Shown here: piece after piece, positions 1 through 46,572 of the stretch | Layout of the letters: each line of letters opens with the position of its first letter | Numbering within the stretch: the stretch's first letter is position 1 | Origin: an uncultured Opitutales bacterium | GTDB lineage: Bacteria > Verrucomicrobiota > Verrucomicrobiia > Opitutales > UBA2995 | Assembly (NCBI GenBank): GCA_938075565.1 | Contig: CALJGU010000060.1 | Coordinates: 1-46,572, forward strand | Reading direction: 5' to 3' | DNA: 46,572 nucleotides | Translations under genes and position numbers: made by a program | The notes under the pieces: model-generated | Seen by the model: the letters and a program-made list of their open reading frames with translations, nothing else | Database searches by the model: none | Told to the model about the DNA's origin: nothing

Positions 1-37
1 AAGGGAGAAAATAAATATCAGTTTATTCGTCATCCAA

Positions 38-1345
38 CTAAAATGCTCGGTATTCACGATCCACATACTGGTTGGCCGAAGCGAGATTGGTAATCTTCAT
101 CGCCTTGGCATTCCACTTCAGAGTCTTCTCAGGATACTTGCTGGCAACAACTCCGAGCTGGAGCGTTTCAGTGAGTGGGCCTCCATAGGTAAATGGGGAA
201 CGGGTTTTTCCGTTTCCTAGGCAGGCATCCACCCATTCGCCATGGTGATCAATGGGATCGAGCTGTGGTTTCGGAACGCTGCGAATCAATTCCTGCGGAT
301 AGGTGCGAGGGCCACTCATATGAGGCATCATCAAATTTCCCTTCTCACCGATATAAACACAGCCTTGGCTGGGCATGGTGTAGTTTTCTGGAAGTTCAAA
401 TCCAGGAATCACCGGTGGTGCATAATCGCCATCATACCAGGTCCATTTGAGACGCTTAGTGGTGTAGTCGGTCGATCCAAACACATACTCAACTCGATTG
501 CTCGCGGGGTGAGCGAAACTGTTGGGCTCTCTGCAGCTTGCTTTTGCAGAAACCGGATCCGTCAACTTGAGAGCCCGATACGGAGTATCAAAAATATGTA
601 CGCCCATGTCACCAAGTGTGCCTGTTCCAAAATCAAGGAGTTTTCGCCACTGTCCAGGATGATAGTAGGAACTGAGAAAGCGTCTTTCATCAGCGACTCC
701 CAGCCATAGGTTCCAATCTAAGCTCTCTGGAATCGGATTCTCTCCAAGAGGAATAGCTGCTTCATCACGACCCCATTTCTTATTCGACCATACGTGCACT
801 TCACTCACTTTTCCGATCAAGCCGGAGCGAATGTATTCAACGGTCATGCGTTGCCCAATACTGGAGCTCACCTGGATACCCAACTGAGTTACCAGTCCCT
901 TTTCTTCGGACACTTCACGGAGTCGGCGATTTTCAACCACGTTGTGGGCCAAAGGCTTTTCACAGTAAACATGCTTCCCTCTCTCCATCGCAGCCATTGA
1001 GACGGGCGAATGCATGTGATCGGGCGTTGCAACCAAAACAGCATCGATATCTGAATCCAGCTTATCGAACATCTCCCGGTAGTCGGTAAATTTCTTGGCA
1101 TCGGGAGCAAGCTCTGAGGCGCTGTCCAAATACTTAGCATCCACATCGCAGAGGCCCACCATTTCAATGTTAGGCAGGCGGAGTAAAGATTCGAGGTTCC
1201 CTCGTCCACGGTTCCAGACACCCACCTGGGCGATCTGGAGCTTGGAGTTTGGTGAGGCTGCCCAGACACCGCTCGGAAGAATAGATATTCCGGCAAAGGC
1301 CGATGAGGCTTTAATAAAGTTTCTACGGGATAACTGAGAATTCAT
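38..1345 (-). CDS. Tat-exported Gfo/Idh/MocA family oxidoreductase
   Basis: NAD(P)-dependent oxidoreductase of the Gfo/Idh/MocA family, which typically acts on sugars or cyclitols. The N-terminus carries a twin-arginine signal (SRRNFIK, residues 6-12, then a hydrophobic stretch ending near GVWA-A), so the folded, cofactor-loaded protein is probably exported. The Rossmann region has GVWNRG (about 42-47) in the dinucleotide-loop position. The family signature EKPLAHN is at 129-135 and holds the catalytic-type Lys. The 435-residue length is normal for exported verrucomicrobial and planctomycete members. It lies 146 bases downstream of the thioesterase gene, a much larger gap than inside the preceding operon, so it may be transcribed separately. 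The substrate cannot be read from sequence. Family assignment is secure. Confidence 0.93.
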   Translation of the reverse strand: MNSQLSRRNFIKASSAFAGISILPSGVWAASPNSKLQIAQVGVWNRGRGNLESLLRLPNIEMVGLCDVDAKYLDSASELAPDAKKFTDYREMFDKLDSDIDAVLVATPDHMHSPVSMAAMERGKHVYCEKPLAHNVVENRRLREVSEEKGLVTQLGIQVSSSIGQRMTVEYIRSGLIGKVSEVHVWSNKKWGRDEAAIPLGENPIPESLDWNLWLGVADERRFLSSYYHPGQWRKLLDFGTGTLGDMGVHIFDTPYRALKLTDPVSAKASCREPNSFAHPASNRVEYVFGSTDYTTKRLKWTWYDGDYAPPVIPGFELPENYTMPSQGCVYIGEKGNLMMPHMSGPRTYPQELIRSVPKPQLDPIDHHGEWVDACLGNGKTRSPFTYGGPLTETLQLGVVASKYPEKTLKWNAKAMKITNLASANQYVDREYRAF

Positions 1346-1491
1346 AGGATCTTAAGGTAAGATTTATAAGAAAGGTGACAGTAGTAGCAAAGCCAAGGGC
1401 TGTCCAACTTTTCTATTTTTTGAGCTGTAGAAATGGAATTATCTTCCAATATCATTGGCAGCCACCGAGAGATCATGGGATTAACCCCTTC
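1346..1491. other. Intergenic gap after the long minus-strand operon
   Basis: This 146-base gap separates the thioesterase gene from the Gfo/Idh/MocA gene. It contains a short palindrome CCAAT-ATC-ATTGG (about 1447-1459) on the side where transcription leaves the thioesterase gene. The arms are only five bases and no clear T-run follows, so I do not call a terminator. No RNA gene is visible. Confidence 0.3.
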
Positions 1492-1926
1492 CTACAGTTC
1501 AGCCAGTTTACTCCTCAGCGCATCTGGAACCGGGGCCTTCTGCATGCGTCCTGAATTCGAGTCGAGTTCCACATGAATGATGGTTACCTCGCCTGAAGCT
1601 ACTAATTGCTCAGGCTCTCCATTGAACACATAAAAGCGATAGCGGATAGTCGTATTCTTCACTTCCTCGATGTTGAGACGAATATCCAAAACGTCTTCAA
1701 ACCGGGAGGGCTTAAAATAGCTACAAGAGATATTTAATCTCGGCCAACCATGCTGCCCTTCGTCGGATGACGTGTGTACGCTACCACCAAGGTGCCGCCA
1801 AAGCGCATGCTCGGCGGATTCCACGTAACGTAGATAATTGGCAAAATGAACGATACCAGCCATGTCGGTATCCGAAAACTCAACACGGCGTTGATGAGAG
1901 AAGTGAAAAGAGTCCGGAATATCCAT
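1492..1926 (-). CDS. Hot-dog acyl-CoA thioesterase (4HBT/YbgC-like)
   Basis: Small single-domain thioesterase of the 4-hydroxybenzoyl-CoA thioesterase/YbgC type, 144 residues. The N-terminal helix region has the family pattern DTDMAGIVHFANYLRY (about 19-34), which includes the acidic residue used for thioester hydrolysis in this family. The enzyme would release a free acid from a CoA or carrier-bound thioester in the cytoplasm. It is the last gene of a tightly packed minus-strand run and starts 7 bases after the glycosyltransferase stop. With an adenylating enzyme and an acyl-CoA-reductase-like protein in the same run, it may proofread or recycle an aromatic or fatty acyl thioester. That role is inferred from position. 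Fold assignment is strong; substrate is unknown. Confidence 0.9.
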   Translation of the reverse strand: MDIPDSFHFSHQRRVEFSDTDMAGIVHFANYLRYVESAEHALWRHLGGSVHTSSDEGQHGWPRLNISCSYFKPSRFEDVLDIRLNIEEVKNTTIRYRFYVFNGEPEQLVASGEVTIIHVELDSNSGRMQKAPVPDALRSKLAEL

Positions 1927-1933
1927 CAGTGAA

Positions 1934-3232
1934 TCAGTTGGTGGGTTGGTAAGCTCGGGTGAGCTGAAGAAATTGTTTACTCATTTGGGGCGAAGAGAAG
2001 TGTTCTTCCACTTTCTCGCGCCCTTGCTTTCGCATAGCTTCCAAGCGCTCCGGATCATTCAACAAGGAGTCCCAAGCTTCAGCAAAATCCTTCGGATTAT
2101 TGCGAGGAACGCAGGTGCCTCCACCGGTTGATTCAATGATTTCAGGAAAGGATGCCATCTCGGGTTGCACAACAGGAACACCACAAGCAATAGCCTCGAG
2201 AACATACAATCCGAAGGCTTCTGGATAGGTAACTGGGACTGAAAACAATGTAAGTGACTGCAGGAAAAAAATCTTTTCCTCTCGAGAAATATTCGGAAGC
2301 CAGTCAACATCCTCGTCTAAACCTTCTTTATGAATGCGGGCCTTAAGCTCTTTAACCAATGGTATATCACCCGCAGTCATGGCACCGGCGATCCTCAAGC
2401 GTACGCCTTCTCGCCCGATTGTCTTTCGCAACCGAATAAACCCATCGACCAGAACTTCTAATCCTTTTTCGCGACACATGCGAGCAAGGTATCCAATCGT
2501 CGGGTACTCAGGAGACTGTTCAGCAAGTTCGTAGCCTTCCATTTTGATGCCGTTATGCATCACCTCAATTGTTCCTTCTGAAAGCCCAAGACGTTCTTCC
2601 ATATAACGAGAGTAGAACCGACAGGGAGAAACCAACATATCGGCTGACGCGAGCCGCTCCCCCATCCGATTCCAGCATTGACTGCGAAAGGGTTCTGGAA
2701 GTCCGTCCAAGAAGGAATCTTCTCCTTGGAAAAAGAGAATGATCGGCACGTTAAGACGTTTCTTGATCTCATCGGCCAAGCCAGCCTGGAGGGCAGTTGA
2801 TAAGCACACGACCTCCGGCTTCCCTATTTCTTCCAGCCAAACCAGGAGCTTCTCGAATTCCTTGCGGAATCCACTTTCCTCAATCTCCAACATTTCGAGG
2901 CACATTTTTCCATGCTCACGTGCCGAGGTCATATGGCTATGCCGGGCAGCCCAACGGAGCAGACTCGTTCGATTCAACAAACGGTCGATAAAGGCAGGTG
3001 TTTTCCGAAACAGGGCCAACTTCTGCTGAAGATACATATTGATCCCACCAAAGAATATAGGCGTTTCCTTTAATCCCTCCAACGGCTCTTCATCGAGCAT
3101 GAGAGGCAAATACATCGGAAGGATTGCCACATCTTCACCTGCCTTATGTAGCTCAATAGCTAAGGCATTGTCTCGCATGCAAGCACCGCAATAGTAGCTT
3201 CCGGTGCCGGGAGTCAGAAAAGTAAGTTTCAC
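1934..3232 (-). CDS. Glycosyltransferase family 4 (GT-B fold)
   Basis: Retaining GT-B glycosyltransferase of 432 residues. The N-terminal domain opens with a beta-strand and a glycine/cysteine-rich loop (LTPGTGSYYCGACMRDN). The C-terminal domain has the RMCREKGLEVLVDGF donor-site segment and the EAFGLYVLE signature, the EX7E motif that contacts the nucleotide-sugar donor. The start is GTG at 3232; no better ATG lies upstream in frame. It is encoded between the flavoprotein (34-base gap) and the thioesterase (7-base gap), so it is likely co-transcribed with the chorismate lyase and radical SAM genes. By context it may glycosylate the small molecule made by this operon, but a cell-envelope role is equally possible. 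It has no signal peptide or membrane segment. Confidence 0.92.
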   Translation of the reverse strand: MKLTFLTPGTGSYYCGACMRDNALAIELHKAGEDVAILPMYLPLMLDEEPLEGLKETPIFFGGINMYLQQKLALFRKTPAFIDRLLNRTSLLRWAARHSHMTSAREHGKMCLEMLEIEESGFRKEFEKLLVWLEEIGKPEVVCLSTALQAGLADEIKKRLNVPIILFFQGEDSFLDGLPEPFRSQCWNRMGERLASADMLVSPCRFYSRYMEERLGLSEGTIEVMHNGIKMEGYELAEQSPEYPTIGYLARMCREKGLEVLVDGFIRLRKTIGREGVRLRIAGAMTAGDIPLVKELKARIHKEGLDEDVDWLPNISREEKIFFLQSLTLFSVPVTYPEAFGLYVLEAIACGVPVVQPEMASFPEIIESTGGGTCVPRNNPKDFAEAWDSLLNDPERLEAMRKQGREKVEEHFSSPQMSKQFLQLTRAYQPTN

Positions 3233-3266
3233 GGGTAGGATTAGATCAGGTAACCCGCGAAAGAAC

Positions 3267-4541
3267 TCACGGGGCAGTCGGCTTTAAATTTGCCCGCCCA
3301 TGAGATAAAGGTTCGGGCAATTTTGCAAAATCTTTCATCGCCTCTAATAATTCTCCGTAATCGCGGTCAACCAGATCACCAATTAAGCAATCAGTCAGTG
3401 TGCCTCGAAGGTGCATATTGGCCTTGATCAGGTCGGCAAAGCTGAATCTCTCATCGTAGAAAGCGTAAACCACCTGACGCATAACCTCAATGGATGAACA
3501 AAGCGTGTCACCATAAGCTTCGTAGTCGGTAGCCGTGATGGGTCCGTCTTTCTTCAAGGCGATGTCGGTGGCGTCTGCAGCCAGTTCAGCTGATTTGAGT
3601 GCGAGAAATACACCGGAAGAAAAGACAGGATCCAAAAACGCAAAGGCATCGCCAATCAGCACACAGCCATCGGTCGCACAATGCTCCCCACGGTAAGAGT
3701 ATTCACCCGTCACCCAATACTCACCAAATTGCTCTCCTGAGGCCAGGTGATCTTCGATCCATGGGTTGTTTTTGATCTCGCGCTCGTAAATTTCTTTTGG
3801 GTCGCGTGTATCTCGATAGAGGTAATCCCGCTCAGCAACGATGCCGGAGCTCACAATATCGTCGGCCATAGGAATATTCCAGAACCAACCCTTACCATCC
3901 AAGTAGGCAACGGTGGTGGAACCTTCGTCCAGGCCTGGATCTCGTTTGGCACCTTTGAACAATGTCCAGATGGCAATCTTGTTCAGCTCTGGATCACGCT
4001 TGCGCGAACTGGTCTTTCTCAAATACAAGGCGTCTCGCCCCGAACCATCCAGTACCACTCGAGCATTAAACTCTAACGCCTCTCCTCCTTTGGACTCAGC
4101 TTGCACACCTACGATCGCTCCAGAGTCGTCCTTGGTGAACTCGGTCACTGCTGTTTCTTCAAGTACGGTGGCTCCCTTTTCGCGGGCATTGTCCAAGAGC
4201 ATCAGGTCGAAATCGGCTCGTTTCACCTGCCAGGTAGTCGACGAAGGGTGATCGTTATGCTGAAAGAAGTAAAACGGTGTAGAGACCTTGCCGTTACGGC
4301 CCACAAACTGAACGCTGTGTTTTTCCGTCCAGGCCATTTCCTTGATCTTATCCACCAAACCCAATCGTTCGAAGGTGAAGTAGCAGAAGGGCATCAGCGA
4401 TTCTCCCACATGGTAGCGTGGGAATTTTTCCTTTTCCAGGATGAGCACATCCCAGCCCTTCTCGGCCAATAAGGCTCCGGCAGTCGATCCAGCTGGACCG
4501 CCTCCGACGATGACGGCGTCATATTGCTTTTGGTAAGTCAT
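3267..4541 (-). CDS. FAD-dependent oxidoreductase, halogenase/geranylgeranyl-reductase type
   Basis: Flavoprotein of 424 residues in the group that includes flavin-dependent halogenases and geranylgeranyl reductases. The FAD-binding GGGPAG loop is at 13-18, VGESLMP at 45-51, the WFWNIP segment at 219-224 matches the WxWxIP pattern seen in halogenases, and GDAFAFLDPVFSSGV (297-311) is the second FAD/substrate motif. Members hydroxylate, halogenate or reduce small molecules or carrier-bound substrates. I cannot confirm the catalytic Lys of true halogenases by eye, so halogenation is only one option. The gene sits 25 bases downstream of the chorismate lyase, which suggests it acts on a chorismate-derived aromatic. 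Family is secure; reaction is not. Confidence 0.88.
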   Translation of the reverse strand: MTYQKQYDAVIVGGGPAGSTAGALLAEKGWDVLILEKEKFPRYHVGESLMPFCYFTFERLGLVDKIKEMAWTEKHSVQFVGRNGKVSTPFYFFQHNDHPSSTTWQVKRADFDLMLLDNAREKGATVLEETAVTEFTKDDSGAIVGVQAESKGGEALEFNARVVLDGSGRDALYLRKTSSRKRDPELNKIAIWTLFKGAKRDPGLDEGSTTVAYLDGKGWFWNIPMADDIVSSGIVAERDYLYRDTRDPKEIYEREIKNNPWIEDHLASGEQFGEYWVTGEYSYRGEHCATDGCVLIGDAFAFLDPVFSSGVFLALKSAELAADATDIALKKDGPITATDYEAYGDTLCSSIEVMRQVVYAFYDERFSFADLIKANMHLRGTLTDCLIGDLVDRDYGELLEAMKDFAKLPEPLSHGRANLKPTAP

Positions 4542-4566
4542 TTTGAGAAATTGTTATATGGGAAAA

Positions 4567-5124
4567 TTAAATGTAATTTTCCTCCGGCAGGATTTCCATT
4601 ATCCAAGCTAGAGTCTGTCCATTGGTTTTCGAAAGTTGGTTGAACCTTCCATAAAAGGTATATTTTTCCAAGTCTTTGGAGAGAGTAGGAGCTATATATC
4701 CAGCAGAGATGGCAAAAAAGCAAACCGGAGCACTCTGAAATTCGACTTTGAACTTATGCAAAAGTCCTCCAAACGGTTCTTGGTCGGCTTCGATCTCTTC
4801 ACGGTGTTCCTGATCGGAGCTATCTAAGACGATGGCAATCACACCATACTCTAAGACTGTGTCCGCTTTTTTAGTCTGAAGAAATACTTCACGCAGGTAC
4901 ACATCTCCACGCTCGAGACTCTGAATCTTGTCGATGTAGATATCGCTCTTGTAGTAGCGCGCCAGGGTAGAGGTCATATCCTCATCATGAAACATCAGCT
5001 GCCTAGCAGGCTCGGGCAATTCCTCCCCGGGTAAAATCCGGAATGAAGCAGCCGGAATCGAGCAGTCTTCTACAATATACCGGCGCAAAGATTCCGGCAT
5101 GCCATTCACAATCACTTCTTCCAT
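4567..5124 (-). CDS. UbiC-like chorismate lyase family protein
   Basis: 185-residue protein I place in the chorismate lyase (UbiC) superfamily from several aligned landmarks: PARQLMFHDEDMTSTLARYY (39-58), which resembles the family's A-R-x-L-x-x-H-x-x-M-T-x-x-L segment; VYLREV with Arg78; LEYGVIAIVL (91-100); and the C-terminal YGRFNQL...WIMEILP with Gly159-Arg160 and Glu177. The last set corresponds to the G-R...E-x-x-L-P end of UbiC, whose Glu is catalytic. UbiC cleaves chorismate to 4-hydroxybenzoate and pyruvate. Most Verrucomicrobiota are expected to use menaquinone, so a ubiquinone role is unlikely and a specialised product is more plausible. It lies between the radical SAM gene (39-base gap) and the flavoprotein gene. 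Identity is divergent, so the exact product (4- or 3-hydroxybenzoate) is open. Confidence 0.72.
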   Translation of the reverse strand: MEEVIVNGMPESLRRYIVEDCSIPAASFRILPGEELPEPARQLMFHDEDMTSTLARYYKSDIYIDKIQSLERGDVYLREVFLQTKKADTVLEYGVIAIVLDSSDQEHREEIEADQEPFGGLLHKFKVEFQSAPVCFFAISAGYIAPTLSKDLEKYTFYGRFNQLSKTNGQTLAWIMEILPEENYI

Positions 5125-5163
5125 AGGGGCGGGGGTGATTAAAGCTAGGGAAAGAAAGGATGC

Positions 5164-6498
5164 TTAAACGATTTTGCTAGTCCGATGCTCTTTCAGAAAG
5201 AAGTCGTGCAAGAGATTGTCTAAACAGAGAAGGCCATCACGATTGAGTAGCACTTCACTATTTTTAACTTCGAGGAGTCCTTCTTCGGTCAGGCCAGCAA
5301 GCTGCTCTGCAAATCGCTCCTCCATATTGACTCCAAATTTTTCAGAGAAGTAACCCAACTTCACATGGCCCAGCTTCATCTGAAGGATAAACTCACGAAT
5401 CATGCGTTCTTCTTCGGATGTTCGGAAGGCTCGTTTGATTGGAAGCTCACCCGCTTCTACTTTTTCAAGATAAGGGTCGATCTCGGTTGTATTCTGATAG
5501 TGGACACCTGCAGCGTGTGAAAACGATGCAACACCTAGGCCAAGCAGATCTGCCCCACTCCACAATTCATCGCGATAGATAAATTTGGTACGATCCGGAT
5601 CCTTCACAGCAGTGTAACCACTCGAGATAGTATAACCGGCACTTTCCAACGCAGCAAAAGCTTCCTTCACCCAGCGACGCTTGGTTTCCCAGTCAGCAAC
5701 CGGAGCGACCAACTGACCACCACTTTTCATCTCCTTATAGATGGCCGTGTTGTAGGGGATCTCCATTTGGTAGATGGTCACACTGTCCGGCATCAACTTG
5801 ATCGTTTCTTCAATGTTGAACTGCCAGTTTTCTTCGGTCTCTTCGAGCATACCGGCAATCAGATCGATATTGAGCTGATCAAAATTCAATTCCCGTGCGC
5901 GCTCGTAGGCTTTGTAAACCTCAGGTGCTCGGTGGGCACGACCATTGATCTCCAACAGGTGATCATTAAAGTTCTCAATCCCCAGACTCAGGCGAGTTAC
6001 ACCGACGTCTTTAATCGCAGCCAGCTTCATCTCGTTCAAGGTACCTGGCTCACCTTCGAAAGCGACTTCCTCGGCTTCATCCCATGGGAGTATCGCCTTC
6101 ATTTGGTCAGTCAGGCTATGTAGCTGCTTGGAAGAAAGGTAGGATGGCGTACCACCTCCGAAATAAATGAAGTGTGGTTTGCGACCCTGGAAAAGCGGAC
6201 GTTGAGCAATGGCTTTCATTTCAACCATTGTGCCATCCAAGTAATTCTGGATCTGGTTGGCATTCTTGTCCGTGTAAACGCGGAAGTAACAAAAGTGACA
6301 GCGCTTTCGACAGAATGGGATGTGATGATAAACACCGAGCTTTGTATTAGGATCTGGCTCGGAGTTCAAGGCAATCTCCACCTCCACAGCCTGATCCTCG
6401 GACCAGAAAGAAAAAGGAGGATAATTCGAGATAAAGTAATTACCGGCGCGCGTTGAATTTTTGGCGCTCAAAGGTTTATCGGAAGGGTTGGTATCCAT
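5164..6498 (-). CDS. HemW/HemN-like radical SAM protein
   Basis: Radical SAM enzyme of 444 residues. The 4Fe-4S cysteines are Cys63, Cys67 and Cys70 in HIPFCRKRCHFCYF, and GGGTP (114-118) is the SAM-binding glycine motif, both as in the coproporphyrinogen-III-oxidase-like family. The C-terminal region keeps the HemW-like layout (LLGLGVASFSH, then a helical RTSEEERMIREFIL segment). HemN relatives include heme chaperones (HemW) and class C methyltransferases or cyclopropanases of natural-product pathways. Placement inside an operon with chorismate lyase, flavoprotein and glycosyltransferase, away from any heme gene, favours a tailoring role, but this is inference. Before the first cysteine there are about 60 extra residues compared with minimal HemW, and the motif continues as CYFRVYTDK. 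Confidence 0.85.
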   Translation of the reverse strand: MDTNPSDKPLSAKNSTRAGNYFISNYPPFSFWSEDQAVEVEIALNSEPDPNTKLGVYHHIPFCRKRCHFCYFRVYTDKNANQIQNYLDGTMVEMKAIAQRPLFQGRKPHFIYFGGGTPSYLSSKQLHSLTDQMKAILPWDEAEEVAFEGEPGTLNEMKLAAIKDVGVTRLSLGIENFNDHLLEINGRAHRAPEVYKAYERARELNFDQLNIDLIAGMLEETEENWQFNIEETIKLMPDSVTIYQMEIPYNTAIYKEMKSGGQLVAPVADWETKRRWVKEAFAALESAGYTISSGYTAVKDPDRTKFIYRDELWSGADLLGLGVASFSHAAGVHYQNTTEIDPYLEKVEAGELPIKRAFRTSEEERMIREFILQMKLGHVKLGYFSEKFGVNMEERFAEQLAGLTEEGLLEVKNSEVLLNRDGLLCLDNLLHDFFLKEHRTSKIV

Positions 6499-6539
6499 AA
6501 TTAAATTGCTTAGGGTTGGGTTATTATAACCGCTGAAAG

Positions 6540-7730
6540 TCAGGACTCTTTTAAGGCAAAGACGGTTCCATCTTCACCTCCGATGATGAGTGCGCCGTAT
6601 CCGTAGGCCGGACTGGCAATGAACCCTTCACCGAGGTCGAGCCTCCAGATTTCCTCTCCACTGTCGAGATTTAAGGCATAGAGGCGACCGTCTCCTGATC
6701 CAAAGATAAGTCCATCATCAAAGACAATAGGAGCACTCTCTATTCGTGCTCCGGTTCTAAATTTCCAGACAGATTCGCCGCTTTCCTGATTGATCGCATG
6801 CAAATGCTTATCATTGGAGCCGATAAATAGCATGTCATCGCTCACACCGGGCGCATTGTTGAAAGGTAAGTTTCGGTCCTCATAGACCCAGGCAATCATG
6901 CCAAGGTCGACATCGAATGCCACGACCTGGTTTGCGTAGTTTCCTGAGTAAGCCATGTGCTTATAAGTCGCGATGGAACTCACGATCTGGGAATCATTCG
7001 GGATCTTATGAACCAGGCTACCGTCTGCTAAACCGATCACGTGCAATTGTGCATCACAGCCACCAAACACCACCCACTGGTTATCTACGACCGCAGGCGA
7101 GCCGTTGATGTAATCTTCCGTTTCGTAGGACCATATGAGCGAGCCATCTTCCGTGCTCAGACAACGGGTCGTGCCATCATAGCCATTCATCAATACCCAC
7201 TGTCCTTCCCCTTCGGGGTTATCAACCACAACAGGTGCAGCACTGATTTTGTCGTCTGCTCCAAACTTCCACACTTCTTCACCCGTCTCCAGGCTCAAGG
7301 CGTAGAGCTGTCCATCGTTAGAGGGAAGAAAAACCAGATCGCCACTAATCGCCGGTGCAGCGGTGACAGCGTCTTCGGTTTCGAACTTCCAAAGTTCTTC
7401 TCCCGTTTCCAAATCGAGTTTAAAAAATAGTCCATCCTCGGTGCCGACAAAAACATGTTCGCCCAGAATGGCAGCTTCGGCTGAGATCATTTGGCCTGCG
7501 GAAAAAGTCCATGCGATTTCCATCTGCCCGGGTAGACTTGCTGGAATCTGTCCTGAAAGATGGGGTCCTCCGCGAGTCATCGACCAGGAGGTTTGCGGAA
7601 TAGGAGGTGCGACTTCCTCGACTACCGTTTCTTCTACAGTCGTCTCAGATGACTTGGAACAACCTGCTGTCCAAATTATCGCTGAGACAAGTGAAAGACT
7701 GATAACATATTTGGAAAGATGAACCTTCAT
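6540..7730 (-). CDS. PQQ-like beta-propeller lipoprotein
   Basis: 396-residue exported propeller protein. The signal peptide ends at a lipobox-like TAGC with Cys24, so the mature protein is probably a lipoprotein. It consists of repeated blades of the type AAPAISGDLVF...LYALSLETGEEVWKF, the PQQ-enzyme repeat of BamB and quinoprotein dehydrogenases. At least seven such blades can be followed. No dehydrogenase active-site features (PQQ-binding disulfide, metal ligands) are evident, so a scaffold or binding role is more likely than catalysis. The gene lies 15 bases downstream of the alcohol dehydrogenase and 41 bases upstream of the radical SAM gene, inside the long operon. Its link to the enzymes around it is unexplained. 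Confidence 0.88.
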   Translation of the reverse strand: MKVHLSKYVISLSLVSAIIWTAGCSKSSETTVEETVVEEVAPPIPQTSWSMTRGGPHLSGQIPASLPGQMEIAWTFSAGQMISAEAAILGEHVFVGTEDGLFFKLDLETGEELWKFETEDAVTAAPAISGDLVFLPSNDGQLYALSLETGEEVWKFGADDKISAAPVVVDNPEGEGQWVLMNGYDGTTRCLSTEDGSLIWSYETEDYINGSPAVVDNQWVVFGGCDAQLHVIGLADGSLVHKIPNDSQIVSSIATYKHMAYSGNYANQVVAFDVDLGMIAWVYEDRNLPFNNAPGVSDDMLFIGSNDKHLHAINQESGESVWKFRTGARIESAPIVFDDGLIFGSGDGRLYALNLDSGEEIWRLDLGEGFIASPAYGYGALIIGGEDGTVFALKES

Positions 7731-7745
7731 CAGCTCGTCCTTTTT

Positions 7746-8894
7746 TTATGCCGGTTCTGGCAACGCCAGAGCTGCCCGGTACAATTCAACAAAATCACTC
7801 AGCTCAAGTGGCCGGGGGTTAAAGTTTCCTGTCCACTGCTGTTTGGCTTCGGTGGCCAATTGCTGGATCTCTTCCTCATCGGCGCTGAATGCTATTTGCT
7901 CCATACGTCCCGTTAGATCGGTAACCCAGTCTATGAGAGATTTGTCACTCACATCCAGCTCACTCAAAATAGAAGTGTAGCGACTATAAATACACGAGGC
8001 GTCCGGATCTTGATCGTTAAACCGCATTACATGTGGCAACATCATCGCTACAGCACGACCATGAATAATATCGTGGCGAGCGGTTAGTGGATTGGCCGAA
8101 GCATGGGCCCCTCCCAACATGCTGTTTTCAATCGCGAGGCCACTCAATGCAGCTCCCAAAAGTATATGCCCCCGGTCGTCACCTTGCACACTATGGTCTA
8201 CAATATCATCGATCGCCCGAACAATATGCCGAAAAGCAGCTTCGGAATACATGGATGATAGTTCGGTCCGCTTGGTAGAAACTGCCGCTTCCAAAGCATG
8301 AGCCAAGGCATCAATGCCGGTTTGCACCGCAACTGATCGCGGTTGGCTATCTGTAATGTCAGGATCAAGAATGGCTACTCGAGCCAGTGCCTTGGGATCT
8401 CCACAGGCCATCTTTTCATGGCTCTCTTCGCGACTCACCAAAGCGTAGGACTGACACTCACTTCCGGTGCCAGCCGTGGTAGGAATAGCAATAAAGGGCA
8501 ACATCTTTTTCGACGCCTTTCCATAACCGTGGTAATCGCTCATGCGCCCACCATTGGTTAGTAGAAAATTACACGCCTTGGCAGTATCGATACTGCTGCC
8601 GCCTCCCAGTGCAAGGAAACCATCAAACTCGATTTCCTTGGCAAATGCGCAACAGGCAGCCGCATCATTCTCGGTCGGATTTTCGCTCACATCATCGTAG
8701 ACATGAACCGGAATACCTTCCCCTTCAAGCAAGGCTCGGGTGGACTCAACATGGCCGGCCTTCACAATGCCTTTGTCCGTCACCAGCAAAACAGAAGTAA
8801 TACCCAACTCTTTGATTGAGTTCGGCAATTCCTTCATGACTCCATTTCCAAAAACGAGTTTGGGCGAGGGTCTGGACTCGAAAGGATCGACCAT
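7746..8894 (-). CDS. Iron-containing alcohol dehydrogenase
   Basis: Group III (iron-type) alcohol dehydrogenase of 382 residues, full family length. NAD(P)-binding GGGSSID is at 97-103 and TTAGTGSE at 139-146. The metal ligands appear intact: Asp195 and His199 in IDALAHALE, His264 in GGAHASANPL, and His278 in DIIHG. It would interconvert an aldehyde and a primary alcohol in the cytoplasm. Its start codon lies one base after the stop of the aldehyde-dehydrogenase-like gene, indicating tight translational coupling and a shared aldehyde intermediate. With the adenylating enzyme upstream, the three could reduce a carboxylic acid to an alcohol, or run in reverse for alcohol oxidation. Substrate unknown. 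Confidence 0.95.
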   Translation of the reverse strand: MVDPFESRPSPKLVFGNGVMKELPNSIKELGITSVLLVTDKGIVKAGHVESTRALLEGEGIPVHVYDDVSENPTENDAAACCAFAKEIEFDGFLALGGGSSIDTAKACNFLLTNGGRMSDYHGYGKASKKMLPFIAIPTTAGTGSECQSYALVSREESHEKMACGDPKALARVAILDPDITDSQPRSVAVQTGIDALAHALEAAVSTKRTELSSMYSEAAFRHIVRAIDDIVDHSVQGDDRGHILLGAALSGLAIENSMLGGAHASANPLTARHDIIHGRAVAMMLPHVMRFNDQDPDASCIYSRYTSILSELDVSDKSLIDWVTDLTGRMEQIAFSADEEEIQQLATEAKQQWTGNFNPRPLELSDFVELYRAALALPEPA

Positions 8895-8895
8895 G

Positions 8896-10338
8896 TTATT
8901 TTTCCAACGTCACCAAGTCTCCTTGTAACGCTCGTCTTCGATAGAGGAATTCAAAAATATTACCTTCGTGAGGTTGCTCCCATTGAACACGGTTCGTCGG
9001 ATAAGGTCCGATATTCAGACGCTCAATGTTCGTGCTGGTCATCAAGTCGACCGCCCACTCCTGATTGGAGGTGAAGGCTGAAACAACCAAGGTCTCGCCA
9101 ATAGTGTCGAGCATCTCGTTCTGAGGAACTTCAACAATGCTGGCAAACGGGAACATAAACTCGGTGTTCGCGAGAGGATGATCCTTATCATCGCAAAGAA
9201 TCAAGGTTGGGCTCAGGAATGTCTGTCCCCACTTCTCAACCAAACGTGGTCCTTCGCGATACTGCGCGGTAAGATCAATCGCACCCGGCGTTTTCAAATG
9301 GTCTTCGATCATCTCATCGATCGCCTTGGCGAAATCAGGATTCGAAAATCCACAAACGGTTGCGTCAGGATCGGTACGTTCCAGTGGCACGATGGCAGCC
9401 AGCTTCTTGGCAATCGCATGGGCGATTTCATCGCGGTTTTTCGGCACAAGCACACCGGAAGCGTTGATACAGCTGCGCCCACCATTGGCAGAGATGGACT
9501 GAACAATCGTGTCTACATCCGCTTCCCAATTGTCGGCAAAGTCGTCACCGATCAGCACTTTACTACGTCCTGAACCGTGCACCTGAATGCTGCGGTAAGG
9601 TGCATACTGCTTCACTGTTTTATCAGAACCAAAAGCTACACCACGACCTGTTTCAAAGAGTAAGGTATTACCTCCTTCGTGAGTCGTTGGATAAAACCCA
9701 AAGGCTTCAGCAGGGAAGCCAGCAGTGATCATCGCCTGAATAATTCTGAAGGGCGTAAAAGGATCTTCACGGCCAGGTTTCAGTATCACCGGAATTTTCA
9801 AGACCGGTGCAGGCAACCAAAGAGAATTTACTCCGGGTGAGTTGCTTGGCAGTAAAACGCCGAGGCTCTTGGTTTGCGGGAAGAAATTTACATCCAGTCC
9901 GTTCTGGTTAACAAAACCATCATCGAACAGGGAAAGCGGCATGCTTCGAGTAAGTCCTGAAAGGATGGCCCGAATATTAGCCATGGCCTCATAGACCTTA
10001 CCCATGTTCAAACGACAAAGGCTGTGCGGTAAGCCCGTTGAAAGGGATAGCGCAGCGGCGTAGTCCTCAGGACTCTGCATTTCATCACCAGCTCCCCATG
10101 GTAAATCACCATTGAGGAAAAGATCAGCGGCTTTTTCACAGTAGTCAGCCAAGGTCTCGCAGGGGATCGCTTGCAGTGCAGCAACCGATCTTTCGATATC
10201 GAGTAGGTCTCTCCGGATAATGCCCGGATTGGCAACGCTCACTTGGATTGGCTTACCGTCGCTGTCGAGTTCGGTCGTATCTAAGCTTTTATAAGTCTGC
10301 CCAAGGCGAAGAACTGGAATGTGAATTTGATCACTCAT
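8896..10338 (-). CDS. Aldehyde dehydrogenase superfamily protein, possibly acyl-CoA reductase
   Basis: 480-residue member of the aldehyde dehydrogenase superfamily. The nucleophile is Cys290 in SANGGRSCINASG. The motif that in hydrolytic enzymes contains the general-base Glu (ELGGK) is here HGSGRSK (254-260) with no Glu. CoA-acylating aldehyde dehydrogenases likewise lack that Glu, so a thioester-to-aldehyde reduction (or the reverse) is plausible. The cofactor-binding region contains LLPSNSPGVNSLW (162-174). It is encoded 18 bases after the PaaK/LuxE-like gene and one base before the iron alcohol dehydrogenase, which fits a LuxE/LuxC-like activation and reduction order. The family is certain; the CoA-dependent reductase assignment is inference. 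Confidence 0.88.
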   Translation of the reverse strand: MSDQIHIPVLRLGQTYKSLDTTELDSDGKPIQVSVANPGIIRRDLLDIERSVAALQAIPCETLADYCEKAADLFLNGDLPWGAGDEMQSPEDYAAALSLSTGLPHSLCRLNMGKVYEAMANIRAILSGLTRSMPLSLFDDGFVNQNGLDVNFFPQTKSLGVLLPSNSPGVNSLWLPAPVLKIPVILKPGREDPFTPFRIIQAMITAGFPAEAFGFYPTTHEGGNTLLFETGRGVAFGSDKTVKQYAPYRSIQVHGSGRSKVLIGDDFADNWEADVDTIVQSISANGGRSCINASGVLVPKNRDEIAHAIAKKLAAIVPLERTDPDATVCGFSNPDFAKAIDEMIEDHLKTPGAIDLTAQYREGPRLVEKWGQTFLSPTLILCDDKDHPLANTEFMFPFASIVEVPQNEMLDTIGETLVVSAFTSNQEWAVDLMTSTNIERLNIGPYPTNRVQWEQPHEGNIFEFLYRRRALQGDLVTLEK

Positions 10339-10356
10339 GACGGTATGCCTCTTAAA

Positions 10357-11430
10357 TTAATATACTCCTTCAATAACTGTTTTCGAACCGGACTGGAATG
10401 GGCGAACATCCCCTACTCCATCCCAAGAGAATTCATCGCAAGGACGGCGACGAATTGCTTCATCTCTTTCGAGAAACCGTGGCACAAAAAATTCCTTAGT
10501 GAGAGTCGTAAGTTCAACTCTTCCGTACTCATCGTAATCCACAAGTTCGTCAGCGTTGTCCGGATTAACAACCCGAAGCACGGCACGCGGCTCTGGAGCG
10601 TAATACGTCAGACTGTAATTGTCTTCAGGAACCAGCTTCTTACTGATGGCCAATCCCATGAGCGTGTTGCCATAGGTCGGGGCGAAGTTGATCTGACCTT
10701 CCAATACCTCTTCGTTAATGAAGCGGACGTATTGTGGAGTCATAGTCGTTCCACCGGCAAATACACCTTTCAGTCCAGCCTTCACGAGAGACATACGCTC
10801 TGCCAAGCTTTCGAGCAACTTCGGCGTTGTAAACATACAGCTTATATTCCGGTGACGTAGAATCGCTGAAGCCTGGTCGATCACGTGCTCCTGGTAGGCC
10901 TTCGCCATAGGAATCTCACCCATTTTGATCAGGCGTTTTACCCAACGAGGATCGAGATCGATAAAGTAACAAGAGCCACCACGGTGAGCAGCCAAGTGCT
11001 CGATGGCCAAACGAAGACGGCGAGGACCCGTTGGGCCAACCATCAACCAGTTCGTTCCCTTAGGGAAAAAGTCATCACCATAGTGATTACTAAATTCTTC
11101 GTAATCGTGTTTGTAGTCATCCCACCCAATTCGTTGCTTGGGCATGCCAGTCGTTCCACCGGTTTCAAATACATTGTAGGGACGTCCTTCATACGCTTTA
11201 GGAATAAAACGCTCGGGCATTTCTTTGCGCAGCGTTTCATCGTCGAAGTGATCAAACTTCAGGATGTCCGCAAACGACTGGACTTCCTCCAAAGGATTCC
11301 AATCGGCCTTGCTTGCCCAATCGAGCCAGTAGTCACAACCGGTTTCAGGCGAGAAGTGCCATTTTATAATTTCGCGAACGCGAGCATCCCGTGCCTCATT
11401 CGCCTCTTCAATGGTTAGCGTTGAACTCAT
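10357..11430 (-). CDS. Short PaaK/LuxE-like adenylate-forming enzyme
   Basis: Acyl-adenylate-forming enzyme of the phenylacetate-CoA ligase/coenzyme F390 synthetase group, 357 residues. The nucleotide-binding loop is ETGGTTGMPK (89-98). Later core motifs include TYGNTLMGLA and GRVELTTLTKEFFVPRFLERDEA, and the chain stops soon after GVGDVRPF. Typical PaaK proteins are some 70-90 residues longer and end in a mobile AMP-binding C-terminal domain that seems to be absent here. LuxE-type acyl-protein synthetases have similar short lengths. It would activate a carboxylic acid with ATP and perhaps hand it to CoA or directly to the next enzyme. It is encoded 3 bases after the symporter stop and 18 bases before the aldehyde dehydrogenase. 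An aromatic substrate is suggested by the chorismate lyase in the same run. Confidence 0.82.
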   Translation of the reverse strand: MSSTLTIEEANEARDARVREIIKWHFSPETGCDYWLDWASKADWNPLEEVQSFADILKFDHFDDETLRKEMPERFIPKAYEGRPYNVFETGGTTGMPKQRIGWDDYKHDYEEFSNHYGDDFFPKGTNWLMVGPTGPRRLRLAIEHLAAHRGGSCYFIDLDPRWVKRLIKMGEIPMAKAYQEHVIDQASAILRHRNISCMFTTPKLLESLAERMSLVKAGLKGVFAGGTTMTPQYVRFINEEVLEGQINFAPTYGNTLMGLAISKKLVPEDNYSLTYYAPEPRAVLRVVNPDNADELVDYDEYGRVELTTLTKEFFVPRFLERDEAIRRRPCDEFSWDGVGDVRPFQSGSKTVIEGVY

Positions 11431-11433
11431 GAA

Positions 11434-12945
11434 TTATTTTGTAGGAAAGAATTTTTGTAGGGTTTCATCAGAAGGAGCTTTGGTCACCAGCGAAACGACC
11501 ACCAACGTGATGGCACATGCAGCGAACATAGCAGCTACCGGCATCATTCCTCCGAAGAGGTAGGAACCATTTGCACCGTAACCGGAGGCCTTGAAAAGCA
11601 TGAACCAGCAAATTGCGGTAGCAATAATTGCGGCATAAGCACCGGCCTTGGTTACCCGCTTCCAGTAAATGGTCGCAAACACAATGGGGAACAGACTGGC
11701 GTATCCACTGAAGCACCACACCCCGAGTGTGAATACCGACCGTGGTTCGGCCAGGGTGAACAAGAAAGTGATAATTACGATGGCGGTAATGAATCCACGT
11801 GCCAACCAGACCATCTGTCCATCGGAGAAACGATCTTTACCAAAACCGTGCGCGACGATGTCGCGGGTAAACATGGTTCCAACGGATACAAATTGAGAAT
11901 CCAGGGACGACATGATGGCGGCCAAAACTCCGGCACCCACCAGACCACCAATGATTGGTGTCGATAGTTTACCAACCATGATTCCCAGAACCGCATTGGA
12001 AGAAGCTGCACCAGGAACAATCGGTGTATCGGTGCCAGGCATCAGAGCTCCTGTTGCCCAATAACCGATCAGAATACATGGAATCCAAGTAACCATGATA
12101 CTGATAGGGTGAGCAATCAGCATGAACTTAAAGTTCTTAGAATTTTTGGAGGTCAGGAAATTTTGAAACAAGTGCGGAAACATGCCCACCGAAAGTGGAA
12201 TAAACATGTAAGACAGAAATTGAAGTTCTGTGATATTGCCGGAGCGAACCGCTTTCGCTTCGTTAGCCATTTCAGATGCGGCTGCAAATCCACCCAGTTT
12301 ACTCGAGATCAATGTGAAGGCTAGTACCCCCATGATCATAAAGACGATAGTCTGGAATGTATTGGCCCAGGCAGCGGAACGAACTCCGCCCATGAAGATG
12401 TAGGAAAGCACAACGCCACAAATGACCAAGGATGTTAACCAAGGTGGAATCGCTCCACCGGTCGATGCAAAGACATCAGGAAATGCTCCACGAGTTACAC
12501 CGCCAATAAAAGATCCGGCGCCCAGTAGTCCGACCAAGAGATATGGAATGATGAGTCCGACCAGGATGGGAAATAATAGATAACCGATCCCCTTACTTTC
12601 GAAACGATCACGGAAAAGCTCGATCTGTGTCATGTAGCCATTCCGTTTTCCGAGTGACCACAGCCTTAGACCAATCAGGAAAAACACAGCGGAGTGAACC
12701 AGAGCTGAGGACGATGCGATTTTACCAAAGGTAGCAACGCCAACGCGGTAAGATTCCCCCGTGCTTCCGACCATGGCGAATGCCGTCATGGTGGTTCCGA
12801 AAACGGACATGAAGAGGACGAAAGGCCCAATCGAACGACTGGCGACAAAGAAGTCAGCCGAGCCTCCTCTAAAAAATTTCCTGGAAACAACGCCTAGCCC
12901 AATGAGCATGGCGAGGTAGATACAAATGATTACAACCTGAGTCAT
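11434..12945 (-). CDS. Sodium:solute symporter (SSS family)
   Basis: Integral membrane transporter of 503 residues with about 13 hydrophobic helices, starting with VVIICIYLAMLIGLGVVSRKFF. The segment FMSVFGTTMTAFAMVGSTGESYRVG resembles the sodium-site helix region of the SSS family. The start overlaps the stop of the small upstream membrane protein by one base (TAATG), so the two are translationally coupled. Such pairs are known for monocarboxylate carriers of this family, so an organic acid is a reasonable substrate guess. The next gene, the adenylating enzyme, begins 3 bases after its stop, which suggests the transported acid may feed that enzyme. The direction and substrate are inference. 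Confidence 0.93.
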   Translation of the reverse strand: MTQVVIICIYLAMLIGLGVVSRKFFRGGSADFFVASRSIGPFVLFMSVFGTTMTAFAMVGSTGESYRVGVATFGKIASSSALVHSAVFFLIGLRLWSLGKRNGYMTQIELFRDRFESKGIGYLLFPILVGLIIPYLLVGLLGAGSFIGGVTRGAFPDVFASTGGAIPPWLTSLVICGVVLSYIFMGGVRSAAWANTFQTIVFMIMGVLAFTLISSKLGGFAAASEMANEAKAVRSGNITELQFLSYMFIPLSVGMFPHLFQNFLTSKNSKNFKFMLIAHPISIMVTWIPCILIGYWATGALMPGTDTPIVPGAASSNAVLGIMVGKLSTPIIGGLVGAGVLAAIMSSLDSQFVSVGTMFTRDIVAHGFGKDRFSDGQMVWLARGFITAIVIITFLFTLAEPRSVFTLGVWCFSGYASLFPIVFATIYWKRVTKAGAYAAIIATAICWFMLFKASGYGANGSYLFGGMMPVAAMFAACAITLVVVSLVTKAPSDETLQKFFPTK

Positions 12946-13184
12946 TACTCTGCCCCTCCTTCACTCGCGCTGTCAGAATCAGGTTCGCCTTCCAGGCCTT
13001 TGGGCCAGGCAAACTTGATCACCATGAGCCAACCAATGGCCGCTGCACAAACGAAGCCCATATGGTAAGCTAAGGTTGCGGGCAAAAAGCCGAATACGAG
13101 GGAGGCGTTATCTTTCAGCCAGAAGTCTTGATGCAATATGGCAAGCAAGACCAAGTAGCCGAATACGAGCGTTTTCTTGGACAT
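12945..13184 (-). CDS. Small two-helix membrane protein paired with symporter (DUF3311-like)
   Basis: 79-residue protein with two transmembrane segments (about 6-18 with the following loop LHQDFWLKDNASLVFGFLP, and about 41-59) and an acidic cytoplasmic tail (EGEPDSDSASEGGAE). The loop Leu-His-Gln-Asp-Phe-Trp followed by FGFLPATLAYH resembles small proteins of the DUF3311 type that precede sodium:solute symporters. The stop codon TAA shares its last base with the symporter ATG. It is probably an accessory subunit needed for assembly or activity of the symporter, as for similar small partners of SSS carriers. The family name is from memory of such pairs and is less certain than the pairing itself. 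Confidence 0.75.
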   Translation of the reverse strand: MSKKTLVFGYLVLLAILHQDFWLKDNASLVFGFLPATLAYHMGFVCAAAIGWLMVIKFAWPKGLEGEPDSDSASEGGAE

Positions 13185-13225
13185 GGAGTAACTGGGGTGA
13201 CGGTTAGAGACGGAGAGAAATCACC

Positions 13226-14755
13226 TTACTGGCCGATCGCATACATGTGAGTTTGAGTCGTCACAAAGAGCGTATCGTTTGCCACAATCGGGCTGCAGTA
13301 AATGGGTGTGTAAAAGTCAGCCAAAGCGATCTCTTCTTTTTCACGACTTGCTTTCAGCATAACTAGCTCACCATCTTCGTTACCGATAACAACCATGCCA
13401 TCTGTAACCAAGGTAGAAGACCAGATACGACTGTTCGTTTCGTGAACCCAGAGGTGCTCGCCGGTTTCAGCATCGAGGCAATGGATATCGCCATCGTATT
13501 CCGCTTGGAAGATGAGTCCGTCAGCCACGCTGGCGGTTGAGATAGAACGACCGATGCCCTCGTAGGTCCAAATCGCTTTCCCAGAGATATCACCCGTCAT
13601 GCTGGGATCGATACAGCTAAGACGACCTACGCCATCACCGTGCTCAGGGTCCTGTCCTATAATCGCATAAGCCTTGTTGTTGGCAATGATAGTAGTTGCG
13701 ATAATCTCACTGGCACCTTCATAGGTAGCATACTTGATCGGCTCGCCATCTTTCTCGCGATATTCGCGAAGATTAGCGTCATAACGGAAGGTTTCTTTTA
13801 GAATAGGAAATCCATCTTCGTGCATCACCGGATCGAGGTCATAGCCGTAGGCCCAACCATCTCCACCACCCCAAACAACCATGGGTTTTCCATTGATGTC
13901 TCCGATAGCAGGCGTACTCCAACTTGCGTGTAATACTCTTTCGGATACTCCAGAAACTTCTTCACCAAGAAGCTCGCCGGTATTCTTGTCCATAACGACC
14001 AAGGCTGGTGAATATGGAGAAGGGATATTTTTGTGTGACCAGTCTACTCCATTCGAAGTAGCAGCATAAATTTTGTCACCGTAGATGAGCGGAGAACAAC
14101 TGGAAACGTTGTGAGGAAATACACCGAGCTCTTCACGGGCATCGACCACCCAAAGGATGTCTCCATCCGTTTCTGTTACCTCAACCGTTTCACCGGGCTT
14201 GGATGAGAAGTAAGTAGCTTCATCCTGGAATTCACCATCGTTGCCGTTGGCCATGCCTTCGACGTCGAAGCAAAGTGCTTCTCCACGATTCGTAATGATC
14301 CAGCCACGATCACCTTCGATCGCTGGGGAAGAACAAAGTCCAACAAACTCCCAGTCACTGACCTTACCAGCACCGAGTTTTGGAATCAAAAGCTGCCACA
14401 GAAATTCGCCGGTTTTTTCGTCAAAGCACATCAGCACTCCACGGTCACCCTTTTCGGCTTCGTTACGAGGAGACTCGTTATTGGTTCCAACATAGATTCT
14501 GCCTCCAGCAGCCACAGGCGTGCCGTAGGTTTGTGAACCAAGCTTGGCAACCCACTTGACGCCCTTGGTTGTTTCCATGTTGATCTCCTCACTCTTGGGC
14601 AGGTAGTCCCCGCTCTCGATTTCAGTTGGAATGCCGCTGGCTTCACCAACCATGTTGCGATCCGCGGATCCGCCCCAAGTCGGCCAGTCGGCCGCTTGAA
14701 CCGACCATGCGGCACAGAGAGAAGTAATAAGTAAAATAGATTTCTTAAGATTCAT
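13226..14755 (-). CDS. Secreted PQQ-like beta-propeller protein
   Basis: 509-residue exported protein with a cleavable signal peptide (LKKSILLITSLCAAWSVQA-ADWPTWGG). The mature start DWPTWGGSADRN is the tryptophan-rich opening common to verrucomicrobial and planctomycete propellers. Blades follow the pattern TPAIGDINGKPMVVW...GYDLDP and STASVADGLIFQAEYDGDIHCLDAETGEHLW. There are no heme-binding CxxCH motifs. It begins 11 bases after the stop of the larger PQQ-like gene upstream and ends 41 bases before the small symporter partner, so it is likely the second gene of the operon. Function unknown: periplasmic binding, scaffold or an unrecognised quinoprotein are possible. Confidence 0.9.
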   Translation of the reverse strand: MNLKKSILLITSLCAAWSVQAADWPTWGGSADRNMVGEASGIPTEIESGDYLPKSEEINMETTKGVKWVAKLGSQTYGTPVAAGGRIYVGTNNESPRNEAEKGDRGVLMCFDEKTGEFLWQLLIPKLGAGKVSDWEFVGLCSSPAIEGDRGWIITNRGEALCFDVEGMANGNDGEFQDEATYFSSKPGETVEVTETDGDILWVVDAREELGVFPHNVSSCSPLIYGDKIYAATSNGVDWSHKNIPSPYSPALVVMDKNTGELLGEEVSGVSERVLHASWSTPAIGDINGKPMVVWGGGDGWAYGYDLDPVMHEDGFPILKETFRYDANLREYREKDGEPIKYATYEGASEIIATTIIANNKAYAIIGQDPEHGDGVGRLSCIDPSMTGDISGKAIWTYEGIGRSISTASVADGLIFQAEYDGDIHCLDAETGEHLWVHETNSRIWSSTLVTDGMVVIGNEDGELVMLKASREKEEIALADFYTPIYCSPIVANDTLFVTTQTHMYAIGQ

Positions 14756-14766
14756 GACTGGGTTTC

Positions 14767-17019
14767 TTAGTTATTAGAAGAAATGGAAATGTTATCGATG
14801 AAGACGCGCTTCTGACTTTGCGGTGCAAATGCAAAGAGACCAGGCGCGCCTTGTTTATGTACTTTATCTTGTTTGGACTCGATGGTCCAGGCATCCGGTT
14901 CTGGTTGCCCTTTTTCCCAGACCTTGGCGCGAACAACTCCACTGCCATCTGCGTTGGTGTCTACCCGAGTTTTCAGATGATACCAGGCATTGGCCTTGAT
15001 AGGAAATTTAACGGAGTCTTTCACACGTTCGTGGTTACTGGAAATTTCGAGTAAGCGTTGGTTTCCGGACAGCGCGATCAGGTAACGCTGATTGACCAAT
15101 CCAACCGTGGACATGATCCGGCGATTGCCGTCAGTCATCACATCGGCCTCAATGGTGTAGCTCTTCATATCGGTCTTACCGATGAAGTTCATACTGCGCT
15201 GCCATAGGAGGTTCTCCAATCGGTAGGCGGCTACCTTGTTGCCATCACGCTCGAGGATGTGCCATTTAGGTCCTGCTCCGAGCCAAGTGCCAGGAGGAGG
15301 AGATACCGCAGCACCCGTTTTGTCCTTTAGAAAGAGTTTGGTTTCTTCGAAATCCGAAGTGTAACCATTGCCCGCAACGACTCGTCCACGACTCACACTG
15401 GTCATGCCATCGACAGTGGCTTGGATGTAGCCTCCAGTCAAATTGCCCTGACCGGAACGGCTGAGGCGATTGCCAGAAAGAGCTGCGTCGACCTCAGAAG
15501 GTCTGGGAGCGCTGGGTGGATTCCATTTGGCGAAGCTTGCTTGGTCGGTGATGTCTTTCACACGACGTCCACCAGCATCCAGTCCGTATACCTTAAACTC
15601 TACTTCATCGTCAGATCCCAGAGCGAACTCCGCAGGGACCAATTGAATCTGGGCAATCTTTCCAGCTTTCTTGGAGGACGCATTTTTGTATTTCACCTTT
15701 TTGAGCTTCTTGTCGCCGAAGCAGTGAAGTCCTTCTTTGGTGAATACATACACGCGGTTATTATAAATAGCAGGTGCTCCCATGCAGTTCGCTCCCATCT
15801 CATCTGAGTGAAGCATCTCTGCAGCGTCGCCACCATCCTTGAGGATGTGAGTGATTCCATCGAGCATTGGCACGTAGAATTTCCCATCGGCGTAGGTAGG
15901 TGATGCATGCAATTGGTCAGGAGCCAGTTTTTGCGACCAAAGCGTTTCACCGGTTTTGATATCTACGGCAAGAAGACTTCCAGTAGCGATGGTGGTATAA
16001 ACACGATCACCGACCAATGTGGGTGAACTGGTAAATGCGACGTGTTCGTCGTTGCGCCAGACTTCTGATTCAGCGCCTAAAATAAGAGGTAGATTGTCAG
16101 GATACTTGGAAGGAATCTTTAAGCGAACCAGGCGACCCTTGTCGGTAGTATCGATATTTTCCTTACCATGAACCGCGATGAGCCCATCCTTACCGACTAG
16201 AACTACACCGGAGTTAACTCCACCCGTTGCGAGCTGGAAGCGCCAGACAGATTCACCCGTGCGGGCATTCACGCAAACTACATTTCCACAACCTGTGCCG
16301 GCGTAGAAAACGCGTTGATTACCCAGGTCAGCAAAGACCGGGGTAGAAAAAGAGCTGTCAATCGGTCCAACACCTGGAGTGCTGTGCCAGAGAAGCTCAC
16401 CGGTGATCTTGTCGAAGCCGTAGAAACGATTCCTAGCCGGTCCGTTGGTTGACCAGTTGGCAGTGATGCAGTGAATGACCACGACATCGCCATCGATTCC
16501 TGGAGCACCTGTCCGACCATTAGGAAAAGTCAGGCGACCAAATTCTTCCATCATGGAATGCTCCCAGAGCATTTCTCCGTCAGGAGAGAAAGCCATGACG
16601 TGTCCGTTTGTCGATTCGACGTAGACATTCCCTGTCTCAGCATCAACTGCTGGGGCCCCTACCGCATAACGGTTATAAACAATATCAGAAATGTAATCAG
16701 CAAATCGATGCTCCCAGATCTTTTCGCCAGACTCGGCATCGAGACAGAGGAGAGTTTCTTCTACTAAGCCCGTTTCGCCGTAGAAGCCAAAGGCGTAGAT
16801 GCGTCCGTCGGCGGCAACCGGAGTTCCAGCTCCGCGCACCGGATAAGTCCAACGGTGCTCGCTGCCTTCCAGATTCAAAGAATCAGGAAGAGAAACCTTG
16901 GCCGGTGAATTCCCGTTTTGGTCGGGACCACGCCAGTTGAGCCAGCCACTGGCAGCAGACAACTCAGCCACACTGAAGAAGACTACCAGAAGAAGTGAAA
17001 GGAATCGGATCGATTTCAT
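14767..17019 (-). CDS. Secreted PQQ-like propeller with C-terminal jelly-roll-like domain
   Basis: 750-residue exported protein. A signal peptide (IRFLSLLLVVFFSVAELSAASG) precedes WLNWRGPDQNGNSP, the typical opening of this propeller group. Residues about 25-440 form PQQ-type blades (for example TPVAADGRIYAFGFYGE and LLAVDIKTGETLWSQKL). After a linker of about 100 residues with an Ig-like feel (ELDPA-type strands, DAGGRRVKDITDQASFAKW), the last 200 residues contain WHILERDGNKVAAYRLENLLWQ-like strands and a final FIDNISISS strand. These suggest a concanavalin/laminin-G-like sugar-binding fold, as in DUF1080 relatives. It is the first gene after the 134-base gap holding CCTTACC repeats, so it probably heads the long operon. 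Binding of a glycan or glycoconjugate is a guess. Confidence 0.88.
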   Translation of the reverse strand: MKSIRFLSLLLVVFFSVAELSAASGWLNWRGPDQNGNSPAKVSLPDSLNLEGSEHRWTYPVRGAGTPVAADGRIYAFGFYGETGLVEETLLCLDAESGEKIWEHRFADYISDIVYNRYAVGAPAVDAETGNVYVESTNGHVMAFSPDGEMLWEHSMMEEFGRLTFPNGRTGAPGIDGDVVVIHCITANWSTNGPARNRFYGFDKITGELLWHSTPGVGPIDSSFSTPVFADLGNQRVFYAGTGCGNVVCVNARTGESVWRFQLATGGVNSGVVLVGKDGLIAVHGKENIDTTDKGRLVRLKIPSKYPDNLPLILGAESEVWRNDEHVAFTSSPTLVGDRVYTTIATGSLLAVDIKTGETLWSQKLAPDQLHASPTYADGKFYVPMLDGITHILKDGGDAAEMLHSDEMGANCMGAPAIYNNRVYVFTKEGLHCFGDKKLKKVKYKNASSKKAGKIAQIQLVPAEFALGSDDEVEFKVYGLDAGGRRVKDITDQASFAKWNPPSAPRPSEVDAALSGNRLSRSGQGNLTGGYIQATVDGMTSVSRGRVVAGNGYTSDFEETKLFLKDKTGAAVSPPPGTWLGAGPKWHILERDGNKVAAYRLENLLWQRSMNFIGKTDMKSYTIEADVMTDGNRRIMSTVGLVNQRYLIALSGNQRLLEISSNHERVKDSVKFPIKANAWYHLKTRVDTNADGSGVVRAKVWEKGQPEPDAWTIESKQDKVHKQGAPGLFAFAPQSQKRVFIDNISISSNN

Positions 17020-17153
17020 AACTTGGGGATGCGTAACAGAGTTACACGGGCAATTTAAGATTCATGAAGGATAATAACAGACTGCACCTTACCGCCTCCT
17101 TACCAGAAGGGTAAATTTGGTAAGGCACCATCCGCTTACCGCTTTTTAAAGAA
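17020..17153 (-). promoter_or_regulatory. Upstream region with repeated CCTTACC/GGTAAGG element
   Basis: The 134-base gap between the receptor gene and the first propeller gene holds CCTTACC at 17087-17093 and again at 17098-17104 (11-base spacing, one helical turn), its reverse complement GGTAAGG at 17119-17125, and a partial copy CTTACC near 17135-17140. The second copy and GGTAAGG form a perfect 7-base inverted repeat with a 14-base spacer. The arrangement is what one expects of an operator for a dimeric regulator controlling the operon that starts at 17019. It could also fold as a hairpin after the receptor gene. No experimental or motif-database support. Confidence 0.35.
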
Positions 17154-19250
17154 CTAATAGATAAAGTCGATGCGCAAGCCAAATCTCCCAGGCGCGCCAG
17201 GGCTTCCAGCCTGGATTTCAGGGTTGATGAATTGATAGAAAGACTCGTCTGTCAGATTGCGCCCAAACACCGAAATGGTGAAATTATTCTTCCGGTATCC
17301 AAGCTGTAAGTCCCACACACCAAAAGCCGATTGGGCAAAGGTGCTATCATTCTGCTCATTGTAGTAGGTTTCTCCGAAGGCCGTATAGGAGGTACTGCCA
17401 AAGAATCCGCTACCTGATTCGTAGCGTATGCCCGAACGAACCGTGTATTCAGGGATAAATGGCACATGATTGCCGGAAACATCCATCCCGAGGGAATCGC
17501 GGTGCCGATCGAATTCGGCATTTGAGAACCCACCTTGAAAATCGAAAAATAGACCTTCAACCGGGTTGAACACCAATTTGCCCTCCAAACCAGTCGCTGA
17601 GACTTCGTCCGCATTGACGACCACAAAGTCAGTGGAAAAGGGTACCGTGCGCTCAAACTGGTAATCATCGGTGTCATTGGCAAATGCCACGAGCGAGCCG
17701 CTCACCAGGCCATCCGAAGTCTCAAAGTTGATTCCAGCCTCCAACGAGGTCATGTGCTCAGAGTTGAAGCTGAGGAAATTGGGATTGGCCGTATAACCAC
17801 TGTAGCCTTCTGGCTTGGTCGAAATTGAACCGCGGGCAATCAAATCAACATTCTCGTTCACTTCGACAGTGAAACCGGCCGTGGCAGACCATTCAGTCTC
17901 AGATTGGTCTTCATTGACTATGGGTTCCGGCGGGCTTGGGAATCCATAGTTGTTGGAAGCTTCTTTAATTCGGTAGATCGAAGAGTCGTTGCTATCGATA
18001 CGTGCTCCCATATTGAAAACGACGGTCTCGGAAAGGGGCATGTCGCCATTCAGGTAGCCAGCAATATTGGTGTGTTTGGTTTCGAACTGCGTCCGCTCAG
18101 TCTGAACGAATCCGGGAGGAACAAAGCCGCCGGGGGGAACAGGAAACTCACGGGTGGCATCTCCATTGGTGGTTGAATCGAGGAAAAACAAGCCTGTGGT
18201 CCAAACAACCCCATTGGCAACTGGCTCGGACTCAAAGCGAATTTCCTGGGTCCAAAGTTCTTCATCTTGAATCACTTGGGAGAATCCAAAATCCAATGCA
18301 CTCAGGTCAAGGTCGGTCAAAGAAGGATCCAAGTCCCAATCCTGATGGGAGGTCGTTGCAATCAGCAGGCCGGTCTCCATCAGCTTTTTCAGCTGAAAGT
18401 TGAGCTGGCGGCGATCAAGCTTAGTAACGCCTTCTATATTGGAAGATACTTCAAATGGATCTGGGCTCCACAATGAGCTTAGGCGAGTAGACCCATCGTT
18501 GACGGACTCCGCGAATACACCGAAACGAATCTGAGTATCCTCGCTTGGATTCATGTAGAAGTTTACCCTTCCCTGGAATGACTCACGGTCATCCTCGGTT
18601 TTTCCAGAAACAATATTATCAATATAACCGTCTCGTGCAGAATATCCAAAACTGGCACTGTAAGCGGCACCGTTGCTCATAGGGCCATCGAAAAGGACTC
18701 GGGCGATTCTTGAATCAAATGAACCATACTCCAATTGGAGGGCTCCTCGCTGCTCATTTCCGGGAACGCGCGTATGAATATTAATGATGCCGGCTGTAGC
18801 ATTCCGTCCAAAGCTGGTCGACTGTGGGCCGGATAGGATGCTCACATACCCTATATTCAGCAGTTCCCCGGGATAAGATGCCACAGAACCTTGCGGCACA
18901 TCATCTACATAGAGTGCTATTGAAGGTGGGCTAAAAAACAATGAATTGGCGCTACCACGCATGCTGATCACATCGCCGAATCCCCGGGTGTCACTGTGAC
19001 TAGTAAACAGGTTGGGAGCCAGGCCTGATAGGTCCTGCAGCTGATTCGAGCCATAGATGCCGAGCAGATTCTCATTCAGATCGGAACGAGAAAGCTCGAC
19101 CTCCAGGTCGTTAAATTGGAATTCCGACTGAATCTCCATGAGATCCAGATCAACAATCTCCGAGCTATCGAAGGAATCCTGTGCGAAGAGCGAACTCAGC
19201 CCCGAAATAAACAGGAGGGATAAGCCATAAGGAAGGCGCTTTTGTAACAT
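17154..19250 (-). CDS. TonB-dependent outer-membrane receptor
   Basis: 698-residue TonB-dependent receptor. After a signal peptide ending LSSLFAQ, the plug domain is visible from SDLNENLLGIYGSNQLQDLSGLAPNLFTS to the conserved VSILSGPQSTSFGRNATAGIINIHT segment (about 134-155). The rest is a 22-stranded-barrel-like sequence with alternating aromatic strands. It ends in RFGLRIDFIY, a C-terminal aromatic as expected for BAM-dependent insertion. No carboxypeptidase-like N-terminal extension of the SusC type is present. It imports a large or scarce ligand (siderophore, cobalamin or oligosaccharide) into the periplasm; which one cannot be read here. It lies upstream of the secreted propellers on the same strand and may serve the same pathway. 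Confidence 0.93.
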   Translation of the reverse strand: MLQKRLPYGLSLLFISGLSSLFAQDSFDSSEIVDLDLMEIQSEFQFNDLEVELSRSDLNENLLGIYGSNQLQDLSGLAPNLFTSHSDTRGFGDVISMRGSANSLFFSPPSIALYVDDVPQGSVASYPGELLNIGYVSILSGPQSTSFGRNATAGIINIHTRVPGNEQRGALQLEYGSFDSRIARVLFDGPMSNGAAYSASFGYSARDGYIDNIVSGKTEDDRESFQGRVNFYMNPSEDTQIRFGVFAESVNDGSTRLSSLWSPDPFEVSSNIEGVTKLDRRQLNFQLKKLMETGLLIATTSHQDWDLDPSLTDLDLSALDFGFSQVIQDEELWTQEIRFESEPVANGVVWTTGLFFLDSTTNGDATREFPVPPGGFVPPGFVQTERTQFETKHTNIAGYLNGDMPLSETVVFNMGARIDSNDSSIYRIKEASNNYGFPSPPEPIVNEDQSETEWSATAGFTVEVNENVDLIARGSISTKPEGYSGYTANPNFLSFNSEHMTSLEAGINFETSDGLVSGSLVAFANDTDDYQFERTVPFSTDFVVVNADEVSATGLEGKLVFNPVEGLFFDFQGGFSNAEFDRHRDSLGMDVSGNHVPFIPEYTVRSGIRYESGSGFFGSTSYTAFGETYYNEQNDSTFAQSAFGVWDLQLGYRKNNFTISVFGRNLTDESFYQFINPEIQAGSPGAPGRFGLRIDFIY

Positions 19251-19443
19251 ATTTTGGTGGTGTAGCTTTAAGTAACGTCCCGTCCTCCAAAAAAGTAACG
19301 AGATTCTAGTTAAAAAGTAATTTTCTAGGGCTGTTTAAAAATGAAGGTTACAGATAAAGTAGGATTTTGTCGGCACTCCAAGATTGAAATAACGCAAAAT
19401 GCACAATATTTTCATGAAGCTACAATACGGCATTTATTCCACC
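19251..19443. promoter_or_regulatory. Divergent promoter region with three AAGTAA direct repeats
   Basis: The region between the divergently transcribed receptor and propeller genes contains AAGTAA at 19270-19275, 19293-19298 and 19315-19320, the first two extended to AAGTAACG. The spacing is 23 and 22 bases, about two helical turns, so the copies lie on one face of the DNA. This suggests a repeated operator or activator site. The sequence around it is A/T-rich, as expected of promoters. No clear -35/-10 pair is called. Confidence 0.3.
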
Positions 19444-20718
19444 ATGACTCTAAGACACACCCTGATTCTTCTTTGTTTCGCTTTATCTCCACTCTCTGCT
19501 GAATGGAACAACTGGCGCGGCCCCAATTTCAACCTGACGTCGGGAAATCAAGATTTCCCCAACGAATTTTCGGATAGCCAGAATGTCTTTTGGTCCGCGG
19601 ATCTTCCCGGAGAAGGAGCTTCCACCCCCGCTATTTGGAAAAATAGTTTATATATTACCAGTATGGACAGAGGCACGAATATGCTCTTCGCCTACAACCA
19701 GTCTGGTAAAAAGAAGTGGGAAGCCCAGGTAGGCAAAGGTGAAGGCGGCAGCCATCGTCAGGGCACCGGCGCCAATCCCAGCCCGGTTGTGGACAGTAGC
19801 GGCGTCTATGTTTACTTCAAATCCGCCATTCTCGCCAAATTCAACCATGCGGGGAAAGAACTCTGGCGAAAAGACCTGCAAAAGGAATACAGCATTACCA
19901 GCCAATGGTGGGACCTCGGCACTTCCCCGGTCGTGGCCGATGGTAAGGTATTCGTAGCGGTTATGCAGCAACTCTCCCGCCGTAGCGGCGAGAAGGCGGA
20001 GACCTATGTCCTCGCTTTGGATAAAGATTCTGGAAAAGAGATCTGGAAGATCGATCGTAATACCGGAGCCAACACCGAATCGATGGATGCCTACACCACG
20101 CCCCTCATCGCTACCGTCGATGGCCAACAGCAATTGATCGTTTGGGGAGCAGACCAGCTCAGCGGGCACTCCATAAAAACTGGGAAAGCCATCTGGACCT
20201 GTGGAGACTTTAACCCCACCAATCACAAAAACTGGCGAACCATTGCTTCCCACACTATCGTGGGCGACACCGCCATCGTGCCCTACGGTCGTGGCTATGC
20301 CGTCACCGCCATCAAAATGGGAGGCATGGGAGATATCACCAGCACGTCACGCAAGTGGGAGATTCAACGCATTGGTCCGGACGTACCCACCCCGACTGTG
20401 TATGGAGAATCAACCATCGTTCTTAATGACCGAGGCATCATTAATGCCATCGACATTGATTCCGGTAATATCATCTGGGAAAGCGCCCTACCCCGGACCA
20501 AAGACAAATACTTTGCATCTCCTATCATAGCTGGAGATCGCCTGATCTGCTGTCGGGATGATGGAACCGTATTCATCTGCGGCCTGAATAAAGACGGCAT
20601 GGAAATACTTTCCGAGAATCACATGGGCGAACCCGTGATCGCCACTCCTGTGCCGTACAACGACAAGCTCTTTATACGCACTGCAAGTACGCTATACTGC
20701 ATCGGCGAGAAGAGCTGA
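19444..20718 (+). CDS. Secreted PQQ-like beta-propeller protein
   Basis: Exported propeller of about 424 residues. I choose the ATG at 19444 because it gives a normal signal peptide (MTLRHTLILLCFALSPLSA-EWNNWRGP). The reading frame is open to an ATG at 19399, which would add 15 residues before the signal. The mature protein opens with WNNWRGPNFNLTSGNQDFP and carries blades such as SPVVDSSGVYVYFKSA, TSPVVADGKVFVAVMQQ and GIINAIDIDSGNIIWESAL. It ends with LYCIGEKS. No ligand or metal motif is obvious. It is followed after 23 bases by another propeller gene on the same strand, so the two are probably co-expressed. It faces away from the receptor gene across a shared upstream region. Confidence 0.88.
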   Translation: MTLRHTLILLCFALSPLSAEWNNWRGPNFNLTSGNQDFPNEFSDSQNVFWSADLPGEGASTPAIWKNSLYITSMDRGTNMLFAYNQSGKKKWEAQVGKGEGGSHRQGTGANPSPVVDSSGVYVYFKSAILAKFNHAGKELWRKDLQKEYSITSQWWDLGTSPVVADGKVFVAVMQQLSRRSGEKAETYVLALDKDSGKEIWKIDRNTGANTESMDAYTTPLIATVDGQQQLIVWGADQLSGHSIKTGKAIWTCGDFNPTNHKNWRTIASHTIVGDTAIVPYGRGYAVTAIKMGGMGDITSTSRKWEIQRIGPDVPTPTVYGESTIVLNDRGIINAIDIDSGNIIWESALPRTKDKYFASPIIAGDRLICCRDDGTVFICGLNKDGMEILSENHMGEPVIATPVPYNDKLFIRTASTLYCIGEKS

Positions 20719-20741
20719 TCTCATTTTCTAATTTCCGTGTT

Positions 20742-22007
20742 ATGAAACCCAGGATTCTGAGTTCGATAGCCTTCGCTATTCTCTGCGGAAACATAAGTTT
20801 CGGCGAGGACTGGCCGCAGGTTAACGGCCCTAACCACGATCGCATATCAACTGAGAGCATAGAGATCGGCGAAGACACGTGGGCACCAACCACGAACTGG
20901 CAAGTAAAGTGCAATGGTGGATTCAGTTCTTTTGTAGTGGCAGAAGGAAAAGCTTTCACCGTGTTACTTAATAAAATCGAAGGAGACCTACGTGAAATCG
21001 TAGTGGCGCTCGACTCATCGACAGGAAAACTACTCTGGAACACAGGACTGGGAAAAGCTAGCTACGACTCAGGAGGCAACCGAGGCACCCCCGAAAACAA
21101 GGGTGGAGACGGCCACAGAGCAACCGCAGTCGTCAGCAAAGGACGGGTCTTCGTCTACGGAAGCCAGTTCGACCTTTACTGCCTGGATAGCAGCGATGGA
21201 AAGCTCCTTTGGAAACAGGACATCCTAAACGATTTCGGCGGCAAAATGATTCGCTGGCAAAATGCGATGTCCCCTCTGATCCACGGAAACCGTGTGTTGG
21301 TTTCAGGTGGTGGCAAGGGACAAGCCATACTGGCATTTAGCGTGAGCGATGTATCTCTGCTCTGGAAAACAGCTAACGATATGGTAAGCCATGCAACTCC
21401 TGTTCTGGCTACTATTGATGGCATCGAACAAGCCCTCTTCGTCCTAAAAAATGAAGTGGTTTCTGTGGACCCCGAGACAGGGAAACAGCTTTGGACCTAT
21501 CCCTTCAAGATCGGAGGATCAATAGCGGCTTCACCTGTTGTATCCGGAAATCTGATTCATGTTACTGCAGGCTATGGGACTGGTGCGACTGGAATAGAGG
21601 TAACTCAAAAAGATAAAGCCTGGGACGTCACAGAACACTGGCGCATAAGAGGTAATGGCTCAGTCGCCAGCCACTGGAGCACTCCCGTAGCTCACGAAGG
21701 ATATTTGTATGGATTGTATAGCTACAAGGAGTATGGGGAAGGCGATTTAAAATGCCTCAACATGCTGACCGGAGAGATTGAGTGGGAGAAAAAAGGATTT
21801 GGCCAAGGCCAGTTGATCATGGCCGACAACAAGCTCTTTGTATTAAGTGACTTTGGTCGAATGAGCGTCGTAGAACCAACTCCGACTAGATATAAAGAGA
21901 TAGCAGAGGCCGACGTAATCGAAGGAAAATGCTGGGCCACTCCTGCTATCAGTGATGGTCATATGTTTATACGAAGCACTACCTCAGGAATCTCATTGGA
22001 GCTTTGA
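20742..22007 (+). CDS. Secreted PQQ-like beta-propeller protein
   Basis: 421-residue exported propeller with signal peptide MKPRILSSIAFAILCGNISFG-EDWPQVNGP. The tryptophan-containing opening (EDWPQVNGPNHDRIS) and blades such as IVVALDSSTGKLLWNTGL and LFVLKNEVVSVDPETGKQLWTY are of the PQQ type. It sits 23 bases downstream of a similar gene but is not a near-identical copy; the two diverge throughout, so this is an old duplication. The next gene, the DUF1080 lipoprotein, starts 60 bases downstream on the same strand. A role with glycan degradation is suggested by that neighbour and the sulfatase further on. No catalytic residues are recognised. Confidence 0.88.
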   Translation: MKPRILSSIAFAILCGNISFGEDWPQVNGPNHDRISTESIEIGEDTWAPTTNWQVKCNGGFSSFVVAEGKAFTVLLNKIEGDLREIVVALDSSTGKLLWNTGLGKASYDSGGNRGTPENKGGDGHRATAVVSKGRVFVYGSQFDLYCLDSSDGKLLWKQDILNDFGGKMIRWQNAMSPLIHGNRVLVSGGGKGQAILAFSVSDVSLLWKTANDMVSHATPVLATIDGIEQALFVLKNEVVSVDPETGKQLWTYPFKIGGSIAASPVVSGNLIHVTAGYGTGATGIEVTQKDKAWDVTEHWRIRGNGSVASHWSTPVAHEGYLYGLYSYKEYGEGDLKCLNMLTGEIEWEKKGFGQGQLIMADNKLFVLSDFGRMSVVEPTPTRYKEIAEADVIEGKCWATPAISDGHMFIRSTTSGISLEL

Positions 22008-22067
22008 TTTGCCTTCAATTACAACTAGCTTCAACGTTCAATTTAGAAAGCTTCTAGCCCAATCACT

Positions 22068-22871
22068 ATGACTCCAATTAGATCACTCTTCCTTCTATCG
22101 TCTTTATTCCTTGCCGCTTGCTCTCAGTCAGAAAAGGCAGAGCACTCATCGTCGAGTGCTTCCAACAGCCACATCGGTGTTGGAGCTGAACCCATCGATG
22201 GCGCTGCAGTCCTGCTTGATGGCACACGCGCTTCACTGGATGCCAACTGGGAATACTGGGAGGGACCACGGTTCAACTCCAAGATGCCTATCAAGTGGCT
22301 CGATGCCGAAGACCCGGTGGATGGTGGCCCAGCCATCAGCGCTAACGATGCAGCTGCAGCAGGCGGAAAATATGGCGCAGCCGATATTACGACGAAAAAC
22401 AAATACGGCGACAAACGTGTGCATGTAGAATTCCTCATTACCACCGAAGGCGGTAACAGCGGCGTGTATTTACAAAACCGGTACGAGATTCAAATCCTCG
22501 ATGGTGACAAGACCAAACATGGCATGGCAGCCGTCATCAACGAATCCGATTCTCCCTACCACGCCTACAACGGCATCGGACAATGGAACGCCTACGATAT
22601 CCAATTTCGTGCAGCTCGTTTCAAAGAGGGTGAGCTGGTTGAAAAACCCATCGTCACTGTCTACTTCAACGGCGAAAAGGTTCACACCAATGTGCAGATC
22701 AACAAAGTGTGGGGCGGCCCCAACTCAGGGCTCGATGGCGGCAACGACAACGGCTTCGGAATTACCGATCGCCCAGGAGGATTGAAACTCCAGGCAGAAG
22801 GACATGATGTCCGCTACCGCAAGGTGTGGATCAAGGAAATGAACTTCGAGGACGCCGACACGGATTTCTGA
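22068..22871 (+). CDS. DUF1080 family lipoprotein
   Basis: 267-residue lipoprotein: a short signal peptide ends in the lipobox LAAC with Cys18, followed by a Ser-rich linker. The body is a DUF1080 domain (3-keto-disaccharide hydrolase family, concanavalin-like jelly roll), with its hallmark EGGNSGVYLQNRYEIQILDG at about 125-144, DVRYRKVWIKEMN near the end, and a conserved WEYWEGPRFNS start. Members bind or hydrolyse 3-keto-glycosides produced by oxidoreductases. The Gfo/Idh/MocA enzyme at 38-1345 is a possible but distant partner. The REPIN-like repeat pair follows immediately after its stop codon. Confidence 0.9.
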   Translation: MTPIRSLFLLSSLFLAACSQSEKAEHSSSSASNSHIGVGAEPIDGAAVLLDGTRASLDANWEYWEGPRFNSKMPIKWLDAEDPVDGGPAISANDAAAAGGKYGAADITTKNKYGDKRVHVEFLITTEGGNSGVYLQNRYEIQILDGDKTKHGMAAVINESDSPYHAYNGIGQWNAYDIQFRAARFKEGELVEKPIVTVYFNGEKVHTNVQINKVWGGPNSGLDGGNDNGFGITDRPGGLKLQAEGHDVRYRKVWIKEMNFEDADTDF

Positions 22872-22883
22872 TCACTGAATTAA

Positions 22884-22965
22884 AGTAGCACAGGCATCTT
22901 GCCTGTGTATGCGCTTCGACTTTCCATCGACTCAAAAAACAAACAGGCAAGATGCCCGTGCTACT
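22884..22965. repeat. REPIN-like pair of inverted REP sequences
   Basis: Two 22-base arms in inverted orientation with one mismatch: the left arm at 22884-22905 contains GTAGCACAGGCATCTTGCC and the right arm at 22944-22965 is its near reverse complement, with a 38-base spacer. Each arm also holds its own small palindrome (left: ACAGGC-ATCTT-GCCTGT). An imperfect-palindrome REP followed by its inverted partner is the layout of a REPIN, the element mobilised by REP-associated tyrosine transposases (RAYT). No RAYT gene is in the window and I saw no second copy. The element fills the gap between the DUF1080 gene and the SGNH hydrolase gene. Confidence 0.7.
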
Positions 22966-22976
22966 CTTTTAAAGCT

Positions 22977-23717
22977 ATGACAAAACCAACCATTACCCTG
23001 AGTATATTTGCCCTCACCCTCCTTCTCCAATTGCCGCTCGCTGCTGACCCGGCACCGTCCATCACTCCCGAACCTCGGCTCGTCACTTACCGATGGATGA
23101 CCCTCTCAACCTGGTATGAAATGCATGCGGCGGATACCGCGCAAGCCACCGACGGGAAAGCCCCTTTGGTTTTCATAGGCGACTCCATCACTCAAGGTTG
23201 GCACAATGCAGGCAAAGCCCATTGGGATACTCATTTCGCTCCGCTGGGTGCCGTTAATTTTGGCATTGGTGGCGACATGACACAGAACCTGCTTTGGCGC
23301 CTCAAGTACGGGGCTACTGAAAACCTGGATCCGAAAGCCGTCATGCTGCTCATTGGCACGAACAATTTGTCTTTCAACAAAGACGAACCCGAAACCATCG
23401 GCGCAGGAGTAACTGCTGTGGTCGACGAACTTACTGAATCCTTCCCCAACGCCGATATCCTCCTCATGGGTGTATTTCCGCGTAGTGAAGACCAAGACAA
23501 TCCAGCGCGAAATAAGATCAACCGTATCAATAACTTGATCTCTCAACTCGGAACACGTTCCCATGTTACCTATCTGGATATTACAGACCAGCTACTGGAA
23601 AGCGACGGCACCCTTTCCAAAGAAGTCATGCCCGACTTTCTCCATTTATCAGATGAAGGCTATCGACGCTGGACTGAAGCGATCTTGCCCTGGGTGTCTT
23701 CAAGGGTTGGTCGTTAG
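22977..23717 (+). CDS. Secreted SGNH/GDSL-family hydrolase
   Basis: 246-residue secreted esterase-like hydrolase. The frame is open from 22899, but that stretch is the REPIN. The ATG at 22977 gives a proper signal peptide (MTKPTITLSIFALTLLLQLPLAA-DPAPS), so I use it. Block I is FIGDSITQGW with the nucleophile Ser70, the oxyanion Gly lies in NFGIGGDMTQN, block III is LIGTNNLSF, and block V is DFLHLSDEGYRRW with the Asp-x-x-His pair. It resembles the PAF-acetylhydrolase/rhamnogalacturonan-acetylesterase-like group of verrucomicrobia, so deacetylation of a glycan is plausible. It is followed by a symporter after 243 bases. Confidence 0.92.
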   Translation: MTKPTITLSIFALTLLLQLPLAADPAPSITPEPRLVTYRWMTLSTWYEMHAADTAQATDGKAPLVFIGDSITQGWHNAGKAHWDTHFAPLGAVNFGIGGDMTQNLLWRLKYGATENLDPKAVMLLIGTNNLSFNKDEPETIGAGVTAVVDELTESFPNADILLMGVFPRSEDQDNPARNKINRINNLISQLGTRSHVTYLDITDQLLESDGTLSKEVMPDFLHLSDEGYRRWTEAILPWVSSRVGR

Positions 23718-23960
23718 CGAAGGCAACCAATTCTTCCTCTTCCTCTTTCTCTCAGCCTTCCTCCGACTCCAACCTCGGCGCGTGTTGGTGTCGTCGTATC
23801 ACTCCTCGAAACGGCGATCACGCCCTACCTGTAATACTTTTAATCGCCGAAACACGAGGAAGCGACAAGGAACCCTGCTTTCACATTTTCAACAAAGCAA
23901 CAGTTCCATTACTTTTCCCTTCCCCCCTCAGCGCTCCGCCTCCATTCTTTTGCCTTTTTT
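23718..23960. other. Intergenic gap before the second symporter
   Basis: A 243-base gap with long pyrimidine-rich stretches (TTCCTCTTCCTCTTTC-like near 23732) and a T-run directly before the symporter ATG. The frame of an apparent reading frame spanning it has no recognisable protein features, so I regard it as non-coding. No RNA gene or terminator is recognised. Confidence 0.4.
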
Positions 23961-25664
23961 ATGGGCACGCTTCTTTCCTTTCTCTTCTTCACCAGTCTTG
24001 TAGGTCTCATCACCTACCTCCGCACGCACAACGACAACCTGCATTCGACCAAGGGTTACTTTCTCGCTGGCAATAGCCTGAATGGCTGGGTCATCGCAGG
24101 TTCGCTCATGCTGACCAATCTCAGTGCGGCCAACTTTACCGGGATGACGGCCAACGTCTACAAGGGCAACCTCTCCCCTATCGCCTGGACGGTCACGGTG
24201 ATTCCGGTGCTCATTTACTTCAGTGCGATTCTGCTGCCCACTTTCCTGAAAGGCGGGTTCACCACCATCCCGGAGTTCCTGGAAAATCGCTTTGGCAAAT
24301 CCACCCGACGATTGGTGGCGGTCATGTTTTTGTTTTCCTATATCATCAGCGCGATGCCCGTGGCGCTGTATGGTGGATCGATCGCTTTGAACGAGCTATT
24401 CGAAGTCAGTAAGGCGTTCAACCTCCAGCAGCAAAACGTCATCTGGATCCTGGTATGGTCGCTAGGAACCATCGGCAGTATTTATGCCCTATTTGGAGGC
24501 CTGAAGGGTGTTGCCATTTCTGATACCTTAAACGGCGTCGGCCTTCTGATTGGTGGAGCCATGGTTTTCTTCATCGGCGTCTACAAAGTCGGGCAAGACA
24601 ACCTCGTTGACGGCTTCCAGACCATTCTGACCAAGAACACACAGATCCTCGATGCGGTGGGTGACGTCACCGATGGGATTCCCTTCTCCGTGCTGTTTAC
24701 CGGGATGCTCATCCACAACTTGTTTTTCTGGAGCACCAATCAGTTTATTGTGCAGCGCACTCTGGGAGCCAAGAGCCTCAAAGAAGGGCAAAAGGGCGTC
24801 ATGCTCGCCGCCTTCTTCAAGATCCTCAATGTGTGCTACATCGCCTTTCCGGGAGTGATCGCTTATCACCTCTATGGACCGAACAACTTTGCCAATCCGG
24901 ATTGGGTCTACCCCACTCTGATCCGCGATATCATGCCGCAGGTCTTTGTCGGCTTTTTCGCGGCCGTTCTATTCGGCGCGGTGTTGAGCACTTTTAATTC
25001 AGTCCTCAATTCCTCAGTCACCATCTTCGCACTGGATATTTATAAGCCGTTGTTTGGCCCAGGCCTCAGTGACAACGAGATCATTAAACGTAGCAAACGA
25101 TTCGGAGTAGGCATGGCTGTGCTTACGATGATCATCGCTCCGTTCATCATGCACTTCCCGGAGGGCATTTTCACGTTCATGGTCAAGGTGGATAGCTTGT
25201 TCGGCGCCCCCATCTTAATGACGATGATCCTGGCCTATTTCTCCAAAACCGTTTCGGCCAAAGTGGCCAACAGCTGCGTCATCTTATTCCTGGTCGTCTA
25301 CGCATCGCTCATGCTGGTCATCCAACCCGAGCTTCACTACCTTCACTACATGGCCATTCTCTTTACTTGCTTCCTGGGGCTGGCATTGATCATCGGAAAA
25401 CTGTCCGGACACCAGAAGGATGACATCGAAGAGCGGGACATCGAAGGTGTCGACACCACACCCTGGAAATATTTCAAGTCTGTCGCTATTCTCGCAACAG
25501 TAGCCATGGTTGTTACCTATGTAGTTCTCTCGCCCTGGGGGCTGGTAGATTCCACTCGCGATAAAACCATCGAATTGGGAATTATCATCGCCGGTATCAT
25601 TATGGCGTTTGTTCTGTTTGCCATTCCGCTTATTCTGAAAAGGAAGAAAGAAAAGATCACCTAG
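23961..25664 (+). CDS. Sodium:solute symporter (SSS/SGLT-like)
   Basis: 567-residue integral membrane transporter with about 14 hydrophobic helices. The segment LMLTNLSAANFTGMTANVYKG corresponds to the unwound first helix of the sodium site in SGLT-type carriers, and GLKGVAISDTLNGVGLLIGG to the conserved middle helices. It is longer than the symporter at 11434-12945 and not closely similar, so the two are of different subfamilies. SGLT-like members carry sugars, which fits the glycan-related neighbours (DUF1080, SGNH hydrolase, beta-helix protein, sulfatase). Its last 8 bases overlap the end of the convergent beta-helix gene, leaving no room for a terminator between them. Confidence 0.93.
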   Translation: MGTLLSFLFFTSLVGLITYLRTHNDNLHSTKGYFLAGNSLNGWVIAGSLMLTNLSAANFTGMTANVYKGNLSPIAWTVTVIPVLIYFSAILLPTFLKGGFTTIPEFLENRFGKSTRRLVAVMFLFSYIISAMPVALYGGSIALNELFEVSKAFNLQQQNVIWILVWSLGTIGSIYALFGGLKGVAISDTLNGVGLLIGGAMVFFIGVYKVGQDNLVDGFQTILTKNTQILDAVGDVTDGIPFSVLFTGMLIHNLFFWSTNQFIVQRTLGAKSLKEGQKGVMLAAFFKILNVCYIAFPGVIAYHLYGPNNFANPDWVYPTLIRDIMPQVFVGFFAAVLFGAVLSTFNSVLNSSVTIFALDIYKPLFGPGLSDNEIIKRSKRFGVGMAVLTMIIAPFIMHFPEGIFTFMVKVDSLFGAPILMTMILAYFSKTVSAKVANSCVILFLVVYASLMLVIQPELHYLHYMAILFTCFLGLALIIGKLSGHQKDDIEERDIEGVDTTPWKYFKSVAILATVAMVVTYVVLSPWGLVDSTRDKTIELGIIIAGIIMAFVLFAIPLILKRKKEKIT

Positions 25665-28557
25665 CCAGTTCCACCCGAATACGGTAGAACCCGGTGCCCG
25701 ACTGATCAAACGATACCTCCGTACCCGCTTCACCGATACTAATAGAACGGGCATCCAATATCTTCCACGGCTCACTGACTCCCAGGTCTGGCGACCATTC
25801 GAGGATGTACACACGACCTCCGATTGTATCCGCTGCTGGGACTGAGATTCGAGTGCTGGAAGCACCGGCCTCTACACCAGGTAGAAATGCAACGGATGCT
25901 ACGTCCGGGCGAGATCCGAAAAGAAACTCCACCCCGTTTTCCAAACCATCCTGGTCAAGGTCTTCCTCAGAATCATCGGGGTCGTTTGGATTCAAACCGT
26001 ATAGCGTTTCAAAGGAATCGGGCATCCCATCAAAATCCGAATCGGCCTCCTGGGCCAATCGAAGCAACGCAAGATCACTCACCAAATAAACATCGTTCCG
26101 ATTCCCATTGCCGTCCGGTCCCTCCTGAAAGAGGACGCCATTGTCGTCATGATGAAAAAAGACGCCGAGATAGTTGGATGGATTCACGCCAGCCGCGGCC
26201 AACTCCTCTACCGACACGTCCAGTTCGAAGGTATCAGTTTGCCCGACTTCAGGCTGACTCAGCTCACCTAATACGGCTTCCTTCAATCGCCGAACCAGTT
26301 GACCTGTCTCTCGATCAAATTCCCCGATACCGGCTATGAATCCTAGAGTATTTTCCAGCAGACTCTTAATCGTCCACGTTCCAGTAAACTGATAGCCGCG
26401 GCTCACTCCAAACGGTTCCTCAACAAAGTATCGGATTTCCACCTCATCGAATCCCCAGCCCAGACGTAGTTTAGGACCTCCCGTATTTTCAATCGCGACG
26501 GAGGTTCCGGAGTTATCCTTCTGCCAGGCAAACCCATCCTCCAAGTGCCAGGTATTTGCGAAAAAAGGCGCAGTCTGGTTTCCAAGATAAGTCGTGTAAC
26601 GAAAGTCTTCGGACATGAGAACTTCATCCGCAAACAAATCAACGGTCGAGGTCGTTACCTCCATCACTTCGCTATCGTTGAGCAGCTCGCCTTCTCCATT
26701 TCGCATGGAAAGGCGATATTGATAGGGCGTGTTAGGCACCAGCGAGTCGTCCTGATAAAAACGACTGCTCTGCCACTCCGAATTACTCGCACCGACATTG
26801 CCGGATAATTCAGTGAATCGGTATTCCACCGGCTCAAAGGTTCGGATGCCCTCCATCGCCACCAGCGAGTCGCCTTCCGTAGAAGGAGGACTATCAAAAC
26901 TGGCTTGATCTGGTAATGCCAGCCGCGTGTCTCCTGCCTCTACCGCACCCATGTCAGGCAACCCCACAATCGGGTTTCCGAAAAAGTCTTCTGTTACTTC
27001 AAGCCCCAATTGTATCGACTCACCCTCGAGTTCAATTTGCAGGTCCAATCCGACGGAATCTCCAGGAATCTTCTCTATGACAACCCCGAGATCTTTGATG
27101 TGCTCAAAGAAGTAGGCTACATAGTCCTCCGCCTCGATGCCGCCTTCATTGGCAAACCCAGGATCACCGAGCAAAGGCGCGGTATCCGATATCTGGAGAC
27201 TCGGCGGCAGCAAGTCCGTCTTTTGAAAGAGGTTGTTCTTAAAAACCGCTTTATCGATATTGGGTTGGGACCAAACACCCTGACTGTGATTGGCGGTGGG
27301 GCCCGACAGGAAGAAAATGTTGTTGGCGATGAGAACACCCTCAGTGGTGTTCTCCAATCGAAACCCGGCCCGCAATTCTTCGCTCACAAAAATCGTATTA
27401 TTATAAATGTAGCTATTGTACGGACCATTCAGAGGATTTCCATTTCCTACAAAACCACTGGTCCAGAGAATATTGCCATGGCCGTTCGCGCCGTCCACAC
27501 CCGCAATCCGGGCTCCATCATTGATGCTGATGTTGTAACGGTAAGCACAGTTGTTGTTGTTTCCAAGGATCTCTACAAAGCCCCCTTCATTATCGTAGCT
27601 CAGGTTGTACTGCACGATTACGTCGCTGCAGTTGAAGTCGATGTGAGCGCCACACGAATCGGCCCGTCCACGGGCATGCATAAAGGCATTCTTCTCAATC
27701 AACACCCGGTTGCTACTCCAGGGCCAGATGCCACTCCCACGACCATGCATCCTCGGATCAGAGTAATCACCCGATCCGTTCACTGTGTTTCCACGCACCA
27801 GGAGATCATCCACGCGACTCGGTTGCAGTGCTGGGCCGCCGATCTTTTCACCGTAGTTATTCAGAAGCTGAACGTGAGTGATTCGCCGCATCTCAATCAT
27901 CTTAAAACCCACATTGCGGATGTCGCAGTCTTCCACAATGAAGTGGGACGAGCTGGTGTCTTCAATGCCCGAAATGTTAACACCAGTGCCCAGGTAAGTA
28001 GTGGGATTAGTTCCTTCGTGTTCAGTAGCGACCTCAGGATAAATATCACGAATGGTCAGGTTTCGAATGGCCACGTGGCTAATCGAGCCACTGCCAAATG
28101 CTCGGACCAATACACCGTATCGTTCTCCCGAAGACGATCCATCCACTGTCGCACCCCCATCCGCACTGATTTCTAGATCCCGGACTTCGATATAGTGAGC
28201 ATTGTTGATTTGCACACCAGCCAGGTAACCCGCTGCATTAATGTAGGGCTTATCCCCATCCCCATAACTGGCTACCACGATCGGATTCCCTACTGCCCCA
28301 CTCTGTCCAGAGATCAGAAACTTCCCAATAAAGCTGTCTCCTCGTTGGAGTAGAATCCGATCCCCCGGTCCATAGGTGCCGCCCGAAGCTTTGTCCAACG
28401 TGGCCCAGGCTTGGTCCATGGACGTACCGGAATTGGAATTACTCCCACCATCAGCATCCAGATAGTAGTCTGCCGCATAGGACGCACTCTGAAGACCAGC
28501 AACTACACAGATCAATGGAACGCTCCATACATTTCTCCTCTGCCAAAAGTTTCTCAT
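25657..28557 (-). CDS. Secreted right-handed parallel beta-helix protein with calcium-type repeats
   Basis: 966-residue exported protein. I take the ATG at 28557, which gives MRNFWQRRNVWSVPLICVVAGLQSASYAADYYLD, a signal peptide. The frame is open 29 codons further but with no signal-like start. The mature N-terminus (YYLDADGGSNSNSGTSMDQAWATLDKA) and the following repeats (NNAHYIEVRDLEISADGG, NNYGEKIGG, NNTIFVSEELR) are of the right-handed parallel beta-helix family that includes polysaccharide lyases and glycoside hydrolases. Near the C-terminus DSDFDGMPDSFETLYGLNPNDPDDSEEDLDQDGLENGVEF is a run of thrombospondin type 3-like Asp-rich calcium repeats, followed by a beta-rich end domain. Substrate unknown; the sulfatase lies divergently upstream. 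Confidence 0.88.
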   Translation of the reverse strand: MRNFWQRRNVWSVPLICVVAGLQSASYAADYYLDADGGSNSNSGTSMDQAWATLDKASGGTYGPGDRILLQRGDSFIGKFLISGQSGAVGNPIVVASYGDGDKPYINAAGYLAGVQINNAHYIEVRDLEISADGGATVDGSSSGERYGVLVRAFGSGSISHVAIRNLTIRDIYPEVATEHEGTNPTTYLGTGVNISGIEDTSSSHFIVEDCDIRNVGFKMIEMRRITHVQLLNNYGEKIGGPALQPSRVDDLLVRGNTVNGSGDYSDPRMHGRGSGIWPWSSNRVLIEKNAFMHARGRADSCGAHIDFNCSDVIVQYNLSYDNEGGFVEILGNNNNCAYRYNISINDGARIAGVDGANGHGNILWTSGFVGNGNPLNGPYNSYIYNNTIFVSEELRAGFRLENTTEGVLIANNIFFLSGPTANHSQGVWSQPNIDKAVFKNNLFQKTDLLPPSLQISDTAPLLGDPGFANEGGIEAEDYVAYFFEHIKDLGVVIEKIPGDSVGLDLQIELEGESIQLGLEVTEDFFGNPIVGLPDMGAVEAGDTRLALPDQASFDSPPSTEGDSLVAMEGIRTFEPVEYRFTELSGNVGASNSEWQSSRFYQDDSLVPNTPYQYRLSMRNGEGELLNDSEVMEVTTSTVDLFADEVLMSEDFRYTTYLGNQTAPFFANTWHLEDGFAWQKDNSGTSVAIENTGGPKLRLGWGFDEVEIRYFVEEPFGVSRGYQFTGTWTIKSLLENTLGFIAGIGEFDRETGQLVRRLKEAVLGELSQPEVGQTDTFELDVSVEELAAAGVNPSNYLGVFFHHDDNGVLFQEGPDGNGNRNDVYLVSDLALLRLAQEADSDFDGMPDSFETLYGLNPNDPDDSEEDLDQDGLENGVEFLFGSRPDVASVAFLPGVEAGASSTRISVPAADTIGGRVYILEWSPDLGVSEPWKILDARSISIGEAGTEVSFDQSGTGFYRIRVELAR

Positions 28558-28671
28558 AAAGTAACAATTGAAAGGAGTGCCAGTTAGACGAAATCGCAAC
28601 AAGCACGAAAAGTTCTCGCCCATTAACTCCATTTCACTGAACACTGTTTACCAATAATCTATCCCTGCCCA

Positions 28672-30054
28672 ATGAAACGTTTCCTTCTTTATCTAGCACT
28701 CTTTGCTCTTAGCTCTCAGCTCCTAGCTCAGTCCAAAACGAATATCGTTTTGGTTCTCACCGACGACCAAGGCTACGGCGACGCCTCCTTCAATTGGCCG
28801 GATACCGACCTGCAAACTCCGGTTATGGATCGCATCGCGGAAAACGGCATTCGCTTTACCCAGTTTCGCGTCAACCCGCTCTGTGCGCCCACCCGCTCCA
28901 GTATCATGACGGGCACCCACAGTATCTACAACGGTATGTGGCGTGGACCCGGAGGCCCCAAAACGGGCAAAGACGGGAAAATCATCAAGCCCGATACCCG
29001 GGTCGTGCACGACGATGTGAGGATGCTTCCCGAGTTTCTGAAGAAGGCGGGTTACGCCACAGGACTCTTCGGCAAGTGGCACTTGGGCTACGACGAGGAC
29101 AACGTTCCCAACGCCCGGGGCTTTGATGAGTTCGTCGGTTTCCCCGGCGGCGCGCATCCCTATCGCTGGACCAAGAACTCCAAGATCGAGCGCAACGGTA
29201 AGCCGTTGAAAACCGACAAGCACTTCACTGACCTGTTTGCCGATGAAGCCATTCGCTTTATTCAGGAGAACAAAGACCAACCTTTCTTTTGCTACCTCGC
29301 ATTCAATGCGGTGCATGGTCCGCTAAGAACAGACAAACGGCCGAACGACTCTGCCCGGCCAGACTGGCTTGAGCATTATGAAAAACTCGGAGTGCCTCAA
29401 CCTCGTCGTGATTACAATGCCGTCATGACTCATGCCGATGATCGCGTGGGCGATATACTGGATAACTTGGACGAGCTTGGCCTTAGCGAAGATACCCTGA
29501 TCATCTACCTCTCCGACAATGGTGGCATGACCCACACCTACCCAAGCAACAATGGACCACTCCGGGGTGGAAAAGGGGAAGGCTGGGAAGGCGGCCTGCG
29601 TGTTCCCGCCGTCATGCAATGGCCCGGCACCATTCCAGCCGGTTCTGTTTCAAAAGCCAGCGGCGTACACTTTGATCTTTTTGCAACCATCCTTGAAGTA
29701 GCTCGTACCGACAATCCCGATAAAAATGGCCGACTCTCAGTCGATGGCATCAGCTTGCTCGAACATCTTAAGTCTGGAGGGAAAAGCGCTCTCCCCAATC
29801 GAACTCTCTTCTTCGACCTCTGGGGCAAGCAAGCCGCCATCCAGGGCCCCTGGAAAATCGTTGCCGATACTGGTAACCACAATGGCAAATTCGACAAGGC
29901 CGTCTCGGCCGCCAAAGCTGCCGACTACATGCTCGTGAATCTCGAAAACGATCTCGGCGAAACCACCGACCTCAAAGACAAGCACCCAGAGATCTACGCC
30001 GATTTGAAAGACCGTTTCGTTGCCTGGCTGGGTAAGGCGATCGATTATAACTGA
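28672..30054 (+). CDS. Secreted formylglycine-dependent sulfatase
   Basis: 460-residue sulfatase. A signal peptide (FLLYLALFALSSQLLAQ) precedes the alkaline-phosphatase-fold start TNIVLVLTDDQGYGD with metal ligands Asp31-Asp32. The maturation motif is CAPTR with Cys71, which a formylglycine-generating enzyme must oxidise; no such enzyme gene is in the window. Other conserved elements are FGKWHLGY, GFDEFVGF, DDRVGDILD and LSDNGG. It would remove sulfate esters from an external substrate such as an algal polysaccharide. The gene is divergent from the beta-helix protein with a shared upstream region of about 115 bases. The glycan assignment is inference. Confidence 0.96.
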   Translation: MKRFLLYLALFALSSQLLAQSKTNIVLVLTDDQGYGDASFNWPDTDLQTPVMDRIAENGIRFTQFRVNPLCAPTRSSIMTGTHSIYNGMWRGPGGPKTGKDGKIIKPDTRVVHDDVRMLPEFLKKAGYATGLFGKWHLGYDEDNVPNARGFDEFVGFPGGAHPYRWTKNSKIERNGKPLKTDKHFTDLFADEAIRFIQENKDQPFFCYLAFNAVHGPLRTDKRPNDSARPDWLEHYEKLGVPQPRRDYNAVMTHADDRVGDILDNLDELGLSEDTLIIYLSDNGGMTHTYPSNNGPLRGGKGEGWEGGLRVPAVMQWPGTIPAGSVSKASGVHFDLFATILEVARTDNPDKNGRLSVDGISLLEHLKSGGKSALPNRTLFFDLWGKQAAIQGPWKIVADTGNHNGKFDKAVSAAKAADYMLVNLENDLGETTDLKDKHPEIYADLKDRFVAWLGKAIDYN

Positions 30055-30346
30055 ACCAACAGAACGAATTGTAGTGGAGGTATTGAACCCCGAGCGCCAT
30101 TCAGGATCTATACTAACAATTATTAAGGCAGACAAAGGAAAGCTGCTCGAATTAGAATCCGGCGAATTGATTTCATTCGAAATCACAGAAAAATACTTAG
30201 AGAAGATAGAACAGGATCGGATTCGGTTCTTCAGCTTATCTAATTTTCAAAGAATCAATTCGAACAAGAAGCTCGACCGCAACAGCGGAACTGAAGTTGC
30301 CAACGATGAGCCCACAATGGATGATACGCACAAGACCCATCCTTAA
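30020..30346 (+). CDS. Possible small hypothetical protein overlapping the sulfatase end
   Basis: 108-codon frame overlapping the last 35 bases of the sulfatase in another frame. After the overlap it has protein-like content (RIVVEVLNPERHSGSILTIIK, LLELESGELISFEITEKYLEKI), with charged strands and no long low-complexity stretch. It fills almost all the space to the next gene. There is no clear ribosome site at the ATG. A GGAGG at 30076-30080 lies too close to a TTG at 30083 to be convincing. No family recognised. It could be a real translationally coupled gene, a remnant or chance. Confidence 0.3.
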   Translation: MPGWVRRSIITEPTERIVVEVLNPERHSGSILTIIKADKGKLLELESGELISFEITEKYLEKIEQDRIRFFSLSNFQRINSNKKLDRNSGTEVANDEPTMDDTHKTHP

Positions 30347-30349
30347 TCT

Positions 30350-31303
30350 ATGAATGTTACCGATGATGTTTGTCAGTTGATTGGCAATACACCCCTACTC
30401 GAGCTGAAGAACTATTCTGAGCATCCATCCGCTCGCATCCTGGCTAAGATGGAATGCTGCAATCCAACGTCCATAAAAGACAGGGCGGTGTTGCAGATGA
30501 TTCGTGGCGCCATGCAGGCGGGTAAGATCACCGAGGAAACAGAAGTCGTGGAAGCCAGCAGCGGGAACACGGCGATCGCGATTGCAAGCCTCGGAGCTAT
30601 ATTGGGATACAAGACGCGCATCTACATGAGTGAATCGTGCAGTATCGAAAGACAGCAAGTGATCTGCGCTTATGGAGCCAAAGTCATTTTAACCCCAGCT
30701 GTGGAGCATACAAGAGGAGCAAGGGAAAGAGCGATCGCTTACTGCAAGGCTCATCCGGAGAAGACGTTTTTCCTAAACCAGCACGGCAACGCGGGCAATG
30801 GTATGGCTCACGAATTAACGACGGGCCCTGAACTGTGGGAGCAGACCGGTGGAAACATCGATGCGGTTGTGATTGGCCTGGGGACGTCCGGGACTTTTGA
30901 CGGCCTGTCACGTTTCTTCAAACAGAAGAATCCGGATATCCGCATTGTGGGCTTCGAGCCTGCGGGTAGTCCCGTTTATTCAGGAAAGAAACAGGGTAAA
31001 CACAAAATAACAGGAGTGGGCCCTGGCTTCATAACCGATAATTTCAAACGGTCGCAGCACAACTTGGACGAGCTCATCCTGGTAGAGGATGATGCCGCAT
31101 TTGAGGCCGCCCGTCAGATCGCTAAGCGAGAAGGCATCTTGGTCGGGCCAACCTCAGGAGCCTCGGCCTGGGTGGCAGGTCAATTGGCAGAACGACCAGA
31201 CTTTAAAGACAAAACCATCGTCTGTTTTATGTACGACACGGGAGAGCGCTATCTGTCGACTCCTGGCCTATTCCCAACCAGCAATATTGATCATGAGACA
31301 TAA
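30350..31303 (+). CDS. Cysteine synthase family PLP enzyme (CysM/CysK-like)
   Basis: 317-residue fold-type II PLP enzyme. The Schiff-base lysine is Lys43 in NPTSIKDRA. The substrate loop is EASSGNTAIAI, the phosphate-binding glycine loop is GLGTSGTF, and the segment GPTSGASAW contains the Ser that contacts the pyridine nitrogen. The end YDTGERYLSTPGLF resembles the CysM ending more than CysK. The enzyme would make cysteine from O-acetylserine (or a related serine ester) and a sulfur donor in the cytoplasm. The loop SGNTA instead of the usual SGNTG is a small deviation. It begins 3 bases after the small overlapping frame. Other beta-replacement reactions (cystathionine or siderophore-precursor synthesis) are possible. 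Confidence 0.9.
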   Translation: MNVTDDVCQLIGNTPLLELKNYSEHPSARILAKMECCNPTSIKDRAVLQMIRGAMQAGKITEETEVVEASSGNTAIAIASLGAILGYKTRIYMSESCSIERQQVICAYGAKVILTPAVEHTRGARERAIAYCKAHPEKTFFLNQHGNAGNGMAHELTTGPELWEQTGGNIDAVVIGLGTSGTFDGLSRFFKQKNPDIRIVGFEPAGSPVYSGKKQGKHKITGVGPGFITDNFKRSQHNLDELILVEDDAAFEAARQIAKREGILVGPTSGASAWVAGQLAERPDFKDKTIVCFMYDTGERYLSTPGLFPTSNIDHET

Positions 31304-31503
31304 GGGATGAATGCCATGGAACAAGACCCCAGGGTTGCACCTTGGATTGCCAGGATCCCTAAATCACAAGGAGAGCCCAATGAAGTTAGATAAACCCATT
31401 CAATATAACCATCATCAAAAGCAATAACTTCTTACCGATTTGGGTATGGGCAATCGCCCTTATTCAATTATTTTTAGTTCTCTTTTTTGCCGTTGGAACG
31501 GCT

Positions 31504-31806
31504 ATGAATCCGGGAAACTTTATACCCGGAGTTTCTGAGTTGGATTACGTGACCCAATTGTACGTCACAAGGAATATAACCGTAGTTATTGGATTGGCTG
31601 TAGCCTTATTCCTCAGGAGTCACAAATCACTTTTTGTAATACTCGTTGTCAGGTTGCTGACGGACGTGTCCGATGTTATTACCGTATACGCCTTTAATTT
31701 AGAGGTCGTAAAATCAAGCGTGCCCATGGTAGTAATTATACTAATCATTCCTGCGCTGCTGGCTCTCTGGTATCTATGGAAGAGAATTAATCAAGATAGC
31801 AAGTAA
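31504..31806 (+). CDS. Small membrane protein, N-terminus probably lost by frameshift
   Basis: 100 residues with three hydrophobic segments (ITVVIGLAVALFL, LFVILVVRLLTDVSDVITV, VPMVVIILIIPALLALWYLW). The same frame stays open upstream to 31390 and encodes another clear membrane segment (LPIWVWAIALIQLFLVLFFAVG), but it contains no ATG, GTG or TTG. A strong ribosome site (AAGGAG, six bases before an ATG at 31380) sits just upstream in a different frame and starts MKLDKPIQYN before a stop. The complete gene was therefore probably 31380-31806, about 142 residues and four helices, now split by a net +1 shift between about 31390 and 31424. Function unknown. Confidence 0.5.
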   Translation: MNPGNFIPGVSELDYVTQLYVTRNITVVIGLAVALFLRSHKSLFVILVVRLLTDVSDVITVYAFNLEVVKSSVPMVVIILIIPALLALWYLWKRINQDSK

Positions 31807-31888
31807 TACTACCTACGAGCAATCAAACTTAGAACCCAACTCGACGAAGCATCGAAATCCATTCTTAATTCAAACCATCTCAGGAGAA

Positions 31889-32308
31889 ATGACAAAACCA
31901 CCACTCACAAAACTCATCATTCAAACCGTCCTTGTGTTGCTCATGGGAAGCACATACTCGCTTGCTCAAAGCGATGAGTCGGAGCATCTACTGGACGGCA
32001 TGAGCTTCAACTACTATTATCAAAATGGAGCAGGCCTCACCGTTGCTTTCCAAAATGGGAAATTTAATTACGAATGGATTGTTGGCCCTCGCAAAGGAAA
32101 CTCAGGAAAAGACATTTCATACAAATCTAGGAAAATCGGCGTGGACACCTATATCGTCAATTTCCACGAAAAACACAAACCTGACTTTGTTACCCTCATA
32201 TTCAATTTTGAACAAAACGTAATGTATTCATCGGCTATCTTGAGATACGGTACCGATAATGAAATGACCGTCTTCAGCGGCGGAATTATCGAACACGTAA
32301 AACGCTAA
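31889..32308 (+). CDS. Secreted MoaF-like (calycin-fold) protein
   Basis: 139-residue exported protein. The ATG is preceded by AGGAG and starts a signal peptide ending LMGSTYSLAQ. The mature part (MSFNYYYQNGAGLTVAFQNGKFNYEWIV, later YIVNFHEKHKPDFVTLIFNF) has the strand pattern of the MoaF/phenolic-acid-decarboxylase-like lipocalin fold. Members of that fold bind small hydrophobic or aromatic ligands. The catalytic residues of phenolic acid decarboxylase are not evident. It is the last plus-strand gene before the convergent purine-degradation pair. Assignment by eye is moderate. Confidence 0.6.
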   Translation: MTKPPLTKLIIQTVLVLLMGSTYSLAQSDESEHLLDGMSFNYYYQNGAGLTVAFQNGKFNYEWIVGPRKGNSGKDISYKSRKIGVDTYIVNFHEKHKPDFVTLIFNFEQNVMYSSAILRYGTDNEMTVFSGGIIEHVKR

Positions 32309-32429
32309 GCTTCGAACAAACAGGGACCCTCAATAAGATGCCCTCCCTCTAGTGAACATCGGCGCCCTTTGCCTGCCGAAGAGAGCAACATAAACCTATT
32401 TAAACAGGACTTTATCCGTCGCTGTTCAC

Positions 32430-32457
32430 AGGGCATTCAAGAGCAGCTCAATGCCCT
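32430..32457. terminator. Hairpin between convergent genes, possible bidirectional terminator
   Basis: Perfect 8-base inverted repeat AGGGCATT (32430-32437) and AATGCCCT (32450-32457) with a 12-base loop that itself can pair (GAGC-A-GCTC). It lies between the end of the plus-strand MoaF-like gene and the end of the minus-strand ureidoglycolate lyase gene, where a shared terminator is expected. A T-run is not present on either side, so termination efficiency is uncertain. Confidence 0.45.
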
Positions 32458-32461
32458 CAAG

Positions 32462-32980
32462 TTAATTAACATCTAATCCAGACGGATCGATCTGAGGTTG
32501 ATCATCTTCGGAATACCAGTGCTCAAGACAGTTACTGCCGGGGTCGCTGCGGTCGACAACGATAAAGCTGACATCGTCGAACGGGGTAAGGATTACATGG
32601 TGCCAGGTATTGCGATGATAGTTGATACCTTGTTTACCATTGCTAACGAAGGCTTTGAGTGTTGATTCGTCGACCTCTTCGCCGGGCGCGGCAACCACGA
32701 CCATAAAACGAACATCGGAAGTAGGAATGAATGCCTGACTGCCATGAGGGTGTCGTTCAAGGAAGGTGACAGTCTGCGGCAGGTCGTATTGACGAGCTTC
32801 AACCAAACTAAGCTGGGGGAGTTGATCCTCACCTTCGCAATCCACCACACCCAAGGCATCGTACCGATCTGCACGACCCTCATTGATAGGGAAGCTGGAG
32901 CGGCCTTCCGTCTCGATGACGTCACCATAAGGCGCAAAGGCTTCTGCTGTCAGCGGCTCGATCTGGATAGTGATGGGCAT
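32462..32980 (-). CDS. allA: Ureidoglycolate lyase
   Basis: 172-residue cupin-type enzyme of the AllA family. The characteristic segments are FLERHPHGSQAFIPT (about 74-88) and GINYHRNTWHHVILTPF (about 118-134), which contain residues of the active site. It splits ureidoglycolate into glyoxylate and urea, the last step of allantoate degradation in the cytoplasm. It follows the allantoicase gene by 18 bases on the same strand, so the pair forms a two-gene unit for recovering nitrogen from purines. No urease or allantoinase gene is in the window. Confidence 0.93.
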   Translation of the reverse strand: MPITIQIEPLTAEAFAPYGDVIETEGRSSFPINEGRADRYDALGVVDCEGEDQLPQLSLVEARQYDLPQTVTFLERHPHGSQAFIPTSDVRFMVVVAAPGEEVDESTLKAFVSNGKQGINYHRNTWHHVILTPFDDVSFIVVDRSDPGSNCLEHWYSEDDQPQIDPSGLDVN

Positions 32981-32998
32981 CAGGAGATTGAAACGGAT

Positions 32999-34063
32999 TT
33001 AAGACACATGGATCTTCCCAAAGAGACGAAGGCGGCTGACTCCTCCATCTGGAAAAATGTTTAGTCGAATATGGGTGATCGCTTCATGCGATGAAATAAC
33101 TTCCAGATACTCATGGATATTATCGGCGCTTAGCTTTTGCTCAGGAAGAAGAACGGGCCACCCAGCACTCTGGGCTACCAGATCCGACTCTGACAATTGA
33201 TCATCGGAAATGGCTTGGATGGAAAACGTGTTTGGATAATTGCCTTTGAAATGAGCGGTATCCAGTTCGATGCGCTCGATGATACCGACATGTCCCAATT
33301 GGAGCACACACCAATCATTTCCAGGCTCTCTTCTGCGACGCGTTTCCCAGCCGTCCCCCATGTTTACACCGCGTCCCTTGCCGAGCATATTTACAGGGTG
33401 ACCAAAGTGCGCATCGTTCCATGCGACCGCTCTGCCCCCATTATCCAGGCAAAGTAAATCACAGCTTTCGCTGGGGTCATGTAGCTCCCAATTGCAATGT
33501 ACTTTCCCATAGACGCGAAGACGCGCCACACCACCATCTGGATAGATATGTAAGCGTACGTGAGTAAAGATATCGTCATTGAGGATACGATGTCGGTCGA
33601 GGCTATCACCTTCCAAAGTTGTTTTCGCAAGGACTTCTGTCCACTGAGTCGATTCATCGGGATCCCCCGTTTCGCAATAACAGGCGTCTACCGAAGCAAA
33701 AGGCGGAAAGTTCCCTGTGAAGTGACTCGTATCGATGACAAGGCCATAAATGCAACCAGGGAAAGCTAGTTTGACGATACAGTGATCATGACCCGGAATG
33801 CGTTTACGTCTGCTCTCCCAGCCATCCATCCATTTGCCATTGTCGTCATACTTGCCCTCAACAAAGATCGGATCGCTGTCTGCAATTAAACGCGATTTGT
33901 CGGCGAAAAAATCGTCGGTAGCGTAGATAACCTCGGCACCAAACTTGGCTGAAGCCAGGCTGACGCGATTATGTGAAAAGTTGTCGTCCATTCGTTTGTG
34001 AATACCGGGAAACATATCCTCAGTATGGAAGAAAGATTCTTTGATCTGCCCTGTACCTGTCAA
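32999..34063 (-). CDS. alc: Allantoicase
   Basis: 354-residue allantoicase with the expected internal duplication of two jelly-roll halves: DGWESRRKRIPGHDHCIVKLAFPG...DTSHFTGNFPP in the first and DGWETRRRREPGNDWCVLQLGHVG...DTAHFKGNYPN in the second, each ending in THVRLHIYPDGGVARLRVYG or THIRLNIFPDGGVSRLRLFG. It hydrolyses allantoate to ureidoglycolate and urea. The start is TTG at 34063, supported by AAAAGGTG five bases upstream. An ATG sixteen codons later has a ribosome site that is too close. It precedes the ureidoglycolate lyase gene, which uses its product. Confidence 0.95.
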   Translation of the reverse strand: MTGTGQIKESFFHTEDMFPGIHKRMDDNFSHNRVSLASAKFGAEVIYATDDFFADKSRLIADSDPIFVEGKYDDNGKWMDGWESRRKRIPGHDHCIVKLAFPGCIYGLVIDTSHFTGNFPPFASVDACYCETGDPDESTQWTEVLAKTTLEGDSLDRHRILNDDIFTHVRLHIYPDGGVARLRVYGKVHCNWELHDPSESCDLLCLDNGGRAVAWNDAHFGHPVNMLGKGRGVNMGDGWETRRRREPGNDWCVLQLGHVGIIERIELDTAHFKGNYPNTFSIQAISDDQLSESDLVAQSAGWPVLLPEQKLSADNIHEYLEVISSHEAITHIRLNIFPDGGVSRLRLFGKIHVS

Positions 34064-34136
34064 TGGTACACCTTTTATAGGAAAGACGGAAAAAGACTAG
34101 CATTGGTAATCTACAGCAACCTATAGTAGATACTGA
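34064..34136. promoter_or_regulatory. Short divergent promoter region with inverted repeats
   Basis: The 73 bases between the divergent allantoicase and propeller genes hold two small inverted repeats: TGTACC-TGTCAAT-GGTACA across the allantoicase start (about 34052-34070), and ATCTAC (34109-34114) with GTAGAT (34126-34131) just before the propeller ATG. Either could be an operator. Arms are only six bases, so chance is not excluded. Confidence 0.25.
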
Positions 34137-35594
34137 ATGCACGCCTTCCGCCCCATTGTTGCCCTACTAATTGCTGCCTCGGTTCCCCTGGCAGGTTTTG
34201 AAGACCCTGCCCCACCCGTTCCTCAGAAACTGGACGCCATCATTCCTCCGACACCTGTGGTTCAGCCCGAACTGAACTTTTACCAGGCGCCCAAGCCCCT
34301 ATCTCCTGAAGCCGTGACGAGCGACTGGCGCGATTTCCTTGGCCCCACTCACAATGGCTATTCGCCAGAAACCCATCTGGTCACCTCATTCGGGGAGACA
34401 GGACCTGCCAAAGTCTGGGAGGTGTCGCGTGGTGAAGGCTATGCGGCGGCCGCGGCCATCGACGATAAGGTAGTTATCTTTCACCGCAGTGGGGACAATG
34501 AAGTCATCGAATGCCTGGAATCAGAAACAGGGAAACGCATCTGGATGCACGCCTACCGTTCCAACTACAAGGACCGCTATGGTTTTGGAAATGGTCCGCG
34601 ATGCCGCCCGATATCCGATGGGGAGCTTGTCTACACAATGGGGGTCGAAGCACAGCTGCATTGCCTGGAATTAAGCACTGGCCGCGTGCTGTGGGAACGT
34701 GACTTGAAGTCGGAGTTCGATCTGACGCTCGATTTCTTTGGGGTTGGTGGAGCACCGCTCTTGGAGGGAGACAATGTAATCGTCAATGTAGGTGCACCCG
34801 AAGGCCCCTGCGTGGCTGCATTCGATAAGCGAACGGGGAAGATGGTCTGGGGAGCAGGCAATGAATGGGGACCGAGTTACTCCTCCCCAATCCCAGCCGA
34901 CACACGAGCCGGCCGAAAGCTGTTTGTATTTGCCGGAGGAGAAAGTCGACCTGCTACAGGCGGCCTTCTTGTGATTGACCCTGAGACCGGAGAAGTCAGC
35001 GGCAGTTTTCCCTGGCGAGGAGGCCGCTATGAATCGGTGAATGCATCTTCTCCGGTAGTCGTTGATAACAAGGTATACATTTCTGAGTGCTACGGCGCAG
35101 GAGGCGTTTGTCTTGAAATCAAGAAAGATGGAAGCTGCAAGGAACTATGGCGTAACGAGATTCTCAATACACACTTCATGACCGCCATTCACAAAGACGG
35201 CTACCTCTATGGCGTCGATGGCCACGGTCCCAGAAATGCACCCATCGTTTGCATAAAGATGGAAACAGGTGAGTTGATGTGGAAACACGAACCCGAATGG
35301 ATGGCCTCCACTGAATCGCCCAGCGGCCCCCAAAGCTACAACCTCATGCCAGCTTTAGCTTCGTTCATGGAAGTCGACGGACGCACGTTGGTTCTTGGAC
35401 AGTATGGACACCTCGCCTGGCTCGACCTGAATCATGAAGGTTACAAGGAGCTGGAGCTTACTCATCTTTTTCTGGCCCGCCAAACCTGGGCCATGCCAGC
35501 GCTCAGCAAAGGACTTTTGTTTGTAGGACAAAACGATGAAGGACTGGACGGCAGCTCGACTCGTTTCATTTGTTACGATCTTAGAAAACAATAG
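34137..35594 (+). CDS. Secreted PQQ-like beta-propeller protein
   Basis: 485-residue exported propeller. The signal peptide MHAFRPIVALLIAASVPLAG-FEDPAPPVP is followed by a proline-rich linker of about 50 residues and then the opening DWRDFLGPTHNGYSPETHL. Blades include VVIFHRSGDNEVIECLESETGKRIWMHAY and LHCLELSTGRVLWERDL. The segment RWRNEILNTHFMTAIHKDGYLYGVDGHGPRNAPIVCIKMETGELMW is a well-formed later blade. This Pro-rich start and FLGPTHNGYS type is a different subgroup from the WNWRGP proteins elsewhere in the window. It is divergent from allantoicase with only 73 bases between them. Function unknown. Confidence 0.9.
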   Translation: MHAFRPIVALLIAASVPLAGFEDPAPPVPQKLDAIIPPTPVVQPELNFYQAPKPLSPEAVTSDWRDFLGPTHNGYSPETHLVTSFGETGPAKVWEVSRGEGYAAAAAIDDKVVIFHRSGDNEVIECLESETGKRIWMHAYRSNYKDRYGFGNGPRCRPISDGELVYTMGVEAQLHCLELSTGRVLWERDLKSEFDLTLDFFGVGGAPLLEGDNVIVNVGAPEGPCVAAFDKRTGKMVWGAGNEWGPSYSSPIPADTRAGRKLFVFAGGESRPATGGLLVIDPETGEVSGSFPWRGGRYESVNASSPVVVDNKVYISECYGAGGVCLEIKKDGSCKELWRNEILNTHFMTAIHKDGYLYGVDGHGPRNAPIVCIKMETGELMWKHEPEWMASTESPSGPQSYNLMPALASFMEVDGRTLVLGQYGHLAWLDLNHEGYKELELTHLFLARQTWAMPALSKGLLFVGQNDEGLDGSSTRFICYDLRKQ

Positions 35595-35676
35595 AGCGTT
35601 TGTCCTCATCCAGTGACGGGGTTCTGTGCGTAGTAACAATAGAACGATTCACTAGAACCCTCAACTCACCCCCCTC

Positions 35677-36393
35677 ATGAAGCACACCCTTCTCTCACTA
35701 TGCATGGTATTCCTAATCACCCTGACAGGATGTAAACACCGGCCCATTTCCAACTCAGGCTACGACAGCAATCCTCTCTTCCGAGGAGAACTAAATGAAT
35801 TAGCTATATTAGGAATAGACGCTAACGACTCCATCAGTGAAAGCGACATTCAGCTGGCCATCCAAAAGCAGGGTCAAATCAAGCTTAGTAGAAGGGATAA
35901 GATTGTATTAATTCAGTCGGGTGCACGATTTCCCGATGATGCCTTTTTAGAAGAAATCGAAGCGCTCTATCAGGTCATACCGTTATCTGGTATTCCAAAT
36001 AACAGGACTGAAAGTCCGTTTGGGAATAGATCCAATGAAGTTGATACCGATCCCCCGTTGGATAAAGCCCTCAGGCTTACGGCGGCCCGTGCTGGCGCGA
36101 GCACCGTGATCGTTTATTGGGGCATTTTAGAAAGTTCGCGAAAAGGGTTCGCGACGAAGAGCGTTTCCTGGGTTCCCATTGTAGGCTCATTCATACCCGA
36201 CGAAGATCAGGAAATGCGCATTCGTCTCAAAGCTGCGGTGATCGATGTTGCCACCGGATATTGGGAGATGCTGATCCCTGAAGTTTACGAGGACAAACAG
36301 TTCAGCACCGGACTTAGCAGACATCAAAGAGACCAGCAACAGGTGGAGTTCTTGAAAGAAAAAGGTTATCGAAGATTAATCGCTGACCTTTAG
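35677..36393 (+). CDS. Hypothetical lipoprotein
   Basis: 238-residue lipoprotein with signal peptide and lipobox LTGC (Cys19), then a polar N-terminal region. The middle (LDKALRLTAARAGASTVIVYWGILESSR) and end (RIRLKAAVIDVATGYWEMLIPEVYED) read like an alpha/beta domain that could resemble periplasmic proteins with a TolB-N/CsgG-like fold (VDVATG pattern). I do not recognise the family with confidence. It is encoded between a propeller gene and an SGNH hydrolase on the same strand, with gaps of 82 and 119 bases, so operon membership is unclear. Confidence 0.8.
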   Translation: MKHTLLSLCMVFLITLTGCKHRPISNSGYDSNPLFRGELNELAILGIDANDSISESDIQLAIQKQGQIKLSRRDKIVLIQSGARFPDDAFLEEIEALYQVIPLSGIPNNRTESPFGNRSNEVDTDPPLDKALRLTAARAGASTVIVYWGILESSRKGFATKSVSWVPIVGSFIPDEDQEMRIRLKAAVIDVATGYWEMLIPEVYEDKQFSTGLSRHQRDQQQVEFLKEKGYRRLIADL

Positions 36394-36395
36394 AC

Positions 36396-36444
36396 CCGCT
36401 ATGAGGGCTGAGGCAGTATATCCAATCTTCTTTCCGCATAGCGG
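36396..36444 (+). terminator. Possible terminator hairpin after the lipoprotein gene
   Basis: Inverted repeat CCGCTATG (36396-36403) and CATAGCGG (36437-36444) with a 33-base loop, starting 3 bases after the lipoprotein stop codon. The loop is long and no T-run follows directly, so this is a weak candidate for a terminator or a processing hairpin. Confidence 0.3.
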
Positions 36445-36512
36445 TAGCCACCTCGAAATTTTTCGACAGTAACCACTTCACATTCGAAATCCATCTGTGC
36501 TAAAAACAGGTG

Positions 36513-37391
36513 ATGAACAACCGAACTCAATTCCTTGGCACACTGGTAATTGCATTGATTTCCATATCAACCTGCCTGACAGCCCAAGACAGCTCCGTAA
36601 AGCTACCCTCCAAAAAGAACTTTCACCTCTTCATCCTGGCCGGACAATCCAACATGGCAGGTCGCGGCCACATTGAAGAACAAGATAAGGTGGCCCACCC
36701 TCGCATCCTGGCATTGTCGGCAGACCGTGAATGGGTCCCCGCCGTGGCTCCGATTCACTTCGACAAGAAACAAGCTGGTGTGGGTTTGGGTAAGTCCTTC
36801 GCCCTGGCAATGGTCGAGGCGGATCCAGACATCACCATCGGCCTTATCCCAGCAGCCTGCGGAGGTTCTCCCATTGAGAGCTGGGAGCCGGGTGGCTTTC
36901 ACACACAGACGCAAAGCCCTCCCTATGATGACGCAATCAGCCGAACAAGGACAGCGTTGAAGAACGGCGTCCTCAAGGGCATCCTGTGGCACCAGGGTGA
37001 GTCGGACAGCCGCGAGGTGCGTTCGAAACAGTATGAGAAAAGACTGCGGGCATTGGTGTTGCGATTTCGCAAGGAGTTTAACGATCCTCAATTGCCCATT
37101 GTGATTGGTCAACTGGGTCAGTTCCCGCAAAAGCCATGGGACGAAAACCGCAAGCGAGTCGATCGCGCGCAGCAGTCAGTCGTTCAGTATTTTCCGCAAA
37201 TGGACTTCGTAAGCTCCGACGGTCTCACACCGATGGAGGACAATACTCACTTCGATTCCAAGTCGCTTCGAATATTTGGCCAACGCTATGCGAATGCCTT
37301 TTTAGATGCTTCGGTCGTCACCAAGAAATTCAAAAGTACCGCCCGCCGAACCAGTGGCAGAAGTGCCAAGGGTAGGAAAATTGAAGAATAG
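36513..37391 (+). CDS. Secreted sialate-O-acetylesterase-type SGNH hydrolase
   Basis: 292 residues from the ATG at 36513; a GTG one codon earlier is also possible. A signal peptide ends near STCLTAQ. The SASA/CE6-like domain has the nucleophile motif LAGQSNMAGRG with Ser46, the oxyanion region PAACGGSPIESW, the block GILWHQGESD, and the catalytic His in DNTHFDSKS. It would remove acetyl groups from sialic acids or acetylated plant/algal glycans outside the cytoplasm. The last 25 residues are strongly basic (KKFKSTARRTSGRSAKGRK), which is unusual and could be an anchoring or binding tail. The next gene, a broken propeller, starts 52 bases downstream. Confidence 0.93.
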   Translation: MNNRTQFLGTLVIALISISTCLTAQDSSVKLPSKKNFHLFILAGQSNMAGRGHIEEQDKVAHPRILALSADREWVPAVAPIHFDKKQAGVGLGKSFALAMVEADPDITIGLIPAACGGSPIESWEPGGFHTQTQSPPYDDAISRTRTALKNGVLKGILWHQGESDSREVRSKQYEKRLRALVLRFRKEFNDPQLPIVIGQLGQFPQKPWDENRKRVDRAQQSVVQYFPQMDFVSSDGLTPMEDNTHFDSKSLRIFGQRYANAFLDASVVTKKFKSTARRTSGRSAKGRKIEE

Positions 37392-37443
37392 TAAGCAACA
37401 TACACTGACACCCCTGGTCTGAGGAAGATCTTCTCCATCAACA

Positions 37444-38872
37444 ATGAAAGCCCTAGCTCCTCTAACACTCACTCTCCTTTTAATCCTTCCGCACTTTGCT
37501 CAAGCGGATGTCCTGTCATGGCGGAATGATGGCCAAGGCATCTATGCCGATGTAAATCCACCCCTCGATTGGGAAGCAGAATCAGCAACACTCTCGTCAA
37601 GGTCCTTTGAAGAAAGTAATGCGAGCCCGATCCTGATCGATGGAAAAGTGATTTTCCACGAAGAGCCTTCGTCACTGGTTTGTGTCGACAGTGCGACAGG
37701 AGAGCTACTCTGGAAACGCAGCAACGAGTTTTTAAGCCTCCTGGGCCTCAGTGATGAAGAGGTGGAAGCCGCAAAGGCAACCATGGAAGAGTCGGAACGA
37801 CTGGACCGTGAAATTGCCAGGAAGCTGTACGAAATGGATCGCCTAATGCGCTCACGCAAGAACATGAGTACGGAGGATTTTCAAAAGCGCAATGATGAGA
37901 TCTTGGGAGCGTACATGGAGTTGGGTGAGGTGAAAGAAGAGCTGAGCAAGAATGATCCTTATGGAAATACGGTCACGCCGGCCGCGCATCCGAGTAATGG
38001 ATACACTTCCTATACACCCGTTTCGGATGGAGAATTTGTATTTAGCTGCCTCGGAACCGGAGCAGTCGTTGCCTATGACCTGGAAGGCAATCGCGTCTGG
38101 CATAAGGTGCTGATGATCCTGACCACATCTTCGGCGGATCTGTTTCTCCTATTCTGGCTGATGGAAAACTGATTGTTCGTTTTTCTGACTACGTGGCTCT
38201 GGATCCAAAGTCGGGAGCAGAACTTTGGCGCACCCCCAGTAAAACCATATTCGGCACTCCAATCGCTTTTGAAGTAGAGGAACAAGGCTATCTCTTCACT
38301 GCTCGTGGAGAGGTCATTCGAGCCAAAGACGGCAAGAAGTTCGGTGAAGAGCTTGTGAAGTTCCGTTCCAAAGACAGGGATTGGGCAACCTTCAACTCAC
38401 CCATACTCGACGGAGACCGACTATACACAGTTCGAGGTCAAAACGGAACGGAAGGCGACGTCTACCAATTCCGCATCCCCGAAACGGTGAGTGAACTAGA
38501 GCAAGAGGGGTTAAAACAAGTATGGCACAAGGAGATCAGAAAAAGTCGCTATTACGCTTCTCCCATCATCGTGAACGACCTGCTCTACCTGTTCACCGAT
38601 ACCCGCTGGTTCATGGTATTAGATAAAACATCAGGCGAACTCATTTATGAAAACGACTCGAGCACATGAAAGGTGTAGCCTACCCGAGCCTGGTATTGGC
38701 AGGTAAAAAGATTTTCGCCGGATCTGAAAACGGCCAGGTTACTTTTATCCAACCAGGACGTGAGTATGTGGAAGTCGCTCGCAGTGAAGTCGCAGAGTTT
38801 CGAATAACTCCGCTTTTCTCTGGCAATACAGTTTACCTGCGGACCAAAGAGGATATCCGAGCCATTCGATAG
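37444..38872 (+). pseudogene. PQQ-like beta-propeller gene with two -1 frameshifts
   Basis: Exported propeller gene split into three pieces. Frame one (37444-38172) gives a signal peptide (LAPLTLTLLLILPHFAQA) and blades up to DLEGNRVWHK. The homologous sequence then continues in the next frame as ADDPDHIFGGSVSPILADGK from 38109 to about 38665, and in a third frame from 38666 as MKGVAYPSLVLAGKKIFAGSENG to the stop at 38872. Each junction needs one missing base; at the first, GTGCT instead of GTGGCT near 38107 would explain it. A long helical insertion (about residues 103-160, DEEVEAAKATMEESERLDREIARK and following) interrupts the propeller between blades. Either a decaying gene or consensus sequence errors. 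Confidence 0.8.
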
Positions 38873-38882
38873 GAAGTTCCGT

Positions 38883-40184
38883 TTATTTCTTGGCTCTACA
38901 TCGAAGCTGTAGAACAGCGAACACCACAACCATCACAGCGCCTATCCATTTGGTCGGAAGTTTGTTTTCTCCCTCACTGATTTCAGGGACGGCAATGTAA
39001 CGAAAGAGCACCAAATGCTGCGGCACTTTCTCACCGTTTACAATGGCTTGCGGTTCAGCCTCACCAGGCTCGAACCAAATAGTGGGAGAATTCGATCCCT
39101 TTCCGTTGACGCCGGAGATGGTTAAAGTCGCTTCACCGAGATCGAATGGAGAAAAGACAAAAATCCGCTCCGTTCCATCTTCAATGGATTCGCTGTTGAA
39201 AACAACTCGATCCCTTTTGTCACTCTGTGAAACCTCCAACTCGATCTTTGCTTTGTTCTCTCTAAGAAAAGTTCCAAACATGAGGCCAAGGCCGAGATCG
39301 CTGCCAGCCATCTCAGAAGTGATTTCGAAAGCCTGCTCAACAACAACCCCTTTACTCAATGGAGCAATCGGAACGCGATTTTCAGAATACTCATCGTTGA
39401 GCGGGAGGAAATTCATCGGAACGTCGGACGGCAGAGAAAAGAACAGAACCATTAAACCACCTACGAGAAGGCTGGCCGGTACGGAGATCAACAATCGTCT
39501 GGCATTAATGGCCGCAATCAGCGAATCCAGGACGGACTTTAGCAGACTGAAGGATTCCCGCTCCACCAATCCTCGATAAATCACTATCACCAAAATGGCA
39601 AAGAATACCAAAGACAGGAAAATCAAACCTCCAACTCCCACACGGCTCAACACCTCTTCCCGATTAATTGTTTTGTTGGCGAACCAGACATCGACCCGAC
39701 GATCACTCAGTTCCCCGTTCAAGAACATGGGAGGTAGTTCAGAACTATAACGACACCACAGTGTTGCACTGTTATGGCGAGGACCCAGCTGACCTTCTAT
39801 CGTTAAGTTTGCCTTCCCTGGGCGAAGACCGGGAAAGGAAAAATAGACGATCTCATTGTCACCCAATTCACGGGAATGGAGGGTATGTTCACCGACAACA
39901 TCCCCCTGCACCATTTGGATGCGAATTTGGCCCAGGTTCTTCCTTGAGTAAGTCGCAAACTGAAATCCCAGATGTAAAGCGTCACCCCCTGCACCTTCTG
40001 GGATATCAACCACTTGTTCGATAGTCACTCCATCCGACAAAGGGCCAGCCACGACTCCGACACCTTCCTTAACTTGTTTACCTAAAATGTCTAGCTTGGA
40101 CCCAATGAGTAGGAGGCCCAGGCATACAAGCAAGAGTGCAAAGGCCAGGAGCGAAGCGGGAATCAATTTCTTTGTATCAAACAT
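38883..40184 (-). CDS. Membrane protein with two copies of an extracytoplasmic domain
   Basis: 433-residue protein with membrane segments near the N-terminus (IPASLLAFALLLVCLGLLLIG), in the middle (VGVGGLIFLSLVFFAILVIVIY and LLISVPASLLVGGLMVLFFSL), and at the C-terminus (WIGAVMVVVFAVLQL). Two beta-rich domains lie between them and are clearly related: PLSDGVTIEQVVDIP...PGKANLTIEGQ...SATLWCRYSSELPPMFLNGE and PLSKGVVVEQAFEIT...LGEATLTISGV...SPTIWFEPGEAEPQAIVNGE. An internal duplication built the protein. Its first 8 bases overlap the end of the GT-C gene upstream, so the two are an operon. I do not recognise the family; a partner in envelope glycan synthesis is a guess. Confidence 0.85.
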   Translation of the reverse strand: MFDTKKLIPASLLAFALLLVCLGLLLIGSKLDILGKQVKEGVGVVAGPLSDGVTIEQVVDIPEGAGGDALHLGFQFATYSRKNLGQIRIQMVQGDVVGEHTLHSRELGDNEIVYFSFPGLRPGKANLTIEGQLGPRHNSATLWCRYSSELPPMFLNGELSDRRVDVWFANKTINREEVLSRVGVGGLIFLSLVFFAILVIVIYRGLVERESFSLLKSVLDSLIAAINARRLLISVPASLLVGGLMVLFFSLPSDVPMNFLPLNDEYSENRVPIAPLSKGVVVEQAFEITSEMAGSDLGLGLMFGTFLRENKAKIELEVSQSDKRDRVVFNSESIEDGTERIFVFSPFDLGEATLTISGVNGKGSNSPTIWFEPGEAEPQAIVNGEKVPQHLVLFRYIAVPEISEGENKLPTKWIGAVMVVVFAVLQLRCRAKK

Positions 40185-41700
40185 CTCGATTCAAGAAGGG
40201 AACTATTTCATCCAACATGAGCCAGAATTCGGCAAGCACCATTAAGGTGGCGATTAAAATGAGAACGTAACTTCGATGGCGGAACCGTTGAAGCGCAGGG
40301 AGCACCCAGGCCATCAGCAAAATGCCTATGGCAGCAAAATAGTATCGGCCATGCGTACCTCGAAGCGCACCACCCTCGTTGCTGTAAGCGTGCATTTGGC
40401 GAATGACCATCATAAGAAAAAAGGCAGCTACCAGGATCGCTTCCATTTGAATGCGATGACGACCATCAGCAATGGGTTGGCGGGTCAACCAAAGGCCGGG
40501 CACACCCATGACAAGAATGAAGACCAGCGAGAAGACGATTAAGTATAAAAGCCAGGTGACATAAAACGCTTCGTGAGGAAATAGAGACCCGAAATAAACA
40601 CATACTGTAACAAAAGAAGCTGCGATGAAGGTCTGAGGCAGCCAATCAATTTTCTCCTTTCGAAAATGTGCATACAATAAGTGCAGGCTCAGGATGGCCA
40701 ATACCGCAAGTATGGTCGCATACAAAAATTGATGCGATGCCGGCAAATGTAAGGTCTCTAAAACCAAGTCCTGCCCAGAACCATGCCAACCCCAGATTCC
40801 CCAGAAAGAACGAAAGCTGTGCGTAAAGAATGGATACACGCGAAAGAACTCTACCAGGCTGTAGTTGGTGGAAGACTCAAACACTAAGTGATCCAAAGCG
40901 GTGGGCATGGGTTTGCCAGACAAAGCGATGTTCCTGGCTATCCACATTCCCAAAGGCAGCCATCCAAGCGCTACGAATCCAAGTATCGGTTTCAGCTGGA
41001 ATCCCTTCTCTTGAACAAACCGCCAAAGGATCAAGGCCGAAACGGGAGCCATGACAAGCAGCAAGGTATATTTTGTGATCCCACAGAGACCGATTGCAGC
41101 ACCCGCCAAAAGCAAGTTCCTGGAATTCGGTGTTTCGCTAAAGCACAACCACCGGATGGCGAGGACCACGGATACCAACACAATCAAGGTATCATTATTT
41201 GCCCCGGCCGCAGTTTGGCTGATCAAGGGAATTGAACCTGCCATCACAGTCACACAAAAGGCAAGGAGATCCTTTTCCAAAAACCGTCGGGCCAATTGAT
41301 TAACCAATACCAGAGCCACCACCATCAGAAGGGCATTACACACTCGAACGGTATACAGGGGGGCCTCAAAGCTATCGCCAAACAAAGATCCCACCCAGTA
41401 CGCAGGAACCATAAGCGTGTAGTAGAGAGGTGGGTGCTGGGCGATCCAGTTGAAATCCGCGGGAGGACCTGTTTCTCCCACCATAGAGCGCCACATTTCC
41501 TCATCCATTCTCGTCTCTCGAAAGAGTGGCAACCCTTCCCCGGAAGCCATGTGCTTTACATAGCCTAGATGCCCGATCTCGTCAGAAATATCCCAAGGCA
41601 AAGTAACGAATACAGCCAAGTACACCGCTTTAAGAAAAAAGAGGACTAAGAAGGCAGGCAGGCACCAGGCCACCCACTTATTCTGCTCAGATGAAGACAA
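40177..41700 (-). CDS. GT-C-type membrane glycosyltransferase (GT39/DUF2142-like)
   Basis: 507-residue polytopic membrane protein with about 11 to 12 helices. The first loop carries an acidic DISDEIGH motif soon after the first helix and later AQHPPLYYTLMVPAYWVG, an arrangement typical of GT-C enzymes (PMT/ArnT-like and DUF2142 proteins) that use lipid-phosphate sugars. NNDTLIVLVSVV, then KYTLLLVMAPVSALIL follow. It probably transfers a sugar to a lipid or protein on the outer face of the inner membrane. It is co-transcribed with the duplicated-domain protein downstream (8-base overlap). It is divergent from the acyltransferase gene with a 234-base shared upstream region. Donor and acceptor unknown. 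Confidence 0.85.
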   Translation of the reverse strand: MSSSEQNKWVAWCLPAFLVLFFLKAVYLAVFVTLPWDISDEIGHLGYVKHMASGEGLPLFRETRMDEEMWRSMVGETGPPADFNWIAQHPPLYYTLMVPAYWVGSLFGDSFEAPLYTVRVCNALLMVVALVLVNQLARRFLEKDLLAFCVTVMAGSIPLISQTAAGANNDTLIVLVSVVLAIRWLCFSETPNSRNLLLAGAAIGLCGITKYTLLLVMAPVSALILWRFVQEKGFQLKPILGFVALGWLPLGMWIARNIALSGKPMPTALDHLVFESSTNYSLVEFFRVYPFFTHSFRSFWGIWGWHGSGQDLVLETLHLPASHQFLYATILAVLAILSLHLLYAHFRKEKIDWLPQTFIAASFVTVCVYFGSLFPHEAFYVTWLLYLIVFSLVFILVMGVPGLWLTRQPIADGRHRIQMEAILVAAFFLMMVIRQMHAYSNEGGALRGTHGRYYFAAIGILLMAWVLPALQRFRHRSYVLILIATLMVLAEFWLMLDEIVPFLNRDV

Positions 41701-41876
41701 GATCCCCCCACGCTGTAAGCAAACCCAGGAAACGAAAAGGATTTTTCTTCAGGTCTGGCTTCAAAATAAAATTTCCCCTTCGGCCCAAATTAACCAGCAA
41801 ACTACTCAAACATCTGTAAATTAAGAGCGAGGAAATGACCTTAAAATTGCACCTAAGCTGAACTTTTTGGTTATGT

Positions 41877-41906
41877 GGGTCTTTTCATATAGGTTAAAAA
41901 AGACCC
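41877..41906 (+). promoter_or_regulatory. Nine-base-pair hairpin just upstream of the acyltransferase start
   Basis: Perfect inverted repeat GGGTCTTTT (41877-41885) and AAAAGACCC (41898-41906) with a 12-base loop, ending 28 bases before the GTG start at 41935. It lies in the 234-base divergent region between the GT-C gene and the acyltransferase gene. The position in the probable 5' leader suggests an operator, attenuator or mRNA structure controlling the acyltransferase gene. A TTGCAC box near 41847 could be part of its promoter, but the -10 is unclear. Confidence 0.4.
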
Positions 41907-41934
41907 TCTGATCTGAACATAAAGCATTAGCACT

Positions 41935-44351
41935 GTGCCTCGACCTCCTATCCAGTATTTATTTCCAGGCCATGGGTCAGAACGACCGGACATGGCTCGC
42001 AAGCTCTATGGAGGCATAGAGAGCTTTCGAAAGGATATGGATCAGTGCTTTGATTGGGTGAAAGCATTTTCAGGGCTCGAGCTAAAACCCGTTTTATTTC
42101 CCGATGGCGTGGACGAAGATGAAGCCCGTCACCAGTTGTCTCAAACCATTGTGGCTCAGCCCGCCCTGTTCTCAATCGAGTTTGCATTGAGCAGACTTCT
42201 GAAATCCTTGAATATTGAGCCAAATGCTATGTTCGGGCACAGTGTGAGCGAATATGTAGCTGCTTGCCTATCAGGCGTCTACTCACCCGAATCAGCCATG
42301 AGGGTGATCTGCAAACGGGGCCAACTCGTTCAGAGTGTTCCTGAGGGAGCTATGCTGGCGGTCCGTCTTTCGGAAACTGAGATTAGCCCCTACATTGCAG
42401 GTCACTTGGATCTAGGTTCAACTTTGGCTTCCGACCATTGTGTCGTATCGGGCGAACCCAAAGCTATCGCTGACCTGGAAGCTCGCCTGAAAAATGAAGG
42501 CATTGAACCCAAGCAGGTAAAAGTTTCACGAGCTTATCATTCTAAGATGCTCGATCCCATTCTAGACGAGTACCGATCATTTGTTGCGGCAGTTAAACTA
42601 CAATCGCCCCGTATTCCTTTTATCTCATGCGTAACCGGTGATTGGATCACCGAAGAGCAGGCAAGGTCTCCCGAGTATTGGGTGAAACAACTGCGCAGTC
42701 CTGTCCGATTACATGAAGCCTTCAAAGCGCTAAGCCAACAAGAAGCGGTGTTTATGGAGGTCGGCTGCGGAACGATGCTCTCGTCGCTGGCAAAGGCGCT
42801 TCCAGAATTGAATGAGCGGCACAGCTTTGTGTCGACACTCCCGTCATTCTGCCAACAGATCGATGATCTTGCTTTCATGCACCAGGAGCTTGGACGACTC
42901 ACAAGTATCGGTATCGAAGTGAATGAGGAACAATTCGAAGCCTGGTTTCCAAGTCTGGAAAACAACGATTCAAACAACGCTCAGGTAAACGATCCCGCAC
43001 TGAGCGAGATGGAGAAAACGATCTCTGGCTATTTTCGCGATGTCCTCGGTCAAACACAGGTAGACAAAAACGATAACTTTTTGGAAGCAGGCGGCAATTC
43101 GCTCATGGCGATGCAATTGATAAGTCGAATTCGTGAAGACCTGGAAATAGATCTGTCGCTTCGTGACTTTTTTGAGCACCTTACGATCGCCTCTCTCAGC
43201 ACCTTTTTGGAAACGCCTGGATCCAATCCTCAGAACCAACCCGAGGAGGTAGTTGAAAACTCAGACGACCTTGGCTTAGAGAAAAAGGATACGACTTCCA
43301 AAGCCATGAAGCTGAGTGTGTTTTTCTTCTCAGGTAATGCAGAAGCTCAACCCGACGATCGCTACAAGATGGTCATCCATGCAGCGGAATTTGCAGATGA
43401 GAACGGCTTTGATGCTATTTGGATTCCCGAACGTCACTTTAATAAATTTGGAGGGCTCTACCCTAATCTGGCTGTGCTGGGTGCCACGATTGCTGCTAGA
43501 ACCCAACACATTCACATGCGAGGAGGAAGCGCAGTCGCACCCCTTCACCACCCGGTTAGGATCGCGGAAGAATGGGCGACGCTGGATAATATTTCAAGGG
43601 GGCGTGTGGCGTTTCGTTTGGCTCCGGATTCCATCCCAAAGACTTCCTACTTGCCCCGGAAAATTTTAAGAACCGAAAGCAAGTGATGTTTGATAGCATC
43701 GATACTATTCGAACGCTCTGGAAGGGAGAAACTATCACAGCCGCATCCGGAGAAGGTACTCCTTCAACCGTACAATTGTTCCCCTCACCCTACTCCGACT
43801 CATTGCCAACTTGGCTTTCAACCACCCGTAGTTTGGAGACCTTTGCCGAAGCTGGGCAAGGCGGACACCATGTCTTAACCGCTCTCCTAAGACTAAGCCC
43901 GGATTAACTCAATGAGCGAATAGAACACTATCAATCCGCAAGAGCCGAAGCCGGACACAATGCCGCTGATGGAAAGGTAACTCTGATGCTCCATACTTTT
44001 GTGGGACCCAATATGGACTTCGTTTCGACTCAGGTTAAAGAACCACTGAAGGATTACCTGCGAAGCCATATGGAGCACACGCAAGCAGTTTCACAAGAGA
44101 AGACCGGGCAAGCCGAAGAATCGCTCTCCACCGAAGACGAAGATGAATTACTGGAACATGCCTACCAACGGTATTTCAAGGAAAGCTCACTCATTGGAAC
44201 AGTGGATAGCTGTCTGGAAACGATAACCAGACTCAAAGCCATGGGCGTCGATGAAATTGCCTGTCTGATAGACTTCGGAGTCAGTGAGAATGCATTCACG
44301 GTAGGACTCGAGCATTTAGCCCAGCTGCAGGTAAAAGCGAGGGAACTTTAA
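41935..44351 (+). pseudogene. Acyltransferase-ACP-luciferase-like monooxygenase, frameshifted and with in-frame stop
   Basis: One long gene, about 805 codons, with a stand-alone PKS-type order. An acyltransferase domain (about 5-300) has FPGHGS, the nucleophile Ser103 in GHSVSE and His202 in RAYHSKM. A carrier domain (about 355-425) has the phosphopantetheine Ser389 in GGNSL. A luciferase-like monooxygenase domain of the NRPS/PKS-associated type starts at about 457 (FFFSGN...IWIPERHFNKFGGLYPN). At about 43609 a missing base (GTGGCGTTTCG where GTGGCGGTTTCG fits) moves the frame: the homology resumes as GSGFHPKDFLLAPENFKNRKQ from 43620. A TAA at 43905-43907 then replaces what is probably GAA (SPD-stop-LNERIEHY), and the domain continues to 44351. 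The GTG start has no ketosynthase upstream. Either decay or sequence error. Confidence 0.82.
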
Positions 44352-46572
44352 GAGCCCTGAACTTCACGAGCGCTGACGGTGATCTCACCTGTTGGCTCCA
44401 CCTCTTTGGGTTTGCCCGTTTGCCAACGCCAGTAGGCTGAGAAGCCACGTCTCAAGTCATCAAATATCAACGTATTAACCGGGACAAGTATCAGGGTAAT
44501 GAACGTGGCAAACAAAACACCCCAACCAAGAGATATGGCCATGGGAATCATCGTTCGTGCTTGGGTACTCTGATTAAACATCAGCGGTAATAGACCGACG
44601 AAAGTAGTGATCGAGGTCAGGAGAATAGGACGAAATCTTCGAACACCGGCTTTACTGATAGCGTCAATCAAAGGATCACCGGCTTTCAGTCTGTTGTTGA
44701 TATAGTGAACGAGTACCAGGCTATCGTTTACGACAACGCCAGATAGCGCCAGAAAGCCCAGTTGTGAGTACAGGTTCACAGTAACACTTGTCTCATATAG
44801 TGCCATGAGTACCCAATCCATGATGACATGACCCAACACGGCTCCGACAATGCCGAATGGTATTACAAACATGACGATGAGAGGCTTGAAATAACTCCTA
44901 AACGGTATGGCGAGGAGGATATAGACACCGATGATAACGACAAAGGTATTGAAGCGTATATTCTTGGCATCTTCTTCGGCCTGAAGGGCGTCACCCGATT
45001 TCACGTAATTCATACCCAGATAATCATCAATCAGGTCATAAATGAAATTGGCTTCAAGGTCCTGAACGATGCCATCCACATCTACAGTTTCCGAGTCCAC
45101 ACTCGCCGAAACGGTCAATTGGCGCTTTCTATCCACTCGACTAATAGTGGGTAGGCTCTGGCCCGGTTGAATCTCAGCAACGGTACTAAAAGGAACTTCG
45201 GTACCCGAAGGAGTACGGATCATCATTGCATCCAATGCGGCTAGCGATTGACGCTCCTTGAGCGGGTAACGGACCATCACTCGAACTTCGTCTCGACCCC
45301 GTTGAATACGCTGTGCCTCGGATCCGAAAAAAGCTTGGCGGACCTGCCGAGCCAGGTCGTTGGCGGTAAGCCCAAGATGCTCGGCTTGAGGTTTCAACAT
45401 CAGCTCAAACTCCGACTTCGCACGCTCAAATGAATCCGTAATTTCGTCCAAACCAGGATACTCGCGTAACTGCTCCTGAAGCCGCTGGGAGGCATCTCGC
45501 AAGTCGTCAAAACTGGGACCCGTTAATCGGAAACCAACTCCACTTTCTCTTCTGAAAAAGCCAAGGCTAAGGCTTTGTGCTCCGGGAATTTCACCAATCC
45601 GCTTTCGGAGCTCCCCCGTGGCTCGGCCTGAATCAAACTGCTGTCCATGCTCTTCCGGTGAGGCTAGCTCAATTACGACTTCACCCAATTCGGCGACGCC
45701 CACGGCACGCGTACCCCAACTACGATACATGGGCTGACCGCCTGAAGTAGCGAAAATATTCTTTATCACCTGCTGCTCGAACTGACCATTTACTTCGTCA
45801 CGATAGTCCAGAGCAATCTTCTCCATGCGACGAATATGACTATCAGTAACTTCAAACGGAGTTCCTGCTGGCATCGCCAACCGCAAGGTTATCTGGTCTG
45901 TCGCAAAGCGCGGGTATGGACTGGTCTTAATTCTATTCGTAGACATCAAGCTCCATACAATAGCCAGGATTGCCAAAAACAGCGTAAAGGTAAGGTAGTG
46001 ATGTCGCAAACAGAGGCTCAAAAACGGCTTGTAAAATCGATTCACCATGTTCTCCAATCCGTCGGCCACAAACCGTTGCATTCTCAAGAGTGGATTTAGT
46101 TTTCCTCTGTCCGCGCCTGGTTTCCCAACCCGACAGTGCTTTAAGTGAGCTGGCAGAATGAGCTTTGTCTCAACGAGTGAGAACAATAACACAGGGATTA
46201 CGACAAAGGTGATCTGCTTGAGGTTGTTCCCGACCCAGCCAGTCATCGCCTGCAGTGGGTAAAACGCCACGATAGTGGTCAAAATTCCAAACGTCACGGG
46301 GACAGCTACCTCTTGAGTCCCTATAATAGAAGCGTCCAGAGCCGAGTCACCTTCCTGCATATGCTTGAAGACATTTTCGCCAGTCACGATGGCGTCATCG
46401 ACCACAATACCTAACACCAAAATAAAGGCGAACAAGGTACTCAGGTTGAGTGAGACATCCCAGAGATAGAGCATTATGAATGAGCCCGCAAACGCCACCG
46501 GGATCCCCAAGCTAACCCAAAACGCCAGGCTCGGCCTGAGAAACAGAGACAGCATAAATATAACGAGGATAA
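44348..46572 (-). CDS. RND-family efflux permease (N-terminus beyond window)
   Basis: 741 codons in the window; the start lies beyond the right edge, since the frame is open to 46572. The window begins in the first transmembrane bundle (LRPSLAFWVSLGIPVAFAGSF). It contains the proton-relay Asp pair in GIVVDDAIVTGENV, then the second periplasmic porter domain (for example RQVRQAFFGSEAQRIQRGRDEVRVMVRYP) and the second bundle, with GVVVNDSLVLVHYINNR and a last helix before TGKPKEVEPTG. It belongs to the AcrB/CusA-like superfamily, inner-membrane subunit of a tripartite pump; the adaptor and channel genes would lie outside the window. Its stop overlaps that of the convergent acyltransferase gene by 4 bases. 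Substrate unknown. Confidence 0.94.
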   Translation of the reverse strand, partial: ILVIFMLSLFLRPSLAFWVSLGIPVAFAGSFIMLYLWDVSLNLSTLFAFILVLGIVVDDAIVTGENVFKHMQEGDSALDASIIGTQEVAVPVTFGILTTIVAFYPLQAMTGWVGNNLKQITFVVIPVLLFSLVETKLILPAHLKHCRVGKPGADRGKLNPLLRMQRFVADGLENMVNRFYKPFLSLCLRHHYLTFTLFLAILAIVWSLMSTNRIKTSPYPRFATDQITLRLAMPAGTPFEVTDSHIRRMEKIALDYRDEVNGQFEQQVIKNIFATSGGQPMYRSWGTRAVGVAELGEVVIELASPEEHGQQFDSGRATGELRKRIGEIPGAQSLSLGFFRRESGVGFRLTGPSFDDLRDASQRLQEQLREYPGLDEITDSFERAKSEFELMLKPQAEHLGLTANDLARQVRQAFFGSEAQRIQRGRDEVRVMVRYPLKERQSLAALDAMMIRTPSGTEVPFSTVAEIQPGQSLPTISRVDRKRQLTVSASVDSETVDVDGIVQDLEANFIYDLIDDYLGMNYVKSGDALQAEEDAKNIRFNTFVVIIGVYILLAIPFRSYFKPLIVMFVIPFGIVGAVLGHVIMDWVLMALYETSVTVNLYSQLGFLALSGVVVNDSLVLVHYINNRLKAGDPLIDAISKAGVRRFRPILLTSITTFVGLLPLMFNQSTQARTMIPMAISLGWGVLFATFITLILVPVNTLIFDDLRRGFSAYWRWQTGKPKEVEPTGEITVSAREVQGS

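Follow-up and report, generated by a model that had tools for sequence, protein, structure and literature searches.

Known aryl-acid systems and the layout of the run

For grixazone, Streptomyces griseus employs GriC/GriD, an adenylating protein with a separate reductase, on a hydroxybenzoic acid substrate (PMC10179220), and ehpF and ehpG stand side by side in a Proteus phenazine operon (PMC11278526). An engineered route to gastrodin joins chorismate pyruvate-lyase, carboxylic acid reductase, alcohol dehydrogenase and glucosyltransferase (PMC7690157). The 13-gene run described here lies in a window of 46,572 nucleotides (the whole stretch of DNA that was analysed) from an uncultured Opitutales bacterium. 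It has the two-protein layout of GriC/GriD, to which it is likened by role, while its sequence likeness is to a Streptomyces pair of an EhpF homologue and an aldehyde dehydrogenase (ALDH); grixazone differs in starting from 3,4-AHBA, which is not chorismate-made. EhpF, of the griseoluteic-acid-type phenazines, is the nearest solved relative of the adenylating enzyme of the run, but EhpF/EhpG sits inside a phenazine (phz) operon whereas none of the 13 proteins of the run matched a phz gene family. The gastrodin route follows the same enzyme-class sequence on 4-hydroxybenzoate as is proposed for the run; it is artificial, relies on a one-protein reductase and is without a radical SAM enzyme, a halogenase-type enzyme or secreted propellers.

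Mycofactocin systems combine a radical SAM enzyme, a glycosyltransferase and an alcohol dehydrogenase, a parallel that had been drawn in a sequence-only reading of this DNA. That parallel is not supported, as the radical SAM enzyme of the run scores as HemN/HutW type and the largest internal gap, 41 bp, is too short to accommodate a precursor gene inside the run, which disfavors a RiPP of the mycofactocin or PQQ type. Aryl polyene and flexirubin clusters share with the run an aryl-acid start, a thioesterase and a halogenase-type flavoenzyme; however, Pfam/NCBIfam-type family searches matched no ketosynthase among the 13 proteins, as had been claimed, and no carrier protein, and an aryl polyene cluster was therefore rejected. 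Literature searches for the gene combination returned no paper on the set among the matches listed, in keeping with the earlier remark that no described system with it was known, and no described product for the set was found.

Between window coordinates 17019 and 1492 all 13 genes are encoded on the minus strand (Table 1), which confirms the run as first observed. Successive spacings are 11, 41, -1, 3, 18, 1, 15, 41, 39, 25, 34, and 7 bp, so that gaps are indeed 41 bases or less. Several overlapping gene pairs, sharing one to three bases, had previously been reported; with the ATG/GTG starts used here only one was found, the DUF3311 and sodium:solute symporter (SSF) genes, which share 1 bp. 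The family calls made from the sequence alone were correct for the three BamB-like propellers, SSF, DUF3311 (just under cut-off), the EhpF-like enzyme, the ALDH superfamily, the iron-containing alcohol dehydrogenase (Fe-ADH), the HemN-type radical SAM enzyme, the Trp-halogenase-type flavoprotein, the GT4 glycosyltransferase and the 4HBT thioesterase; the interpretation as a whole is partly supported.

Table 1. Genes of the run and its immediate flanks, listed against the direction of numbering (window coordinates).
Feature	Position	Strand	Match
TonB-dependent receptor, 134 bp upstream of run	17154..19250	-	Pfam Plug 4e-8
PQQ1, secreted BamB-like beta-propeller, 750 aa, opens block A	14767..17019	-	PQQ_2 1e-29
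PQQ2, secreted propeller of 8 blades, polar positions conserved	13226..14755	-	
DUF3311 small membrane protein, presumed SSF symporter partner	12945..13184	-	DUF3311 1.6e-6, 28.5 bits vs cut-off 30
Sodium:solute symporter (SSF)	11434..12945	-	SSF 1.5e-32
EhpF-like adenylating enzyme, proposed half of two-protein aryl-carboxylate reductase	10357..11430	-	PDB EhpF 5e-48 (phmmer)
Acyl-reductase-type ALDH, proposed reductase half	8896..10338	-	Aldedh 1.9e-15
Iron-containing alcohol dehydrogenase, proposed aldehyde-to-alcohol step	7746..8894	-	Fe-ADH 1.7e-49
PQQ3, BamB-like propeller, probable lipoprotein, opens block B	6540..7730	-	ACSF4-type propeller 1.9e-53
HemN-type radical SAM, C63-x3-C67-x2-C70	5164..6498	-	Radical_SAM 6e-20, HemN_C 8e-7
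Chorismate-lyase-fold protein, proposed 4-hydroxybenzoate source	4567..5124	-	
Halogenase-type FAD enzyme, K74 + GWFWxIP invariant in 12	3267..4541	-	Trp_halogenase 1e-28
GT4-type glycosyltransferase, E338x7E346 conserved	1934..3232	-	Glycos_transf_1 3e-31
YbgC/4HBT-type thioesterase, last gene of run	1492..1926	-	4HBT_2 4e-14; TIGR00051 above cut-off
Gfo/Idh/MocA oxidoreductase, 146-bp gap after run	38..1345	-	GFO_IDH_MocA 6e-17

The run is probably incomplete, since the contig ends 37 bp past the Gfo/Idh/MocA gene and conserved genes continue in a sister genome (L046), where that gene is followed by two more and then by conserved EamA-like, PaaK-like and ABC genes. No PaaK-like gene was found in the window's own assembly. 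On the other flank, a TonB receptor occupies the same place in six loci (L047, L049, L050, L060, L061, and L064).

Proposed aryl-acid reduction and uptake genes, and the propellers

In a phmmer search against the PDB, the adenylating enzyme was matched best by EhpF, over residues 17-357; it is a small EhpF-like ANL protein of ~360 aa, as befits one half of a two-protein reductase. It matches a Streptomyces homologue at 36%, the ALDH of the run matches the ALDH paired with a Streptomyces EhpF homologue at 29% over 468 aa, and this Streptomyces pair sits beside DAHP synthase and pabB; one EhpF homologue is annotated "arylcarboxylate reductase." In the EhpF-like alignment, 145 of 357 positions are conserved in at least 97% of 35 rows. 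The alignment of the ALDH shows Cys290 conserved and H254-G-x-G standing in place of the ELGG motif, which we take to hold the Glu general base of oxidizing ALDHs, just as we take the conserved Cys to be catalytic; an ALDH that keeps its Cys and has the Glu motif replaced has the features of a reductase. The ALDH gene adjoins the EhpF-like gene in all 30 named loci that have the two, and lies elsewhere in some genomes; it was found in every one of 12 genomes searched, among them ten picked since their EhpF locus showed none. Taken together, these results suggest that the EhpF-like protein and the ALDH are likely an aryl-acid reductase. Their match to known or annotated two-protein aryl-carboxylate reductases also favors the original idea of a ketosynthase-free set built around a reduced, tailored aromatic. 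The adjoining Fe-ADH conserves D195, H199, H264, and H278 in at least 97% of 29 rows.

The genes around this pair bear on a different reading, that of uptake with detoxification or salvage, whereby imported environmental aromatic acids would be converted to alcohols, glycosylated and expelled, with the lyase accessory or in another role. The block has a symporter, and in 5 loci the symporter slot before EhpF is occupied by an MFS protein; the single example that was typed has a sub-threshold likeness to the aromatic acid/H+ symport family. In 13 loci there is an upstream MarR gene in divergent orientation (one of them typed), the TonB receptor is alongside in some, and three carriers have the lyase degenerate or lost, all of which would suit such a role. 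Set against this, 81 of the 384 genomes have the lyase and every one of these carries the radical SAM enzyme, while the radical SAM enzyme, halogenase-type enzyme and CoA ligase exceed what detoxification needs and catabolism seldom uses ATP-costly acid reduction; we regard this reading as unlikely. In four loci (L079, L082, L083, and L132) block A is followed by EPSP synthase and a gene resembling, by eye, prephenate dehydrogenase. These genes, like the MFS protein and the MarR gene, also favor the pathway proposed below.

The propellers keep their positions, with PQQ1 adjoining PQQ2 in 22 of 22 named loci carrying both and PQQ3, which has a lipobox-like ...WTAGC read by eye in its sequence, lying upstream of the radical SAM gene in 66 of 67. 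A structure search with the predicted structure of PQQ2 matched only the common propeller class, its best natural matches being YxaL and BamB, neither of which is known to bind a cofactor. Its conserved residues are H215, N216, D238, W239, H241, Q368, D369, E371, and H372. The co-conservation of three secreted propellers, together with the conserved polar set of PQQ2, a fold that also matches quinoprotein dehydrogenases and tetrathionate hydrolase, and the Fe-ADH and glycosyltransferase in the set, could indicate a small exported aromatic, a redox cofactor or quinone-like compound, that is derived from chorismate and works in the manner of PQQ or mycofactocin. This would be a new verrucomicrobial redox carrier made in the cytoplasm by the lyase, CoA ligase, radical SAM enzyme, flavoenzyme and aryl-acid reductase, then exported and bound by secreted propellers as apo-enzymes. 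Tight co-inheritance across scattered loci would be more in line with such a cofactor than with a typical secondary metabolite, and among 28 genomes, including 25 carriers, no PqqE scored above cut-off, a search in which no control genome did so either. The nearest natural structures of PQQ2 argue the other way, a cofactor pocket in it is putative and none of the 13 genes encodes a haem or electron-transfer partner, so that we consider a cofactor a long shot.

Candidate ring-modifying and terminal genes

The radical SAM enzyme scores as HemN/HutW type (HutW 193 bits, below cut-off), matches NocN at 3e-23 and is 58-82% identical to 16 relatives; C63, C67, and C70 are invariant in the 17 sequences, and the protein combines a CX3CX2C motif with a HemN-like architecture, by which it is possibly a class C methylase. 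A HemN-like enzyme is reported to methylate an anthraquinone. A role in heme biosynthesis was rejected because its scores lie far below the HemN and HemW cut-offs and a separate, above-cut-off HemW is present in 8 of 8 genomes.

The call of a chorismate lyase is compatible with the predicted structure, which has the chorismate lyase/UTRA fold, but no Pfam or NCBIfam match was obtained, and a profile search against the PDB reached 2nwi at only E 0.27. R78 and G119 are invariant in 19 aligned sequences and Glu177 is kept in 17 (it is Lys in L046, and the L047 row stops short). The active-site positions of UbiC are R76 and E155, their match to the lyase residues being judged by eye. From its fold the protein is predicted, with reasonable confidence, to make a hydroxybenzoate. 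Because the lyase is degenerate in two carriers (G004 and G275) and missing in one (G325), strict dependence on chorismate is disfavored and the earlier notion of chorismate as obligatory source was not sustained.

FADH2-dependent halogenases have a catalytic Lys and a WxWxIP motif, and the corresponding K74, W219, W221, I223, and P224 of the flavoenzyme are invariant in 12 sequences. It matches PDB halogenases at 1e-55 to 3e-44, and nearly as well 3nix, which is named only "Flavoprotein/dehydrogenase." A homologue was present in 10 of 10 genomes searched, eight of which are without one beside the lyase.

Clustering of neighbors gave MarR, MFS, EamA-like, PaaK-like, ABC and FtsX families, with shikimate-pathway genes in four loci; only part of the clusters were typed, and no ketosynthase was among the typed ones. 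The PaaK-like protein also matches FlxY (132 bits, below cut-off). A modified aryl building block for cell-envelope lipid or polysaccharide, made via 4-hydroxybenzoyl-CoA and delivered by the BamB-like and LolD-like parts, would account for the PaaK-like ligase and 4HBT thioesterase, the weakly EamA-like membrane protein, the propeller lipoprotein, and the LolD-like ATPase and FtsX-type permease found near the system in some genomes. Yet neither acyltransferase nor ketosynthase was found among the 13 genes or the typed neighbor families, and a simple aroyl ester needs no two dedicated reductive steps, which makes an envelope role improbable.

Distribution across the class and the proposed pathway

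Parts of the gene order recur in 80 named contigs, mostly titled Verrucomicrobiota. Among 384 genomes of the host's class, taken from matching identifiers and sizes to be one shared set for the four marker searches, we counted 79 carriers of the EhpF-like enzyme, 82 of the radical SAM enzyme (leaving out a 44% identity paralogue in G232 and ignoring second weak copies of 43-46% in G179 and G416), 81 of the chorismate-lyase-like protein and 82 of the PaaK-like ligase (leaving out ten genomes with matches weaker than 1e-90, at 31-35% identity). These four markers represent three separable blocks, and all four are present in 77 genomes and any of them in 83. Thus roughly one in five sampled genomes (79 to 82 of 384 by marker) carries the set. 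In a sample of the phylum, the radical SAM enzyme was found in 12 of 288 genomes, two of which do not belong to the class (identities of 50 and 55%).

The EhpF-like and radical SAM genes lie within 20 kb of each other in only 15 of the 79 EhpF genomes and not in the other 64, in 60 of which they are on different contigs of drafts; the two are nevertheless co-present in 79 of 79. The outcome that had been named as refuting the operon, genes scattered in homologous genomes, is thus literally observed, but the partners co-occur throughout. A purely local operon was rejected on these counts, and scattering with constant co-presence strengthens the case for one pathway but makes a single operon less credible as the usual arrangement. 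That pairwise order is kept in distant genomes and the markers co-occur across 384 genomes places the run beyond chance, and the gene set is almost certainly one system and not one neighborhood. A set whose members are spread over as many as three places but are jointly present or absent bears the signature of a conserved pathway, and sharp markers make the system testable in any cultured carrier.

Reading each reaction from its enzyme family, and building on the observed gene set, order, co-occurrence, two predicted folds and conserved residues, we propose, at about even confidence, that the run makes up the greater part of a conserved pathway by which Verrucomicrobia handle a hydroxybenzoic acid. 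The lyase-fold enzyme would turn chorismate into 4-hydroxybenzoate, or the SSF/MFS symporter would import an aromatic acid. Loading of the acid on CoA and its release would fall to the PaaK-like ligase, which is not on this contig, and to the 4HBT thioesterase; meanwhile the ring may be modified by the flavoenzyme and by the radical SAM enzyme, which could be a C-methylase. The EhpF-like enzyme would then adenylate the aryl acid for reduction by the ALDH to the aldehyde, which the Fe-ADH would convert to a benzyl-type alcohol. The glycosyltransferase would glycosylate this alcohol, LolD-type ABC/FtsX genes, in genomes having them, would export the product, and the secreted propellers, once beyond the cytoplasm, might bind it or work on it; glycosylation and export of the product are predicted tentatively. 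Such a pathway would be nature's parallel to the engineered hydroxybenzyl-alcohol-glycoside route, would place GriC/GriD-type aryl-acid reductases as well as HemN-type radical SAM enzymes in a new setting, and may point to what some of the PQQ-like propellers secreted by Verrucomicrobia do.

Scanning the whole window for Rfam families and for tRNAs gave no match. An acyltransferase-carrier fragment lies in the window at 41935-43686, 25 kb from the run.

Conservation of the run and its surroundings

The gene set is real and conserved, and combines enzymes of known kinds in a new way, for which literature searches found no description. The thirteen minus-strand genes (table) lie in a draft genome of 4.6 Mb (367 contigs, 91% complete); their largest gap is 41 bp, as the sequence-only reading had stated, but the several overlaps of one to three bases that it described reduce to a single one of 1 bp. 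PQQ3 has a lipobox, read by eye, and the 185-aa chorismate-lyase-like protein (lyase for short) has no Pfam match.

Features of the window and of degenerate relatives of the lyase gene
Feature	Position	Strand	Details
Run, genes 1-4	within 17019-1492	-	propellers PQQ1 and PQQ2, DUF3311, SSF symporter
Run, genes 5-7	within 17019-1492	-	EhpF-like adenylating enzyme, ALDH-type reductase, iron alcohol dehydrogenase (Fe-ADH)
Run, genes 8-10	within 17019-1492	-	propeller PQQ3, HemN-type radical SAM, 185-aa chorismate-lyase-like protein
Run, genes 11-13	within 17019-1492	-	halogenase-type flavoenzyme, GT4 glycosyltransferase (GT), 4HBT thioesterase
TonB receptor	134 bp upstream of run
Gfo/Idh gene	146 bp after run		ends 37 bp short of contig end
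Divergent genes	19399-25664	+	two further PQQ-like propellers, 3-keto-disaccharide hydrolase domain protein, GDSL lipase, second SSF symporter
Gene group	28672-34063		sulfatase, PLP-dependent enzyme, MoaF-like protein, allantoicase
583-aa protein	41935-43686	+	acyltransferase, carrier-protein and incomplete luciferase-like monooxygenase domain (profile 1-105 of 314)
Degenerate lyase-like gene	L051:9283-9821		other genes of block present
Degenerate lyase-like gene	L068:4624-5085		other genes of block present

In 40 stretches from genomes of the class the order recurs partly or fully, a few having EhpF alone or EhpF with ALDH. Named contigs were scanned by radical SAM alignment; among the best 80 of 575, titles were of Verrucomicrobiota type in 75, the others being Acidobacteria (1), Phycisphaera (1), Actinomycetota (1) and plain "bacterium" (2). 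Scored in these 80 wherever both members were present, adjacency in the same order held for PQQ1-PQQ2 (22/22), EhpF-ALDH (30/30), PQQ3-radical SAM (66/67), radical SAM-lyase (76/76), lyase-flavoenzyme (57/57) and GT-thioesterase (42/42), the lowest ratio being that of ALDH-FeADH (30/32). EhpF and radical SAM shared a stretch in 30 of the 80 and the set was complete in nine, with contig ends cutting many stretches. In six loci (L115, L122, L128, L142, L148, L151) block B, the part that PQQ3 begins, holds an extra propeller gene behind the flavoenzyme or lyase gene, with GT next in the first four.

In other genomes the thioesterase is followed, mostly on the same strand, by a membrane protein with a weak EamA match, a PaaK-like ligase, a LolD-like ABC ATPase and an 1100-aa FtsX-type permease; in the sister genome Gfo/Idh and two more genes precede EamA-like, PaaK-like and ABC ATPase genes. 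The PaaK-like gene had no match in the window's own assembly, a 91% complete draft, which we attribute to the contig ending there. Around PaaK genes, the EamA-like gene adjoins PaaK in 17 of 20 stretches and the ABC-FtsX pair is clear in one of 20. The symporter slot before EhpF is filled by MFS in five loci; the single MFS protein typed is similar to the aromatic acid/H+ family, with a score below cut-off. MarR genes stand divergently in 13 loci (one typed). Four genomes have EPSP synthase (typed in L082), a prephenate-dehydrogenase-like gene (by eye) and others after block A, the part headed by PQQ1, about 14 kb or less from EhpF (L079, L082, L083, L132).

Co-occurrence of dispersed loci

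Across 384 genomes of the class, EhpF-like genes were found in 79, lyase in 81, radical SAM in 83 (82 after removal of one weak paralogue) and PaaK-like genes in 92 (82 counted at 1e-90 or better); 83 genomes had at least one marker. The exceptions are G121, G355 and G429 (no EhpF), G325 (no lyase), G000 (no PaaK) and G133 (PaaK alone). Co-occurrence of EhpF and radical SAM gave a Fisher value of 3e-79 over the 384 genomes, inflated by shared ancestry.

The scattering of genes in homologous genomes, which the sequence-only reading had named as refuting its thirteen-gene operon, does occur, EhpF and radical SAM lying within 20 kb in only 15 of 79 genomes, farther apart on one contig in four and on separate contigs in 60, some of which may be assembly breaks; yet the markers co-occur, with all four in 77 of the 384. 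In the four carriers assembled as a single contig, the two genes are together in G275 and G299, and 3.0 Mb (G315) and 0.9 Mb (G342) apart. All 12 genomes searched for ALDH have it, although ten had been picked because it was unseen at the EhpF locus, and all 10 searched for a flavoenzyme homologue have one, eight of them with none beside the lyase. Scattered loci that retain these genes leave linkage no explanation for the co-occurrence, of which shared function is the likelier cause.

Predicted chemistry

Most likely the system turns a hydroxybenzoic acid into an aromatic that is reduced, modified and probably glycosylated. A less likely reading is that the product serves as a cofactor. In the window's ALDH the catalytic Cys is retained and the Glu motif of oxidising ALDHs is missing; all four metal ligands are present in the Fe-ADH. 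The adenylating enzyme's closest solved protein is EhpF (5e-48), and a homologue from Streptomyces carries the annotation "arylcarboxylate reductase"; on another Streptomyces plasmid a homologue (36%) precedes an ALDH that shares 29% identity with the window's over 468 residues, and DAHP synthase and pabB lie beside this pair. In a Proteus phenazine operon ehpF adjoins ehpG (PMC11278526), and GriC with GriD turns 3-amino-4-hydroxybenzoate into its aldehyde (PMC10179220). The run shares its enzyme chain with the engineered gastrodin route (PMC7690157), which leads from a lyase through an aryl-acid reductase and an alcohol dehydrogenase to a glycosyltransferase.

In G004 and G275 the lyase gene is interrupted by in-frame stops, and G325 has lost it, neighbouring genes being present in all three; if the acid is indeed the substrate, these genomes must therefore obtain it from another source. 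The L069 block has no lyase-like gene.

The flavoenzyme has both the halogenase Lys and WxWxIP motifs. The HemN/HutW-like radical SAM is separate from the genome's HemW; a HemN-like enzyme methylates an anthraquinone (PMC9714029). Halogenation, methylation, glycosylation and export are guesses from family membership.

Propellers and other window features

PQQ2 is confidently predicted to form an 8-bladed propeller of the BamB/YxaL class, and its many conserved polar positions suggest a putative binding or catalytic role. PqqE was above cut-off in none of 28 genomes (25 carriers), in a search run without a positive control. L047, L049 and L050 retain the first propeller of the divergent genes next to the cluster. 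No link to the run is evident for the sulfatase-allantoicase group, and the 583-aa protein is an isolated polyketide-type fragment.
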